DNA from: Amycolatopsis rubida
Lineage (GTDB): Bacteria; Actinomycetota; Actinomycetes; Mycobacteriales; Pseudonocardiaceae
Length of the DNA: 64,000 bases
Assembly (NCBI RefSeq): GCF_900115345.1
Contig: NZ_FOWC01000002.1
Span: forward strand, 310,001-374,000
Direction of reading: 5' to 3'
A model generated the notes under the pieces. The model ran no database searches and was not told the origin of the DNA. It saw nothing but the letters and a program-made list of their open reading frames with translations. The translations under genes were made by a program, and so were the position numbers. Numbering within the stretch: the stretch's first letter is position 1; each line of letters opens with the position of its first letter. This document shows, in pieces, positions 1 through 64,000 of this stretch.

Positions 1-3000
1 AACCGGTCCGGGTATTCCAGCTCGGCCGACCGGACGACGCCCCACAGCGCGGCGTGGGCCAGGTCGGTGACGTCCTCCTCGGCACGCGTCGCGATGGCGT
101 GGGAGGCGACCACGACGAGCCGAGACGCGGCCAGCGCCGGTTCACTGACCCACGCCCGTACCAGATCCAGCAGCCGGTTGGCAGCCTCGCGCGCCAGCGC
201 GGGCGAGGCCGTCTCGGGTGCCGCGAACGATACGGACACCACGTCCGGGGCAGCCTTCCCCGCCCCCACCGCATCGATCAGCGCGGCAATGTCCACATAC
301 GACTCTCCGCCGAGGGCGAAGGGATCCGCGCCGAGCACCGCGTGCGAAACGCCGGAAGCAGCGTCGCCGGAGTAGGGCAGCCATTCCACCCGGAACAGCG
401 AGTCGCCTGCCGCCGAAGCGGCGAACGCGTCGTCGGCGATCGGCCGCAGCGCGAGCGACCCCACGGTCACGATCGGAGCCCCGGCGGGATCGGTGGCGGT
501 GAGCGAGATGCTGTTCTCGACGTCCGAGGAGAGCAGCACGCGCAAGCTCGACGCCCCGCCGGCATGCAGCGAAACCCCGCTCCAGGCGAACGGCAACGCC
601 GGCTTGTCCTCGGTCAGCCCGGCCAGGCCGATGGTGTGCAACGCGGCATCCAGCAGGGCGGGATGCAACGCGAACGCCGAACCGTCGGTGTGCTCCGGCA
701 ACGCGACTTCGGCGGCCAGAGTGTTCCCGTCGCGCCAGACCCGGCGCAGCCCGGCGAAAACCGGCCCGTAATCGAAGCCCTGGGCGGCGAGTTCGTCGTA
801 ACGGCCGGTCACGTCGATCTCGACCGCACCGGCCGGGGGCCACTCCGCGGCGGCCACGGGCGGATCCACCGTCGGCGACACCCTCCCGCTGGCGTGGTGC
901 GTCCACTCCCCGGTGTCCGCGGCCCGCGAGTAGATGCCCACCGCGCGGGTGCCCGACTCGTCCTCCGCACCCACCGTCACCTGAACCGGGACGGCTCCGT
1001 GTTCGGGCAGGATCAGCGGGACCGCGAGCGTCAGCTCGTCGAGCCTCGCGCAGTTCACCTCGTCGCCCGCCCGCACGGCCAGTTCGACGAAAGCCGTGCC
1101 GGGGAACAGCGGCACCCCCTGTACGACGTGGTCGCCGAGCCACGGCTGTGCGCGCAGCGAGAGCTGCCCGGTGAGCACGACGCCGCCAGTGTCGGCGGTC
1201 GTCACGACCGCGCCCAGCAGCGGGTGCCCGGCGTCGACCTGTCCGACCTCGGCGACCCCGCGGCCGCGGGCCCCGGTCGGGTTCTCCAGCCAGTAACGCT
1301 TGCGCTGGAAGGCGTACGTCGGCAGCTCGACCGGTGCCCCGCCGGCGTAGAACGCGGAAAAGTCCACAGTGGACCCGGTGGTGAACAGCGCGGCCACGGC
1401 GGCGGCCGCCGACTCGCCTTCGTTCCGGTCCTTGCGCAGCACCGGAACGAACGTCGCCCGGTCGTCGGCGCCAAGGCACAGCTGACCCATCGCGGTGAGC
1501 ACGGCCGACGGGCCGACCTCGACGAACGTCGTGACGCCGGCGTCGAGCAACGTGCGGACACCGTCGGCGAACCGGACGGCGTCGCGCACCTGGTTCACCC
1601 AGTACTGCGGCGAAGTCAGATCGGCGTCCGGCGAAACCGTGGAGACGATCGGGATCACCGGCTCGGAATAGGTCAGGTTCCTGGCGATGAGAGCGAAATC
1701 GGCGAGCATCGGCTCCATCAGCGCCGAGTGGAACGCGTGCGACACCTTCAGTCGCGAAGTCTTCTCGAAGTTCGATGCCACGGCGAGGACCGCGTCCTCG
1801 TCGCCGGAGAGCACCACCGACGCCGGTCCGTTGACGGCGGCGATCGACACGCCCTCGGTCAGCAGCGGCACGACATCGGCTTCGGCGGCCGCGACGGCGA
1901 CCATCGCCCCGCCGGCGGGAAGGGCCTGCATCAGCCGCGCCCGGGCCGTCACGAGCGTGCACGCGTCTTCGAGCGAGAGCACCCCGGCGACGTGCGCCGC
2001 GGCCAGCTCGCCGATCGAATGCCCCAGCAGGTAGTCCGGGCTGACGCCCCACGACTCAAGCAGCCGGAACACCGCGACCTCGACGGCGAACAACGCCGGC
2101 TGCGTGTACCCGGTCTCGTCGGAACCCAGCACGGACCGCACCGGCACGTCGAGGTGTTTGTCCAGTTCGGTGGCCACCGCGTCGAAGGCCTCGGCGAACG
2201 CCGGGTGGGCCGCGGCCAGCTCCAGGCCCATCCCGGCACGCTGGGCGCCCTGGCCGGTGAACAGGAACGCTGTGCGCCCGGTGCCCGCCACGCCTTCAAC
2301 CACACCCGCCGGCGTGCGGCCCGCCGCGTACTCGGTCAGCGCCCGGATCGCGGCGGCCCGGTCGGCCACGACGATCCCGGCGCGGTACTCGGAATGGGTC
2401 CGGGTGGTCGCCAGCGAGAATCCGATGTCCATAGTGGACGCTTCGGCGGCGGAGGACGCGAGCTTGCCCGCCTGGGCCCGAAGGGCGCCGGAGTCGTTGG
2501 CCGACAGCAGCCAGGTCACCGGCCCGTCGTCCGAAGAACGAGTCACCGGGTCGCCCTGCTCGACGATCACGTGCGCGTTGGTCCCGCTGATGCCGAACGA
2601 CGACACGCCCGCGCGACGCGGCCGCCCGGTCTCCGGCCACGGCTTCGGCTCGTTCAGCAGCGAGACGGTGTCGGTCCATTCGACGTGCGGCGACGGCTCG
2701 TCGGCGTGCAGCGTGCGCGGGAGCACGCCGCGCCGCAGCGCCTCCACCATCTTGATCACGCCGCCGACGCCCGCCGCGGCCTGCGTGTGGCCGACGTTCG
2801 ACTTGAACGACCCGACGTGCAGCGGCCGGTCGGCCGTCGCCGCCTTGCCGTAGGTGGCGATCAGCGCCTGCGCCTCGATCGGGTCGCCGAGCTTCGTGCC
2901 GGTGCCGTGCGCTTCAACGGCGTCCACATCGGACAGTTTCAGTCCGGCGTCGGCCAGCGCCGCGCGGATCACGCGCTGCTGCGCGGGCCCGTTCGGAACC

Positions 3001-3908
3001 GTGATGCCGCTGGACGCGCCGTCGGAGTTGACCGCGCTGCCGCGCAGCACCGCGAGGACGTGATGGCCGTTGCGGCGCGCGTCGGAAAGCCGTTCCAGCA
3101 GAAGCATTCCGGCACCTTCGGAGCAGCCGACACCGTCGGCACCGCTGCCGAACGCCTTGCAGCGGCCGTCCGGGGAGAGGCCCTGCTGTTCGCTGAAGTA
3201 GACGAACATGTCCGGAGTAACCATCACGGTGACCCCGCCGGCCAGTGCCAGCGAGCACTCGCCGCGGCGCAGCGCCTGGGCTGCCCAGTGCAGGGCGACC
3301 AGTGACGACGAGCACGCCGTGTCGACCGACACCGACGGGCCTTCCAGCCCGAGGGTGTAGGAGATGCGGCCGGAAATCAGGCTGCCGTCGCTGCTGCCCG
3401 CGCCGTAGTCGTGGTACATCACGCCGGCGAAGACGCCGGTCTTGCTGCCCCGCAACGTCGACGGCACGATCCCGGCGCGCTCCACGGCCTCCCACGCGGT
3501 CTCCAGCACGACCCGCTGCTGCGGGTCGAGCGTGCGGGCCTCCCGCGGGGAGATGCCGAAGAACTCCGGCTCGAAGTCGGCGGCGTCGTAGAGGAAGCCG
3601 CCTTCCTTCGAGTACGTCGTGCCGGGGCGGCCCGTGGGGTCGAAGATCGACTCGGTGTCCCAGCCGCGGTCCCCGGGGAACTCGCCGACTGCGTCGACAC
3701 CGCCCGCGACGAGATCCCAGAGCTGTGCGGGCGTGGCGACCCCGCCGGGGTACCGGCAGCCCATCCCGATGACGGCGATCGGCTCGCTCATCGCCGCGAC
3801 GAGCTTCTGGTTGTCCGCCTTGAGCCGCTCATTGTCCACCATGGACTGACGCAGCGCGGCGACGATCTGTTCGGTGGACGGTGCGGTGTTCTGCTCGTGG
3901 CCGGTCAC
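1..3908 (-). CDS. Modular type I polyketide synthase, N-terminal part (KS-AT-DH...)
   Basis: The gene runs off the left edge; 1302 codons are visible. The GTG start follows GAGGGGA. Residues 1-35 form a charged docking helix containing [13 protein letters not shown] ketosynthase follows with DTACSSS near residue 199, EAHGTGT and KSNVGHTQ. The acyltransferase has GHSIGE near 628 and HAFH near 724, the malonyl-CoA pattern. The dehydratase has an intact HxxxGxxxxP motif near 925 and a later [10 protein letters not shown]. The last visible residues look like the structural half of a ketoreductase, so the module is probably KS-AT-DH-KR-ACP. It should act after the synthase at 16850-32632. It has its own upstream region carrying a cluster motif, 153 bp after the P450 stop codon. 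The product end and total module number cannot be seen. Confidence 0.95.
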
Positions 3909-4020
3909 TGGGAAGTCCCCTCGTTCGTCGGTCTCTCTGCCTGCCATCGCGGGCGTGAAGCAAACCAGCACTCATGGTCGTCTTGTCCGGATGGTAGGTC
4001 GGCGCGCAGCACAGCCGGAT

Positions 4021-4042
4021 CCCCTGAAAACCCTTCTAGGGG
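4021..4042. promoter_or_regulatory. CCCCT/AGGGG element in front of the left PKS gene
   Basis: CCCCT and AGGGG flank a 12-base centre, followed on the minus strand by GGATCCGG. The same layout occurs at 32712-32733 in front of the other PKS gene, and the two intergenic regions are recognisably homologous. This is probably a regulator site just upstream of the promoter; the factor is not known. Confidence 0.5.
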
Positions 4043-4061
4043 AAGGAAAATCGGTGCTCCG

Positions 4062-5258
4062 TCACCAGGCGATGCGCAGGAGCGACGGACCCCGCACGAT
4101 GACGCCGTACTCCCACTTCACGCCATCGCGGCCGTCCGCGAACCGCAATTCCGGAAACCGCACCAGGATCGCCTTCAACGCCTCCTGCAACTCAAGACGG
4201 GCCAACTGCGCACCAATGCAATGATGCGGCCCATGCCCGAACGCCACATGCGGATTCGGACTCCGCGTCAAGTCCACCACATCCGGATCCGCGAACACCT
4301 CCGGATCACGGTTAGCCGCATGCAACGCAGGCAACACCGGATCACCCGCCCGCACCACCACATCACCCAAGCGAACATCCTCGACCGCATAACGCGCGAA
4401 CATCGCCGCCGTGTTGACCGGCACCCACCGCAACAACTCCTCCACCGCCGCCGGCACCAACTCCAGGTTCTCCCGCAACTGCGCCACCAGGTCCGGCCGC
4501 GTCAACAACGTGAAAACAAAACTCGGCAACGCCGACGAAACCGTCTCCACCCCACCAGTCAACAACCCCGCACCAGCGATCGCGATCAACTCGCTCTCAC
4601 TCAGCTTCTCACCAGCATCACGCGCATAAACAAGCGCACCAAGCAAATCATCAGTCGGCTCCTCACGACGCCGCGCAACCAACCCCGCCACATACCCATC
4701 CAACCGATCGCCGTAGACATCCAGCACATCACCCTTCGCCGTCGCGTCGCTGACGAGGGCCTGAGTCCACTCGCTGAAAATCCTGTGATCCTCCTCCGGC
4801 ACACCAAGCAACTCACAGATCACCGTCACCGGCAACGGCCGCGCAAGCCCCTCCACGAGATCGCCAGGCCCGCCGCTCTCGACCATCCCGTCGATCAGCT
4901 CATGCACCAGCACACGGACACTCTCCCGCATCGCCTCCAGCCGACGCGCGGTAAACGCCTTGCTCACCAAACGACGCAACCGGGAGTGATCCGGCGGATC
5001 CATCCCCATAATGCCATCACCCATCTGCTGACGACGCATCCTCGGCTGATCAAGCCCCTGCGCCAACTCACGACTGAACCGCGAATCAGTCAACACCAAC
5101 TTGACGTCGGCATACCTCGTCGCCAACCACGCCGGCTCACCAAACGGCAACTGCACCCGACTCACCGGCTCGTCACACTGCAACCGACGATACGTCTCAG
5201 AAACAGACGTCTCACACATATCGAACGGATACGCCCGCACAGTCCGACGAATGCTCAT
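4062..5258 (-). CDS. Cytochrome P450, copy 1
   Basis: A 398-residue bacterial P450. It has the K-helix ExxR (EELLR), the heme-binding FGHGPHHCIG with its cysteine, and a GGVET stretch in the I helix. It therefore looks like a working monooxygenase rather than a cysteine-less glycosyltransferase helper. The protein is identical to the one at 32741-33937; I see one base difference in the gene, and it is silent. Starts ATG (5258) or GTG (5261) both fit the GGAGGGG site. It is transcribed away from the glycosyltransferase at 5534, and the left PKS gene follows. Its leader still contains the last dozen codons of the mutase E gene, so this copy seems to be the derived one. It presumably oxidises the macrolactam; the position is unknown. 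Confidence 0.95.
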   Translation of the reverse strand: MSIRRTVRAYPFDMCETSVSETYRRLQCDEPVSRVQLPFGEPAWLATRYADVKLVLTDSRFSRELAQGLDQPRMRRQQMGDGIMGMDPPDHSRLRRLVSKAFTARRLEAMRESVRVLVHELIDGMVESGGPGDLVEGLARPLPVTVICELLGVPEEDHRIFSEWTQALVSDATAKGDVLDVYGDRLDGYVAGLVARRREEPTDDLLGALVYARDAGEKLSESELIAIAGAGLLTGGVETVSSALPSFVFTLLTRPDLVAQLRENLELVPAAVEELLRWVPVNTAAMFARYAVEDVRLGDVVVRAGDPVLPALHAANRDPEVFADPDVVDLTRSPNPHVAFGHGPHHCIGAQLARLELQEALKAILVRFPELRFADGRDGVKWEYGVIVRGPSLLRIAW

Positions 5259-5295
5259 CACAATTCCCCTCCGATCACAGCCATCGGCTGCTCCA
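4062..5295. repeat. 1234-bp direct repeat, copy 1 (P450 plus 3' tail of mutase E)
   Basis: Matches 32741-33974 base for base except g at 4910 versus a at 33589, a silent Leu codon change. The left boundary is exactly the P450 stop codon. The right boundary lies in sequence that codes the C-terminus of mutase E in the other copy. Confidence 0.95.
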
Positions 5296-5329
5296 GCGCC
5301 GCCTTGGCGAGCGAGTCCCCGGAATGCCG

Positions 5330-5382
5330 ACGAAAAGCTATGCGCGCCGGCCCCCGGATCCCCACCCCTAACGGCCCCTAAC
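5330..5382 (-). promoter_or_regulatory. Promoter region with CCCCTA direct repeat, like that of the ligase operon
   Basis: Contains CCCCTAACGGCCCCTAAC at 5365-5382, then GATCC and GAAAAGCTAT. The same blocks in the same order and spacing occur at 38409-38459 in front of the starter-unit ligase operon. On the minus strand the element reads TTAGGGG-CCG-TTAGGGG. It lies between the divergent P450 and glycosyltransferase genes and may serve both. Confidence 0.6.
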
Positions 5383-5427
5383 CCCGGTCCGCACCGGGGC
5401 GAGCGAGGAAGATTTCCGCGCGGGGAC

Positions 5428-5444
5428 AGGGGTTCGGGACCCCT
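5428..5444. promoter_or_regulatory. Palindrome AGGGGT-N5-ACCCCT upstream of glycosyltransferase 1
   Basis: A perfect 6-bp inverted repeat 89 bp before the glycosyltransferase start. A related palindrome (AGGGGTCCCCT) sits at 42545-42555, 77 bp before the paralogous glycosyltransferase. It may be an operator or part of the promoter; both regions also share a downstream TACCGTTTCC. Confidence 0.4.
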
Positions 5445-5533
5445 ACGCCGTATTGCCGGGTCTGCCGCGGGGCCCGCCGCGATTACCGTTTCCCCAGCAG
5501 TGTTTCCCGGACCCCGGCATCGGAGAGTGCGTT

Positions 5534-6796
5534 GTGCGAGTCATGTTGATGGTCTTCCCGACGAGGACGCACGTCTACAGCATGGCCCCGGTCGGCTGGG
5601 CGCTGGCCGCCGCCGGGCACGAGGTGCGGTTCGTCGGCCAGCGCAATCCCCGCGAGGTCCTGCCCTTCGCCGAGACCGGCCTCGACGCGATGTGGTTCGG
5701 CGAGGACCTCGACATCGCGGAGCACCGGCGGCTCAGCGCCGGCGGCGACGACACCGCGCACAGCGAGCACCAGCTTTCGGAAAGCCGCCCGGAGCGCTAC
5801 ACCGAGGAGTACGTGCGCACCGTCTACGACGGCTGGGTCGACGTTTTCCGCTGGAACACGCCGGAACCGCTGCTCAACGAACTCGTCCGGTTCGCCCGGC
5901 ACTGGCAGCCGGACCTCGTCGTATGGGACCCGCTGGTCTACACCGCGCCGATCGTCGCGCAGGCGGTCGGCGTCCCGCACCTGCGGATGATGTACGCGGC
6001 CGACCAGACGGCGCGAATCGGCGCGCAGTACCGGGACCTGCGCGCGAGCAAGCCCGAGGACACCAGCCCGGACCCGTTCGTGGAATGGATGTCTGCCGCG
6101 GTGGGCCGCTACGGCGCGGACTACGACGAGAACCTGCGCTACGGCGTCAAAACCATCGACTGCCACCCGTCCTACCTCCGGTACGACGGCGTCGACGTCG
6201 ACTACCTCCCGGCGCGGTTCGTGCCGTTGAACAAACCGATGGCGCTGCCGCGCTGGGTGGTCGAACCCCCGTCGCGCCCGCGCGTCATGCTGACCCTCGG
6301 CATTTCCAACCGGCAGACGCTCGGCGAAGAGGAGACCTCGGTCTCTGCGCTGCTCGACGGCCTTTCCGACCTCGACGTCGAAGTGATCGCGACGCTCAAC
6401 GCGGAGCAGCTCGCGTCGGTGGACAAGGTCCCGGACAACGTGCGCGCGGTGGACTTCGTGCCGATGTACGAGCTTCTCGCGAGCTGCTCGGCCATCGTGC
6501 ACCAGGGCGGCGGCGCGACGATCGGCAACGCGGTGGTCAACGGGGTCCCTCAGCTGGTGATCCCCGGCACCACGTGGAGCGAGCGGATCTCCGCGCTCGC
6601 ACAGGTGAAGCGCGGCAACGGCCTGATGGTGGACCTCGAGGACGTCACTCCGAGCACCGTCCGAAGCGGACTTCAGCGGTTGCTGGAGGAACCGTCCTTC
6701 CGGGAGTGCTCGCTGGAAGTCCGGGACGAGATGCTGGCCGCGCCGACCCTTAACGACCTCGTACCGGAACTGGAGCGGATCGCTCGATGCCGGTGA
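5534..6796 (+). CDS. Macrolide-type glycosyltransferase 1 (GT1 family)
   Basis: A 420-residue protein of the antibiotic glycosyltransferase family (EryCIII/DesVII-like). The N-terminal acceptor domain starts with RVMLMVFPTRTHVYSMAPVG. The C-terminal nucleotide-sugar domain carries HQGGGATIGNAVVNGVPQL. The GTG start was chosen because the 420-residue paralog at 42633 starts at the aligned ATG; a GGAG site precedes it. It should attach a sugar to the macrolactam or to a first sugar. The stop lies inside the kinase gene, a 10-base overlap, so the two are probably translated together. Two similar transferases could mean two sugars or one redundant copy. Confidence 0.93.
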   Translation: MRVMLMVFPTRTHVYSMAPVGWALAAAGHEVRFVGQRNPREVLPFAETGLDAMWFGEDLDIAEHRRLSAGGDDTAHSEHQLSESRPERYTEEYVRTVYDGWVDVFRWNTPEPLLNELVRFARHWQPDLVVWDPLVYTAPIVAQAVGVPHLRMMYAADQTARIGAQYRDLRASKPEDTSPDPFVEWMSAAVGRYGADYDENLRYGVKTIDCHPSYLRYDGVDVDYLPARFVPLNKPMALPRWVVEPPSRPRVMLTLGISNRQTLGEEETSVSALLDGLSDLDVEVIATLNAEQLASVDKVPDNVRAVDFVPMYELLASCSAIVHQGGGATIGNAVVNGVPQLVIPGTTWSERISALAQVKRGNGLMVDLEDVTPSTVRSGLQRLLEEPSFRECSLEVRDEMLAAPTLNDLVPELERIARCR

Positions 6797-7920
6797 CGCA
6801 GCCGCCCCGCGTCGTCCGCACCATCGGCTTCCTCCTCGCGAGCTTTCCCCTCCGGATCGTCGCGTTCGTGCTCGTGCTCGCCACGACCGTGCTCGGCATC
6901 GCCACCACCATGCTGTGGATCGGCATCCCGATCCTGATCACCGCGACTTCGACGGCCCGCGGCTTGGCCGGCGTGGAACGCCGCTGGGTGCGCACCATGC
7001 TCGGCGTCGACGTCCCGCCGCCCCGCAGGCTGCCGCACGGCGCCGGGCTGCTGCTGACGTGGCAGACCCGGCTCGTGGACCCGGCCACGTGGCGCGAACT
7101 GATCTACGCCTTGCTCGCGTTCCCGCTGGGCATCGTGGAATTCGTGGCCGGGATCGTGTCCGCGGCCGTGCCGCCGTTCGGCATCTTCGTGGCACCGCGG
7201 ATCGGGGCGATGCACGGCGCGTTGGCGCTGTCGATGCTCGGGCCGGACCGGACGGCGCGGCTGGAGGCCCGCACCCGGCAGCTCAAGGATTCGCGTGCCC
7301 GCGGCGTCGACGCCGTGGAGAGCGAGCGCAAACGCATCGAACGCGACCTGCACGACGGGGCGCAGCAGCGGCTGGTCGCCGTGGCGATGAGCCTGGGCCG
7401 GGCGCAGCTGAAGCTTGACGTCGACGATCCTGCCGATCCCGCCGCCACCGCCGCCGTGCGCGAACTGGTCGGCGCGGCCCACGCCGACGCGAAACTCGCC
7501 GTGTCCGAGCTGCGCGACCTCGCCCGGGGGATCTACTCCCCGGTGCTGCAGGACCGCGGTCTTGACGCCGCGCTGTCGGCGCTGACCGCGCGGATGCCGA
7601 TTCACGTGGACGTCAAGGTGACGGTGGAACCGCGGCCGCCCGCGCCCGTGGAGACCACGACGTACTTCATCGTCAGCGAAACCCTCGCCAATATCGCCAA
7701 GCACGCGGGCGCGGACCGCGCGTCGGTGCGCGTGACCCGCGACGACGACACGGTGGTCGTCGAGATCATCGACAACGGTCACGGCGGCGCGTCCGTGCGT
7801 CCCGGAGGCGGGCTGGCCGGCCTCGCCGACCGGGCAGGCACCATCGACGGCGTGCTCACCGTGGTCAGCCCGGCGGGCGGGCCGACGGTCGTGCGCGCCG
7901 ACCTTCCCGTCCGCTGGTGA
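6787..7920 (+). CDS. Sensor histidine kinase 1 (NarL-family type), no response regulator beside it
   Basis: 377 residues. Hydrophobic segments lie at about 12-55 and 105-140, consistent with the membrane sensor domain of this kinase group. The phosphoacceptor box ERDLHDGAQQRL is near residue 190, and the ATPase domain has SETLANIAKHAGAD and DNGHGG. It is closely similar to the kinase at 43886-45001 along its whole length. That paralog is followed by a response regulator; here 261 bp of non-coding DNA follow and no receiver gene or relic is seen. It may signal through the regulator at 45025 or may no longer function. It overlaps the glycosyltransferase gene by 10 bases. Confidence 0.93.
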   Translation: MPVTQPPRVVRTIGFLLASFPLRIVAFVLVLATTVLGIATTMLWIGIPILITATSTARGLAGVERRWVRTMLGVDVPPPRRLPHGAGLLLTWQTRLVDPATWRELIYALLAFPLGIVEFVAGIVSAAVPPFGIFVAPRIGAMHGALALSMLGPDRTARLEARTRQLKDSRARGVDAVESERKRIERDLHDGAQQRLVAVAMSLGRAQLKLDVDDPADPAATAAVRELVGAAHADAKLAVSELRDLARGIYSPVLQDRGLDAALSALTARMPIHVDVKVTVEPRPPAPVETTTYFIVSETLANIAKHAGADRASVRVTRDDDTVVVEIIDNGHGGASVRPGGGLAGLADRAGTIDGVLTVVSPAGGPTVVRADLPVRW

Positions 7921-8054
7921 AGCGCGACCAGCTGCTCGTCGGAGCTGCCCGGGTTCCTTCCGCGTCGCATGCCCGTCCGGCGTCCGGACGGCACGAGCGC
8001 GAACCGACCCCCTAATGGCCCTGCGCACCGGCCCGCCCGCTCGGCCAAGGTCCG

Positions 8055-8074
8055 CTTTAGACGGTCTTTAGGGG
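8055..8074. promoter_or_regulatory. Double CTTTAG element upstream of the deacetylase gene
   Basis: CTTTAGACGGTCTTTAGGGG, in which the CTAAAG-type half-sites are 11 bases apart when read on the minus strand. A further CCCCTAA lies at 8009-8015. It is 107 bp before the deacetylase start and may control the deacetylase-dehydrogenase-epimerase genes. Confidence 0.5.
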
Positions 8075-8181
8075 TTGTCGCAGACCTCGGCGGATGTCAA
8101 ATTTTTCTTGCGTTCCAAGCCATTTCGCACGGCTCGTTTCCGCTGGGGGTTTCACCGCCCGGACAAGGACTGGGGAATCGT

Positions 8182-8865
8182 ATGCACACGTTGACACGCA
8201 GGCTGCTGGTGGTGGGAGCCCACGGCGACGACGAAACGCTCGGCGCGGGCGGCACCATCGCCCGGCTCGCCGACGAAGGCGTCACCATTTCGCTTTGCAT
8301 CCTCACCAACGACGACGGTTCGCGCTCGGCCGCCGGCACCGAAGTCACCAACCGCACCGACGCGATCGAACTCGCCGCCAAAACACTCGGCATCGAACGC
8401 GTCCGAGTACACGAATTCGGCGACAACCGCCTCGACACCGTCAGCCACCTCGCACTCAACCAGGTCGTCGAACACGAAGTCCGCGAATTCGAACCCGACA
8501 CCATCTTCGCCACCAGCATGTGCGACCTCAGCACCGACCACGCGCTCGTCAGCCGCGCCGCACGAGTCGCGGGACGGCCCGGCAAAGGCCCGGTCCGCGA
8601 AGTGCGCACCTTCGAGATCCGCTCCGCCACCGACGTCGGAGAGGCCTCCGGACTGCCCGTCACCTTCCGGCCGAACTGCTGGCAGATTCTCGACGAATCA
8701 CACGTCGAACGCAAAATCGAAGCCCTGCGCGCCTACGGCAAGGAACTCGAACCGTGGCCGAACCCACGCAGCGAACGCGGCGTCCGCGCCCTCGCCGAAT
8801 ACCGCGGCTCCCAGGTCAGCGCCGGACTCGCCGAGGCCTTCGAAATCGTCCGTTCGGTCCGATGA
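8182..8865 (+). CDS. PIG-L (LmbE-like) N-deacetylase
   Basis: 227 residues of the PIG-L zinc deacetylase family. The metal motif AHGDDETLG lies near residue 12 (usual AHxDDE), and a second histidine occurs in STDHALVSRAA. Known relatives remove acetyl groups from N-acetylglucosaminyl compounds. Directly downstream and co-directional are a UDP-N-acetylhexosamine dehydrogenase and an epimerase/decarboxylase. The likely role is to free the amino group of an N-acetylated sugar, probably after transfer to the aglycone. A tunicamycin- or mycothiol-type deacetylase is the alternative, but the setting favours a tailoring role. Confidence 0.85.
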   Translation: MHTLTRRLLVVGAHGDDETLGAGGTIARLADEGVTISLCILTNDDGSRSAAGTEVTNRTDAIELAAKTLGIERVRVHEFGDNRLDTVSHLALNQVVEHEVREFEPDTIFATSMCDLSTDHALVSRAARVAGRPGKGPVREVRTFEIRSATDVGEASGLPVTFRPNCWQILDESHVERKIEALRAYGKELEPWPNPRSERGVRALAEYRGSQVSAGLAEAFEIVRSVR

Positions 8866-8929
8866 CCGGCTTTTCCTCCGCTTTTCCGCTCGCTTTTTCC
8901 ACTGCCCATCCAGAAACGGGTGACCAGGA

Positions 8930-10222
8930 ATGACCAGTACTGTCGCTGAATTCGAGACCATCGCCGAACGGAACGAGCTGACGTCGGTCGCGGTGATCGG
9001 GATGGGCTACGTCGGCCTGCCGACCGCGCTCGGCCTGCACGCCGGCGGCGTGGGCGTGATCGGCATCGACCTGTCGCAGAACCGCCTCGACTCGATCCGC
9101 TCGGGCGAGGTCGACCTCATCGAAGCCGACCACCGCCGGCTTGAGAAAGCCGTGCACCAAGAGGACTTCCAGCTCACCGCGGACTCGGCGCGGATGGCCG
9201 AAGCGGACGCGGTGCTGGTGTGCGTCCCGACCGGGCTCGACGAATACCTCATGCCCGACCTCGGCCCGCTGGAGGCGGCGTGCGCGGCGCTGGTCGCGAA
9301 CGCCCGCCGCGGCCAGACGTTCATCCTCACCTCGACCAGCTACGTCGGCACCTCGAACCGGCTGCTGGTGAAACCGCTGGTGGCCAAGGGATTCACCATC
9401 GGACGCGACCTGTTCGTGGCGTCCAGCCCAGAGCGGATCGACCCGGGCAACGTCACGCACACCCAGGCGGAGACGCCGCGGGTGCTCGGCGGCGTGACCC
9501 CGGTGTGCACGGCGATGGCGCAGCGCGTGATCAACGTGCTCACCCCGGCCGTGCACTGCGTCAGCTCGCCGGAAGCAGCCGAGATGACCAAACTGTATGA
9601 GAACACCTTTCGCGCCGTGAACATCGCACTGGCCAACGAGTTCGCCGAAATCAGCGACGGCTTCGCGATCGACCCCATCGAAGTCATCGACGCGGCAGCC
9701 AGCAAGCCATACGGCTTCATGGCGTTCCATCCCGGCCCCGGCGTCGGCGGCCACTGCATCCCCTGCGACCCGCACTACCTGCTCTGGCAGCTGCGCGCGA
9801 CGCAGAGCAACGCGCCATTGGTGACCCAGGCGATGCACGCCATCGCGGAGCGCCCGAAGCAGGTTGTCGACCGCGTACTGAACACACTGTCCCGCGAAGG
9901 CAAGGGCATGGCGGGTACGCGCGTGCTGGTGGTCGGCGTGACTTACAAGCCCGGTGTCCAGGACGTGCGTTCGTCGTCCGCGCTCGACATCATCGACTTG
10001 CTCGCCGCGAAGGGCGCGAAGGTCGGCTACTACGACCCGCTGGTCCCGAACGTCCGAGTGACCGGCGGTTCCCTCGACACCGCCTCTGAGCCGGAGGGCC
10101 AGGACTGGGACGTCGCGCTCATCCACACCGTCCAACCCGGCCACGACTACGACTGGCTCGCCGACTGCCCGACCGTCATCGACGCCACCTACCGCCTCGA
10201 CCGCGCACTCTTCGCGAACTGA
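8930..10222 (+). CDS. UDP-N-acetylglucosamine 6-dehydrogenase family protein
   Basis: 430 residues, the usual length for nucleotide-sugar 6-dehydrogenases. The N-terminal Rossmann motif is VIGMGYVGLPTA, the catalytic-cysteine motif is GPGVGGHCIPCDPHY near residue 277, and the C-terminal UDP-binding domain has VTYKPGVQDVRSS. The GVGGHCIPCDP form is typical of the UDP-GlcNAc/UDP-ManNAc dehydrogenases (WbpA/WecC-like) rather than UDP-glucose dehydrogenase. The reaction would be oxidation of C6 to a uronic acid with two NAD. It lies 64 bp after the deacetylase and 15 bp before the epimerase/decarboxylase gene. Confidence 0.9.
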   Translation: MTSTVAEFETIAERNELTSVAVIGMGYVGLPTALGLHAGGVGVIGIDLSQNRLDSIRSGEVDLIEADHRRLEKAVHQEDFQLTADSARMAEADAVLVCVPTGLDEYLMPDLGPLEAACAALVANARRGQTFILTSTSYVGTSNRLLVKPLVAKGFTIGRDLFVASSPERIDPGNVTHTQAETPRVLGGVTPVCTAMAQRVINVLTPAVHCVSSPEAAEMTKLYENTFRAVNIALANEFAEISDGFAIDPIEVIDAAASKPYGFMAFHPGPGVGGHCIPCDPHYLLWQLRATQSNAPLVTQAMHAIAERPKQVVDRVLNTLSREGKGMAGTRVLVVGVTYKPGVQDVRSSSALDIIDLLAAKGAKVGYYDPLVPNVRVTGGSLDTASEPEGQDWDVALIHTVQPGHDYDWLADCPTVIDATYRLDRALFAN

Positions 10223-10237
10223 GAAAGGGACACTAAC

Positions 10238-11197
10238 GTGCGTTACCTCATCACCGGAGGCGCCGGGTTCATCGGCTCCCACCTCACCGAGCACCTCCTG
10301 GCCCGCGGCGACGAGGTCGTCGCACTCGACAACCTCAGCACCGGCACCCTCGACAACCTCGCCAGCGTCGCCGGGCACCCGGGTTTCCGCTTCGTGCGCG
10401 GCTCCATCACCGACCCGAACGCAGTCGAATCGTGCATGGCGGGCATCGACGCGATCTTCCACCTCGCCGCCGCGGTCGGCGTGTTCACCATCCTCGACAA
10501 GACCATGGACAGCCTCCGCACCAACCTGCACGGCACCGAAAACATGCTCGACGCGGCGCTGCGGCACGACGTGCCGATCCTCGTCGCGTCCACCAGCGAA
10601 ATCTACGGCAAGAACACCGCGGACGGCCTGCGCGAAGACGACGACCGGATCATCGGCTCGCCGTTGAAGAACCGCTGGTCCTACGCCGAGGCGAAGGCGC
10701 TGGACGAGACGTTCGCCCACCTGTACGCGGTAGAGCACGGCCTGCGCACGGTGATCGTGCGGCCGTTCAACACCGTCGGCCCCCGCCAAACCGGACGCTA
10801 CGGCATGGTCATCCCCCGGTTCGTCACCCAAGCCCTGGCAGGCGAACCCATCACCGTCTTCGGCGACGGGCAACAGACGCGCTGCTTCTGCCACGTGCAC
10901 GACGTCGTACCCGCACTGGCGGAGCTGCTCGCCGACGACACCGCCTACGGCAAGGTCTTCAACCTCGGCAGCAACGAACAGACCACCATCTCCCAGCTCG
11001 CCGAGCGCGTGATCGGCGCGACCGGTTCAAGCAGCACCATCGCGAAGGTGCCCTACGAAGAGGCATACGGCGACGGGTACGAGGACATGCAGCGCCGCAT
11101 CCCCGACTGCACCCGCGCGTACAACCAGATCGGCTTCGTGCCGACGCGCTCGCTGGACGACATCATCGCCGCGGTCGTCGCCGACCGCCGATCCTGA
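10238..11197 (+). CDS. NAD-dependent nucleotide-sugar epimerase/decarboxylase (SDR)
   Basis: 319 residues of the extended short-chain dehydrogenase family. The NAD motif GGAGFIGSH is at residue 7, the serine lies in STSEIYG, the YAEAK motif supplies Tyr and Lys, and RPFNTVGPRQ is the usual substrate segment. The GTG start follows AAAGGGAC. Relatives include UDP-glucose 4-epimerase and UDP-glucuronate decarboxylase (UDP-xylose synthase). Placed directly after a 6-dehydrogenase, decarboxylation of the uronic acid to a pentose is the more attractive role, but simple epimerisation cannot be excluded. It is followed by a strong hairpin shared with the convergent regulator genes. Confidence 0.88.
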   Translation: MRYLITGGAGFIGSHLTEHLLARGDEVVALDNLSTGTLDNLASVAGHPGFRFVRGSITDPNAVESCMAGIDAIFHLAAAVGVFTILDKTMDSLRTNLHGTENMLDAALRHDVPILVASTSEIYGKNTADGLREDDDRIIGSPLKNRWSYAEAKALDETFAHLYAVEHGLRTVIVRPFNTVGPRQTGRYGMVIPRFVTQALAGEPITVFGDGQQTRCFCHVHDVVPALAELLADDTAYGKVFNLGSNEQTTISQLAERVIGATGSSSTIAKVPYEEAYGDGYEDMQRRIPDCTRAYNQIGFVPTRSLDDIIAAVVADRRS

Positions 11198-11213
11198 CCT
11201 GTTCCCGGTTCCG

Positions 11214-11254
11214 GTGAAGGGCCTCTCGCGGATCTCGCGCGAGAGGCCCTTCAC
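11214..11254. terminator. Bidirectional hairpin terminator
   Basis: A perfect 17-bp stem (arms 11214-11230 and 11238-11254) with a 7-base loop lies between the convergent epimerase and regulator genes. It overlaps the stop codon of the small LuxR-type gene. Confidence 0.8.
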
Positions 11255-11439
11255 GCGTTCCGGAGCTTGACGTAAACGGCGGCAAGGTGGCTGGCGGCGG
11301 TGTTCGCGGACACTCCCAGTACCTCCGCGATCACCGCGACCGGCGTGCCCTGCGCGGCGAGTTCCGCGACCCGCAGCTCTACGTCGGTCAGCACTCTCGC
11401 CCCGCATTCGGTCAGGCTTTCCGTCAGCTTCTCCGTCAC
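11251..11439 (-). CDS. Stand-alone 62-residue LuxR-type HTH protein
   Basis: A short gene whose GTG overlaps the TGA of the large LuxR-family regulator (GTGA). Its residues 15-60 form a complete LuxR-like helix-turn-helix: LTDVELRVAELAAQGTPVAV, then IAEVLGVSANTAASHLAAVY and KLRN. There is no sensory or ATPase part. It resembles the C-terminus of the preceding protein, so it may have arisen by tandem duplication of that end. It may compete for, or cooperate at, the same operator. No ribosome site of its own is evident; expression probably depends on coupling. A decaying fragment is the alternative. Confidence 0.6.
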   Translation of the reverse strand: MTEKLTESLTECGARVLTDVELRVAELAAQGTPVAVIAEVLGVSANTAASHLAAVYVKLRNA

Positions 11440-14024
11440 TGCCCGGCACCGGCCAGTTCGCCCGCCAGCGCGCTCCGTCCGGCCACGCCGAGTTTCCGGT
11501 ACACTCTGGTCAGATGTTGTTCCACAGTGGACACTGTGATGTACAGCGTCTCCGCGATCTGGCGGTTGGTCCGCCCGTGTGCCGCGAGTTCCGCGACCCG
11601 CAGTTCGGCGTCGCTCAGCGCGATCGCGGCCGGCCCGTCCGGATCCGCGCGCGGCGGCTCCGGTCTCGATGCCACCGGACGAGGCGTGAGCGGACGCAAC
11701 GGCTGTCGTGGTACCTGAACCGGCTTCACCAGGCCTGCCGAGCGTTCCGCGCGCTGGCCGAGCTGGTTGATCGCGCGGACGGTGCGAGCCAGTTCGAGCC
11801 GGTCGCCGGATTCCTTGAACGCCTCCGCCGCCCGGTTCAGCAAACCGGACCGCGCGCCGGTGTCTCCCGCGAACGCCAGCACCCGCAGCGCCACCGCCTG
11901 AGAGAACGAGTCCGTCGTGTCCGCCAGCTGCTGTTTCGCCAGCTCGACCGCCAAGGTCGGGTTGCGCAGCCGGAGGTTCGCCTCGGCGAGGTCGGTCCGC
12001 CACGGCGCCACGGCGGGCAGGTCGAGGTCGCTGTCCCGGAGAATCCGCTGGCATTGCTGAAAATCGCTCACCGCGGAGAGCCCTCGGTTCGTGGCGAGAT
12101 GGAACTGTCCGCGCGCGCGGAGGAACCGCACCCCGCCGAGCGTCGTGAACACCGATTCCGGCAGTGCGTGGCGCAATACCCCAGCCGCGGCCTTGAACGC
12201 TCCTGCCGCGGTGTACGCGGTCAGCATCGTGGCGAGCGGATACGTGATCGCGACGCCCCAGTTCGGTTCGTCAAGCAGCGCGAGCGCTCGGCTCGCCGCC
12301 TCCGCCGCGGTGGCCGGCTCGCCGCGACGCAGCAGGAGACTCGCGCCGATAGCGTCGAGCATCGCCTTCCACGTCACCGCACCGCGATACTCCGCTTCCT
12401 CGGCCAGCGACGTGCACCAGCCTTCCGCGCGGTCCGCCTTGCCGTCGTAAGCCAGTGCGAGAATCGCGGTGGCCAGCGCTTCCAGCGACGTGTCGGACAG
12501 CCGGCAGTTCTGGAGAATCCGTTCCGCACACACCGAAGTCTCTTCGCTGCCACCGACCTGCCAGACGGACGCGAGCGTGGTCGCCGTGCGCATCCAGGGA
12601 TCCGATGCGTCGACCGACAACGCCGGTACCGTGCCGTAATGCCAATGCGCGGCAAGCGTCAGCTCGGCAGCCGTCCGCGGGTGCAGCGGCTCGAGGTCGT
12701 CGCCCAGCCTGACCAGCGCGGACTCGAAGGTTTCCCGGTCGCCGAACCACAACGACTGGCGCACCACCGCGATCCGGTCGGACTGGTCGAGCGATTCGGC
12801 TTCGCGCAACGCCGCGAGATGCGGAGCGGCCGCCGCCGGATTGACCCGCCACGTGATCTTGGCCAGCAGCTGCGAAATCATCTGCTGCTCCCACGACGCG
12901 GCAGTCGTCGACGCCGCCAGCTGCAGGCAACGGGTAGCGAAGTCGACGTCGTCGCCGAGCATCACCTGCTCCGCCGCCGCGACCAGCACCGGCAACGCCC
13001 ACTCCGCCTGAGCTTCGCCCGCCGCCACGAGATGCCGGGCGACCTCCGGTGCCGGCAACCCTCGTGCGTGCTTCACCTCAGCAGCCCGGATGTGCAACTG
13101 CACTTTCTCGGACCCGCGCAACCCGCCGACGACCGCCGCCGCGGCCGGCTGCTGGCGGAACCGCACGCCGTCGACCAGCCCAGTCTCCACAAGCAACCCC
13201 GCGGACGCCTCCGCCTCGACCGGGTCCACGCCCGCGACTGCCGCGACCGCGTCCGTCGTCACGTCGGTGTCCAGCACCGCGATCGCCGTCGCCACTTCCC
13301 GCAACGGCGAACCGTAGCGATGCAGAAGCCGTTGCACCGCGTCGGAATATACCGGTCCGTCGTCAACCGAGCTGCGACGTGCGTCGACCAAAGCGCTGAC
13401 CAGCAACGGATTTCCCGCGCTCAGCCCGTGGATCCGCTCGGCTTCGCCGTGGTCCGGGACCAGCTGCGCGATCGCCTCCACCGTGAACGGCGTGAGATGC
13501 ACGTACCGGTGCGGCTGCGCGGCGAAGTTCATGCCCTCGCCGGAATACCACCCGTCCGGCTGCGTCAGCACCAGCAGCATCCCCGCCGACCGCGCCCGCC
13601 GCTGCAACCGCAGCAACAACCGCGCCGACGTCTCGTCAACGTGCTGCACATCGTCGACCGCGATCAGCAGCGACCGCTCCCGCGCCAACCGGTGCAACGC
13701 GCTGCACAAGGCGGCGATCCGGTCCTCGCCGTCCGCCGCGGCCAGCATTTCGCGCGGCAACGCCGGGCTCGCCAGCAACTGGTCCAGCACACCTCCGTCG
13801 ACGTCGCACTCGTCGGCCGCTCCCGCCGCGGTGAGCGTCAGAACGCCCAGCTCGCGGGCTCGCGCCACCACTTGGTTCTGTACCTGCGTTTTCCCGCTGG
13901 CCGGTCCTCCGCCGACCAATACCGTGTCTCCTGCCCCCGCATCGCATTCGATCAGCAGGCCCTCCAGGAGGGACACTGCTTCGTTCGGCTCGGTGCGGCG
14001 GTTCTGCCCCCAGTTCACGCCCAT
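11436..14024 (-). CDS. Large ATP-binding LuxR-family (LAL) transcriptional regulator
   Basis: 862 residues from the ATG at 14024, chosen because GAGGAG precedes it and because a cluster motif occupies the sequence just upstream, where a longer reading frame would otherwise run. An N-terminal AAA-type ATPase has Walker A GGGPASGKT and Walker B LLIAVDDVQ; a long helical TPR-like middle follows. The C-terminal LuxR HTH reads LSDAELRVAELAAHGRTNRQ and then IAETLYITVSTVEQHLTRVY. Proteins of this type commonly are pathway-specific activators of polyketide clusters. It is the best candidate for binding the CCCCTAA elements, including one in front of its own gene. Confidence 0.92.
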   Translation of the reverse strand: MGVNWGQNRRTEPNEAVSLLEGLLIECDAGAGDTVLVGGGPASGKTQVQNQVVARARELGVLTLTAAGAADECDVDGGVLDQLLASPALPREMLAAADGEDRIAALCSALHRLARERSLLIAVDDVQHVDETSARLLLRLQRRARSAGMLLVLTQPDGWYSGEGMNFAAQPHRYVHLTPFTVEAIAQLVPDHGEAERIHGLSAGNPLLVSALVDARRSSVDDGPVYSDAVQRLLHRYGSPLREVATAIAVLDTDVTTDAVAAVAGVDPVEAEASAGLLVETGLVDGVRFRQQPAAAAVVGGLRGSEKVQLHIRAAEVKHARGLPAPEVARHLVAAGEAQAEWALPVLVAAAEQVMLGDDVDFATRCLQLAASTTAASWEQQMISQLLAKITWRVNPAAAAPHLAALREAESLDQSDRIAVVRQSLWFGDRETFESALVRLGDDLEPLHPRTAAELTLAAHWHYGTVPALSVDASDPWMRTATTLASVWQVGGSEETSVCAERILQNCRLSDTSLEALATAILALAYDGKADRAEGWCTSLAEEAEYRGAVTWKAMLDAIGASLLLRRGEPATAAEAASRALALLDEPNWGVAITYPLATMLTAYTAAGAFKAAAGVLRHALPESVFTTLGGVRFLRARGQFHLATNRGLSAVSDFQQCQRILRDSDLDLPAVAPWRTDLAEANLRLRNPTLAVELAKQQLADTTDSFSQAVALRVLAFAGDTGARSGLLNRAAEAFKESGDRLELARTVRAINQLGQRAERSAGLVKPVQVPRQPLRPLTPRPVASRPEPPRADPDGPAAIALSDAELRVAELAAHGRTNRQIAETLYITVSTVEQHLTRVYRKLGVAGRSALAGELAGAGQ

Positions 14025-14079
14025 CGCAAGCTCCTCGACCCAACGGTCATCTTCCTGCGTGTGCCACAGTCGCAGCCGC

Positions 14080-14109
14080 CCCCTAAGCCCAGCCAACCGC
14101 GATCTAAAG
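14080..14109. promoter_or_regulatory. CCCCTAA / TCTAAAG pair upstream of the LAL regulator gene
   Basis: CCCCTAA at 14080-14086 and TCTAAAG at 14103-14109; the two CTAA cores are 21 bases apart, two helical turns. They lie 56-85 bp before the regulator start, which suggests autoregulation or control by the response regulator. Confidence 0.5.
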
Positions 14110-14283
14110 TCACTCAATCTGGTGATCACGATTACCAAGCGTCGCGGCTGCCCCGGCTTTCACCGGCGGCCGCCTGAGGGCGAGAGGCAGATTTCCTCCA
14201 CGGGGACGGGTTTTGGCTCCGGAAAGTGATCTTGGCTGCCTCGCTTCGACAGTACGGGTTGACCACTTCGAGCTATAGCGTAA

Positions 14284-14299
14284 TCGAACGCCCGTTCGA
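14284..14299. promoter_or_regulatory. LexA SOS box
   Basis: TCGAACGCCCGTTCGA matches the actinobacterial LexA consensus TCGAAC-N4-GTTCGA exactly. It is 12 bp before the start of the DUF222-HNH gene, so that gene should be induced by DNA damage. Confidence 0.8.
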
Positions 14300-14311
14300 T
14301 TCAATGAAGGC

Positions 14312-15631
14312 GTGAGCACGACTACGACGCTCCCCGCCTGGCAATTGCCAGACCGGGACCTGACCACCAGACTCCTGACCACTCAACGACAGCAGAACGT
14401 CGCTTACGCCGCACAACTGGAGACCATCCGGGAACTGGAATCGCGCGGCGCCTTGCCGGAGGGCTACACCTCGACCTCGGCCTACCTGGCGACGATCCTG
14501 CACGTGACCCTGCGCGAGGCCCGCTCCCGGCTCGCCCAGGCCACCGGCACGCTGCCGCTGACCTGGAAAGCCCTGTCCGCGGGCGAAATCACCGCCCAGC
14601 ACGCAGCGGTGATCGCCGAATTCCTCGCTGCCGCCCCGCGGTGGCTGACTCCCGAGGACTACACCGTCGCCGAAGACACCCTGGTGACCCTCGCGGCGCA
14701 GGCCAACCCCAGCATCGTCCGCCGCGCCGCGACCCGGCTGAAGATCTACTGGGACAGCGATCCCGCCGACGCACCCGGCTCGCCCGACCTGGACCACGGC
14801 TTGGACCCCGACTCGGTTCCCGGCTCGGACTCGGGCTCGCGTCCCGAGGAAGCCGCCCGCCCCCGGCGGGAGTTCCGCTGGCAGTGGACCCAGGGCGGCC
14901 GTTTCCGCTTCAGCGGCAACGTAGACCACGAAACCGGCACCCTGATCGAACAACTGCTGGTCCCCCTGGCCGCACCGGACCCCGCGATCACGCCCGGCAC
15001 CCCCGACCCCCGCACCCCGGCCGAACGCCACGGCGACGCCATCGCCGCGATCGTCGACCTGGCCGCCCGCACCCCGGACCTGCCCGCCAAAGCCGGCGAA
15101 CGAGCAGTCGCGACGGTGACGGTCGACTTGGAGACCCTGCGAGGCACGGCGAAAACCCTCGTCACAGAAGACGAATCCGTGCTGACCGCGGCTGATCTGC
15201 GCCGAATCCTGTGCGACGCCAAGGTCTACCCCGCGGTCCTGGGCACCGAGGGCCAGGTCCTTGACCTGGGCCGCTCCACCCGCACCGCCACGAACGCCCA
15301 GCGCCGGGCCCTGGCGATCCGCGACCGCGGCTGCACCTTCCCCGGCTGCGACCGCAGTCCAAAGTGGACCACCCCGCACCACATCATCCACTGGGCCCAT
15401 GGCGGTCCCACCGACCTGGACAACCTCGCCTCCTGCTGCGAACGCCACCACCGCCTGCTGCACCACAGCGGCTGGAAGATCGTCATCCGCGAAGGTGCCG
15501 TGCACTGGATCCCGCCTTCCATCCTCGATCCGGAGCGGAAACCGCTGCGCAACACCGCCCACAACCCACCGCCCACCCCCTTGCGAACCGCGACCATGAG
15601 CACCCCTCCCCCGCCGCGCCAAGGCAGCTAG
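14312..15631 (+). CDS. DUF222 / HNH endonuclease domain protein (13E12 repeat family)
   Basis: 439 residues. The N-terminal two thirds are the DUF222 region; an acidic, low-complexity linker lies near 150-190. The C-terminal HNH nuclease has GCTFPGCDRSPKWTTPHHII followed by HWAHGGPTDLDNLASCCERH, giving the zinc and metal ligands. Members are multi-copy, self-spreading genes in actinobacteria related to the mycobacterial 13E12 repeats. It starts with GTG just behind a perfect SOS box. It sits between the regulator and decayed genes, so it may have been involved in the breakage seen at 16.2-16.85 kb. A role in the metabolite pathway is unlikely. Confidence 0.88.
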   Translation: MSTTTTLPAWQLPDRDLTTRLLTTQRQQNVAYAAQLETIRELESRGALPEGYTSTSAYLATILHVTLREARSRLAQATGTLPLTWKALSAGEITAQHAAVIAEFLAAAPRWLTPEDYTVAEDTLVTLAAQANPSIVRRAATRLKIYWDSDPADAPGSPDLDHGLDPDSVPGSDSGSRPEEAARPRREFRWQWTQGGRFRFSGNVDHETGTLIEQLLVPLAAPDPAITPGTPDPRTPAERHGDAIAAIVDLAARTPDLPAKAGERAVATVTVDLETLRGTAKTLVTEDESVLTAADLRRILCDAKVYPAVLGTEGQVLDLGRSTRTATNAQRRALAIRDRGCTFPGCDRSPKWTTPHHIIHWAHGGPTDLDNLASCCERHHRLLHHSGWKIVIREGAVHWIPPSILDPERKPLRNTAHNPPPTPLRTATMSTPPPPRQGS

Positions 15632-15848
15632 GGGTCGTCCAGCGCCGCGCACTCCTGCTTTCGCGACCGCGGTGGTGGTTTTGCGAGCACACTCACCACA
15701 ACCCTGAGCCGCTGACAACCAGGGATCCACCGGGGATAAGGGTGGGTAAACCCCAGGGAAGCTTCAGGAGCACACCCCATGGCTCCGGCGGCCCCATTCC
15801 GAGAAACTAGGTACATCAACGAAACACCCCCTCAACCAGGAGGCCATC

Positions 15849-16118
15849 ATGATGACGATCACCACCGCCCCCGGCGTCACCCAGCGGATGCTCTCGAACG
15901 GCCACCTGGAGCTGACCTGCCGCACGTCCAACCGGCACATCGAGTGCGAACCAGTGGCCGCCGCGATGTGGATCGCCCTGAAGCAGCACAACGGCGACGT
16001 CGACCGGGCCGCAAGCACCCTGTCCGCCCTGTGGCACACGAACGAAGACGACACCCGCTACGACCTGATCGCCCTGGCCGGTTCCCTGTGCTCCTTGGGC
16101 ATGGCCACCGAGTCGTGA
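15849..16118 (+). CDS. Small hypothetical protein, PqqD-like pattern
   Basis: 89 residues with a good AGGAGG site 5 bases before the ATG. The pattern (RMLSNGHLEL, then AAAMWIALKQHNGDVDRAAS, then L..LGM) resembles the small winged-helix PqqD-like proteins that bind peptides or partner enzymes, but the match is only by eye. There is no signal peptide or membrane segment. No radical SAM or peptide-modification gene is nearby. I cannot assign a function; it may have arrived with the DUF222-HNH gene upstream. Confidence 0.55.
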   Translation: MMTITTAPGVTQRMLSNGHLELTCRTSNRHIECEPVAAAMWIALKQHNGDVDRAASTLSALWHTNEDDTRYDLIALAGSLCSLGMATES

Positions 16119-16223
16119 CCGGCACCGCCTGAGCCCGCCTGCACAACGCACCACGCGACGCACTCGGCCGAAGCGCCCCAGCACGCCCCCGGACACAACA
16201 ACCTGCCTGCCCAGCCCCAGGCG

Positions 16224-16510
16224 TCAGGACTGGTCGAGAGTCCGCTCGATCGCGCGGCGCGCCCCGCCCGCCACCGCCGCAGTCAGGTCCGCGCGCAGCC
16301 GCCGCAATCCGGACGGCTCCGGCAGCGCCGGCCCGACCACCCGATGCCAGAAGTCCACGCCTTGTCCAGTGTGGAGATCCGCAAGGTCTCCTTGGTGCCG
16401 AAGTGCTTGTGCACCCCGGACTTGCTCATCTCCAGCTCGTCGGCGAGCCGTCCGATCGTGACGCCGTCCAGCCCCTCTTCGGAGGTGACCTCGCCCCGGC
16501 TGGCCGCCGA
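16224..16510 (-). pseudogene. Decayed TetR-family regulator
   Basis: The first frame (about 16504-16355) reads a TetR helix-turn-helix: SEEGLDGVTIGRLADELEMS then KSGVHKHFGTKETL. At about 16357 the reading continues in another frame as VDFWHRVVGPALPEPSGLRR, the start of a TetR ligand domain, and stops at 16224. Both the N-terminal start and most of the ligand domain are missing. It is a frameshifted remnant. Confidence 0.65.
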
Positions 16511-16539
16511 GGTCGTGGACGCCCGGTCGACCCGCGAAA

Positions 16540-16853
16540 CCGGACCATTCCGGGTCACCGCGGTCCCCGCGGTCGACAGATTGGGCGACCCGCAGCCGAA
16601 CTGGGCGGTCGAGGCCGATGGACAACACGTTTTCCAGTGCCCCAGCCGCAGTCGCCCGGGAACTCGCCGATCACCACCAGATACCACCGTTGCGCACCCC
16701 GCCGGAGACACCAGCAGCCCGTGCCGATGATCGTGATCGGCACGGGCTGCCAGATGACCAGCGCTAGTTGTCCGCACCGAGCCGTTCGTTGTCCGTCCTG
16801 GACTGCCGCAGCGCGGCGACGATCTGCTCGGTCGAAAGAGCGGACTCGGTCAC
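16540..16853 (-). pseudogene. Relic 5' end of a polyketide synthase gene (docking helix and start of KS)
   Basis: A GTG overlapping the TGA of the large PKS opens a 29-codon frame (16764-16853), [20 protein letters not shown] then DNERLGADN and a stop. It matches the N-terminal docking helix of the left PKS ([21 protein letters not shown]). Further on, in another frame, PITIIGTGC and IGEFPGDCGWGTG resemble the first KS residues ([21 protein letters not shown]). The rest of the module is gone. It shows that another PKS gene once followed directly. Confidence 0.75.
16714..16750. terminator. Perfect 15-bp hairpin after the large PKS gene
   Basis: Arms GCAGCCCGTGCCGAT (16714-16728) and ATCGGCACGGGCTGC (16736-16750) with a 7-base loop. 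It lies inside the relic KS start, where the codons for the PITIIGTGC stretch supply one arm. It probably now ends the PKS transcript. Confidence 0.55.
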
Positions 16854-19800
16854 TCGGATTCGTCCCGTTCGTCGGTGCCGCCCATCGCGGAGCGGACCAG
16901 GTCGGCCAGGTCCATCGAGGCGACCGCGGCCGCCGCGTCGTCGGTGCCGTTCAATTCCTCGACCGTCTCCTCCGAAGCAGCAGGAGCCAGTTCGGCCAGC
17001 AGGTGCCGGGCCAGCGGCAGCGGGCTCGGGTAGTCGAAGATCAGCGTCGCGGGCAGCCGCAGCCCGGTCGCGGCGCCGAGCCGGTTGCGCAGCTCCAGCG
17101 CGGCGAGTGAGTCGATGCCCAGGTCGGTGAAGCCCTTTTCGACCCCGACCGCTGATGCGTCGTCGTATCCGAGGACTGCCGCCGTGTGCTCGCGCACCAG
17201 GTTCAGCGCGGCCGAGTCCCGCTCGTCCGCCGGGAGAGTGGCGAGCTTGTCGGCGAACCCGGCTTCCGGCTCTGCCGACGAGGCGACGGCCGCCCGCCGC
17301 GGTGCGACAGTGACGAGGCCCTTCAGCAGTGCCGATGCCCGGTCGGCGTCCTTGAGGTGGAGCTTCACCGGCACCAACGCCGCCGACGAAGCAGCCAGCG
17401 CGGCGTCGAACAGCTCCAGCCCCTCAGCCGCGGACAGTTCCGCGACCCCGGACCGGGCGATATGCGCCAGGTCCACCTCGCCGTCGGTGCCTTCCCACGG
17501 ACCCCACGCGAGCGAGGTCGCGGGGAGGCCGAGAGAAGAGCGGTGCTCGGCCAGCGCGTCCAGGAACACGTTGCCAGCCGCGTAGTTCGCCTGTCCCGCG
17601 GCGAGCAGCAGGCCGCCCGCCGAGGAGTAAAGGACGAACGCCGCGAGATCCCGGCCAGCCGTCAGCTCGTGCAGGTTCCAGGCCGCGTCGACCTTGGGCT
17701 GCAACACGTTCTCGACCTGCTCCGGTGTCAAGGCACTCAGCACCGCACTGTCCATCTGCCCGGCCGCGTGCACCACGGCGGTCAGCCGCGGCAGCGTGTC
17801 GAGCAGCTTCGCCAGCGCGTCCCGGTCGGTGACGTCGCACGCGGCCACCGTCACCTTCGCGCCCTCGCCGGCCAGTTCGTCGACCAGTTCCCGCGCCCCC
17901 GCCGCGTCGAGACCGCGACGGCTGGTCAGGACCAGGTCACGGGCACCGCGAGCGACCAGGTGCCGGGCCAGCAGCCCGCCGAGCAAGCCCGCGCCGCCGG
18001 TGATCAGCACCGTGCCGTCCGGGTCCCATTCGACCGTCTCGCCGACCTCGGTGACCCGGGTCAGCCGCGGCACGCGCACCTCGCCGTTCCGCACTCGGGC
18101 CTCCGGCTCGCCGGACGCGACGACCGCGGGCAGCGCTCGAGCCGACTCCGCCGCGGCGTCGAGGTCCACGACCTGGATCCGGCCGGGGTTCTCCGCCTGC
18201 GCGGCCCGCACCAGACCCCAGACCGGAGCCTGCGCCAGCTCGCCGCGAGTGACCACGACCAGCTTTCCGTCCCCGGCCGACAGCCAATTCTGCAAGTGCC
18301 GCAATGTTTCCTGCACCACCTGGTGCACCTGCGAAGGCACCGCTCCGGTGCCGGAACCGACCGGCAGCACCAGGACATCCGCATCGACCGGCTCGGCCTT
18401 CAGCGGCACCCCGAGACCGAGGTCATCGGTGCCGAGCACCGCCCAGCCGTCCAGCGAAGGCACCAGCCGGACGCCCGAAGCGGGCTGCCATTCGATCCGG
18501 TACAGCGAGTCCGGCACCTTCGTGCCGAGCTGGCCTTCCGACACCGGCCGCGTGACCAGCGAAGCGATCTGGGCCACCGGAGCACCAGCAGCGTCCGCCA
18601 GGTCGAGCGACGAACCGCTCTCGGTCTCGCGGACCCGCACTCGCAGCGCGGTCGCACCGCTGGCCTGCAGCGACACCGAGTTCCACGCGAACGGGATCGT
18701 CGTTTCGGTCAGCGCCTTCGGACCGCCCGGGATCAGGAAATCCGTCGCGCCGAGTGCCGAGTCGAGCAGGCCCGGGTGCAGGCCGAATTCGTTCGCCGCG
18801 GTGCCTTCCGGCAGCGCGACCTCGGCGTACACCTCGCCTTCGCGCAGCCAGATCGCCCGCAGGTTGCGGAACGTCGGCCCGTAGCCGAAGCCGAGGCCGG
18901 CCAGGTCGTCGTACAACCCGGTCAGGTCAACCGATTCGGCACCGGACGGCGGCCACTCGCTCAGCGAGAATTCCGCGGCCGCGCCATTGGCCAGCGTGCC
19001 CGCGGCGTGCTGAACCCAGCCCGCCTCCGTCCGCGAGTGCACCGACAGTTCCCGGCGACCGCTGCCGTCCGGCGCGCTGATGACTACGCGCAGGTCGACC
19101 CCGTCGTCGGCCAGCAGCAAGGGCGCCTGCTGGGTCAGCTCCTCCAGGAGATGGCAACCGACCTGCTCCCCGGCGTGCACCGCCAGCTCGACGTACGCGG
19201 TGCCGGGCAGCATCGTCCGCCCCATCACCACGTGGTCAGCGAGCCACGGCTGCGTCGCGACCGACAGCCGTCCGGTCAGCACCACGCCGCCGTCCGGCAG
19301 TTCCACCAGGGCGCCCAGCAGCGGGTGTCCGGCGGACTGTGCGCCCAAAGTGCTGACGTCGCCGGTCGGCTTCGTCGCGTCGAGCCAGTACGACTTGTTC
19401 TGGAACGCGTAGGTCGGCAGGTCCACAGTGGACGCACCTTGGCCGGCGAACAGCGCCTTCCAGTCGATCTTCGCGCCCCGGGAGTACAGCGTGGCCAGTG
19501 CGGTGAACACGGTCGGCACCTCGGCCCGGCCTCGGCGCATCGCGGGCACCTGGACAACCCGGTCCGGCCGGTCGGCGACCGCGGTGTCGCATTCGCGAGC
19601 CATCCCGGTGAGCACCGCGTCCGGACCCAGCTCCACGAACCGGGTCACCCCAGCGGCCAGCAAAGTGCTGACCCCGTCGGCGAACCGGACGGCCTCCCGC
19701 ACGTGGCCCACCCAGTACTGCGGCGAGCACAGCTCGGCGGCGGTCGCGATCTTGCCGGTCACGTTCGACACCACCGGGATCGACGGCGCGGAGTAGGTGA

Positions 19801-22800
19801 GCTTCTCCGCCACCACCGAGAACTCGGCCAGCATCGGCTCCATCAGCGACGAGTGGAACGCGTGCGACACGACCAGCTGCTTCGTGCGGCGGCCGGCGTC
19901 GGAGAAGGTCGCCATCGCGGCCTTCACGTTCTCTTCCGGACCGGAGATGACCACCGACCGCGGCCCGTTCACCGCCGCGACGTCGACGCCGGAAGGCAGC
20001 GAGGCTCGCACCTCGTCCTCGGTGGCCGCGATCGCCGCCATCGCGCCTCCGGCCGGCAGCGCCTGCATGAGCCGGCCGCGAGCGGCGACCAGCGAGCAGG
20101 CGTCGGCCAGCGAGAACACTCCGGAGACGTGCGCCGCGGCGAGTTCGCCGATCGAGTGCCCGGCGAGGTAATCCGGCCTGACGCCCCACGATTCGACCAG
20201 CCGGTACAGCGCGACCTCGATCGCGAACAGCGCGCATTGCGTGTACGCGGTCTGGTTGAGCAGCGGCGAGTCTTCCCAGATCACCTGCTTGAGCGGGGTG
20301 TCCAGCTCGACGTCGAAGAGTCCGCAGATCTCGTCGAACGCTCCGGCGAAGGCCGGGAACGCCTCGTACAGCCCGCGTCCCATGCCCGGCTGCTGCGCGC
20401 CCTGTCCGGTGAACAGGAACGCCGTCAGGTCGGCCGCGCTGACCGTGCCGGCCACGGTGCCCGCCGGGGTCCTGCCGTCGGCCAGTCCGTCGAGCGCCTT
20501 CAGCGCCGCTTCGCGGTCGGCCGCCAGGACCACCGCGCGGTGGTCGAGCGCGGCGCGTCCGGTGGCCAGCGAGTAGCCGATGTCGGTCAGGCTGACGTCC
20601 GGGTTGGCCCGCAGGTGTGCGGCCAGCCGGGCGGCCTGGTCGGCGAGCGCCGGGGCGACCGAACCGGCCAGCGGCAACGGGATCGCCGGGAGTTCCGGTG
20701 CGGTGCGCCGGGTTTCCTTGGCCGGAGCGGGCGGGGCCTCCTCGATGATGATGTGCGCGTTGGTGCCGCTGATGCCGAACGACGAGACGCCAGCACGACG
20801 CGGGTGACCGTTGCGCACCCACGGCCGAGGTTCGGTGAGCAGCTCGATGTTGCCCGTGGTCCAGTCGACGACCGGCGACGGCGCGTCGACGTGCATCGTC
20901 TTCGGCAACATGTTGTGCCGCAACGCTTGCACGACCTTCATCACGCCGGCCGCGCCACCGGAGGCCTGTGCGTGCCCGATGTTCGACTTCACCGAACCCA
21001 GGTAGAGCGGCCGGTCGCGGTCCTGGCCGTAGGTGGCCAGCAGCGCCTGCGCCTCGATCGGGTCGCCCAGCTTGGTACCCGAGCCGTGTGCCTCGACAGC
21101 GTCCACATCGGACGGATTCAATCCACCAGCGGCGAGCGCTGCGTGGATCACGCGTTCCTGCGAGGGGCCGTTCGGGGCGGTCAGGCCGTTGGACGCACCG
21201 TCCTGGTTGACCGCGCTGGAGCGGACCACCGCGAGCACTTCGTGCCCGTTGCGCTGCGCGTCGGACAACCGTTCCAGCAGGAGCAGACCCGCACCCTCGG
21301 CCCAGCCGACGCCGTCGGAAGCCGCGGAGAACGACTTCGACCGGCCGTTGGGCGAAAGCACGCCCTGACGGCTGGAGTCGACGAACAGGTCCGACTGCGA
21401 CAGCACCGTGACACCGCCGGCGAGCGCCAGTCCGCACTCGCCCGCCCGCAGCGCCTGCACCGCGAGGTGCAGCGTGACCAGGGAGGACGAGCACGCGGTG
21501 TCGACCGTCATGCACGGGCCCTCAAGACCGAGCAGGTAGGAGATGCGGCCGGAGACGACCGCGCCCGAGCTGCCGTTCGGGATGTAGGCGGCGACGTCGA
21601 GCGGAGCGCCCGGGGCGCGGCTGCCGTAGTCGTCGTACATCGCGCCGGTGAAGACACCGGTCAGGCTGCCACGCAACGCGGTCGGGTCGATCCCGGCGCG
21701 TTCGATGGCCTCCCACGCGGTTTCCAGCAGGAGCCGCTGCTGCGGGTCCATCGCCATCGCCTCGCGCGGGCCGATGCCGAAGAACGCCGGGTCGAACTCC
21801 GCCGCGTCGTGCAGGAAGCCGCCCTCGTTGGCATAGGTCTTGCCGCGCTTGCCCCGCTCCGGGTCGTAGATGCCTTCGGTGTCCCAGCCGCGGTTGGTCG
21901 GGAAGCCGGAGACCGCGTCGACCTCGCCGACCAGCAGCTGCCACAGGTCCTCCGGCGACCGGACGCCGCCGGGGTAGCGACACGCCATGCCGACGATCGC
22001 GATCGGTTCCTGCATCGACGCGTTCGTCCGGGCCGTCGTCGCCGGGGTCTTCGCGACCGCGCCGAGCAGCTTGCCCTTGACGAAGTCCGCGACGGCCTTG
22101 GCGGTCGGGTGGTCGAAGATCAGCGTCGCGGGCAGGGTGAGGCCGGTCGCGGTGCCGAGGAGGTTGCGGAGTTCGACCGCGGCGAGCGAGTCGAAGCCCA
22201 GTTCCTTGAACGCCCGGGTTCCGTCCACTTCGGACTTGTCGGCATAGCCGAGCACGGTGGCCACCTGCGTGCGGACGAGGTCGAGCAGCACCCGGTCCCG
22301 TTCGCTTTCGACCAGCGCGGCCAGTTCGCCGGCGAGCGCGTTGTCCGCCGCCTTGGCCGCCTTCGCCACGCGACGTGCCTTCGGCGGCACGAAACCACGC
22401 AGCAGCGCGGGCAGTTCGTCGGTGCGCGCCCGCAGTGCCGGGACGTCCACGCGAAGCGGCGCGATGACCGCGTCTTCGGTGGCCACGGCGGCGTCGAACA
22501 GGGCGAGACCCTGCTCGGCGGTCACCGCGGGCAGGCCGAGGCGGGCCATCCGGGCGAGGTCGGCTTCGGCGAGGTCGCCGCCGAGTCCGGTGTTCTCCGC
22601 CCACAGACCCCAGGCCAGCGCGGTAGCCGGAAGCCCGGCCGCACGCCGGTGTTCGGCGAGCCCGTCAAGGAAGGCGTTGGCCGCCGCGTAGTTCGCCTGC
22701 CCGGCCGGAAGTACCTGGCCGCCCGCCGAGGAGAACATGACGAACGCCGACAGCTGCCGGTCGGCGGTCAGCTCGTGCAAGTGCCAGGCCGCGTCGGCCT

Positions 22801-25800
22801 TCGGCCGCAGCACTGCGGCTAGCTGCTCAGCGGTGAGCGAATCGAAGACGCCGCTGTCGGCGGTACCGGCGGCGTGCACGACCGCGCCGAGGTCCGGCAG
22901 GCCGTTGATCAGCTGCTCGACCGCCGCGCGGTCAGCAACGTCGCAGGCCGCCACCTGGACCGTCGCGCCCAGGTCAGTCAGCTCTTCGGCCAGCTGCGCG
23001 GCACCCGGTGCGGCAAGCCCGCGACGGCTGGTGAGCACGAGACTCCGCACGCCGTGCTCGGCCACCAGGTAACGCGCCAGCAGACTGCCGAGACCGCCGG
23101 TGCCACCGGTGATCAGGACCGTGCCGTCCCACGACGCGGTGCCGGTCGATTCGGTGCGGGTGTAGCGCGGAGCGAGCACCGAACCGGCGCGGATCGCGGC
23201 TTCCGGCTCGCCCGAAGCGACCACCGCGGCGATCGTCTCGACCTTCGTGTCCGCGTCCGCGTCGATCAGGAACACGCGTCCGGGGTGTTCGGCTTGCGCC
23301 GCCCGGGCGAGGCCCCACAGCAGACCCTGCGTGACGTCCACCGTGGACGCCGTCGACGCCGTGGACTCGCCCGCCGGAACCGCCGCCTGCGTGACGATCG
23401 CGAGTTTCGTGTCGGTCAGCCGCGTTTCGGCCAGCCACGCCTGGATCTCGGCGAGCAGCCACGTCGCGTTCGCCCGAGCCGCTTCCGGCACCGCGCCCGC
23501 CGAGGCAGGCACCGAGAGCGTCACGAGACCGGGCACCGGCTCGCCGCGATCGACGGCCCCGAGCAGGTCCGCGAACCCGCTGTAGGTCGCGGCCACGCCG
23601 ACCCGGCCACGGCCGATCGCGACGACGTCGCCCGGCTCCGCGGCCGGGACCGGCACGGACTGCCAGCCGATCTTGAGCAGTGAACCGTCGGTGGTCTCCG
23701 CCGGTGCGGCCAGTTCGGTCCGCACCGGCCGCGAGACCAGCGACTCGACCGACGCGACCGGGTTGCCTTCGCTGTCGGCGACCTCGATCGAGGACAGCTC
23801 GTCGCCGTCCAGCCGCACGATCCGCACCCGCAGCACCGAAGCGCCGACCGCGTGCAGGGTGACGCCGTTCCAGACGAACGGAAGCAGCGTCGAACCGCTC
23901 GGGTCGCCGAGGAGGTCGGCGTGCATCGCGGTGTCGAGCAGCGCCGGGTGCAGGCCGTACGAGCCCGCCGTGGACGCGGCCGGTTCCGGCAGCGCGACCT
24001 CGGCGAACACCTCGTTGCCCCGTCGCCACGCGGCCGTGAGCCCCTGGAATGCCGGGCCGTAGCCGTAGCCACGCTCGTTGAGCCGCTCGTACGCACCCTC
24101 GACCGGGATCGGGGTCGCGCCCGCCGGCGGCCATTCGGTGAGGCCAGCGGGTTCCGGCCGGGCAGTCGCGGACAGCGTGCCCAGCGCGTGCTGGGTCCAG
24201 TCGCCGTCCGATTCGACCGGGCGCGAGAACACGGTGACTGGGCGACGCTCGCCGTTCGCGGGGCCAACCACGACCTGCAGCGCGACCGCGCCGTCCGGCG
24301 GCAGGACGAGCGGCGCTTGCAGCGTCAGCTCCTCCACCGTCGGGTGGCCCACCTGGTCACCGGCGGCGACGGCCAGTTCGACGAACCCGGTGCCGGGCAC
24401 CAGGATCGCGCCCTTCACCACGTGGTCGGCGACCCACGGCACCGAAGCCGCGGACAACCGTCCGGTGAGGACAGTGGTGTCCGAACCGGACAGTGCCACG
24501 ACCGCGCCCAGCATCGGGTGCGCCAGCGGCTGCTGACCGACTGAAGTGACGTCGCCGGACGGAGTCGCGTCGAGCCAGTAACGCTTGTGCTGGAAGGCAT
24601 ACGTCGGCAGGTCCAGCCGGACCGGACCGTCGCCGAGCAGCGGGCCGAGCTTCACCGCGCCGCGGATGTGCAGGCGGCCGGCCGCGGTGAGCGCGGTGCG
24701 CACCTCGTCCTGGTCGCGCCGTCCGAACGGAACGAACTCGGCTTCGGCGCTCTGCTGGCCGAGCGCGGACAGCACGCTGTCCGGCCCGATCTCCAGGAAA
24801 GTCCGGACGCCGCTCTCCGCCAGGGTCGTGACCGCAGCGCCGAATCGGACGGTCTCGCGGACATGGGTGACCCAGTACTCCGGGGACCGCAGTTCGTCGT
24901 CGGTGGCGAGTTTCCCAGTGACCGTCGAGACAATCGGGATCCTCGGCGCCTCGTATGTCAGCCCCGAGGCGATCTCGCGGAACTCGTCGAGCATCGGCGT
25001 CATCAGCGGCGAATGGAACGCGTGGCTCACGCGCAACCGTCGCGTTTGGACATCGCCGGCAGCCCGCTCGATCTCGGCGACCACGTCCGCCTCGCCCGAG
25101 ACGACCACGGCGGCCGGGCCGTTCACCGCTGCGATGCTGACCGCGTCCTCGTGGCCTCGCAGCAGTTCCCGGACCGCGTCTTCGGTCGCGGCGAGCGAGA
25201 CCATCGCGCCGCGACGGTCGTTCAGCGCGCCCATCAGCCGGCCGCGCGCGGCGACCAGTTTTGCCGCGTCCTCAAGGGAAAGCACACCCGCGACGTGGGC
25301 CGCGGCCAGCTCGCCGATCGAGTGCCCGGCGAGCGCGTCGGGCCGGAAGCCCCACGACTCGGCGAGCCGGAACAGCGCGACCTCGACCGCGAAAAGCCCG
25401 GTCTGGGTGTACTGAGTCTGGTCCAGCAGACCGCGGTCGGCGAGTTCGGTGGTGCCGAACACGACGTCTCGCAACGGAACGTCGACGAGCGGGTCGATCG
25501 CCGCACACACCGCGTCGAACGCGGTCGCGAAGGCCGGGTACGCGTCGTACAGCTGGCGTCCCATGCCGACCCGCTGCGCGCCCTGACCGGAGAACAGGAA
25601 GGCGAGCTTCCCGTCCACGACCTGCCCGGTCGGCGCGTCTCCGCCAGCCAGCGCGTCGAGTCCGTCAGCGAGTTCTCCCGCGGTCTCGGCGACAACCACC
25701 GCGCGGTGTTCCAGCGAGGCACGCGTCGCAGCCAGCGAACGCGCGACCTCCGCGACGGAAACACCTTCAGCGAGCCAAGAACGCAGTCGCGCCGCCTGTC

Positions 25801-28800
25801 CCCGCACCGCTGCGGCGGACCGGCCGGACAGCGCGACCGGCGCGATCGTCTGCGTCTCCGACGGCCGCTCGACCGGAATCGCCGGTGCCTGCTCCAGGAT
25901 CACGTGCGCGTTCGTGCCGCTGATGCCGAACGACGACACCGCGGCGCGCCGCGGCCGGCCGACCTGCCACTCCCGCGACTCGGTCAGCAGCCGGACCGCA
26001 CCAGTCTCCCAATCGACCACAGTGGACGGACGGTCCACGTGCAGCGTCTGCGGCAACTGGCCGTGCTGCATCGCCATGACCATCTTGATGATGCCCGCGA
26101 CACCCGCTGCGGCCTGTGTGTGCCCGATGTTGGACTTGATCGACCCGAGCCACAACGGCTCTTCTCGGCCCTGGCCGTAGGTGGCCAGCAGTGCCTGTGC
26201 CTCGATCGGGTCGCCCAGCGTGGTGCCGGTGCCGTGGCCCTCCACAGCGTCCACTTCGGACGGCTGCAGACCAGCATCAGCCAGCGCCTTGGCGATCACC
26301 CGCTGCTGCGAAGGACCATTCGGCGCGGTAAGGCCGTTCGACGCGCCGTCGTGGTTCACCGCGGAGCCCCGGAGGACCGCGAGCACCGGGTGGCCGTTGC
26401 GACGTGCGTCAGACAGCCGCTCGACGAGCAGCATGCCCGCGCCCTCGCCCCAGCCGGTGCCGTCCGCCGCTTCGGCGAACGCCTTGCACCGGCCGTCGGC
26501 GGAAAGCCCGCGCTGACGGCTGAAGTCGATGAAAGTGTCCGGAGTGGACATCACGGTGACACCGCCGGCCAGCGCCAGCGTGCACTCGCCGCGACGCAGT
26601 GCCTGCACCGCCCAGTGCAGTGCGACCAGCGACGACGAGCACGCGGTGTCCACCGTGACGGTCGGGCCTTCCAGCCCGAGCGCGTACGACACCCGGCCGG
26701 ACACGACGCTGGCGAGGCTGCCGTTGCCGAGGTAGCCCGCGATGTCGTCGGAAACCGTGCCGAGGCGGGTCCCCCAGTCGTGGTACATCACGCCGGCGAA
26801 CACCCCGGTCGCGCTGCCGCGCAGGCCGACCGGGTCGATTCCGGCCCGCTCGAAGGCTTCCCAGGAGACCTCCAGCAGCAGCCGCTGCTGCGGGTCCATC
26901 GCCGCCGCCTCGCGCGGGCTGATCTCGAAGAAGTCCGCGTCGAACTCGGCCGCGTCGTGCAGGAAGGCACCGTGCTTGACGTAGGAGCGGCCGGGCTTGC
27001 CGGGCTCCGGGTCGTAGAGGGAGTCGACGTTCCAGCCACGGTCGACCGGGAAGCCGGACAGCGCTTCCTCGCCCTCGGAAACGAGCCGCCACAGGTCTTC
27101 CGGCGTCTCGACGCCACCCGGGTAGCGGCAGGCGATGCCGACGATGGCGATCGGTTCCTCCGGGTCCACAGTGGTCACCGGAGTGACCGTCTGCACCGGA
27201 GTGAGACCAGCCAGCCGCGACGCCAGGTACTCGGCGAGCGCACGCGGCGTCGGGTAGTCGAACACCAGCGTCGCGGGCAACCGCATGCCGGTGACCGAAT
27301 CGAGGATGTTGCGCAGTTCCACCGCGGCCAGCGAGTCGAACCCGATCTCGCCGAACGGGCGGGCCGGGCTGATCGCGTCCGCGCTGTCGTGGCCGAGAAC
27401 GGCCGCGACGTGCGTGCGCACCAGGTCGAGCAACGCTCGGTCCCGGTCGGCCTCGGCGAGGTGCGCGAACCGCTCGGCGAACTGCCGCTCGGGCGTCACT
27501 TCCCCGCTGGCGACGGCGATCCGGCGACGGCCTGCGGGAATGAGCCCGCGCAGCACCGCCGGGACATCCTCGCCGCGCGACCGCAGGGCAGCGCGGTCAA
27601 CGCGGGTCGGGACGACCGTCGGAACACCGGTGCCGAGCGCAGCGTCAAGAGCGGCAAGGCTTTCCGGCACGGTGAGCGGAGCCAGCCCCAGCCGCGTGAT
27701 CCGATTTCGGTCCACTTCGGACAGTGTCGCGCCCATGCCGATCGCTTGACCGGCGTCGGGTGCCCACAGCCCCCAGGCCAGCGACGTCGCGGGCAAGCCG
27801 GCGGCGTGCCGGTGCTCGGCCAGTGCGTCGAGGAAGGTGTTGCCTGCGGCGTAGTTCGCCTGTCCGGCACCGTCGGCGAGCCCCGCCGAGGAGGAGAACA
27901 GCACGAACGCCGACAAGTCCAGCTCCGCGGTCAGCTCGTGCAGCGCCCACGCCGCGTCGAGCTTCGGGGCCAGCACCGCGTCGAGCTGCTCGGCGGTCAG
28001 CGAGCCGATCATCGCGTTGTCGAGCACGCCAGCGGTGTGCACGACGGCGGACAGCGGGTGCTCGGCCTTCTTGATCGCCGCCGCCAGCGAACGCTTCTTG
28101 CTGACGTCCGAGGCGACCACCTTCGCGGTCGCACCCAGCTCCGCCAGCTCTTCGACCAGTTCGGCCGCGCCCGGTGCGTTGAGGCCGCGACGGCTGAGCA
28201 GCAACAGGCTGCGGACGCCGTGTTTCGTGACGAGGTGCTTCGCGACCTGGGCACCGAGACCGCCGGTGCCGCCGGTGATCAGCACGGTGCCGTCGGCGCG
28301 CCAGGTCGGCTCCCCGCCTTCGGCGGCCAACCGGACCATCCGGCCGGTCGAGACCGTGTCACCGTCGATGCGCAGCTCCGGTTCGCCCGAGCCGAGCGCG
28401 GTGGCCAGGGTCGCCGCCGTGACCGTGCCCTCGACCAGGACCACGCGACCAGGGTGTTCGGCCTGCGCCGAACGCACCAGCCCGCGGACCGCGGAGTCGG
28501 CCAGCGAGCCGCGCGTCAGCACGACCAGGCGCGCGCCGGCGTAGCGGTCGCCTTCCAGCCACTGCTGCAGCACAGTCCGCACGCGGTGCGCGGTCTGCTT
28601 GGCAGCGGCGGCGATGTTATTGCCCGGCACGGAAACCGGCAGCAGCACGACGTCGGGCACTTCGACCAGCGACACCAGCGAGTCGACCACCGGAACGTCG
28701 AAACCGCTGATCGAGCCCAGCGAAGCCAGCGTCGGCAGCTCGGCCGAGCCGGTGACCGGCGTCCATTCGACGGTGTACAGCAGGTCACGCGCCTGGGTGC

Positions 28801-31800
28801 CGAGGTCGGCCTCGCGGACCGGCCGCGAGCGGAACGACTCGACTGACAGCACCGGCATACCGGCCACGTCCGTCACGTCGATCGAGACGCCGCCGGTGGC
28901 AGGGGACGTGATCCGCACCCGGACCTCGGTCGCGCCGGAAGCATGCAGCCGCACGCCGGTCCACGCGAACGGCAGCCGGATCTCGTCCGGCTCGCGTGCC
29001 TCGCCCGGCGCGAAGTCGGTGGCGTGCAGGACCGCGTCCAGCAGCGCCGGGTGGACGCCGAACGCCGCGTCGCGACCGGTCGCGGGCAACGCGACCTCGG
29101 CGAACACAGTGCCGGCTACGTCGTCACGCTTCCACGCGGTGCGCAGGCCCTGGAACAGCGGGCCGTAGCCGTAACCCTGCTCGGCCAGTTCGGAGTACAG
29201 CTCCGACGTGGCCACGACCTCCGCACCAGCGGGCGGCCATTCGCCGCGCGGCGCGGGCTCGACCACCGGGCCGGCGGCGAGGACGCCGACGGCGTGCCGG
29301 GTCCAGGCCGCGTCGGCGTCGTGGTCGGGACGGGAGTGGAACTCGATCGTGCGGCGGCCGTCGACGTCCGGGCCGACCAGCGTCTGCAGCGCGACACCAC
29401 CGGTCTCCGGCAGCGCGAGCGGGGCCTGCAGCGTCAGCTCGTCGACCACGCCAAAGCCGACCTGCGCGGCGGCGTGCAACGCCATCTCGACGAACGCGGT
29501 GCCCGGCAGGACCGGGCTGCCCGCGATCGCGTGGTCAGCCAGCCACGGGTGCGTCCGGAGCGCGACGCGACCGGTGAGGACCAGACCGTCGTCGCCTGCC
29601 AGACCGATTTCAGCGGCAAGCAACGGGTGCCCGGAAGCCAGCTGGCCGAGGTCCGCCGCGTCGCCGTGGCCGGTCGGCGCGGTGAGCCAGTAGTGCTGGT
29701 GCTGGAAGGCATACGTCGGCAAGTCGACAATCCGCGCCGAGCCGAAGACGGCCGCCCAGTCGATCGCCACGCCGCGGGTGTGCAGGCGGCCGAGTGCGGT
29801 CGCGAGGGTGGTGGCCTCGGGCCGATCGCGGCGCTGCGCGGGGGTGAACGCGATGGCGTCGCTCGTGCCGGCGGCCATCGCCGAGAGCACGGCGTCCGGG
29901 CCGACCTCGATCGCGGTGGTCACACCAGCGTCGACCAGGGCCTGGACCCCGTCGGCGAACCGCACCGCGCGACGGACGTGCCACAGCCAGTACCCCGGCG
30001 AGCACAGTTCTTCGGCGGTCGCGATCCGGCCGGTCACGTTGGAGACGACCGGGATCGCCGGGGCCGCGTAGTCGACCACCTCGAGGATCTCGCGGAACTC
30101 GGTCAGCATCGGCTCCATCAGCGGCGAGTGGAACGCGTGCGACACACGCAGCTCGCTGATCTTGCGGCCCTGCATGCGGAACACCGACACGACGGCTTCC
30201 ACCGCCTCGCGCTCGCCGGAGACGACGACCGACGTCGGGCCGTTCACCGCGGCCAGGCTGACCTGGTCGCCCAGCAGCGGCTGGACCTCGTCCTCGGTCG
30301 CCGCGATGGCGACCATCGAACCTCCTTCCGGAAGCGCCTGCATGAGCCGTCCGCGAGCAGCGACGACCAGGCACGCGTCGGCGAGCGACCACACGCCCGC
30401 GACGTGCGCGGCGGCCAGTTCGCCGATCGAGTGGCCGAGCAGGATGTCCGGCCGCACGCCCCACGATTCGAGCAGCCGCGCCAGCGCGACCTCGACCGCG
30501 AACAGCGCGCACTGCGTGTACTGCGTCTCGTTCAGTTCCTCGGCGTTGTCGCCGAAGAGGACGTCGCGCAGCGGGGTCTCCATCTGCACGTCGAGGTGGT
30601 CGACGGCCTCGTCGAAGACCTCGGCGAACTTCGGGTATTCCAGGTACAGCTCGCGCCCCATCGCGAGGCGCTGCGAACCCTGTCCGGTGAACAGCATCGC
30701 GAGCTTGCCCGGGGTGCGCTCGCCGATGACGACATTCGGGTCCTGCTCCCCCGCCGCCAGCGCCTGCAACCCGCGCGCGGCGTCGGCGACGTTCTCCGCG
30801 ACCACCACGGCGCGCTGGTCGTGCGCGGCACGGGTGGTGGCGAGCGAGAAGCCGAGGTCAGTCAGGTTGCCGCTTTCCACAGTGGACACCAGTGCGGCGG
30901 CCTGCGCCTTCAGCGCTTCCGCACTGCGCGCCGAGACAACGAGCGGCACGACCGGCAGCTCGGCACTGGTGGTTTCCACGGTCTCGACGGCCGGAGCCTG
31001 CTCGATGATGACGTGCGCGTTGGTCCCGCTGACGCCGAACGACGAAACGCCAGCGCGGCGCGGACGTTCGATCGCCGGCCATTCCCGCTGCTCGGTCAGC
31101 AGCTCGACGGAGCCCGTGGTCCAGTCGACGTGCGGCGTCGGCTCGTCCACGTGCAGCGTCTTCGGCAGCACGCCGTGCCGCATCGCCTCGACCATCTTGA
31201 TCACACCCGCGACACCTGCCGCGGCCTGCGTGTGGCCGATGTTCGACTTGATCGACCCGAGCAGCAACGGCGTCTCGCGGTCCTGCCCGTAGGCGGACAG
31301 CAGCGCCTGCGCCTCGATCGGGTCGCCAAGCCGGGTGCCGGTGCCGTGTGCCTCGACGGCGTCCACATCGGACGCTTCCAAGCCAGCGTCGGCCAGCGCA
31401 CGCTTGATCACACGCTGCTGCGACGGGCCGTTTGGCGCGGTAAGGCCGTTCGACGCGCCATCGGAGTTGATCGCCGAGCCGCGGACCACGGCTAGCACCG
31501 CGTGTCCATTCGCGACTGCGTCGGAAAGCCGTTCCAACACCAGCACGCCAACACCCTCAGCGAAGCCAGTGCCGTCCGCGGCGGCCGCGAAAGCCTTGCA
31601 CCGGCCGTCTTCCGCCAGACCACGCTGACGGCTGAAAGCGGTGAACGTGCCCGGCGCACCCATCACCGCGACGCCACCGGCCAGCGCGAGCTGAGTTTCG
31701 CCGCGCCGCAACGCCTGCACCGCCAAGTGCAGCGCGACCAGCGAACCGGAGCAAGCGGTGTCGACGGTCAGCGTCGGCCCCTCCAGACCGAGCGCGTAAG

Positions 31801-32632
31801 CGACGCGACCGGAGACGACGCTGGGCGCGTTGCCGGTGAGCATGTACCCGTCGAGACCGTCGGGAGCTTCGTGCAGCCGCGGGCCGTACTCCTGCGCCTC
31901 CGCGCCGATGTACACGCCTGCCGGAGTGCCGCGCAGCGTGGACGGGTCGATCTTGGCCCGCTCCAACGCTTCCCACGCGGTCTCCAGCACGAGCCGCTGC
32001 TGCGGGTCCATCGCGGACGCTTCGCGCGGCGCGATGCCGAAGAACCCGGCATCGAATTCCCCGGCGCCGGGCAGGAATCCGCCCGAGGTCACGTAGCTGC
32101 TGCCCGGCTTGTCGGGGTCCGGGTCATACAGGCTGTCGAGGTCCCAGCCGCGGTCCTCCGGGAAACCGGAGATGGTGTGCACCCCCTCGGCGACCAGCTG
32201 CCACAACGCTTCCGGCGACACCGCGCCGCCCGGGTAGCGGCAGCCGATGCCGACGATGGCGACCGGCTCGTCGTTCGCCGCACCGGCGGCCAGCGCCGCG
32301 ACGGACTCCTGGACGCCGAACACCTCGGCGTGCAGGAAGCGGGTGACCGCGGCCGGGGTCGGATAGTCGAAGGCCAGCGTCACCGGCAGCTCCAGCCCGG
32401 TCGCGTCGGTCAGCTGCGCGTGCAGCTCCACCGCCGCGAGCGAGTCGAAACCGTGGTCGGAGAACGCTTTCTCCGGGTCGAGGACGGCCGGAACCTCGGG
32501 CAGCGCGGCCTGCAGCGCCGCCCGCGTCGCGTCGTGGACCACGCCGGCGAGGAACCCCGCGCGGTCCGCCGGCGGCAGAAGCGTCAGCCGCTCCGCGAAG
32601 CCGGATTCCCGATTCTTCTCACTCTCACGCAT
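16850..32632 (-). CDS. Modular polyketide synthase: loading ACP plus three KS-AT-DH-KR-ACP modules
   Basis: 5260 residues from the ATG at 32632, preceded by GGTGGAG. Residues 25-105 are a lone loading ACP (GFDSL near 62) with no KS or AT, as expected when a separate acyltransferase delivers the starter. Active sites: KS cysteines near 292 (DTACSGS), 1997 and 3712; AT serines near 734, 2437 and 4159, each with HAFH, so malonyl-CoA; DH histidines near 1033, 2736 and 4466, all with HxxxGxxxxP; KR motifs near 1455, 3177 and 4880 with NYAA and an Asp in the LDD position (B type); ACPs near 1765, 3481 and 5174. A C-terminal docking tail follows. The predicted product is an amino-methyl starter carrying three conjugated double bonds. 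KS3 has HGSGT and GHAQASGG instead of the usual forms. Confidence 0.97.
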
Positions 32633-32711
32633 TGCGCACTCCACCGCGGTAGCCAGGCAGCATTCATGGGTCGTCGATCGGATCGTAGGGCGGACTCGGG
32701 CCGCGCCGGAT

Positions 32712-32733
32712 CCCCAGAAAACGTCGTTAGGGG
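32712..32733. promoter_or_regulatory. CCCC/TTAGGGG element upstream of the large PKS gene
   Basis: CCCCAGAAAACGTCGTTAGG followed by GG; on the minus strand it begins CCCCTAACG and ends in TGGGGATCCGG. The region 32633-32740 is homologous to 3909-4061 in front of the left PKS gene. It is probably a regulated promoter internal to the starter-P450-PKS gene string. Confidence 0.5.
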
Positions 32734-32740
32734 CGGGAAA

Positions 32741-33937
32741 TCACCAGGCGATGCGCAGGAGCGACGGACCCCGCACGATGACGCCGTACTCCCACTTCAC
32801 GCCATCGCGGCCGTCCGCGAACCGCAATTCCGGAAACCGCACCAGGATCGCCTTCAACGCCTCCTGCAACTCAAGACGGGCCAACTGCGCACCAATGCAA
32901 TGATGCGGCCCATGCCCGAACGCCACATGCGGATTCGGACTCCGCGTCAAGTCCACCACATCCGGATCCGCGAACACCTCCGGATCACGGTTAGCCGCAT
33001 GCAACGCAGGCAACACCGGATCACCCGCCCGCACCACCACATCACCCAAGCGAACATCCTCGACCGCATAACGCGCGAACATCGCCGCCGTGTTGACCGG
33101 CACCCACCGCAACAACTCCTCCACCGCCGCCGGCACCAACTCCAGGTTCTCCCGCAACTGCGCCACCAGGTCCGGCCGCGTCAACAACGTGAAAACAAAA
33201 CTCGGCAACGCCGACGAAACCGTCTCCACCCCACCAGTCAACAACCCCGCACCAGCGATCGCGATCAACTCGCTCTCACTCAGCTTCTCACCAGCATCAC
33301 GCGCATAAACAAGCGCACCAAGCAAATCATCAGTCGGCTCCTCACGACGCCGCGCAACCAACCCCGCCACATACCCATCCAACCGATCGCCGTAGACATC
33401 CAGCACATCACCCTTCGCCGTCGCGTCGCTGACGAGGGCCTGAGTCCACTCGCTGAAAATCCTGTGATCCTCCTCCGGCACACCAAGCAACTCACAGATC
33501 ACCGTCACCGGCAACGGCCGCGCAAGCCCCTCCACGAGATCGCCAGGCCCGCCGCTCTCGACCATCCCGTCGATCAGCTCATGCACCAACACACGGACAC
33601 TCTCCCGCATCGCCTCCAGCCGACGCGCGGTAAACGCCTTGCTCACCAAACGACGCAACCGGGAGTGATCCGGCGGATCCATCCCCATAATGCCATCACC
33701 CATCTGCTGACGACGCATCCTCGGCTGATCAAGCCCCTGCGCCAACTCACGACTGAACCGCGAATCAGTCAACACCAACTTGACGTCGGCATACCTCGTC
33801 GCCAACCACGCCGGCTCACCAAACGGCAACTGCACCCGACTCACCGGCTCGTCACACTGCAACCGACGATACGTCTCAGAAACAGACGTCTCACACATAT
33901 CGAACGGATACGCCCGCACAGTCCGACGAATGCTCAT
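32741..33937 (-). CDS. Cytochrome P450, copy 2
   Basis: 398 residues, identical in sequence to the protein at 4062-5258, with the heme cysteine in FGHGPHHCIG and ExxR present. Its ATG shares a base with the TGA of the mutase E gene, so it belongs to the ligase-decarboxylase-mutase operon. The ribosome site GGAGGGG lies inside the last codons of that gene. This is the likely original location, because the same mutase codons are found as a meaningless leader in front of copy 1. It probably hydroxylates or epoxidises the macrolactam. Confidence 0.95.
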   Translation of the reverse strand: MSIRRTVRAYPFDMCETSVSETYRRLQCDEPVSRVQLPFGEPAWLATRYADVKLVLTDSRFSRELAQGLDQPRMRRQQMGDGIMGMDPPDHSRLRRLVSKAFTARRLEAMRESVRVLVHELIDGMVESGGPGDLVEGLARPLPVTVICELLGVPEEDHRIFSEWTQALVSDATAKGDVLDVYGDRLDGYVAGLVARRREEPTDDLLGALVYARDAGEKLSESELIAIAGAGLLTGGVETVSSALPSFVFTLLTRPDLVAQLRENLELVPAAVEELLRWVPVNTAAMFARYAVEDVRLGDVVVRAGDPVLPALHAANRDPEVFADPDVVDLTRSPNPHVAFGHGPHHCIGAQLARLELQEALKAILVRFPELRFADGRDGVKWEYGVIVRGPSLLRIAW

Positions 33938-33974
33938 CACAATTCCCCTCCGATCACAGCCATCGGCTGCTCCA
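32741..33974. repeat. 1234-bp direct repeat, copy 2
   Basis: Partner of 4062-5295 in the same orientation, 28,679 bp away. The single difference is at 33589. Recombination between the copies would delete the large PKS, the sugar genes and the regulator. Confidence 0.95.
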
Positions 33975-35202
33975 ATGCCTGGGTGTCATGGGTGTGCTGG
34001 ACATAGGAAAGCGCCGACATCAGCGTCGACGAGGTGATCCGGCCGCTCGGCGCGCGCTCGGCGATCCCGCGCAACGGCAGCGAACCGAGCTCGGACCAGC
34101 CGAGCCTGCCGTCCGCGTCGAGCGTGCTGCGCGCCTGGCCCGCGTTGTCCGGATGCAGGCAGTACGGCACGTCGAGCAGACCGCGTTTGAAGGCGACCAC
34201 GAGCGCGCGGTCGAGATCGGCGTGGCTGTTGAGGACCGCGTCGACCAGGGCGTGGGCCTCGCGGTAAACCTGGTTGTCGGAGTCCACAACGGCCTTGATG
34301 CCCTTAGCCGACGCCGCCGCGTGTTCGAGCGCGGTCACGTTCTCCGCGACGGTCGGGATGCGGTGCGCTTCGGCGGCGGTCTTGACGATCAACCGCTCCG
34401 AATCTGTGCTCATCGCCAGTTCAGCGGCCTTGCCCAGCAACAACATCGCGCCGTCGGGCGTGCGCGGGAAGAGGCCCATATAGGCGTAGATCACCACGTG
34501 CCAGGTCGCTTCCGGCAGGAACTCGGCGCACAACCGGCGCAGCGCGGCAACCGCTTCGCGATCCTGCTGAAGGTTCGTCTGCTGCGCATAGCTCACCGAG
34601 ATACTGCGTACGCCTTTGCGGTAGAAGAACAACGCCTCCAGAAAGCTGATCGCGACCAGCTCGCTCGGCGGGCACAGCTGCCCCAGCATGCAGCCGCCGA
34701 ACGTCTCCAGATGCGGACGGCCGCCCGGATGTTCGGCCTCGACGAGCAGATCGCAGCAGGACGCCCAATTCCGCACGGCTTCGTCGAGCGGCGTGCGGCT
34801 GTAGGGCAGGCAGTAGGAAACCGGGCCGCCCTCAGTGGCGTGCAGACCGGCGGCGATCATCGCGCGGAAGATGTCCACCGGCCGCGCCGAACCGTGCCGG
34901 ACCTGCACCGGGAAGTCCGGGCCTTCGAGGCCGTCGAGCATGGCCCGGGTCACCTCGGGCGGATGGTTGACGATCGGGTAGCCGTTGAGCGGAATCCCGT
35001 TGCGCAACGCATGTGCCGCGGATTCGGTGTCGCGGACCCGGGTGTAGCTGTCGAGCGTAAGCGTGCCGACGGTCGCGGCGTTCGCGTGTTTGGTCGCGAC
35101 CAGACCGGCGCGCATCGCGGCCGGACTGTCGAAGCCCATGCGCGGTTGCACGACCAGTTCCCCGGCCGCGTGCCGCTGCGCGACGAACCGCTCGAAGCTC
35201 AC
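33937..35202 (-). CDS. Glutamate mutase large (E) subunit, VinI-type
   Basis: 421 residues of the MutE/GlmE family, somewhat shorter than the roughly 480 of the clostridial enzyme. Recognisable segments are QPRMGFDSPAAMRAGL, TLTLDSYTRV, LNGYPIVNHP and QVRHGSARPVDIFRAMIAAG followed by TEGGPVSYCLPYSR, the substrate and cobalamin contact regions. With the S subunit and adenosylcobalamin it converts L-glutamate to 3-methylaspartate, the branched precursor of the 3-amino-2-methylpropionate starter. The GTG start overlaps the S-subunit stop (GTGA) and its own stop touches the P450 start. Its last dozen codons are duplicated in front of the other P450. Confidence 0.93.
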   Translation of the reverse strand: MSFERFVAQRHAAGELVVQPRMGFDSPAAMRAGLVATKHANAATVGTLTLDSYTRVRDTESAAHALRNGIPLNGYPIVNHPPEVTRAMLDGLEGPDFPVQVRHGSARPVDIFRAMIAAGLHATEGGPVSYCLPYSRTPLDEAVRNWASCCDLLVEAEHPGGRPHLETFGGCMLGQLCPPSELVAISFLEALFFYRKGVRSISVSYAQQTNLQQDREAVAALRRLCAEFLPEATWHVVIYAYMGLFPRTPDGAMLLLGKAAELAMSTDSERLIVKTAAEAHRIPTVAENVTALEHAAASAKGIKAVVDSDNQVYREAHALVDAVLNSHADLDRALVVAFKRGLLDVPYCLHPDNAGQARSTLDADGRLGWSELGSLPLRGIAERAPSGRITSSTLMSALSYVQHTHDTQALEQPMAVIGGEL

Positions 35203-35675
35203 GCCTCCTCCAGCTGGCTGACCCCGCCGGGAAGCGTGGCCGCGAAATGCCGGAAGGCGGCGGCGTTCTTCTCGTCGAACACCCCGTCGAACCCGGCGAA
35301 CAGCAGCTCCGCGGTCTGCTCGTCCGACAGCGGTCCGCCAGTGCCGAGCTTGCCGCCGATCACCATCGGCAGCCGACGCAGCTCCGGGATTCCCCGCAGC
35401 CGCTGCACGACCCGGAGCCCGTCTTGGTAGCCGTGCCCGTTGACGCTGCTCAGCACCAGCATCGCCGGACGGCGGCTGACGCATTCGGACTCCAGCAGCT
35501 CGTCCGGCACGCACGCACCCAGGTTCACCACGTCGAAACCGAGTTCTCCCACCAGAAGTTCGAGGTAGACGAGGTTCCAGGTGTGCGAGTCGGACGCCAT
35601 GCTGCTGACGATCACCGTGCGTCCGCTGGGCTCTTCGACGATGCTGCTGCCGTACGCGCGGACCTCCTCGCTCAT
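35199..35675 (-). CDS. Glutamate mutase small (S) subunit, cobalamin-binding, VinH-type
   Basis: 158 residues with a Rossmann-like B12-binding fold: VIVSSMASDSHTWN near 20-33, LVLSSVNGHGYQDG and the IGGKLGTGG loop. In the usual DxHxxG motif the aspartate and the cobalt-ligating histidine are kept (DSH), but the position of the glycine is asparagine. Start and stop overlap the neighbouring genes by four bases on both sides (ATGA, GTGA). It works only with the E subunit. The variant motif may be normal for the natural-product branch of the family. Confidence 0.92.
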   Translation of the reverse strand: MSEEVRAYGSSIVEEPSGRTVIVSSMASDSHTWNLVYLELLVGELGFDVVNLGACVPDELLESECVSRRPAMLVLSSVNGHGYQDGLRVVQRLRGIPELRRLPMVIGGKLGTGGPLSDEQTAELLFAGFDGVFDEKNAAAFRHFAATLPGGVSQLEEA

Positions 35676-36886
35676 GGCGACACCTCATAAGCTCGCTGAT
35701 AGTCCAATCGCGACACTGAGATGACCTCATCGCCGCGGACCACGACTTCGGTGGGCGCCGGGCGGCCGAGAAAGCTGATCAGACTCGCGGTGACGCCGTA
35801 CGCACCGACGTTCGGCACGGTCAGCAGGTCTCCAGCGGACAGCTCAGGCAGCTTCGCCGCCTTCGAAAGCGAGTCACCGGGAGTACACAGTGGACCGACG
35901 AGCTGTCCCGGGTTGTCCCCGATCTGCTCGACACCGACCGCGGCGGGCAGCAGCCGTCCGATCCCGGAAAGGCCGCCGACCACGTTGATCCCGGCGTCGA
36001 GAATGACGAACCGGTGACCCCGGCTCTCCTTCACGTTCACGACACCGGCCAGCAACGTCCCGCACGTGCCGGACAGGTAGCGGCCGGATTCGCAGGCCAG
36101 CTCGACCTCGCCGCTGCGCCATTCGGGCAGGTACAGGTCGAGAAGCTGCTCCAAACCGTTGCGCAGCTTCGGATAGTCGGTGCGCTCGCCGGGAACCGCG
36201 TACGGCGACGAGAATCCGCCGCCGATGTCGAGCAGTTCCAGCGGCAGCCCCGTCTCCTGACGCAGCTGCGCGGCCGACTGCAGCACGAACTCGTATTCGC
36301 CGAGCAGCGCGTCCTCGTCCTGCGCGTTGCTCATGGTGAAGAAGTGCGCGCCGACGATCTTCGCCCCGGGCACCGCCTTGAACAACGGCATCAGCTCGGG
36401 CAGCGTCTCAGCGTCGACGCCGAACTGCGACGGCCGGCCCATCATCCGGATCCCGGTCGACGCGCTGCCCTGTGTGGTGTTCACCCGCAGCAGGCAGCGT
36501 GCGACGGTGTCCTGCCGTTCCGCCGCGGCACCAACGTGTTGCAGGTCAGTCAGCGATTCCACGGAGAACAACCGGACGCCGGCGGTGATCGCCGCGGCCA
36601 GCTCGCCGTCGGTTTTGCCCGGGCCGGTGTAGAGGATGTCCCCGGGCGCGAACCCGGCGGTCAGCGCGTTGGCCAGCTCACCGGTCGAGCTGATCTCCGC
36701 GCGGCATCCGCCTTCGCGGAGTTCGCGGGCGATCTCCGGATGCGGGTTGGCCTTCAGCGCGTAGTAGACCGCGAACCCCTCCGGGAGCAGGCCGAACAGC
36801 TGATCGCGCGACTGGGCGGTCACGTCAAGGTCGTACACGTAAGCCGGCGTGCCGAACCGTGCGGCCAGCTCGTCGTACTTGCTCAT
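35672..36886 (-). CDS. PLP-dependent decarboxylase, fold type III (VinO-type)
   Basis: 404 residues of the diaminopimelate/ornithine decarboxylase family. The PLP lysine is in YYALKANPHP near residue 50; LLDIGGGFSSPY is the phosphate-binding glycine loop; ACESGRYLSG and VGAYG are also typical. In the vicenistatin pathway the homologous enzyme acts on 3-methylaspartyl-ACP, giving 3-amino-2-methylpropionyl-ACP. The gene sits between ligase and mutase genes with ATGA overlaps at both ends, which supports this role rather than lysine biosynthesis. Start at MSKYDELAARFG; longer frames upstream run into the ligase gene. Confidence 0.92.
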   Translation of the reverse strand: MSKYDELAARFGTPAYVYDLDVTAQSRDQLFGLLPEGFAVYYALKANPHPEIARELREGGCRAEISSTGELANALTAGFAPGDILYTGPGKTDGELAAAITAGVRLFSVESLTDLQHVGAAAERQDTVARCLLRVNTTQGSASTGIRMMGRPSQFGVDAETLPELMPLFKAVPGAKIVGAHFFTMSNAQDEDALLGEYEFVLQSAAQLRQETGLPLELLDIGGGFSSPYAVPGERTDYPKLRNGLEQLLDLYLPEWRSGEVELACESGRYLSGTCGTLLAGVVNVKESRGHRFVILDAGINVVGGLSGIGRLLPAAVGVEQIGDNPGQLVGPLCTPGDSLSKAAKLPELSAGDLLTVPNVGAYGVTASLISFLGRPAPTEVVVRGDEVISVSRLDYQRAYEVSP

Positions 36887-38343
36887 TTGCGGGCACCTTC
36901 CACCAGCAGGGCGAGTTCCTTCGTCGCGTTCTTGCCGTGCGCGGTGAGCGGGAACTCGTCCACGACGTGGCACAGCGCGGGCACTTTCTGCGGCTCCAGC
37001 CGCTGCGCCAGTTCCTTGAGCACCGTGGTCGGCGGCAAGTCGCTTTCCACGCAGATCGCCAGGTCACGAGTCTCGCTCGGCGGGATCGCCCCCGCCGCGC
37101 GCACGCCGGGGATGTCCATCGCGGCCGCCTCGATCTCCAAAGTGGACATCCGGATTCCCTTGCGCTTGAACATGTCGTCGCGACGGCCCTCGAAGTAGAG
37201 GTAGCCGTCCTCGTCGAGCCGGCCGTAGTCACCGGTGTGCAGGCGAAGCTCGCCGGTGGCCTCGTCCCGGCGGAACGCTCGCGCGGACAGCTCCGGGGCA
37301 CGCCAGTAGCCGGGCATCACGTGCGGTCCGGCGGCCACGATCTCGCCGATTTCCCCAGCGGGCAACGGAGTTCCGTCGGCGGCGAGGATGTGCACGGTCG
37401 TGCCGGGCAGCGGAAGCCCCGACGAACCCGGACGCTCGGTGTCCTCCTCGGGCGGCATGACGGTGATCCGCTTGCACTCGGTCTGCCCGAACTGGCGGAC
37501 GACGCGGACGCCGGGGAAAGCGTCGCGGAGCTTCGCGATGGTCGAATCCGGCAGCGCCGCGCCGGTGTTGGTGAACAGCCGCACCGGAGCCGGTTCGCCC
37601 TGTTCCCGCTCGGCAAGGGTCGCGATCATCGTCGCGAGCGAAGGCACGATCGGAACGACCGTCGCGCCGACCTCGCGCATCCGCCGCAGCAGGCGAAGAT
37701 CGGATTCGGCGTCGGCGAGCACAATCTCGCTGCGGCCGAGCGTCGAGAGGAGGACTTTGTACAGACCGTAGTCCCAGGACATCGGGAACCGGCAGAAAAC
37801 GACGTCGTCCTGGCGGTAGCCGAGCACCGCCTGGATCGCGCTCGCGGCGAAGGTGACCTGCCGGTGCGGCCCGATGACGCCCTTGGGCGCGGCCGTGCTG
37901 CCGGAGGTGTAAACGAGAACGGCGACGTCGTCCAGCTCGACTTCGGCCGGCTCTGCGCGAGTGCCATCGCGGTAGGCTTCCTCGACTTCCGTCCACAGTG
38001 GAGCAAACTCTCCGGGTTGCACGATCAGCACCGGTTCGGCGTTCTCGACGACGGAATCGAAGTGGAACTGCTTCATCGCCGGGTTGATCGGCACGAACAC
38101 CGCGCCCCGGCGGGAAGTGCCGTGGAAGAGCGCGACCAGCGCCCGGTCCGTCGGCAACTGCACTACTACGCGATCGCCGCGCCCGATCCCGCGCCGCGCG
38201 AGGACCGCCTCCACCGCGTGACTCCAAGCGGCCAGCTCGGCATACGTCCACACCCCCGCCCGGTCGCGCACCGCGGCGGCGTCCGGCGCACCGGCCGCCG
38301 CCGCGTCGAGCAGGGCATGGACGAGAGAACCGGATTCGTTCAC
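36883..38343 (-). CDS. Beta-amino acid:ACP ligase (adenylation enzyme, VinN-type)
   Basis: 486 residues of the acyl-adenylate family, with no carrier domain. A3 is VYTSGSTAAPKG, A5 FGQTECKRI, A7 HTGDYG, A8 KRKGIRMSTLEIE, and the A10 lysine is in AHGKNATKE. The FPMSWDYGLY segment carries an Asp where beta-amino-acid-activating enzymes of this group hold the amino group, and a Lys-Arg pair follows A5, which could bind a side-chain carboxylate. Together these fit 3-methylaspartate activation and loading onto the free ACP at 40276. GTG start after GGGAG. It is first in the operon ligase-decarboxylase-mutS-mutE-P450, with a strong cluster motif upstream. Confidence 0.9.
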   Translation of the reverse strand: MNESGSLVHALLDAAAAGAPDAAAVRDRAGVWTYAELAAWSHAVEAVLARRGIGRGDRVVVQLPTDRALVALFHGTSRRGAVFVPINPAMKQFHFDSVVENAEPVLIVQPGEFAPLWTEVEEAYRDGTRAEPAEVELDDVAVLVYTSGSTAAPKGVIGPHRQVTFAASAIQAVLGYRQDDVVFCRFPMSWDYGLYKVLLSTLGRSEIVLADAESDLRLLRRMREVGATVVPIVPSLATMIATLAEREQGEPAPVRLFTNTGAALPDSTIAKLRDAFPGVRVVRQFGQTECKRITVMPPEEDTERPGSSGLPLPGTTVHILAADGTPLPAGEIGEIVAAGPHVMPGYWRAPELSARAFRRDEATGELRLHTGDYGRLDEDGYLYFEGRRDDMFKRKGIRMSTLEIEAAAMDIPGVRAAGAIPPSETRDLAICVESDLPPTTVLKELAQRLEPQKVPALCHVVDEFPLTAHGKNATKELALLVEGARK

Positions 38344-38408
38344 GACTGCCACTCCCGAAAGGATTCGTAGAATCACCGTGCCTGCGCGGGATAGCTCCCC
38401 GACGTCGG

Positions 38409-38459
38409 AGAAAAGCTATCCGCGCGCAGCCGGTGATCCACACCCCTAACGGCCCCTAG
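38409..38459 (-). promoter_or_regulatory. Promoter region of the starter-unit operon with CCCCTA repeat
   Basis: CCCCTAACGGCCCCTAG at 38443-38459 plus GATCCACA and GAAAAGCTATC, in the same order and spacing as at 5330-5382. On the minus strand TTAGGGG occurs twice at 10-base spacing, then GGATC and a possible -10 in GGATAGCTT. Confidence 0.6.
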
Positions 38460-38489
38460 CTGGCACTCTGCCGGTCCGGCCCGAACACC

Positions 38490-38536
38490 GTGAAGGGCTC
38501 CTTGCGGGAATCAGATTCCCGCAAGGAGCCCTTCAC
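38490..38536. terminator. 23-bp perfect hairpin terminator
   Basis: Arms 38490-38512 and 38514-38536 are perfect complements around a single base. It lies directly downstream of the minus-strand ligase at 38543-40042 and upstream of the next operon promoter. The sequence theme (GTGAAGGGC...) is shared with the hairpin at 11214-11254. Confidence 0.85.
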
Positions 38537-38542
38537 CGACGA

Positions 38543-40042
38543 CTAGGCGGGGACCGGGCTCAGCAGCTCCACGGCCCGCGCCGCCAGCGTTTTCCGGTCG
38601 ATCTTGCGGTTCGAATTCAGCGGGAACTCCTCGACGTGCTCGTACCGCCGCGGGATCACGCCCTCGGGCAGCACCGCCCGCAACGCCCGCACCAGCTCGA
38701 TCACCGGCCGCCGCGGCCCGGTGTAGAAGACGAACAGCTCAGTGCCGCCGTCCCCTTGGACACCGAGCGCTACCGCCTGCACCCCGCACGCCTGCAACGC
38801 GTGCTCCACCTCGGTGAGCTCCACACGCCAGCCGAGCACCTGCACCTGCGAATCGAGCCGCCCCAGGTACGCGAGGTCGTCGCCGCCGAGCCGCCGCACC
38901 CGGTCGCCCGTGCGGTAGAACCGCCGACCGTCGCGGTCCAGGAACCGGCCCTTCTCGTCAGCCGGGTCGAGATACCCCGGCGTCAGCTGCGGTCCGGCGA
39001 TGGCGAGTTCGCCCTCTCCCGCCTCGTTCTCGTCGATGAGCAGGTACTCGTGTCCCTGGTGCACCGCGCCGATCGGCACCACGCCGTTCACCGCGATCCG
39101 CGGGGTTTCCTCGTCGTCCCAGCGGTACCCGGCAACGGTGATGGTCAGCTCCGTCGGGCCGTAGAGGTTCTCAGTCACGGAATTGCCCGCCGCCGCCCGC
39201 CAGTCCGCGGTGTCGCGGACAGTCAGTGCTTCCCCGGCGAAGAAGCTCCACCGCAGGCCGGGCATCGCATCTGGGGTGAGCCGTCCGGTGCGGCGCACCA
39301 GGTCGATCGCGCTCGGCGTGGAAAACCACACGGTGAGGCCGCGCTCCTCCACGAACGCCGGCACGTTCCGGTAGGCCGCTCCCGGCAGGACCACCGCTTC
39401 CGCACCCGCGCCCCACGCGCAGAAGAGGTCGAACATCGCGCAGTCGAAGTTCAGGTCGAACGTCTGGGAGAAGACGTCGTCCGGGGTGAAGTCGTACCGC
39501 GCGTCGAGCAGGCCGAAGTAGTGCTCGGTGGAGCCGTGGCCGATCCGGACTCCCTTCGGCCGTCCCGTGGAGCCCGAGGTGAACAGGATGTACGCGGAGT
39601 CCTCAGGTCGCACGTCCACGGGCTCGCTGAGCGCGGTTTTCGGTTGCCACAGCCCTGGCTGGCCAACCTCCGGGGCCAGGAGGGTCTTGACCGGCGGAGC
39701 CACGGTCAGGCCGCGTTCGTCGGCGATGATCGCGTCCGCCTCCGCCGCCTCGACCATCTGCGCAGTCCGGGCCGCCGGGAAGTCCGGCCGCAGCGGGACG
39801 ACCGTCGCCCCCGCGTACAACCCGGCCAGAATCCCGGCGTAGGCGGTCACGCCCTTGCCGGCCAGCACCCCTACCGTGCGGGCGCCGGACTCCGCCAGCG
39901 CGCCGCCCCACAGCAACGCCCGCTCGTGCAGTTCGCCGTAGGTCAGCGTCTGCCCGCCGACGCTGACCGCCGGCCGGGACTCGGAACGGGCCAGCCCGCG
40001 CAGAAACCGCGCGTGCAGTCCCGAGGTGGTCGTCGTGTCCAT
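38543..40042 (-). CDS. Amino acid adenylation enzyme adding a capping residue (VinM-type)
   Basis: 499 residues: a stand-alone NRPS-like adenylation enzyme without thiolation domain. A3 is ILFTSGSTGRPKG, A4 FDLNFDCAMFDLF, A5 NLYGPTELT, A7 YRTGDR, and the A10 lysine is in NSNRKIDRKT. The ATG was chosen for the GGAGG site 7 bases before it. In vicenistatin the corresponding enzyme adds alanine to the aminoacyl-ACP so that the amine is masked during chain growth. The same role is inferred here because the other six partners are present. It is divergent from the ACP gene; its residue specificity cannot be read with certainty. Confidence 0.88.
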   Translation of the reverse strand: MDTTTTSGLHARFLRGLARSESRPAVSVGGQTLTYGELHERALLWGGALAESGARTVGVLAGKGVTAYAGILAGLYAGATVVPLRPDFPAARTAQMVEAAEADAIIADERGLTVAPPVKTLLAPEVGQPGLWQPKTALSEPVDVRPEDSAYILFTSGSTGRPKGVRIGHGSTEHYFGLLDARYDFTPDDVFSQTFDLNFDCAMFDLFCAWGAGAEAVVLPGAAYRNVPAFVEERGLTVWFSTPSAIDLVRRTGRLTPDAMPGLRWSFFAGEALTVRDTADWRAAAGNSVTENLYGPTELTITVAGYRWDDEETPRIAVNGVVPIGAVHQGHEYLLIDENEAGEGELAIAGPQLTPGYLDPADEKGRFLDRDGRRFYRTGDRVRRLGGDDLAYLGRLDSQVQVLGWRVELTEVEHALQACGVQAVALGVQGDGGTELFVFYTGPRRPVIELVRALRAVLPEGVIPRRYEHVEEFPLNSNRKIDRKTLAARAVELLSPVPA

Positions 40043-40275
40043 CGTGGTCCTCCGCGTTACTGTGCCGATCGCTGCTGACCCGACCACAGTCACGGCCTAG
40101 TGGCTTCGTGGCAACGGTTACCTGCCGGGTCGGGGTCGGCCTGCATTTGGCCGGATCAGCAATAGGGGTGCCGGCGCGTCGCTCGGAAGCGGCGGCCCGG
40201 GGTAAGGTTCAAAACCGAACCGGGCGGTCGGTTTCCCTGCCCGGTGAAGTGCCCGACCCAGCCACCGGAGTAGCC

Positions 40276-40521
40276 ATGTGGGACAGCTCTTTCGACGAAG
40301 CCCTCCGCCCGTACCTTCCGTTCCTGCCCGCCGACGAGGCGCTGACCGCCGAGACCCCGCTCAAGGAGTACGGCCTCGACTCGCTCGCCACGGTGGAACT
40401 GCTGGCCGTGCTGGAGGAGAAGTACAACGTCCGGTTCTCCGACGACGCGCTGAACCTGGAGACGTTCGAGAACCCCGGACGCCTCTGGACGACGCTGTCG
40501 AAGCTGCAGCCGGCTAGCTGA
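40276..40521 (+). CDS. Stand-alone acyl carrier protein (VinL-type)
   Basis: 81 residues with the phosphopantetheine serine in KEYGLDSLATVEL near residue 36. It probably carries 3-methylaspartate, then the decarboxylated amino acid, then the dipeptidyl form. It is divergent from the capping ligase and its 3' end overlaps the converging acyltransferase gene by 8 bases. A single AGGGG half-site lies at 40164-40168 in the shared upstream region. Confidence 0.92.
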   Translation: MWDSSFDEALRPYLPFLPADEALTAETPLKEYGLDSLATVELLAVLEEKYNVRFSDDALNLETFENPGRLWTTLSKLQPAS

Positions 40522-41473
40522 CCCGCGAGGGACCCGCGCCGCGCCGCCGCGGCTGCAGCGCGAGCCGCGGGTTCACCGTGGTCACCTCGAACCGGCTGGT
40601 GGTGGCTCGGACGCGGCCGAACAGCGTGTCCGGCCCGGCCACCCACAGCTTGCGCACGCCGAGCTGTTCGAGCGACGAGACGACGTCCGGCCAGCGCAGC
40701 GGCTCGACGATGCTGTCCAGCAGCATCGTGCGGACCTGCTCGCCGGACCGCAGCACCGAACCGTCCTGGTCAGCGATGATCGGAAGGAGGGGATCATGGA
40801 AGTCGAGGCCGCCGAGCACCTCGTCCTCGGCCTTGCGCCGCAACGCGCCGAACGCGCGCGAGTGCAGCGGAGGACGCATCGTGTACAGCGACAGCCCGCC
40901 CATGCTCCGCACGGTCTGCTTGAGCCAGTCGAGGTTCCGCTCCCGCACCGAGACCATGTAGAAGTCGTGGTCGATATAGCAGGAGATGTCCGACCATTCG
41001 CCGCGCCCGTCCAGTTCGGCCAGCGCGTCGCGCAGTTTCTCCTCCGGCGTGCGGACGAACGAGTGCGTGACGACGTCGGTGTGCTCGGTCGCGAAGAACT
41101 CGTCGAGGCACTGCGCGAGCTTCGCGGTCATCCACACCGCGTCCGGGAAAGTCAGCGAACCGGCGTACACACTGGCCGGCTTCTCGCCGAAACTCGGGCC
41201 GGTGCAGTAGTCCGGGCTCATCCCGTACTCCTGTTCGGCCCACTCGGCGAGCGCGACGCAGGTGAGCATGAACCCGACCTGGGCGTACTCGGAGTAGTCG
41301 CCCTCGGCCTCGCGGAAGCGGTCGACCAGCGAGTAGCCCAGCCGGTCGTCGGCGTCCTTGATGAGCCTGCGCGCGAACGGGTTGATGAGCAGGAACTTGC
41401 CGAAGTCGGCGAACCGGCACGGGCTCATCCCGGGGAACACGACCGCCGATCCGGCCTGGCTGGCCTCATCCAT
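40514..41473 (-). CDS. Stand-alone acyltransferase loading the starter onto the PKS (VinK-type)
   Basis: 319 residues of the malonyl-CoA:ACP acyltransferase fold. The nucleophile motif is GPSFGE (usual GHSxGE), and the catalytic histidine is probably the one in RPPLHSRAF. The GPSFGE variant marks the group that transfers an aminoacyl or dipeptidyl unit between carrier proteins instead of malonyl from CoA. It therefore explains how the bare loading ACP of the large PKS receives its starter. The ATG lies inside the end of the peptidase gene (8-base overlap), so the two are co-expressed. Confidence 0.9.
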   Translation of the reverse strand: MDEASQAGSAVVFPGMSPCRFADFGKFLLINPFARRLIKDADDRLGYSLVDRFREAEGDYSEYAQVGFMLTCVALAEWAEQEYGMSPDYCTGPSFGEKPASVYAGSLTFPDAVWMTAKLAQCLDEFFATEHTDVVTHSFVRTPEEKLRDALAELDGRGEWSDISCYIDHDFYMVSVRERNLDWLKQTVRSMGGLSLYTMRPPLHSRAFGALRRKAEDEVLGGLDFHDPLLPIIADQDGSVLRSGEQVRTMLLDSIVEPLRWPDVVSSLEQLGVRKLWVAGPDTLFGRVRATTSRFEVTTVNPRLALQPRRRGAGPSRVS

Positions 41474-42404
41474 GACTGGCGACCTCTCTTTCGGCGGGAG
41501 AATGGACTTCCTGCAGGAATCCCAGCAGGATTTCGCGGAACCGCTGCGGTTCCTCGAGATGGGGAACGTGGCTCGATTCCGGGAGGATCTCCCAGCGCAC
41601 GTCGTGGATCCGGTCGTAGTACGGCTGCACAGTGGCCGGGGTGGCCTCGTCGTGCGCGCCGGAAATGAGCAGGGTCGGCACCTCGATGTCGTCGAGACGG
41701 TCGATCACCGAGTAGTCCGCGAGCGTGCCGGAGACGGTGAACTCGCTGGGCCCGTTCATCACCGAGTAGACGGTGTTGTTGTCGGCCATCTCCATGAACG
41801 ACGCGAGATAGTCGGCGGGCCACGGCAGCACCCGGCAGACGTGCCGGTCGTAGAAGACGCGCATGAGGTCGAAGTACTCCTGCGTGTCCGTCGTGCCGGC
41901 GGCTTCGTGCGCCCGCAGTCCCTCGTCGACGCCGGGCGGGAGCAGCGCGCGCAGCCGGTCCATCTCGCTGCGCCACAGCTCGTACGAGGCGGGCGAGTTG
42001 GCGATCACCAGCCCGCGCAGGCCGTCCGGGCGTTCGGCGGCGTGCCGCGCGACGACCAGCCCGCCCCAGGATTGTCCATAAAGGACGTAGTTGTCCTCGA
42101 TGCCGAGCCGGTGCACCAGGTTGTCCAGCTCGTCGCCGAACAGCTCCGGGTTCCAGAACCCGGGGCCGGCGTCCGGCAGCCTGCTCGATCCGCCGCTGCC
42201 GAGCTGGTCGTAGTGCACGACCGGGAATCCGTGCTCGGCGAGTTCGGTCAGGCTCAGCAGGTAGTCGTGCGTGCTGCCCGGCCCGCCGTGCACCACGACC
42301 ACGGCGGGCGCCGCCCCTCCCGGTTGCCCGGTGACCCGGTACCAGGTGCGGTGCTCGCCGAACGGGACCCAGCCTTTCGCGGTGGGCGCCACGGCCATGC
42401 TCAT
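41466..42404 (-). CDS. Proline-iminopeptidase-like hydrolase removing the capping residue (VinJ-type)
   Basis: 312 residues of the alpha/beta-hydrolase fold. The oxyanion segment is VVHGGPGSTHDY, the nucleophile is in YGQSWGG, the acid in SGAHDEATP and the histidine in SSHVPHLEEP. Members of this group release N-terminal residues. In macrolactam pathways the relative takes off the terminal amino acid from the finished chain so that the amine can close the ring. Starts ATG 42404 and GTG 42407 are both possible behind GGAGG. A cluster motif lies upstream at 42492. Confidence 0.9.
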   Translation of the reverse strand: MSMAVAPTAKGWVPFGEHRTWYRVTGQPGGAAPAVVVVHGGPGSTHDYLLSLTELAEHGFPVVHYDQLGSGGSSRLPDAGPGFWNPELFGDELDNLVHRLGIEDNYVLYGQSWGGLVVARHAAERPDGLRGLVIANSPASYELWRSEMDRLRALLPPGVDEGLRAHEAAGTTDTQEYFDLMRVFYDRHVCRVLPWPADYLASFMEMADNNTVYSVMNGPSEFTVSGTLADYSVIDRLDDIEVPTLLISGAHDEATPATVQPYYDRIHDVRWEILPESSHVPHLEEPQRFREILLGFLQEVHSPAEREVASHG

Positions 42405-42491
42405 CACCTCGTTCGCCTCCCTCGTCCTTCTCCGGCGCAGCGCGGCCGGATCCGGTTACCTGTCTATCCGTCGGCGCCCGCGCGCCACCAG

Positions 42492-42511
42492 CCCCTAAGG
42501 GGCGTCTAAAG
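42492..42511. promoter_or_regulatory. CCCCTAA-TCTAAAG pair between the peptidase and glycosyltransferase 2 genes
   Basis: CCCCTAAGGGGCGTCTAAAG, with CTAA cores 11 bases apart, in a divergent intergenic region. This is one of the clearest examples of the cluster element. Confidence 0.6.
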
Positions 42512-42544
42512 CCGAGCCAAATCAACTTTCCCCGCGACCGATTC

Positions 42545-42555
42545 AGGGGTCCCCT
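42545..42555. promoter_or_regulatory. Palindrome AGGGGTCCCCT upstream of glycosyltransferase 2
   Basis: An 11-base palindrome 77 bp before the glycosyltransferase start, comparable to AGGGGT-N5-ACCCCT at 5428-5444 before glycosyltransferase 1. Confidence 0.4.
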
Positions 42556-42632
42556 ACCGGGTGGGCGAGGCGGTGGCCCGGCCCTACCGTTTCCGTTGTC
42601 CCGCCGCACCTACGAATCCCGGAGCTGCCGCG

Positions 42633-43895
42633 ATGCGCGTGATGCTGATGGTCCTCCCGACGAGGACGCACGTTTACAGCATGGCTCCGGTGGGCTGGGC
42701 GCTGGCCGCGGCAGGGCACGAGGTGCGCTTCGTCGGGCAACGCAACCCGCGCGAGGTCGCGTCGTTCGCCGAGACCGGGCTGGACGCCATGTGGTTCGGC
42801 GACGAACTCGACCTCGCCCGGCACCGCAGGCTCCAGGTCGATCGCAACAACGCGAGGCAGGGCGACTTCCGGATCTCCGAAAGCCGTCCCGAGCGCTACA
42901 CCGACGAGTACGTGCGCAACGTGTACGAGCACTGGGTCGACGTGTTCCGCTGGACCACTCCGGATTCGCTGCTCGACGAACTCGTCGTCTTCGCCCGCCA
43001 ATGGCAGCCGGACCTCGTGGTGTGGGACCCGGTGATCTACGCCGCGCCGATCGTCGCGCACGCCCTCGGGGTGCCGCACCTGCGGATGATCGACGCCGCC
43101 GACCAGACCGCCCGCATCGGCGCGCAGTACCGCGACCGCAGAGCCAGCCGTCCTGAGGACACCTCGCCGGACCCGTTCGTGACGTGGATGTCCGCCGCGG
43201 TCGGCCGGTTCGGCGCCGACTACGACGAAACCCTGCGCTACGGCGTGCGGACCATCGACTGCCATCCGTCGTATCTGCGGTACGACGGCGTGGACGTCGA
43301 CTACGTCCCGGCCCGGTTCGTGCCGCAGGACAAGCCGGCGGCGATCCCCTCGTGGGTGCTGGAGCAGCCGGAGCGGCCGCGGGTGATGCTCGCCCTCGGC
43401 AGCTCGGACCGGCAGGTGCCCGGCATCGCGGAGACCGCCGCCGGGGACCTGCTGGACGGCCTCGCCGGCCTCGACATCGAGGTGATCGCCACGGCGGACG
43501 CGAGCCGGCTCGCGTCCGTGCGCGCGATCCCGGACAACGTCCGCGCGGTCGATCCCGTGCCGATGAACGAACTCCTCGCCTCGTGCTCCGCGATCGTGCA
43601 CCAGGGCGACGGCGCGACGATCGGCAGCGCGGTCGTGCACGGCGTCCCGCAGCTGGTCATCCCGGACGCCACGTGGAGCGAACGCTGCTCGGCGGTGGCT
43701 CAGGCGAAGCGCGGCAACGGTTTGCTGGTGGACCTCGGGGACGTGACGCCCTCCAGGGTCCGCGCGGGAGTGTGCCGCTTGCTGGAAGAACCGTCCTTTC
43801 GCGAATGCGCGCTCGAAGTGCGCGACGAAATGCTGGCGACGCCCACACTCGACGACCTCGTACCGGAACTGGAACGGATGGCGCGATGCCCGTGA
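42633..43895 (+). CDS. Macrolide-type glycosyltransferase 2 (GT1 family)
   Basis: 420 residues, colinear with glycosyltransferase 1 and very similar throughout. The start RVMLMVLPTRTHVYSMAPVG is shared, and the donor-site segment is HQGDGATIGSAVVHGVPQL, with Asp where copy 1 has Gly. The ATG follows GGAG. Its stop lies 10 bases inside the kinase gene, the same overlap as in the first pair. Substitutions in the donor loop could mean a different sugar or acceptor. Whether both copies are needed for the final product cannot be decided from sequence. Confidence 0.93.
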   Translation: MRVMLMVLPTRTHVYSMAPVGWALAAAGHEVRFVGQRNPREVASFAETGLDAMWFGDELDLARHRRLQVDRNNARQGDFRISESRPERYTDEYVRNVYEHWVDVFRWTTPDSLLDELVVFARQWQPDLVVWDPVIYAAPIVAHALGVPHLRMIDAADQTARIGAQYRDRRASRPEDTSPDPFVTWMSAAVGRFGADYDETLRYGVRTIDCHPSYLRYDGVDVDYVPARFVPQDKPAAIPSWVLEQPERPRVMLALGSSDRQVPGIAETAAGDLLDGLAGLDIEVIATADASRLASVRAIPDNVRAVDPVPMNELLASCSAIVHQGDGATIGSAVVHGVPQLVIPDATWSERCSAVAQAKRGNGLLVDLGDVTPSRVRAGVCRLLEEPSFRECALEVRDEMLATPTLDDLVPELERMARCP

Positions 43896-45001
43896 CGCGG
43901 CCGCCGACCATGCGGGCGATCGGGTTTCTCGTGCTGAGCCTCCCGATCCGGCTCGTCGCGTTCGTGCTGATCCTGGTGACCATGCTGGTCGGCGTCGCGA
44001 CGACGATGCTGTGGATCGGCATCCCGGTCCTGCTGGTCGCGACCTCGCTGATGCGTTCGTATTGCGCCTTCGAACGACGCTGGGCACGCCAGATGCTCGG
44101 CGTCGCGATCGCCGAACCGGCCCGCCGGCCACCGGCCGGACCGGGCATGCTCGCGGTGTGGCAGGCGCGGTTGCTCGACGCCGCCACGTGGCACGAGTTC
44201 GCCTTCGTGCTCATCGCTTTTCCGTTGGGCATCGTGGAATTCGTGGCGGGCGTCGTGTCCATCGCAGCACCTCCTTTCGGGATTTTCGTGGCACCGCGCA
44301 TCGGGGCGGTGCACGGCGAGCTGGCGACGTCGTTCCTCGGCCCGAACCGCACCGCGCAACTGGAAGCGCGCACGCAGCAGCTGCGGAACTCCCGAGCACG
44401 CGGAGTCGACGCGGTGGAGGCCGAACGGCGCCGGATCGAACGAGACCTGCACGACGGCGCGCAGCAGCGGCTGGTGTCCGTCGCGATGAGCCTGGGCCGC
44501 GCCCAGCTCAAACTCGATCTCGACGACCCGACCGCGGTCCGCGAACTCATCGGAGCCGCGCACGCTGACGCCAAACTCGCTGTCTCGGAGTTGCGTGACC
44601 TCGCGCGCGGCATCTACCCGCCGGTGCTCCAGGATCGCGGCCTGGACGCAGCGTTGTCTTCTCTTACCGCAAGAATGCCTATCCCTGTTGAGGTCGAGGT
44701 TACCGTACAACCCCGGCCGCCCGCACCTGTCGAGACGACGACTTATTTCATCGTGAGCGAAACGCTCACCAACGTGACCAAACATTCCGGCGCCGACCGC
44801 GCGTCCGTGCGAGTGACCCGTGACGACGACACCGTAGTCGTCGAGATCACCGACAACGGCCACGGCGGCGCCTCGATGCGCCCCGGCGGCGGCCTGGCCG
44901 GATTGGCCGACCGCGCCGCCACGATCGACGGCGTGCTCACCGTCGTCAGCCCCGCCGGCGGCCCCACCGTCGTGCGGGCCGATCTGCCCGTCCGCTGGTG
45001 A
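43886..45001 (+). CDS. Sensor histidine kinase 2 (NarL-family type)
   Basis: 371 residues with the same plan as kinase 1: hydrophobic sensor segments at about 12-55 and 105-140, the phosphoacceptor ERDLHDGAQQRL near 185, and ATPase motifs SETLTNVTKHSGAD and DNGHGG. It is five residues shorter in the loop after the phosphoacceptor helix. It overlaps the glycosyltransferase gene by 10 bases and is followed 23 bp later by its response regulator. The pairing with a sugar transferase is unusual and suggests sensing of the product or of its intermediates. Confidence 0.93.
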   Translation: MPVTRPPTMRAIGFLVLSLPIRLVAFVLILVTMLVGVATTMLWIGIPVLLVATSLMRSYCAFERRWARQMLGVAIAEPARRPPAGPGMLAVWQARLLDAATWHEFAFVLIAFPLGIVEFVAGVVSIAAPPFGIFVAPRIGAVHGELATSFLGPNRTAQLEARTQQLRNSRARGVDAVEAERRRIERDLHDGAQQRLVSVAMSLGRAQLKLDLDDPTAVRELIGAAHADAKLAVSELRDLARGIYPPVLQDRGLDAALSSLTARMPIPVEVEVTVQPRPPAPVETTTYFIVSETLTNVTKHSGADRASVRVTRDDDTVVVEITDNGHGGASMRPGGGLAGLADRAATIDGVLTVVSPAGGPTVVRADLPVRW

Positions 45002-45024
45002 ATCCTGTTGTGGAGGCAAGAGAA

Positions 45025-45678
45025 ATGCGCGTCGTGATCGCGGAAGACTCGGTGCTGTTGCGCGCCGGGGTGCAAAGCCTGCTCGCGGACGTCGGCATCG
45101 AAACCGCCGCCGCGGTCGACAACGGCGACGATCTGCTGGTGGCCATCCGAGACCACCGCCCCGACCTGGTCATCGCCGACGTCCGCATGCCGCCGACGTT
45201 CACCGACGAGGGCCTGCGCGCGGCTTTGGCCGCCCGCAAGGAAATCCCCGGCCTGCCGGTGCTGGTGGTGTCGCAGTACGTCGAAGGAAGCTATGCGGTG
45301 GACCTGATCGCGGAAGGCACGTCCGGCGTCGGCTATCTGCTGAAGGAACGAGTCGCCGACGTCGCCGACTTCCTGGAAGCAGTCCGCCGCGTCGCCGGCG
45401 GCGGTTCAGCCATCGACCCGGACGTCGTGGCACAGATGCTGTCCCGCAGCCGGGATCCGCTGGAGGCGTTGACCGCACGGGAAACCGAGGTGCTCGCCCA
45501 GATGGCGCAAGGCCTGTCGAACACGGCCATCGCCAAGGCTTTGGTGGTGACGCAGGGAGCGGTGGAAAACCACATCAGCAACATCTTCGCGAAGCTGGGC
45601 CTGGAGGCCAGCCGGGACCAGAACCGCCGCATCCGCGCCGTCCTGACCTACCTGGACAGCACCGCGGTCCACGCCTGA
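45025..45678 (+). CDS. NarL/LuxR-type response regulator
   Basis: 217 residues. The receiver domain has the acidic pocket in VVIAEDS, the phosphoacceptor Asp in VIADVRMPP, and the lysine in YLLKERV. The C-terminal LuxR HTH is LTARETEVLAQMAQGLSNTA then IAKALVVTQGAVENHISNIF. The ATG at 45025 has GGAGG 8 bases before it; a GTG overlapping the kinase stop (44998) is less likely. It is the partner of kinase 2 and may serve kinase 1 as well. It is a second candidate for binding the cluster motif. Confidence 0.93.
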   Translation: MRVVIAEDSVLLRAGVQSLLADVGIETAAAVDNGDDLLVAIRDHRPDLVIADVRMPPTFTDEGLRAALAARKEIPGLPVLVVSQYVEGSYAVDLIAEGTSGVGYLLKERVADVADFLEAVRRVAGGGSAIDPDVVAQMLSRSRDPLEALTARETEVLAQMAQGLSNTAIAKALVVTQGAVENHISNIFAKLGLEASRDQNRRIRAVLTYLDSTAVHA

Positions 45679-46005
45679 TTCACCGGATCGATACCGTGCA
45701 AATGTTCGAGCGGCGGCGGTAGCTTGGGGATATGGATCTTGGACCTGTTCCCCTGTCGTCCGTTGTGGACGAAGTAGTCGTTCTCTTGTGGCGCAAGACT
45801 TCTGTCACTCGCGCTGCCGCCACTCGCACCTCTGCCACCCGCCGCCGATCGCTCCTGCCTTCCAGCTCAGCCCTTCGCCCGAGCCGGCTGTTCCGAAGAC
45901 GCGCATTCCGCGCAGCTGCCGAAACCGGAACCGCGGTGCTGCGAAAAGCCCGCATCGCACTGCGTCGATGCGGGCCCCGCTCCCTCACACTATGGACGGG
46001 GCAAG
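45679..46005. other. Intergenic region without a convincing gene
   Basis: 327 bp between the converging response regulator and carboxylase epsilon genes. Apart from the hairpin at 45948-45975 I see nothing. An open frame beginning at 45732 on the plus strand has the composition of a high-GC shadow frame and runs antisense through the carboxylase genes. Confidence 0.5.
45948..45975. terminator. Hairpin terminator behind the carboxylase operon
   Basis: 10-bp arms GCCCGCATCG and CGATGCGGGC around an 8-base loop. On the minus strand the stem is followed by CTTTTC, so it should terminate the thioesterase-carboxylase transcript. Confidence 0.65.
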
Positions 46006-46728
46006 CTACCGCGCCCGCCAGCTCGTCGCCGGAACAAACCTTGCCAACGGTTGCCGAGGTGACGGCACAGCAGTTTCCTCGCGCCCAGCCCCCGCTGCCT
46101 GACCGACAGCCGCCAATGCCACCAGCAGCGCAGCCACTTCAACGTCGTCCGGGTTCCCGCGCACCACACGTACTGCGGGCGCTACCACTGCAGCGCGCTG
46201 TTCACCGCACGCCCCAACAGCTTCCGCACCAACCACACCCGCAGACGCTGTCACCGCGTCACGCCGTTCACCTCGCCCCCCAACAGCTTCCCCACCAGCC
46301 ACACCCGCAGACGCCGCCAGCGAATCACCCCGCTCGCCTCGCCCCCCAACAGCTTCCCCACCAGCCACACCCGCAGACGCCGCCAGCGAATCACCCCGTT
46401 CGCCACGCACCCCAACAGCTTCCCCACCAGCCACACCCACAGACGCCGCCAGCGAATCACACCGTTCCTCACGCGCAGAAGCAACCTCCAGGCCAACAGC
46501 TTCCCGCGACGCCGCAGGAAGCTTCGTCCTGGCCGCACCTGCGCCCCTTGCCGCCTCGCACCGGTCACCGCGCGTCCCGGCAGCCCGGCCCAAACCACCC
46601 GGCACCCCGCCGGGCTCGCCCCGCGCACCCGACTCGCCAACCGAGGCAAGAACCTCCGATCCCGCCCCCAGATCCGCCGCCTCCATCACATCCCCCGTAC
46701 CTAGACGCGCGACCCGGACCCCCATCAC
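46006..46728 (-). CDS. Acyl-CoA carboxylase epsilon subunit with an expanded repeat region
   Basis: 240 residues; usual epsilon subunits have fewer than 100. The last 55 residues carry the family pattern VRVVRGNPDDVEVAALLVAL...W near the end. This fits its place: the GTG overlaps the stop of the beta subunit. The N-terminal 170 residues are Ala-, Gly- and Glu-rich, with about four tandem 22-residue units like GERGDSLAASAGVAGGEAVG. Epsilon subunits assist and stabilise the carboxyltransferase-biotin carboxylase complex. The repeats may be a spacer. Alternatively, the true start is internal and the repeats are untranslated. Confidence 0.7.
   Translation of the reverse strand: MMGVRVARLGTGDVMEAADLGAGSEVLASVGESGARGEPGGVPGGLGRAAGTRGDRCEAARGAGAARTKLPAASREAVGLEVASAREERCDSLAASVGVAGGEAVGVRGERGDSLAASAGVAGGEAVGGRGERGDSLAASAGVAGGEAVGGRGERRDAVTASAGVVGAEAVGACGEQRAAVVAPAVRVVRGNPDDVEVAALLVALAAVGQAAGAGREETAVPSPRQPLARFVPATSWRAR
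46215..46478. repeat. Four tandem 66-bp repeats inside the epsilon gene
   Basis: The string CAACAGCTTCC recurs at 46215, 46281, 46347 and 46413, exactly 66 bp apart; units two to four are nearly identical. The period is a multiple of three, so the frame is kept whatever the copy number. Confidence 0.9.
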
Positions 46729-48293
46729 ATCGGCGGGTTCCCGTGCTTGCGCGCCGGAACCTCGGCGTGCTTGGCCCGCAACATCGCCAGCGACCGGATC
46801 AGCATCTCCCGCGTCCGGCCGGGCTCGATCACGTCGTCGACCAGTCCGCGTTCAGCCGCGTAGTACGGATGCATCAGCTCGGTCTTGTACTCCTTGATCT
46901 TCTGCCGCCGCACCGCCTCCGGGTCGTCGGCCGCGTTGATCTCGCGACGGAAGATCACATTCGCCGCACCCTCGGCACCCATCACCGCGATCTCGTTCGT
47001 CGGCCAGGCGAGCGAAACGTCCGCGCCGATCGACCGCGAATCCATCACGATGTACGCGCCGCCGTAGGCCTTCCGCAGGATCACCTGCACCCGCGGCACT
47101 GTCGCGTTGCAGTAGGAGTACAGCAGCTTCGCACCGTGCCGGATGATACCGCCGTGTTCCTGGTCCACCCCGGGCAGGAAGCCGGGCACGTCGACCAGCG
47201 TCACCAGCGGGATGTTGAACGCGTCGCAGGTTTGCACGAACCGCGCGGCCTTCTCGCTCGCCTCGATGTCGAGCACGCCGGCGAGCGTCGCAGGCTGGTT
47301 CGCCACGATCCCGGCCACGTGCCCGTCGAGCCGGGCCAGTGCGCACACCACGTTCGTCGCCCACCCGGCGTGTACCTGAAGAAACTCGCCGTCATCGACG
47401 ATTTTCTCGATCACCGCACACATGTCGTACGCGCGGGCCGCGTCGGTCGGCACCACCTCAAGCAGTTCGTCCGTGCGGCGGTCCGCCGGATCGGCCGTCG
47501 GCTCCACCGGCGGCACCTCGTTGTTGTTGGACGGCAGCAACGAAATCAGGTACCGCACATCCTCAAGACAGCTGGGTTCGTCGTCATAGACGAACGCGGC
47601 GACCCCCGATGTCGAGGCGTGCACGTCCGCGCCGCCAAGACCGTTCTGGGTGATCTCCTCGCCGGTCACCGCGTGCACCACGTCCGGGCCGGTGATGAAC
47701 ATCTGCGAGGTTTCGCGCACCATGAACACGAAATCCGTCAACGCGGGCGAATAGGCGGCGCCGCCCGCGCACGGGCCGAGCATCACCGAGATCTGCGGAA
47801 TGACCCCCGAAGACCGGGTGTTGCGCTGGAAAATGCCGCCGTACCCGGCGAGCGCCGTCACGCCCTCTTGAATCCGCGCACCGGCACCGTCGTTGAGCGA
47901 CACCAGCGGAGCACCGGCCGCCGCGGCGAGATCCATCACCTTGTGGATCTTCTGTGCGTGCGCCTCGCCGAGCGCGCCGCCGAAAATGCGGAAGTCGTGG
48001 GCGTACACGAAAACCGTGCGTCCGTACACCGTTCCCCAGCCGCACACCACGCCGTCCGAGTACGGCTTGCGGTGTTCGAGGCCGAAACCCGTCGCGCGAT
48101 GCCGACGCAAGGACTCGATCTCGGTGAACGAACCCGGGTCGAGAAGCAGTTCGACGCGCTCGTGCGCGGTCAGCTTGCCGCGATCGTGCTGCCGGGCGGT
48201 CGCGGCGTCGTCGGGACCGCGGCGTGCGGCTTCCTTGATCTCCCGCAGTTCCTCGAGTTTGCTGTCGAATCCGACCGCCAGTGCCTCAGACAT
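46725..48293 (-). CDS. Acyl-CoA carboxylase beta subunit (carboxyltransferase, PccB/AccD type)
   Basis: 522 residues from MSEALAVGFDSKLEELREIK, preceded by AAGGGG. It has the two crotonase-like halves of biotin-dependent carboxyltransferases, with oxyanion segments such as GGAAYSPALTDF and GGAYIVMDSRSIGAD. It would make malonyl-CoA or methylmalonyl-CoA together with a biotin carboxylase alpha subunit encoded elsewhere. The start overlaps the thioesterase stop by 8 bases and the epsilon gene overlaps its end, so the three are one operon. Because all visible ATs look malonyl-specific, a malonyl-CoA supply role would fit. Housekeeping function is equally possible. Confidence 0.93.
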   Translation of the reverse strand: MSEALAVGFDSKLEELREIKEAARRGPDDAATARQHDRGKLTAHERVELLLDPGSFTEIESLRRHRATGFGLEHRKPYSDGVVCGWGTVYGRTVFVYAHDFRIFGGALGEAHAQKIHKVMDLAAAAGAPLVSLNDGAGARIQEGVTALAGYGGIFQRNTRSSGVIPQISVMLGPCAGGAAYSPALTDFVFMVRETSQMFITGPDVVHAVTGEEITQNGLGGADVHASTSGVAAFVYDDEPSCLEDVRYLISLLPSNNNEVPPVEPTADPADRRTDELLEVVPTDAARAYDMCAVIEKIVDDGEFLQVHAGWATNVVCALARLDGHVAGIVANQPATLAGVLDIEASEKAARFVQTCDAFNIPLVTLVDVPGFLPGVDQEHGGIIRHGAKLLYSYCNATVPRVQVILRKAYGGAYIVMDSRSIGADVSLAWPTNEIAVMGAEGAANVIFRREINAADDPEAVRRQKIKEYKTELMHPYYAAERGLVDDVIEPGRTREMLIRSLAMLRAKHAEVPARKHGNPPM

Positions 48294-49056
48294 GCGCGCG
48301 CCCCTTGTCGACAAGCCGATCGGTCAAGTGCCGGAGAATCACGTCCTGGTGGCGGGTCAGGAAGAAATGCCCGCCGGCGAGCGGAACCAGCTCGAAGCCC
48401 GCCGAGGTGTGCTCGCTCCACGACCGGACCTCGTCGACCGAGGCGACCGGGTCGGCGGTACCGGTGAACGCGACCACCGGGGCGGCCAGCGGCGGGCCCG
48501 GCTGATACCGGTAGGTCTCCACGGCACGATAGTCGTTGCGCACCACGGGAAGGATCATCCGCACGACGTCGTCGTCGCCGAGCAGGTCCATTTCGGTGCC
48601 GCTCAACCGGCGCAGTTCGTCGATCACGCCGTCGTCGGTGCGGGTGTGCACGTTCTCGTTGCGATGCCGCGACGGGGCCCGGCGGCCGGAGACGAAGAGC
48701 GTGTGCACTTCGGTGCCCGCGGCCTCCAGCCGCCGGGTCACCTCGAAGGCGATCATTCCGCCCATGCTGTGCCCGAAGAGCGCGAGCGGCCGGTCGTCGC
48801 GGCCGCGCAGCAGCTCGGCGATCCGGTCGGCCAGCGCATCGATGGTGGTCAGGAACGGTTCGTGCCGCCGGTCCTGGCGCCCCGGGTACTGCACCGCCAG
48901 TACCTCGATGTCCGGCGTCAGCGCCCGCGAAACCGGGAAGTAGAACGGAGCCGAACCTCCGGCGTGCGGCAGGCACACCAGCCTTGCCTTCGCCTCGGGC
49001 GACGTGTGGAAGCGGCGAAACCAGCTGTCCTCGTCAGAATTCGCACTACCCGTCAT
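48286..49056 (-). CDS. Type II thioesterase
   Basis: 256 residues, the normal length. LVCLPHAGGSAPFYF opens the fold, the nucleophile is in LFGHSMGGMIAFE, the aspartate in GTADPVAS and the histidine in LAGGHFFLT. Such enzymes clear stalled or wrong acyl groups from carrier proteins of polyketide synthases. The start MTGSANSDEDSW follows GGTGGG; longer frames run through the promoter. It is first in the operon with the carboxylase subunits, behind a CCCCTAG repeat like that of the cluster genes, which ties this operon to the pathway. Confidence 0.92.
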   Translation of the reverse strand: MTGSANSDEDSWFRRFHTSPEAKARLVCLPHAGGSAPFYFPVSRALTPDIEVLAVQYPGRQDRRHEPFLTTIDALADRIAELLRGRDDRPLALFGHSMGGMIAFEVTRRLEAAGTEVHTLFVSGRRAPSRHRNENVHTRTDDGVIDELRRLSGTEMDLLGDDDVVRMILPVVRNDYRAVETYRYQPGPPLAAPVVAFTGTADPVASVDEVRSWSEHTSAGFELVPLAGGHFFLTRHQDVILRHLTDRLVDKGRAHV

Positions 49057-49152
49057 GTCGTCCCACCGCCTTTCCGACGTCTGCGCCGGGACGACCCGGC
49101 CACGGATCCTTCTTCGCCGACCCACGGTAACCGCGCCCACCGCGCGCAACGA

Positions 49153-49169
49153 CCCCTAGCTCCCCCTAG
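49153..49169. promoter_or_regulatory. CCCCTAG direct repeat upstream of the thioesterase operon
   Basis: CCCCTAGCTCCCCCTAG, two CCCCTAG units 10 bases apart, 97 bp before the thioesterase start and 51 bp before the divergent hydrolase. It matches the spacing of the elements at 5365 and 38443. Confidence 0.5.
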
Positions 49170-49219
49170 ATCCACAATGGACAGTCCCACCCGCTCCCCA
49201 GCCCGGAAGGATCCTTTCG

Positions 49220-50062
49220 ATGCAGCCGACGTTCGTCCTCGTCCCCGGCTCCCACGCCACCGGACGCTGCTTCACCGCGCTCCAGCGCGAACTGGCCCTG
49301 CGCGGCCACCGCAGCCTGGCCGTCGACCTCCCCGGCCACGGCAGTGCTGGCTTCTCCGTCGCCTACCAGGCGCAAGACCACGCAGCCTTCGCCGAAGAAC
49401 CGTCACCGATGGCTGGCATCACGCACGCCGACAACGTCGCGCACGTCATCGACCTCGTCCGCCGCGTACGCGAACACGGTCCCGTCGTCCTCGTCGGCCA
49501 CAGCCGGGGCGGCTTCACCGTCACGAGCGTCGCCAACGCGGTGCCAGATCTGCTGGCCCGAACCGTCTATATCGCTGCCTGGTGTTGCGTCACCGGCACC
49601 GCGGCCGACTACCTCGCCACCCCAGCCTTCAGCGCACCCGACACCGGGCTGGTCCCCGTCGTCGGCCCGGAACGCCTGGGCGCCGTCCGGATGAACTGGC
49701 GCACCACCGATCCCGCGCACCTGACCGCGCTCAACCGGGACTGGACCGCCGACGGCACCGACGCAGAGGTCGTCGCTTTCACCTCGGCCCTCGACCCCGA
49801 CGAATCGCGGGACGCCGGTACCGACCTCGTCGACCCAGCTGCCTGGGGCAGGGTCCCGCACACCTACGTCCGGCTGACCGAGGACGCGAGCATGCCCCTC
49901 GCGCTGCAGGACCACTTCATCGAAGAAGCCGACGCTCTGACCTCCGACAACCCCTTCGACGTCCACTCGCTGCCGGTCGGCCACATCGACCCGCTGCTCC
50001 GCTCGACGGGCCTCGCCGAAATCCTCGCCGGAACCGCCGACTACAGCGAGGGGGCCCGGTAG
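49220..50062 (+). CDS. Alpha/beta hydrolase
   Basis: 280 residues. VLVPGSHATGRCF forms the oxyanion region, the nucleophile is in LVGHSRGGFTV, and the histidine is probably in LPVGHIDPL near the end. Family members act as esterases or lactonases; the substrate here is unknown. The start has the site GGAAGGAT. The 3' end overlaps the converging GNAT gene by 22 bases. It shares the motif-bearing intergenic region with the thioesterase operon, so it may mark the edge of the cluster. Confidence 0.85.
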   Translation: MQPTFVLVPGSHATGRCFTALQRELALRGHRSLAVDLPGHGSAGFSVAYQAQDHAAFAEEPSPMAGITHADNVAHVIDLVRRVREHGPVVLVGHSRGGFTVTSVANAVPDLLARTVYIAAWCCVTGTAADYLATPAFSAPDTGLVPVVGPERLGAVRMNWRTTDPAHLTALNRDWTADGTDAEVVAFTSALDPDESRDAGTDLVDPAAWGRVPHTYVRLTEDASMPLALQDHFIEEADALTSDNPFDVHSLPVGHIDPLLRSTGLAEILAGTADYSEGAR

Positions 50063-50727
50063 ACACCGAACTGCATCTCGCGGGCGAGCCGGAACCCCAG
50101 CTTCTCGTACAGCCGGATCGCGCCGGTGTTCGTCTCGGCCGCGTGGAGAAACGGCCGCTCCCCGCGCTCCCGGATCCCCGCGGCCACCGCCAGGACCAGC
50201 CGGGCCGCCAGGCCCTGCCCTTGGAACGCCGGGTCCGTGCACACCGCGCTGATCTCCGTCCATCCCGGCAGGTGCATCCGCTCGCCTGCCATCGCCACCA
50301 GCGCTCCGTCGCGGCGGATGCCCAAGTAGGCGCCCAGAGCGATCGTCCGGGGCAGGAACGGGCCAGGCTTCGTCCGCGACACCAGATCGAGCATCTCCGG
50401 CACATCCGCGTCGGTCAGCCGCACCGCTTTCGGATCGGCGGCAGCCGGGGCGGCCGAACCGTCCATCTGCACACCGGCGAGCTCGGCCTCCACCGTCCAG
50501 TCCGCGGGCGGCGGCGTCCCGACGCGGCCGACCACGACTGTCGACGCGCCCGGCCCGGCGAGGTCGGCGATGTCGTGCCACACGTGTTCGTCCGGCTGGT
50601 CCGGCACGGCGAGGAACGGAGAGACATCCACCGGATACCGCAGCACCTGGCCCTTCTGCTCCGCGAACGACGCGTGCGGGCCGCTCAGCGCGGCCCAAGC
50701 GGGGTTTTCGAGCGGGGACGTGCTCAT
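50041..50727 (-). CDS. GNAT-family N-acetyltransferase
   Basis: 228 residues. The C-terminal half has the acetyl-CoA loop CTDPAFQGQGLAARLVLAVA, then NTGAIRLYEKLGFRLAREMQ, typical of GNAT enzymes. The N-terminal 100 residues are less conserved and may be a second, degenerate half. The start MSTSPLENPAWAAL was chosen because a longer frame overlaps the divergent VOC gene. Substrate unknown. Confidence 0.85.
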   Translation of the reverse strand: MSTSPLENPAWAALSGPHASFAEQKGQVLRYPVDVSPFLAVPDQPDEHVWHDIADLAGPGASTVVVGRVGTPPPADWTVEAELAGVQMDGSAAPAAADPKAVRLTDADVPEMLDLVSRTKPGPFLPRTIALGAYLGIRRDGALVAMAGERMHLPGWTEISAVCTDPAFQGQGLAARLVLAVAAGIRERGERPFLHAAETNTGAIRLYEKLGFRLAREMQFGVYRAPSL

Positions 50728-50877
50728 TCTCGCCTGCCATTCCAATCCGGGGTGCTCAACCAGAATGCGTGCCCCGGCCGGGGCCCGGCCACTGCCTCCC
50801 ACATGGTGAGCGGCCGAGGACCGCAGCTGTCCGCAATCCGCCATAACGTCACCGCCATCACCGACGAAGGGACCTCG

Positions 50878-51600
50878 ATGAGCACCGTCGACCGCAACCA
50901 GCCGCTCGGCACCCCGACCTGGATCGACCTCGCCGTGCCGGATCTGGACCGCGCGCAGCGCTTCTACGGCGCCGTCCTCGGCTGGACCTTCGACGGCGGC
51001 CACTGCCTGCTGCGCGACCTCCCCGTCGCGGGCCTGCGCCCAGCAGCCGACCCCCGGCCAGCCTGGACCGTCTGCTTCGCGACCGACGATTGCGACGGCA
51101 CCGCGAAAGCCGTCGCCGCCGCGGGCGGCAAGCTCCTCGACCAGCCGCACGACGACGGAGAGCACGCCCGCGTCGCCGTCGCGGAAGACCCGACCGGCGC
51201 GCGGTTCGGGCTCTGGCAAGGCCGCAAGCTCCCCGGTGCCCGGCTCGTCAACGAACCCAGCACCCTGCTGCGCAACGACCTCGTCACCCCAGCGCCCAAG
51301 CCAGCACGTGACTTCTACTGCGAGGTCTTCGCCTTCGCCCTCGACGGCAACGACGACCTGTCCGGCGTCGACTTCACCTTCCTCCGTCGCCCGGACGGCC
51401 ACGAAATCGGCGGCATCATCGGCGACCCGTCGGCCGCGGCACCGGCGTGGGGCACCCTGTTCCTCGCCACCGATGCCGACGCGGCAGGCGCGCGGGCGGT
51501 CGAGCACGGCGGTGAGATCGTCGAGGCACAGGACAGCCCGTACGGACGCATGGTGACTATCAAAGATCCGTTCGGCGCGGAGTTCGTCCTTGGCTCCTGA
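50878..51600 (+). CDS. Two-domain VOC (glyoxalase/bleomycin resistance type) protein
   Basis: 240 residues with two VOC modules, about 10-115 (WIDLAVPDLDRAQRFYGAVL) and 125-240 (VTPAPKPARDFYCEVFAFAL, ending DPFGAEFVLGS). Such proteins include extradiol dioxygenase-like and drug-binding members; here no function can be assigned. The ATG is preceded by GAAGGGA. It is divergent from the GNAT gene and likely co-directional with the next acetyltransferase. Confidence 0.87.
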   Translation: MSTVDRNQPLGTPTWIDLAVPDLDRAQRFYGAVLGWTFDGGHCLLRDLPVAGLRPAADPRPAWTVCFATDDCDGTAKAVAAAGGKLLDQPHDDGEHARVAVAEDPTGARFGLWQGRKLPGARLVNEPSTLLRNDLVTPAPKPARDFYCEVFAFALDGNDDLSGVDFTFLRRPDGHEIGGIIGDPSAAAPAWGTLFLATDADAAGARAVEHGGEIVEAQDSPYGRMVTIKDPFGAEFVLGS

Positions 51601-51636
51601 ACCCGGCCCTGCTGAACCGGTGCTAGAACAGGACAG

Positions 51637-52125
51637 GTGGACCTCGAAACCCTCCCCGGCGCGACGCTGCTCCCCGCGACCCCCGACGACGCCGCCGAAC
51701 TGATGGTGCTCCAGCGGTGTTGCTGGGTACAGGAAGCCCTGCTCAACAACACCCTGGAGCATCCCGCACTGACCGAAGACCTCGCCGAGGTCCGCGAGGC
51801 GATCACGACCTGGCGCAGCTGGGTCGTCCGGCAAGGACACCGGCTCGTCGGCGCGGTCCGCGCCCGCACAGTCGAGGACGGCGGCTGGGAAATCGGCCGC
51901 TTGATGGTCGCGCCGGATCTGGCGGGACACGGCCTCGGGCGGCTCCTGCTGGCGCACGCCGAGCGGCACGCGCCGCCGGAGACGAAGCAGTTCGTCCTCT
52001 TCACCGGTGCGTCCAGCGAACGCAACATCGCCCTCTACGAACGGGCCGGGTACCGCCGCGCGCCGCTGCCGTTCGAAGCGACCGGGGTCTACCAGCTCGC
52101 GGTCTACCTGGTCAAAGCGGCCTGA
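51637..52125 (+). CDS. GNAT-family N-acetyltransferase
   Basis: 162 residues starting with GTG. The acetyl-CoA segment is IGRLMVAPDLAGHGLGRLLL, followed by SSERNIALYERAGYRRA. Typical short GNAT enzyme; substrate unknown. It converges with the Lrp-type regulator gene 7 bp away. Confidence 0.85.
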   Translation: MDLETLPGATLLPATPDDAAELMVLQRCCWVQEALLNNTLEHPALTEDLAEVREAITTWRSWVVRQGHRLVGAVRARTVEDGGWEIGRLMVAPDLAGHGLGRLLLAHAERHAPPETKQFVLFTGASSERNIALYERAGYRRAPLPFEATGVYQLAVYLVKAA

Positions 52126-52132
52126 CGGAGGC

Positions 52133-52585
52133 TCACAGCTCGTCGAAGACCAGGACGGTGTGCGTCGAGAGCACGTCCGGCATGTTCTGCAGCCGCTCGA
52201 ACACCAAGTCCCGCAGGCTGTCCGCGTCGCGGGTCCGCACGAACAGGATCAGGTCGTTGTCCCCGGACACCAGCCCGCCGTGTTCGATTTCCGGGATGTG
52301 CTTGAGTTCCGCGCTCACCGTGCGCCACGAGTTCTGCGTGACCTTCAAGTACACGTACGCCGCCAGGCCCTGCCCCATCCGGCGTGGATCGGTGACCGCC
52401 GCGTATCCCGTGATCACTCCCTCGCGGTGCAGCCGCTCCACCCGCGTGTAGCAACCGGCCCGCGAAATGTGCGCGCGTTCGGCGAGGGCGCGCATCGAGG
52501 CACGGCCGTCTTTCTTCAGCTCGGCGATCAGTTTCAGATCGACCTCGTCCAGCGCCGCTGCCATTTGTCCACCCGGCTGGGACAT
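52133..52585 (-). CDS. Lrp/AsnC-family regulator (BkdR-like)
   Basis: 150 residues from the ATG at 52585 (GAGG 8 bases before); an ATG at 52564 is also possible. The N-terminal HTH is LDEVDLKLIAELKKDGRASM then RALAERAHISRAGCYTRVER. The C-terminal RAM domain has VYLKVTQNSWRTVSAELKHI and HGGLVSGDNDLILFVRTRD. It is divergent from the branched-chain 2-oxoacid dehydrogenase operon, and members of this family control that operon in other bacteria. A TCAAG-N8-CTTGA repeat at 52655-52672 in the shared region may be its site. Confidence 0.9.
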   Translation of the reverse strand: MSQPGGQMAAALDEVDLKLIAELKKDGRASMRALAERAHISRAGCYTRVERLHREGVITGYAAVTDPRRMGQGLAAYVYLKVTQNSWRTVSAELKHIPEIEHGGLVSGDNDLILFVRTRDADSLRDLVFERLQNMPDVLSTHTVLVFDEL

Positions 52586-52725
52586 CCGCGTCACCTCGCA
52601 AGCCAATCGTCCAACCATAGCCCGTCAACCAGGCCATCATTCCACAGTTATCCGTCAAGTCTGGATCCTTGATCGCCCGACAGCGAGTATCAGGGCCTAC
52701 TCGTCTTCGTCGATGGGAGCTGTCG

Positions 52726-53826
52726 GTGACCACTACGGAACGCACTGCCGCGTCCTGTTTCCTGCCCAGCGACGAGCCGCTCGGCCTCGTGACCGCAGAC
52801 GGCACGCCTGCGCCCGACCCGGCGCTCGCGATGCCCGCGGACGACGTCCTCCTCCGCCTGTACCGCGGCATGGTTTCCGGACGCCGCTTCGACACCCAAG
52901 CCACCGCGCTCACCAAACAGGGCCGGCTCGCGGTGTACCCGTCGGCGCGCGGGCAGGAGGCCGCCGAGATCGGCTCGATCCTCGCGCTTCGCCCGCAGGA
53001 CTGGCTCTTCCCCACCTACCGCGACTCCATGGCCGTCGTCGCGCGCGGCGTCGACCCGGTCGAGGTCCTCACGCTGTTGCGCGGCGACTGGCACTGCGGC
53101 TACGACCCGTACCGCGCCAACGTCGCCCCGCAGTGCACGCCGCTCGCGACCAACACGCTGCACGCGGTCGGCTTCGCGCACGCTGCGCGTGTGAAGGGCG
53201 AGGACACGGTCTCGCTCGTTCTCGTCGGTGACGGCGCCACCAGTGAAGGCGACACGCACGAAGCGCTGAACTTCGCCGCCGTCTGGAAGGCACCGGTGGT
53301 CTTCCTCGTGCAGAACAACGGCTACGCCATCAGCGTCCCGCTCGCGAAGCAGACCGCTGCACCTTCGCTCGCGTACAAGGGCGTCGGCTACGGCATGCCC
53401 TCCGTACTCGTTGACGGCAACGACGCTGCCGCCGTACACGCTGTCGTTGAGCAGGCTGTCGCACGCGCTGCAGCTGGCGAAGGGCCGACACTCATCGAAG
53501 CTGTCACCTACCGTATGGAGTCGCACACCAATGCCGACGACGCGACGCGCTACCGCGAAAAGGCCGAAGTGGAGCAGTGGCGCACGCGCGACCCGATCAG
53601 CCGCCTCAAGCAGTACCTCACCGACCGTGGCCTCCTCGACGACAAGGCGCAGCAGGAGATCGACGCGCGCGCCGAAGAGGAAGCAGCGGCGTTGCGCGAG
53701 CGGATGAACGTCGACACCAAGCTCGACCCGGCGGATCTCTTCCGGCACGTCTACGCCGAACCGACCGCCGCGTTGCGCCAGCAGGCCGCCGAACTGGCGC
53801 ACGAGAGCACCGAGGACCAGGCATGA
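52726..53826 (+). CDS. bkdA: 2-oxoacid dehydrogenase E1 alpha subunit (branched-chain type)
   Basis: 366 residues from the GTG at 52726 (GGGAG before it). The thiamine diphosphate motif is GDGATSEGDTHEALNF...QNN near 165-195, and SVPLAKQTAAPSLA matches the phosphorylation-loop region. With E1 beta and E2 it oxidatively decarboxylates branched-chain 2-oxoacids to acyl-CoA starters for fatty acids. Pyruvate as substrate cannot be excluded, but the adjacent Lrp regulator favours the branched-chain role. ATGA overlap with the next gene. Confidence 0.9.
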   Translation: MTTTERTAASCFLPSDEPLGLVTADGTPAPDPALAMPADDVLLRLYRGMVSGRRFDTQATALTKQGRLAVYPSARGQEAAEIGSILALRPQDWLFPTYRDSMAVVARGVDPVEVLTLLRGDWHCGYDPYRANVAPQCTPLATNTLHAVGFAHAARVKGEDTVSLVLVGDGATSEGDTHEALNFAAVWKAPVVFLVQNNGYAISVPLAKQTAAPSLAYKGVGYGMPSVLVDGNDAAAVHAVVEQAVARAAAGEGPTLIEAVTYRMESHTNADDATRYREKAEVEQWRTRDPISRLKQYLTDRGLLDDKAQQEIDARAEEEAAALRERMNVDTKLDPADLFRHVYAEPTAALRQQAAELAHESTEDQA

Positions 53827-54839
53827 CCGCCACTCTGGACACGACGCTGTCCCTCGCCGGGGCGCTCAACCGCGCTCTCGCCGACGCACTCGCCGAGGAC
53901 GAGCGCGTGCTCGTCTTCGGCGAAGACGTCGGCACGCTCGGCGGCGTTTTCCGCGTCACCGACGGGCTCGCCGCGCGTTTCGGCGACGCTCGCGTCTTCG
54001 ACTCGCCGCTCGCCGAATCGGGCATCGTCGGCACCGCGATCGGGATGGCGATGAACGGCCTCCGCCCGGTGATCGAGATGCAGTTCGACGCGTTCGCCTA
54101 CCCCGCGTTCGAGCAGATCACCAGCCACCTCGCCAAACTCCGCAACCGCACCAAGGGCCAGGTCGAACTGCCCGTGGTGATCCGCGTGCCCTACGGCGGC
54201 GGCATCGGCGGCGTCGAGCACCACTGCGACTCGTCCGAGGTCTACTACACGCACACGGCCGGCCTGCGCGTCGTCACCCCGGCCACACCGGATGACGCCT
54301 ACACCCTGCTGCGCGAAGCGATCGACAGCCCGGACCCGGTCATTTTCCTGGAACCCAAGCGCCGGTATTGGGAAAAGGGCACCGTTGACCCGCAACGCCG
54401 TTCACCCGGTCTCGACAAAGCGGTAGTTCGACGCGAAGGCAGCGACGTCACCCTCATTTCCTATGGCGGCGCTCTCGGCACAACTCTCGAAGCTGCCGAA
54501 GCGGCCGCCGAAGAGGGCTACCGCGCCGAAGTGATCGATCTGCGCAGCCTCGCGCCATTCGACCTGGAAACGGTCGCCGCGTCGGTGCGGCGCACCGGTC
54601 GCGCGGTCGTCGTGCACGAGGCGAGCCGATTCTGCGGTTACGGCGCCGAGGTCGCCGCACAGCTGTCCGAGCACTGCTTCCATTACCTGGAAGCGCCGGT
54701 CTTGCGCGTCGCCGGATTCGACATTCCTTATCCCGCACCGAATCTGGAACAGCACCACCTGCCGGGTGTCGACCGGATCCTGGACGCGATCGAACGCCTC
54801 CAGTGGGACGACGCGGCACCGCTCGACGGGGAGAAGTGA
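53823..54839 (+). CDS. bkdB: 2-oxoacid dehydrogenase E1 beta subunit
   Basis: 338 residues, normal length. It shows the conserved FGEDVGTLGGVFRVTDGL, FDAFAYPAFEQITSHLAKLR and PYGGGIGGVEHHCDSSEVYY segments of transketolase-like beta subunits and the C-terminal VVHEASRFCGYGAEVAAQL. Overlaps both neighbours by a few bases, so the three subunits are translationally coupled. Confidence 0.92.
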   Translation: MTATLDTTLSLAGALNRALADALAEDERVLVFGEDVGTLGGVFRVTDGLAARFGDARVFDSPLAESGIVGTAIGMAMNGLRPVIEMQFDAFAYPAFEQITSHLAKLRNRTKGQVELPVVIRVPYGGGIGGVEHHCDSSEVYYTHTAGLRVVTPATPDDAYTLLREAIDSPDPVIFLEPKRRYWEKGTVDPQRRSPGLDKAVVRREGSDVTLISYGGALGTTLEAAEAAAEEGYRAEVIDLRSLAPFDLETVAASVRRTGRAVVVHEASRFCGYGAEVAAQLSEHCFHYLEAPVLRVAGFDIPYPAPNLEQHHLPGVDRILDAIERLQWDDAAPLDGEK

Positions 54840-56074
54840 TGGCCGTCTTCAAGCTGCCGGACCTCGGCGAAGGCCTCACCGAGGCGGAAATCGTCGCGTG
54901 GCACGTCGCGGTCGGAGACACCGTGACCGTGGACCAGACCGTCGTGGAGGTCGAGACCGCGAAGGCGAGCGTCGAGGTCCCAGTACCGTTCGCGGGCCGA
55001 GTCGCGACGCTGCACGGAGCAGCGGGCGAAGTGCTGGCCGTCGGCAGTCCGTTGATCACTGTGGACAGTGCCGCGGACTTCACGGAACCCGGCGTCGTGA
55101 CGCCGGAGGGCAGCGGGAACGTCCTGATCGGATACGGCACCAGCCAAACCCGCACTCGGCGCGCGCGGCGGTCGCGCGGCAGCAAGGCGCCAGCGACCGC
55201 CCCCGCTCCAGCGCCGAAGTCCGCTTCGGACCGCATCCGCGTAGTGTCCCCGCTGGTCCGCCGTCTCGCCCGCGAGTCCGGAGTAGACCTTCACGCGCTC
55301 ACCGGAACCGGCACCGGCGGCATCGTGAGCCGCGCCGACGTCGAGCGCGCGATCGCCGCTGCCGAGACCCCAGCGGTCCCGGCATCGGACGAGCAGCGAA
55401 TCCCCCTGCGCGGCCTGCGCAAAACCGTCGCCGACAAGCTCGCCCGCTCCCGTCGCGAGATCCCCGAGGCGACCGTCTGGGTGGACGTCGACGCGACCGA
55501 ACTGCTGCAGCTGCGCACCGCGCTCAACAGCGATCCGCACGCCTCGAAGATCAGCCTGCTCGCGCTCGTCGGCCGATTCGCCGTCGCGGGCCTGCGCCGG
55601 TTCCCCGAACTGAACGCGCATCTGGAAGGCGACGAGATCGTCATCCCGTCCGCCGTGCACCTCGGCTTCGCCGCGCAGACCGACCGCGGCCTGGTCGTCC
55701 CGGTGGTCCAGAACGCGCACCAGCACACCCTGGAAGACCTTTCCGCCGCGCTCGCCGATCGCACCGAACAGGCCCGCGCCGGACGCCTCGCTCCGGCCGA
55801 TCTCACCGGCGGCACGTTCACCGTGAACAACTACGGCGTGTTCGGAGTGGACGGTTCGGCCGCCATCATCAATTACCCCGAGGTGGCGATCCTCGGCGTC
55901 GGCCGGATCATCGACCGGCCGTGGATTGTGGACAGTCAGGTCACCGCCCGCAAGATCACCGAGCTGACGCTGGCGTTCGACCACCGCGTCTGCGATGGCG
56001 CCACCGCGGGTGGATTCCTCCGTTTCGTCGCCGACTGCATCGAAAACCCCGTACGGCTGCTGCGCACTCTCTGA
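54839..56074 (+). CDS. bkdC: 2-oxoacid dehydrogenase E2 (dihydrolipoamide acyltransferase)
   Basis: 411 residues. One lipoyl domain (residues 1-75) has the lipoylated lysine in VETAKASVEVP. An Arg- and Ala-rich linker follows, then an E1/E3-binding domain near 140-175 (VSPLVRRLARESGVDLHALT). The catalytic domain carries FDHRVCDGA near 381, the HxxxDG active site. No E3 gene follows, so lipoamide dehydrogenase is shared from elsewhere. The gene ends at a hairpin common with the converging glycan genes. Confidence 0.93.
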   Translation: MAVFKLPDLGEGLTEAEIVAWHVAVGDTVTVDQTVVEVETAKASVEVPVPFAGRVATLHGAAGEVLAVGSPLITVDSAADFTEPGVVTPEGSGNVLIGYGTSQTRTRRARRSRGSKAPATAPAPAPKSASDRIRVVSPLVRRLARESGVDLHALTGTGTGGIVSRADVERAIAAAETPAVPASDEQRIPLRGLRKTVADKLARSRREIPEATVWVDVDATELLQLRTALNSDPHASKISLLALVGRFAVAGLRRFPELNAHLEGDEIVIPSAVHLGFAAQTDRGLVVPVVQNAHQHTLEDLSAALADRTEQARAGRLAPADLTGGTFTVNNYGVFGVDGSAAIINYPEVAILGVGRIIDRPWIVDSQVTARKITELTLAFDHRVCDGATAGGFLRFVADCIENPVRLLRTL

Positions 56075-56080
56075 GGACGG

Positions 56081-57349
56081 TCAGGCTGGCAGCTCTGCCA
56101 GCCTTTCCGTTTTCGCCCACACATTCCGCTTCAAGACGATCCGGAACACCGCCCGCCACGTCGCCAGCACGCCGAGCAACAGGAACGCCGGGTAACACAA
56201 TCCGGCCAGCAACGCCCGGTGCGGGGGTTCGTCGCGCAACCGGGCAAAGTAGACGATCGCCCACATGATACCGGGCAGCAGCAACGCGGCCAGCCACCAT
56301 GCCACTGCCTGTGCCAGGTTTCCGGTCTCCGCGACCAGACCGCCGAGTGTGTTCCCGGTCAGCAATGCCGCCGGCACAATCACCAGCAGCGCCGCGGCGA
56401 TCAACGACAGCGGAACAGTCAGCCACGGCACGACCAAGTAGACCAGGAAGTCGAACAAGCCGGTCCCGGCAATGAATCGAGAGGTCGCGAGACTGCGCAA
56501 ATGCCGTGAGCACTGGAGGTTTCCCTGTGCCCACCGGGTCCGCTGCCGCAGCAGGCGGCGCGCGTCCTCCAGTCCCTGCTGAGTCACCCAAGCCCGTTGC
56601 GTGTACCGGATCCGCACCCCGGCCAGATGCAACCGCAGGCCCAGTTCAAGATCCTCGACCAGGCAGTCGCTCCACGGCGACGGCCCGAACTTCCGCAACA
56701 CCGACAGTCGCGTGAACTGCCCGTTGCCGCCCATCCCGACGCTGCCGAGCACGTCCCGCAACGACTGCGCAGCGTCCGCGATCGCGCCGAACTCCAAGTC
56801 CTGCAACAACGCCAGCAACCGGTGTCTATTGTGGATCCGCACCCGGCACTGCACCGCACCAACGCCGCGGCTGCGCAGCATCGCCGCCACCTCCGTGAGC
56901 AATCCCGTGCTACCGCGCCCGTCACCGTCGATGATGCCCACGACCGTCTGGGAACCAGTGCCCTCCCGCTCAGCGATAGCGTCGACGTAGCGGTAACCCG
57001 CGTTGAGCGCCTCGCCCTTTCCCTGTCGTGCCTGGGGCAGGTCACGCCGCAGCACATGCAGCCGATCATCAGCGATGCCCGCGACAATCTCCGGCGTGGC
57101 GTCATCAGATCCATCATCGATCACCAGCACTCGCACCGGAGTTTCCGGACTGCCCAGGCGCAACGCGTTCCGCACTGTGTTGGCGATAACGCGTTCTTCG
57201 TTCAGCGCCGGAATGACAATCCAGAACAACAATGGACGCGAAGCACGTTCAGTCGCGGGCCGGGGCGCGCGCCAGGCGAAAGCCGCCAGTACCAGGTTGT
57301 GGACCGGCCACCAGCACAGCAACAGCACGAACCACCACGGCTGCGTCAT
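56081..57349 (-). CDS. Membrane glycosyltransferase, family GT2 (PgaC/IcaA-like)
   Basis: 422 residues. One N-terminal membrane segment is followed by a GT2 domain: IVIPALNEERV, VLVIDDGSDDATPEI, GKGEALNAGY, GIIDGDGRG, VEDLELGLRL and the processive QRTRW motif. Three to four C-terminal membrane segments follow. This is the layout of polymerising synthases such as poly-N-acetylglucosamine synthase. The start MTQPWWF overlaps the stop of the 57-residue membrane protein gene (ATGA). It is last in an operon with a UDP-GlcNAc 2-epimerase and a deacetylase-like protein. Confidence 0.9.
   Translation of the reverse strand: MTQPWWFVLLLCWWPVHNLVLAAFAWRAPRPATERASRPLLFWIVIPALNEERVIANTVRNALRLGSPETPVRVLVIDDGSDDATPEIVAGIADDRLHVLRRDLPQARQGKGEALNAGYRYVDAIAEREGTGSQTVVGIIDGDGRGSTGLLTEVAAMLRSRGVGAVQCRVRIHNRHRLLALLQDLEFGAIADAAQSLRDVLGSVGMGGNGQFTRLSVLRKFGPSPWSDCLVEDLELGLRLHLAGVRIRYTQRAWVTQQGLEDARRLLRQRTRWAQGNLQCSRHLRSLATSRFIAGTGLFDFLVYLVVPWLTVPLSLIAAALLVIVPAALLTGNTLGGLVAETGNLAQAVAWWLAALLLPGIMWAIVYFARLRDEPPHRALLAGLCYPAFLLLGVLATWRAVFRIVLKRNVWAKTERLAELPA
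56083..56104. terminator. Hairpin between converging E2 and GT2 genes
   Basis: 10-bp arms AGGCTGGCAG and CTGCCAGCCT around CT, followed by TTT on the plus strand. Confidence 0.75.
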
Positions 57350-57519
57350 GCCGCGTGCCGCCCCCGGGAACTGCTGGCATGCAGCCGGACCGAACGGACC
57401 GTGAACGCCATCGCGACGAATCCGGCCACTGACAGGACCACCCACAGCACCCCGTGGAACGGCACGAAACCGATCGCGGCGGCGGACACGACCGCGGGAG
57501 CGACCCGGGTGACAGACAT
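57346..57519 (-). CDS. Small membrane protein (57 residues), coupled to the GT2 synthase
   Basis: A short gene with GGAAGGAAAAGAA before the ATG and an ATGA overlap with the glycosyltransferase. The protein has two hydrophobic stretches, about 5-20 and 24-42, separated by VPFHG, and a basic C-terminus. It matches no family I can name. Its place and shape recall the small PgaD/IcaD-type helpers that sit beside polysaccharide synthases, so a helper role is inferred. Confidence 0.7.
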   Translation of the reverse strand: MSVTRVAPAVVSAAAIGFVPFHGVLWVVLSVAGFVAMAFTVRSVRLHASSSRGRHAA

Positions 57520-57541
57520 TTCTTTTCCTTCCAGAAGAAAC

Positions 57542-59224
57542 TCAAGCAGCGGCAGCGGCCGGGGAAACGAAGCGATAGCCGAGCCCCTCGATCCCTTCGA
57601 CCACCTTCCGAAGGTCGCCGATGCCGAGAAACGGGTGATAGTAAAAACCGACGACGCTGTCGGTCACCACGCGATGGGTTTTCGCGTCGGCCAGGATGTC
57701 GTCGGCGGTGCGGGCGGCATGCTGGTTGAACTTGGCCGGAGCCACGTTCCCGACGTTCTCCGGCACCACGACAGTCCCGTATACGTCGCGGACCGGATAC
57801 GGGAAGAACTGGCCGTATACCTCGCGATAGGACACGTCGGTCCGTCCACATTGGCCGCCGTCGCACTGACCGGCGTAGTAACTGCCCCGGTCGTACCGCA
57901 TCGGGAAGACCCGGCCCGCCTCCTGATAGTCCACAACGGACCCGCCGTAATGCGGGAACTCGAACGCGTCCGGCCGCGGCAGCCCGACCCGGTCGAACTC
58001 GGCGAGCCCGGTCGCGACGCGACCGCGGAACCACTCCGGCGAATCCTCCGGGACCGGTCCGCTGAGGCGCACGTTGTCCCGGTGGTCGACCGTCGCACGA
58101 TAGAACTCGTAGTCCGCGGCGCTGGTCCCTGAGTACGGGTTGTCCGTCTCGTCGTACTGGTGACTGTAGCCGTGCATCACCAAGGTTCCGCCCCGCGCGA
58201 GCGCATCACGCAGTGCCGCAACGAGTTCCGGACTGTCCACCAGACGCGTGAACGTCGGCTTACCGCCATTCGCCGCACCACGCGGATCCGCGTAGTACGG
58301 GTACACCGCCAACGAGAACGGCACACCGCGCCCGCTGAGGTAGTCGGTGATCGCCCGGACTTCGGCAGGCGGCGTACGCGGACCGATGTCCTCGATCCGC
58401 ACGAGCGCACGTCGACGTGCCGGAGCCTCCGGCGCGAGCACGCCAAGGAGGATGTCCGCAGCCGCCAGATAACGATCGCCCGCGCTGACGTACGAATACG
58501 GCACTTCGGCGAGATAGGTGAAGGATCCACTGTGGACCGCCCACGGCGACACCACTCTCTCCGCAGACTTCGCCCGCGCCAGCACGTTCGCCTTTGGCGA
58601 GGTCACCCGCACTCCCACGACATCGACGCCGGCATTGGGGTCACGCCGCAGGTCAGTGTCCCGATAGGACACGGTCGTGACTTTGTCCTCCCGGAACGGA
58701 GCCCACGTCCAACCCCACTTTTCGGCGAGTGCGGGCGCGTGCTCGAACAACTGCCAGATGTTGCTGCCCATCCACACCACCGGCAGCCGGGTCCGGCTCA
58801 GGTCGTCCAGCAACGCGGGCGGGAGCTGCGCGTCGTAGACCGTGCCGACGTAGACGACCGCCTGGTACTCGTTCAGCTCGCCGCGGCGGTAGTCAGCCGC
58901 AGGCAGCATTCGCCAAGCAGTAGAACGGGAAACCAGGTTCGCCGTCTGAATCGCGTTGGCCTGCGCCTCCTCGGCGACCTGCGTCGCGGGCGGACTCGGC
59001 CGCAACCGCCGCCCGTCGTCGAAGAGCACCAACGTGCGCCGGTCGGCGCGCCCGCCGGGACCGGCCAGGCCGATTTTCGGCTGCCGCAGAACCGGGTCGA
59101 TCGGCGAGGCCGCTTCCGAACCGGAACCGTCGTCCGAGACCACCACGACGATCCCGCCCACCAAGCTCGCCACCGCGACGACCATGATCCCGAGCCGTAA
59201 CCACGCCGGGAACCGTTGGCTCAC
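57542..59224 (-). CDS. DUF2334 (polysaccharide deacetylase-like) exported or membrane-anchored protein
   Basis: 560 residues. An N-terminal hydrophobic segment (LRLGIMVVAVASLVGGIVVV) acts as signal anchor. The middle and C-terminal parts carry the DUF2334 pattern: ALVRIEDIGPRTPPAEVRAI, LVMHGYSHQYDET and FEFPHYGGS, which resemble the metal-binding Asp and His residues of polysaccharide deacetylases. It is probably an extracytoplasmic deacetylase acting on the polymer made by the neighbouring synthase, comparable to PgaB/IcaB. GTG start overlapping the epimerase stop (GTGA). Confidence 0.85.
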   Translation of the reverse strand: MSQRFPAWLRLGIMVVAVASLVGGIVVVVSDDGSGSEAASPIDPVLRQPKIGLAGPGGRADRRTLVLFDDGRRLRPSPPATQVAEEAQANAIQTANLVSRSTAWRMLPAADYRRGELNEYQAVVYVGTVYDAQLPPALLDDLSRTRLPVVWMGSNIWQLFEHAPALAEKWGWTWAPFREDKVTTVSYRDTDLRRDPNAGVDVVGVRVTSPKANVLARAKSAERVVSPWAVHSGSFTYLAEVPYSYVSAGDRYLAAADILLGVLAPEAPARRRALVRIEDIGPRTPPAEVRAITDYLSGRGVPFSLAVYPYYADPRGAANGGKPTFTRLVDSPELVAALRDALARGGTLVMHGYSHQYDETDNPYSGTSAADYEFYRATVDHRDNVRLSGPVPEDSPEWFRGRVATGLAEFDRVGLPRPDAFEFPHYGGSVVDYQEAGRVFPMRYDRGSYYAGQCDGGQCGRTDVSYREVYGQFFPYPVRDVYGTVVVPENVGNVAPAKFNQHAARTADDILADAKTHRVVTDSVVGFYYHPFLGIGDLRKVVEGIEGLGYRFVSPAAAAA

Positions 59225-60414
59225 TGCACGACCTCAGCCTGCTCCGGGACGAACGGTTCCGGCGCTTCAGCGGTCAGGCCGAGCAGCCAGGCCACCGCCT
59301 GCTCAGTGCGCTCCGCGGCCCGGCCGTCGCCGAACGGATTGGCGCGCGTGCTCATCGCCGCCCGCTGCGCCGGATCGGCCAACAGCCTCGACGCGGTGTC
59401 CACGATCAGCTCGGCATCCGTACCGACGAGTATCACACAACCGGCGTTGACTGCTTCCATCCGTTCCGTCGTGTCCCTCAGCACCAGCACCGGCACCTTG
59501 AATGTCGGCGCTTCCTCTTGAATACCACCGGAATCCGACAGCACGAGCGAACTCGCCGCGATCGCCGCCGCGGTCTGTTCATACGGCAACGCCGGGGTAA
59601 GCACCACGCGCGGGTGACCAGCCAGCGCCTCAAGCACTGCCTCTTGCACAGCCGGGTTCGGATGTACCGGCAGCAACACGCGAACGTCCGGATGCCGCGC
59701 CAGCAGAGTGTCCACAGCGGACAGAATGCGCGTCAGCGGCGCGCCCCACGACTCCCGGCGATGTGCAGTCACCAGAACCAACCGGCACTCGCCCCGCGTC
59801 GCCGACTCGACCACCTCGGAAACCGCACTGTCGGCAAAGGACACTCCCCGATCCGTGACCCGGGAAATCGCGTCCACCACAGTGTTTCCCGTGACCAGGA
59901 GAACGCTGTCGTCAATGCTCTCGGTACGCAGGTTCCGCGCGGCCGCCGGGGTCGGGGCCAGGTGCAGGCTCGCGGTCTGCGTGACCAGCCGCCGGTTCAG
60001 CTCCTCCGGGAACGGCGACCGCAGATCGAACGAGCGCAGCCCGGCTTCCAGGTGCACCACAGGAATCTTGCGCCAGAACGCGACCAGCGCACCGGCCACT
60101 GTGGACGTCGTGTCGCCCTGCACGAGCACCGCCGCGGGCGGGCGCTGCGCGGCGAGCGCGTCGAGACCGGTCACCAGCTGCGAGAACAACTCGGGCTGAC
60201 CGCCCTCGACCCGGTTCAGGGTGAGCCGCAGGTCCGGGGTCAGCGAGAACGCGGCGAGCACCTGATCGACCAGTTCGGGATGCTGCCCGGTCGCGACGAG
60301 CACCGGGTCCAGCCGTCCGGACCGGCGCATCTCCTGCACGACCGGCGCCATTTTGATGGCCTCCGGCCGGGTCCCGGCAATCAGCCAGACCACCGGTGCG
60401 TCACCCCGGGTCAT
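59221..60414 (-). CDS. wecB: UDP-N-acetylglucosamine 2-epimerase (non-hydrolysing)
   Basis: 397 residues. VWLIAGTRPEAIKMAPVV, LVQGDTTSTVAGAL, VVHLEAGLRSFD, PEELNRR, VTAHRRESWG and LSDSGGIQEEAPTF are the conserved segments of the WecB family. It interconverts UDP-GlcNAc and UDP-ManNAc. The ATG has GGAG 8 bases before it. It is first of a four-gene operon with deacetylase-like, small membrane and GT2 proteins, so it probably supplies a ManNAc-containing surface glycan. Confidence 0.93.
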   Translation of the reverse strand: MTRGDAPVVWLIAGTRPEAIKMAPVVQEMRRSGRLDPVLVATGQHPELVDQVLAAFSLTPDLRLTLNRVEGGQPELFSQLVTGLDALAAQRPPAAVLVQGDTTSTVAGALVAFWRKIPVVHLEAGLRSFDLRSPFPEELNRRLVTQTASLHLAPTPAAARNLRTESIDDSVLLVTGNTVVDAISRVTDRGVSFADSAVSEVVESATRGECRLVLVTAHRRESWGAPLTRILSAVDTLLARHPDVRVLLPVHPNPAVQEAVLEALAGHPRVVLTPALPYEQTAAAIAASSLVLSDSGGIQEEAPTFKVPVLVLRDTTERMEAVNAGCVILVGTDAELIVDTASRLLADPAQRAAMSTRANPFGDGRAAERTEQAVAWLLGLTAEAPEPFVPEQAEVVQ

Positions 60415-60783
60415 CACGGAACTCCATTTCAGCGAGAGCGGACGCGATCCGGGAAACAGTCCCTGGATCGCGCCGACCACGCTAATTGCGGCATCCGGAA
60501 TCGACCTCACCCGCGCGGGTCAAAATCACCGTCAGTAGTCGCCGTCACAAGTCGTCAAGAAGACACCAGAACACTGCTCACCTTGCTTCTAAGCATCTGC
60601 TTACTTAGCCGAACACGGTCGCACCAGACACGGCAAGCACACTCCGTAATCTTGCTGGATCGGTTAAGCAACCAGTCCCGGAAAAGGGCACCCGAGTCCT
60701 CGGATGCCCTTTTCTGTTCCGCGGTCAAACCGGCGGTATGCCCGACCCGCGATCCTGCTCACCTAGTGGTCCAGACCACCAGG
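60415..60783. other. Intergenic region with terminator
   Basis: 369 bp between the divergently placed epimerase start and the end of the AhpD-like gene. It is slightly lower in GC than its surroundings. I see no open frame with a ribosome site. It must hold the promoter of the glycan operon; the one clear structure is the hairpin at 60682-60713. Confidence 0.6.
60682..60713. terminator. Hairpin terminator behind the AhpD-like gene
   Basis: Arms AAAAGGGCACCCGAG and CTCGGATGCCCTTTT pair with one mismatch around a 2-base loop, giving a T run on either strand. It lies 71 bp downstream of the AhpD-like stop. Confidence 0.8.
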
Positions 60784-61269
60784 TCAGTGCTTCCCCGGAA
60801 CGTATTCACCGGGCACCATCCGCGTCGTGACCGCGAACCGGTTCCACGCGTTGATCACCGTGATCGTCGCGATCAGCTGAGCCAGCTCGGCCTCTTCGAA
60901 ATGCTCGGCGGCGCGGGCGAAGACGTCATCAGGCACGAAGCCGTCGGTGAGCACGGTGACCGCTTCGGTCAGCTCCAGCGCGGCGACCTCCTTCGCCGTG
61001 TAGAAGTGCTTCGACTCCTGCCAGGCGGAGAGCTGGATGACGCGCTCGCTCGTTTCGCCGGCGGCCAACGCGTCCTTCGAGTGCATGTCGATGCAGAAGG
61101 CGCAGTGGTTGATCTGCGAGGCTCGGATCAGCACCAGCTGCCGCAACGCCGGGTCGAGGCCGTGGCGGGTCGCGGCGTCGAGCCGGATCATCGCCTTGTA
61201 GGCCTCGGGCGCCAGTTCCGCCATCTTGAGGCGGGGCGGTGGCACCGGAAGTCGTTCTGTAGTCGTCAT
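60784..61269 (-). CDS. AhpD-like / carboxymuconolactone decarboxylase family protein
   Basis: 161 residues with the redox motif HCAFCIDMHSKDA near 65-77 (CxxC...H) of the AhpD-like peroxidase group. It probably reduces peroxides with thiol help; no specific substrate is evident. It starts 46 bp from the divergent MocR-type regulator, which presumably controls it. Confidence 0.9.
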   Translation of the reverse strand: MTTTERLPVPPPRLKMAELAPEAYKAMIRLDAATRHGLDPALRQLVLIRASQINHCAFCIDMHSKDALAAGETSERVIQLSAWQESKHFYTAKEVAALELTEAVTVLTDGFVPDDVFARAAEHFEEAELAQLIATITVINAWNRFAVTTRMVPGEYVPGKH

Positions 61270-61315
61270 AGCTTCGACCCTACGAGCGATTGGCACTCTG
61301 TTATGGTCCATTTCC

Positions 61316-62713
61316 GTGCGTGCGGAGTGGGCCAGTTCGCTGAGTGAAGACCTCCATCTCGACCTGCGCGGGCCTCGCCTGCGCGACGGTCTGATGGAGG
61401 CCCTGCGCGACGCCATCCGCACCGGACGACTGGCCCCAGGAGCGAAACTGCCGTCCAGCCGCACGCTCGGCACGGATCTCGGCATCGCCCGGAACACCGT
61501 GGCGCAAGCGTATGCGGAACTCGTCGCCGAAGGCTGGCTCACCGCTCGGCAAGGCGCCGCAACCCGGGTTGCCCCGCGCGCCGAGATCGCGCCCGCACCG
61601 ACTGTGCCGAAGCCCGCGTCGCGACACCGCATCGAGCACGATCTACGCCCCGGCCAACCCGACCTGTCCGCGTTTCCCCGCGCAGACTGGCTTAAAGCCG
61701 CGCGCCGCGCACTGGCCGACGCGCCAGACGACGCATTCGGCTACGGCGGTCCGTATGGCCGTCCAGAGCTACGCGAAGCCGTAGCCGCGTACCTCGCCCG
61801 TACGCGTGGCGTACGCGCGCACCCGGACCAGATCATGATCTGCACAGGTACGTCGCACAGTCTCATCGTGCTCGCCGAAGTACTGAAGCAACGTGAAACT
61901 CAAGCGGTCGCCGTAGAGTCGTACGGCCTGCAGGTACATCGCGCGCATCTCGCCAAGGTCGGCCTCGACACTCCGCAGTTGCCGGTGGACGCCGACGGTG
62001 CGATGGTCGAACGCCTCAACGACCTGCCCGGCGTCGGCGCGGTTCTGCTGACGCCGTCGCACCAGTTCCCCACTGGCGTCGCCCTGCATCCGGACCGCCG
62101 CGCCGCAGTGGTGGACTGGGCGCGCCGGACTGGCGGCCTGGTGCTGGAGGACGACTACGACGGCGAGTTCCGCTACGACCGCGGCCCGGTCGGCGCGATG
62201 CAGGGACTCGATCCGGAGCACGTGATTTACCTGGGCACCACAAGCAAAGCGCTCGCCCCGGGGCTGCGGCTGGGCTGGATGGCGCTGCCGCCGCGGATCG
62301 CCAGCGCCGCCGCTGAGATCAAGGGCGAACGCGACCCGTTCTCCGGCGTGCTCGACCAGCTCGCCATGGCCGAATTCATCACTTCGGGCAGCTACGACCG
62401 GCACATCCGGGCGATGCGGCTGCACTACCGCCGCCGACGCGACCAGCTCGTCGCGGCGCTGGCCGAGCAGGCACCAAACACCCGGGTGACCGGGCTGGCC
62501 GCCGGTTTGCAGGTACTGCTGAACGTCCCGTCCGGCGAGGAGGACGCGGTGGTGCAGGGGTCCGCATGGCAGGGGCTGGCCATGCACGGGCTCGGCGCGT
62601 TCCGCCACCCCGACGCGCCCGCGGACCGCGACGCGCTGGTGATCGGCTACAGCACCCCGTCGGCCAGCGCGTGGGCGGGCGCGCTGGCCGCGTTGTGCCG
62701 GGTGCTGCCTTAG
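61316..62713 (+). CDS. MocR/PdxR-type GntR regulator with aminotransferase domain
   Basis: 465 residues from a GTG start. The N-terminal GntR winged helix (RDGLMEALRDAIRTGRLAPG then AKLPSSRTLGTDLGIARNTV) is joined by a linker to a fold-type I aminotransferase-like domain with the PLP lysine in GTTSKALAPGLRLGWM. Such regulators sense PLP or amino compounds. A longer frame exists, but it would overlap the divergent AhpD-like gene; no clear ribosome site precedes the GTG, so a leaderless transcript is possible. Confidence 0.9.
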   Translation: MRAEWASSLSEDLHLDLRGPRLRDGLMEALRDAIRTGRLAPGAKLPSSRTLGTDLGIARNTVAQAYAELVAEGWLTARQGAATRVAPRAEIAPAPTVPKPASRHRIEHDLRPGQPDLSAFPRADWLKAARRALADAPDDAFGYGGPYGRPELREAVAAYLARTRGVRAHPDQIMICTGTSHSLIVLAEVLKQRETQAVAVESYGLQVHRAHLAKVGLDTPQLPVDADGAMVERLNDLPGVGAVLLTPSHQFPTGVALHPDRRAAVVDWARRTGGLVLEDDYDGEFRYDRGPVGAMQGLDPEHVIYLGTTSKALAPGLRLGWMALPPRIASAAAEIKGERDPFSGVLDQLAMAEFITSGSYDRHIRAMRLHYRRRRDQLVAALAEQAPNTRVTGLAAGLQVLLNVPSGEEDAVVQGSAWQGLAMHGLGAFRHPDAPADRDALVIGYSTPSASAWAGALAALCRVLP

Positions 62714-62714
62714 C

Positions 62715-62924
62715 TCACTCGACGCCGAGCATGACCTCGGTCGACTTCACCAGCGCGGTGACCGGCTTGCCGACTTCGAGTTCGAGTTCCTCGGCGGCGT
62801 CCTTGGTGATCGACGCGACGACGGACTGTCCGCCGTCGAGCTGAACTGTGACCACGGTCATGACCGCACCGGGCTGGACCGCGGACACGGTGCCGGTGAG
62901 CTGGTTGCGTGTGGACAGACGCAT
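62715..62924 (-). CDS. TOBE-domain (molybdate/molybdopterin-binding) protein
   Basis: 69 residues, one TOBE domain: MRLSTRNQLTGTVSAVQPGA, then VTVQLDGGQSVVASITKDAA and VTALVKSTEVMLGV. Free-standing members bind molybdate or tungstate as small oligomers. The ATG has GGAG before it. It converges with the MocR gene, one base apart; no other molybdenum gene is seen. Confidence 0.9.
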   Translation of the reverse strand: MRLSTRNQLTGTVSAVQPGAVMTVVTVQLDGGQSVVASITKDAAEELELEVGKPVTALVKSTEVMLGVE

Positions 62925-63153
62925 GGCTGGGAACTCCTTCGAAACTGGACAGAACACGGCCACAGTAAAGGGAAATATCCGGTTTCGCTGGCACCGTCCC
63001 TGGCGGTCCGCAGCAGGTGCGGAGGCAGTCACCCGACCGTGCCCGCAGGTGCTGCCCGCCTGCCGGGGGCGTGCCGATTCCGCGTTTTCACAAGTTTGCC
63101 GCGCCGCGGAGCGGGTAGCCGAAGTGCGAGGGGCACGAAAGGGAGGACCCGTC

Positions 63154-63330
63154 GTGAACGACAAAGCCGAGAACAAGGCCGAAGAACTCAAGGGTCGCGC
63201 CAAGGAAGCCGTGGGCAACGCCACGGACAACGAGCAATGGCAGGCCGAAGGCAAGGCGGAGCAGGGCAAGAGCAACCTGAAGCAGGCCGCCGAGAAGGTG
63301 AAGGACGCGTTCAAGAGCAGCAAGGACTGA
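63154..63330 (+). CDS. CsbD-like stress protein
   Basis: 58 residues, strongly charged: NDKAENKAEELKGRAKEAVG, NATDNEQWQAEGKAEQGKSN, then LKQAAEKVKDAF. This is the CsbD family pattern, small general-stress proteins of unknown action. The GTG start is preceded by GGGAGG, and a strong hairpin follows at 63343. Confidence 0.92.
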   Translation: MNDKAENKAEELKGRAKEAVGNATDNEQWQAEGKAEQGKSNLKQAAEKVKDAFKSSKD

Positions 63331-63342
63331 CGCGACGCCAGC

Positions 63343-63372
63343 GAAGCCCGGGGCATCCATGCCCCGGGCTTC
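63343..63372. terminator. Terminator behind the CsbD-like gene
   Basis: Perfect 14-bp arms GAAGCCCGGGGCAT and ATGCCCCGGGCTTC around CC, then TTCTTG. Confidence 0.85.
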
Positions 63373-63385
63373 TTCTTGCCCGCAA

Positions 63386-63422
63386 ACTTGCGTGACAGGC
63401 AAACTTTGCGCGATACGCAAGT
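63386..63422. promoter_or_regulatory. Likely TetR operator
   Basis: Nested inverted repeats: ACTTGCGT (63386) with ACGCAAGT (63415-63422), and TTGCG-CGATA-CGCAA at 63406-63420. They lie 20-56 bp before the TetR gene, as expected for autoregulation. Confidence 0.65.
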
Positions 63423-63441
63423 AACGCGCTACAGTGGCCCC

Positions 63442-64000
63442 ATGACCGAGCGACCGAGCCTGCGAGACCGCCGCCGCCAAGAGACCCGGGTCGACATCTC
63501 CTGGGCGGCAGTCCGGCTCACCGTCGAGCGCGGTCTGTCGAACGTGACAATCGAGGACATCGCCCGCGAAGCGGGTGTTTCGCCGCGCACCGTCAACAAC
63601 TACTTCTCCAGCAAAGCCGAAGCGATCGTCGCGCGGCACCAGGACCGGGCTCGCGGGATCGCTGATCACCTCCGCGCGCGCCCGGCGTCGGAGCCGCTGT
63701 GGACCGCGCTGCGGGAAGCGTCGCTAGCGCAGCTCGACGCCGACCGCGGCACCTCCCCCGGCGGCGGGAACGATCCGCAATGGACAGCCGGGGTCCAGGT
63801 CATGATCGCCGAACCCGCACTGGCGGGCGAATTCCTCAAAGCCAATGTCGCGGCCGAAGAAGCACTGGCCGAGGCGATCGCGGAACGCCTCGGCGCGGAC
63901 GTCCACGATCTCCGCGTCCAGCTCATCGCCACCACCGCGGGCGGCGTGCTGCGGGCAGTCATCCAGGAGTGGCTGCGCACCGCCCCGTCCGCGGACTTGA
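63442..64000 (+). CDS. TetR-family regulator (3' end outside the window)
   Basis: 186 residues visible; the frame is still open at the right edge, where the final TGA is out of frame. The N-terminal HTH is VERGLSNVTIEDIAREAGVS then PRTVNNYFSSKAEAIVARHQ. The ligand-binding part is helical and unassigned. The upstream inverted repeats suggest that it represses its own promoter; the regulated target may lie beyond the window. Confidence 0.9.
   Translation, partial: MTERPSLRDRRRQETRVDISWAAVRLTVERGLSNVTIEDIAREAGVSPRTVNNYFSSKAEAIVARHQDRARGIADHLRARPASEPLWTALREASLAQLDADRGTSPGGGNDPQWTAGVQVMIAEPALAGEFLKANVAAEEALAEAIAERLGADVHDLRVQLIATTAGGVLRAVIQEWLRTAPSADL

Follow-up and report, generated by a model that had tools for sequence, protein, structure and literature searches.

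The promoters of a putative macrolactam cluster of Amycolatopsis rubida carry a repeated box, YTAGGGG-N3-YTAGGGG in the direction of transcription, which is probably the operator of the LAL activator encoded in the same cluster (11436-14024) and would serve as a MalT-like double operator. The window, i.e., the whole analysed stretch of 64,000 nucleotides, appears to hold a macrolactam cluster of the ciromicin/macrotermycin type, an ortholog of the one for ciromicin A in A. saalfeldensis. Indeed, three loci of A. saalfeldensis DSM 44993 (L014, L141, and L142) have most of the scanned cluster genes in common with the window, and the accessible part of the source describes a verified ciromicin A cluster in this species (PMC10662134). 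Cluster-wide direct repeats one helical turn apart, bound by a pathway regulator, had been proposed in a first-pass annotation, and the sequence comparisons support this proposal. The features concerned are listed below.

11436..14024, minus strand: LAL activator, proposed binder of the box (862 aa, ATG at 14024 after GAGGAG)
44998..45678, plus strand: NarL-type response regulator of the cluster's two-component pair, with a GerE HTH; alternative binder
3991..4042, minus strand: promoter of the PKS running past the left window edge, CCCCTAG-N9-CAGGGG-N24-TACCAT, distal half inverted
5335..5381, minus strand: P450 promoter, TTAGGGG-N3-TTAGGGG-N24-TAGCTT
7988..8015, minus strand: apparent relic box, where relatives have a TTAGGGG-N23/24-TATCGT promoter
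8055..8103, plus strand: promoter of the sugar operon (PIG-L, UGDH, epimerase), CTTTAGACGGTCTTTAGGGG
14080..14109, minus strand: element upstream of the LAL gene, CTTTAGAT ... CTTAGGGG, 21 bp apart
15628..15655, plus strand: apparent relic box; relatives have a thioesterase-like gene downstream, absent in the A. rubida strain
32682..32733, minus strand: promoter of the PKS at 16850-32644, CCCCTAA-N9-CTGGGG-N24-TACGAT, distal half inverted
38413..38459, minus strand: promoter of the starter-unit operon (AMP ligase 36883-38376, decarboxylase, MutE, P450), CTAGGGG-N3-TTAGGGG-N24-TAGCTT
42461..42511, minus strand: promoter of the operon for a proline-iminopeptidase-family hydrolase and a VinK-type AT, CTTTAGACGCCCCTTAGGGG-N25-TAGACA
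49124..49169, minus strand: promoter of the thioesterase/carboxyltransferase operon, CTAGGGG-N3-CTAGGGG-N23-TACCGT

All the pair positions given in the first-pass annotation are present, including the CCCC..TAGGGG forms at 4021-4042 and 32712-32733, with the reported spacing of 10-11 bp, once 21 bp. Tandem pairs at 10 bp stand at 5365/5375, 38443/38453, and 49153/49163, CCCCTAA is accompanied by a CTTTAGA-type half-site 11 bp apart at 42492 and 8068 (minus strand), and the half-sites at 14080 are those 21 bp apart; two extra copies were found at 8009 and 15628. The word CCCCTAR occurs 13 times in the 64-kb window, a count reached by none of 100 window shuffles (mean 3.38, sd 1.63, maximum 8). 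The window, with 0.65% of the length of the 9.87-Mb genome, holds 13 of its 128 copies (15.7-fold enrichment, Poisson P 2e-12) and all three genomic occurrences of CCCCTAR-N3-CCCCTAR; allowing up to two mismatches raises the tandem to 24 genomic places, of which the window has four. Thus, the single word lies above chance against the shuffled window, and in the exact-pattern counts neither it nor the tandem is equally frequent elsewhere in the genome. The reversed single heptamer is 16 times commoner than CCCCTAR in the same genome, and an own-genome control (L097 with the flanks L004, L005, L007, and L008) contains YTAGGGG at 3 per 100 kb, the regions L091-L096, chosen for holding boxes, being left out of all motif counts. 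Twelve of the 13 window copies are intergenic, intergenic DNA making up 7.2% of positions 1-50000 by the gene calls made for the analysis, and the remaining copy (15628) spans a stop codon.

At five window promoters, a TANNNT −10 sequence, from which the start sites were placed, is located 23-24 bases past the proximal box copy, so that this copy abuts the −35 position. The TAGACA of the hydrolase/VinK promoter does not fit TANNNT, CAAATT at N23 is a loose −10 candidate of the sugar operon, and no TANNNT −10 was found at the element upstream of the LAL gene, which counts against the LAL as binder. By box orientation, the minus-strand targets are the P450, the starter operon, the hydrolase/VinK operon, the thioesterase operon, and both PKSs, and the plus-strand target is the sugar operon; these assignments stand, whereas the glycosyltransferases GT1 and GT2, also named in the first-pass annotation, drop out.

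Related clusters of Amycolatopsis and Saccharothrix retain the window promoters. A tandem at 10 or 11 bp followed by TANNNT is found in six of six orthologous clusters both for the starter operon (N24) and for the thioesterase operon (N23/24), the latter showing three box copies at 10-bp steps in one cluster. The hydrolase/VinK promoter keeps its box and TAGACA at N24-25 in six of six, and the form with TACGAT of the PKS at 16850-32644 was recovered by pattern match in five of six. The sugar operon box persists, slightly altered, in all eight of the ten LAL-ortholog loci that extend that far, and a tandem with N24-TAGCTT, as at the P450, also adjoins GT1 in the related locus L009. Upstream of the LAL gene, the CTTAGG core is kept in nine of nine ortholog regions compared (ten loci, L015 left out), and the G run incompletely. 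The sites at 8009 and 15628 look like decayed relics; at 7988..8015 the spacer is shortened and the TATCGT of relatives reads TGCCGT.

The LAL protein has a Walker A motif (GGPASGKT), an LLIAVDD stretch, and an AAA_16 match. Its C-terminal LuxR HTH gives a GerE match at 841-892 of the long 900-aa ORF, the last 60 residues match the PDB sequences GerE, DevR, and VraR, and the recognition helix IT[VIPA]STVEQHLTR[VI]Y is nearly constant among 18 aligned LALs. Around 20 LAL genes, TAGGGG is the most enriched of about 1,914 hexamers tested, masked N being ignored (89 copies vs. 29 in 20 random regions), and TAGGGGT is the top heptamer (37 vs. 3, or 9.4 vs. 0.75 per 100 kb), whereas a reversed control word gives 91 vs. 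96. This excess is inflated because the genomes were drawn for holding a tandem somewhere; it is weaker in a set of seven LAL regions whose genomes lack an exact tandem (TAGGGG 23, against 9 in as many random regions, P 0.01). Within the genus, the exact tandem occurs in eight of 13 genomes with a LAL match (E<=1e-80) and in none of 13 without (Fisher P 0.0016), a table that counts the own genome and three genomes with a LAL ortholog.

Beyond the orthologous clusters, 14 of 29 tandem sites are complete, with TANNNT at N23-25 (about 0.1 expected). These comprise 26 sites with their own locus (14 complete), counted without the three window loci and the three orthologous-cluster loci L028, L029, and L032, plus three others (none complete); of two more tandem places without their own locus, one overlaps L040 and one comes from an orthologous cluster. 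A LAL gene lies at most 35 kb from eight of the 14 complete and two of the 12 incomplete sites, a limit picked after the distances were known. Two further counts weigh against the LAL as binder. Across 297 genomes, the exact tandem (37 listed places) is no more frequent than the backward pattern (about 60), although the backward single heptamer is itself far commoner in the A. rubida genome. Moreover, the spacing lacks specificity within the 20 LAL regions, where YTAGGGG with TANNNT gives 6 vs. 1 at N22-25 and 4 vs. 0 at N9-12; RGGGG with TANNNT gives 14 vs. 4 at N23-25, yet 10 vs. 3 at N33-35. The LAL-box association covers a family-level sample: in a phylum-wide survey (149 genomes, six candidates scored in most, E<=1e-70) only the window's own LAL was matched, and a closer look at seven of these genomes gave one further LAL.

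The NarL-type response regulator, phosphorylated by the sensor kinase of the cluster, might bind the repeats and drive the operons, with the LAL acting elsewhere, which we regard as unlikely. Besides carrying a GerE HTH, it has an ortholog in all ten LAL-ortholog genomes with 87-100% identity and is better kept than the LAL. However, at ten loci of its paralogs (67-79% identity) YTAGGGG stays at background (two copies over 110 kb, L051 holding both) and neither a tandem nor a box spaced from TANNNT is found, although TAGGGGT reaches three copies in 110 kb (2.7 vs. 0.75 per 100 kb in random regions); this test is weak because the recognition helices of the paralogs differ at a few residues. Five of six non-orthologous 20-kb loci also combine box and LAL without a close response-regulator relative, three having no such match (E<=1e-5), two only remote ones (47 and 67 bits), and the sixth locus a closer one (238 bits). 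Among the three binders suggested initially, the LAL is thus the best supported and the response regulator fits less well. The third, a tiny protein (15849-16118), is dropped as an HTH binder: it matches no Pfam family at E 0.001 and no NCBIfam model, its weak Pfam matches (E 0.1-0.3) being non-HTH.

It is improbable that a third factor common to many clusters, either another LuxR-type or a general regulator coded elsewhere, reads TAGGGG with LAL genes as mere targets. The box at the LAL gene itself would fit such a factor. So would two complete sites, one in G179 and one in G008, whose long contigs gave no LAL match among the 31 preselected candidates scored per genome; these two sites count against the LAL as binder. 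Nevertheless, the genus genomes lacking a LAL match lack the exact tandem, and 20 PKS regions from ten of them show no TAGGGG enrichment (16 copies). Inheritance of the box by promoter duplication within the cluster, with no present function, is hardly credible: duplication did occur, the P450 copies at 4062-5295 and 32741-33974 agreeing at 99.9% of 1,234 bp and 5535-7921 matching 42634-45002 with 78% identity, but the duplicated stretches stop short of the boxes, single promoters are conserved between species, and both boxes whose genes left their side lost the −10 spacing. A role of YTAGGGG as the −35 element of an alternative sigma factor, which the fixed distance to the −10 would favour, has an equally slight chance, as the 23-25 bases in between leave room for a separate −35 and a 17-18 spacer, and the word recurs in steps of 10, 11, or 21 bp, its distal copy being inverted at the PKS promoters.

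With the LAL as the binder, the half-site would read YTAGGGG or, at some boxes, CTTTAGGGG, and CTTTAGA would be a weaker variant of the distal half. Steps of 10, 11, or 21 bp would place two LAL HTH domains (three in one relative) on one face of the helix. The proximal half-site ends right at the −35 position, which suggests that the LAL substitutes for a poor −35. It would recruit the housekeeping polymerase to the −10 lying 23-25 bases on, in the manner of MalT, and the ATPase part would let it oligomerise when loaded with ATP and an inducer, as MalT does. A single LAL could thus turn on the PKS, starter, sugar, P450, hydrolase/acyltransferase, and thioesterase operons, and perhaps act on its own gene. 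Tentatively, and with slightly less than even confidence, YTAGGGG(T) abutting the −35 and doubled at one helical turn may be a family-wide operator code for actinobacterial LALs with the helix ITVSTVEQHLTRVYRK.

LAL genes are common pathway switches in polyketide clusters. In their accessible parts, three papers on LALs of antibiotic clusters (PMC5015266, PMC6784220, and PMC10100954) name no operator word, and TAGGGG/CCCCTA was not found as a LAL operator in the open-licence literature available in part, although it may have been published elsewhere. Once an operator is predicted and its place in the promoter is fixed, a LAL regulon can be proposed from sequence, live promoters can be separated from relics, and the activation of silent clusters can be tested with a defined site; such an operator would also link antibiotic-cluster LALs to the MalT mode of activation. 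If the family-wide code holds, sequence would show what many LALs of unstudied antibiotic clusters act on.

The type LAL protein, MalT, has sites in direct repeat in E. coli and Klebsiella, with the box GGGGA(T/G)GAGG. Its proximal site overlaps the −35 position, according to the accessible text of PMC7567727. The likeness lies in a LAL-class activator, direct-repeat sites, and a proximal site at −35, binding being predicted here; this layout is found at three window promoters and their orthologs, whereas the PKS promoters depart from it by their inverted distal half. The differences concern the word, GGGGAKGAGG being absent at the window promoters with YTAGGGG in its place, mostly 10 bp apart, and the regulon, which is an antibiotic cluster. 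The same source, as far as accessible, reports for the MalT-like regulator ACSP50_3915 of Actinoplanes a TCATCC-N5-GGATGA motif overlapping the −35 of 17 start sites and backed by deletion and overexpression data (PMC7567727). That system likewise pairs a region-wide motif with a MalT-like activator from the same region, but its motif is a palindrome with another core, and its genes resemble amino-acid metabolism rather than a macrolactam cluster. PAS-LuxR regulators (PimM/FscRI) read CTVGGGAWWTCCCBAG in the part of PMC5143413 available. They have in common with the LAL a LuxR-type HTH, and their GGG-rich half-site CTVGGGA is near CTAGGGG, whereas that operator is an inverted repeat and these proteins, as described there, have a PAS domain and no LAL ATPase. 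SARP regulators likewise use heptameric direct repeats at antibiotic gene promoters, whereas their word and protein fold differ from YTAGGGG and the LAL. Such repeats are described in the accessible part of PMC5930380, and the window proteins scanned with Pfam gave no SARP domain match. The best reading is that the LAL operator of this cluster is an apparently new word, YTAGGGG, within the known MalT-like mode.

The window, part of a 9.87-Mb genome, holds a cluster for a glycosylated beta-amino-acid macrolactam. Its biosynthetic genes encode modular PKSs (giant ORFs recognized by repeats, size and KS search), a glutamate-mutase subunit, a PLP decarboxylase, AMP ligases, a VinK-type acyltransferase and a proline-iminopeptidase-family hydrolase, accompanied by UDP-glucose dehydrogenase, epimerase, two glycosyltransferases, P450s, carboxyltransferase and thioesterase (TE). 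Its regulatory genes code for a LAL protein and a two-component pair. In A. saalfeldensis, the orthologous cluster produces ciromicin A (PMC10662134); the paper names a two-component system alongside PacR3, a regulator of the LuxR family, and nowhere in its text uses the term "binding site". Two P450 genes (4062-5295 and 32741-33974) share 99.9% identity over 1,234 bp between different flanks, their proteins being identical at 400/400 positions, stop counted, suggesting a very recent duplication or gene conversion, or an assembly effect. Segments 5535-7921 and 42634-45002 are glycosyltransferase plus sensor-kinase paralogs of 78% identity, and of the ten LAL-ortholog loci (nine from Amycolatopsis, one from Saccharothrix), L009 alone has the former in the position it takes in the window. 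A tandem repeat (46196-46474) of ~66-bp units, 89-90% alike, separates the gene for the response regulator from that for the carboxyltransferase.

The heptamer CCCCTAR occurs 13 times in the window, against a mean of 3.38 and a maximum of 8 after shuffling, and 128 times genome-wide; 12 of the 13 copies are intergenic, intergenic DNA covering 7.2% of positions 1-50000 by our own gene calls. The paired motif, proposed in the first-pass annotation as a cluster-wide element, indeed proved, as an exact pattern, not to be equally frequent elsewhere: all three genomic copies of the tandem CCCCTAR-N3-CCCCTAR fall in the window and the reversed control gave none. Outside the cluster, other CCCCTAA pairs stand 9 bp apart (contig C24:199276-199291) and 30 bp apart (C23:322428-322464), possibly as targets of another LAL.

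Along transcription, the word reads YTAGGGG, and the proximal copy is followed by a putative -10 pattern as listed here.

Word-to-minus-10 arrangement at promoters of the window
P450 promoter: proximal word-N24-TANNNT
Starter operon promoter: proximal word-N24-TANNNT
TE operon promoter: proximal word-N23-TANNNT
Both PKS promoters: proximal word CAGGGG or CTGGGG, N24-TANNNT
Hydrolase/VinK promoter: N25-TAGACA
Sugar promoter: N23-CAAATT

Since N23-24 corresponds to the combined length of a -35 hexamer and a spacer of 17-18, the word abuts the -35 region. The hydrolase/VinK and sugar promoters fit only loosely because of TAGACA at N25 and CAAATT at N23, and the site upstream of the LAL gene has no TANNNT-type -10 at such a distance.

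Conservation was scanned in the ten LAL-ortholog loci and six orthologous clusters. All six clusters keep the starter-operon tandem with N24-TANNNT, the TE/carboxyltransferase tandem with N23/24-TANNNT (a triple with 10-bp steps in the cluster L143) and the hydrolase box with TAGACA at N24-25, and in five a pattern search recovers the PKS promoter, complete with TACGAT and an inverted distal half. In the Saccharothrix cluster, the TE/carboxyltransferase tandem stands before the carboxyltransferase, no TE ortholog being found at E 1e-20. The sugar box is kept in all eight loci reaching that point, and a CTTAGG core in 9/9 inspected regions upstream of LAL orthologs. In the left flank of the cluster, beyond the window (locus L006), minus-strand boxes at 17203, 7002 and 5890 precede TAACGT, TAATCT and TAGCGT, respectively, at N23-24. 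At the place of window site 8009, seven loci (L010-L014, L016, L017) have TTAGGGG-N23/24-TATCGT before a long plus-strand ORF (inspected in L010 and L017), probably a PKS judging from its length. A box of this type, but with TAACGT, stands in L015 and L018 on the downstream side of the LAL gene. In the window, this ORF is not at that place, the spacer is shortened and TATCGT is gone; L009 shares the rearrangement and has likewise lost the -10. The counterpart place of site 15628 holds a thioesterase-like gene in relatives.

The exact tandem occurs in 30 of 297 family genomes. TANNNT follows at 23-25 in 14 of 26 non-own, non-orthologous sites with their own locus (~0.1 expected from other offsets), or 14/29 with three further sites (0/3), these counts including sites possibly related to each other. 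With a 35-kb limit fixed post hoc and 31 candidates scored per genome, a LAL gene lies within reach of 8/14 TANNNT-bearing sites (G043, G184, G206, G260, G125, G109, G173, G004) and 2/12 others (G163, G057); of the remaining six TANNNT-bearing sites, four sit on a short contig or close to the end of one (G124, G278, G247, G074) and two do not (G179, G008). Around 20 LAL genes, not picked by nearness to a tandem but from genomes drawn for having one somewhere, YTAGGGG occurs 34 times versus 8 in 20 random regions. There, an unguided scan returned TAGGGG as top hexamer and TAGGGGT as top heptamer (masked N apart); TAGGGG totals 89 there, as against 16 in 20 PKS regions that lack a LAL and were taken from ten genomes of the genus having no LAL match. 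Among 17 same-strand TAGGGG pairs spaced 7-60 in these LAL regions, spacing 10 occurs once, 11 three times and 20 three times. In genomes without exact tandem, seven LAL regions contain 23 TAGGGG versus 9 in seven random ones (P 0.010), and 12 YTAGGGG versus 3 (P 0.018). By genus table, 8/13 genomes with LAL match have the exact tandem versus 0/13 without.

The response regulator and the tiny "HTH" protein had also been suggested as binders. Ten paralog loci of the former hold two YTAGGGG in 110 kb, which is no excess, and three TAGGGGT, a small one. For the latter (ORF 15849-16118), family searches gave no HTH match; this conserved 89-aa protein is encoded near the LAL gene in 9/10 ortholog loci (L015 starts too near to judge), with a 65% copy left of the window (L006 at 18243). 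By eye it may resemble PqqD-like small domains, a reading that found no support in family searches. Between the LAL and tiny genes lies a DUF222/HNH gene (14312-15631), also present in L009-L013 (A. nivea, dendrobii, echigonensis, circi and orientalis) and not found in L014 and L016-L018.

The simplest account is that the box is a MalT-like double operator of the LAL, which would bind it and activate transcription, presumably with an inducer. A search of open-licence papers returned no description of YTAGGGG as a LAL operator. The closest precedents are MalT of E. coli, the type LAL protein, which binds direct-repeat sites with the proximal one overlapping -35, and the Actinoplanes MalT-like regulator which, as described in PMC7567727, has a different motif likewise overlapping -35.
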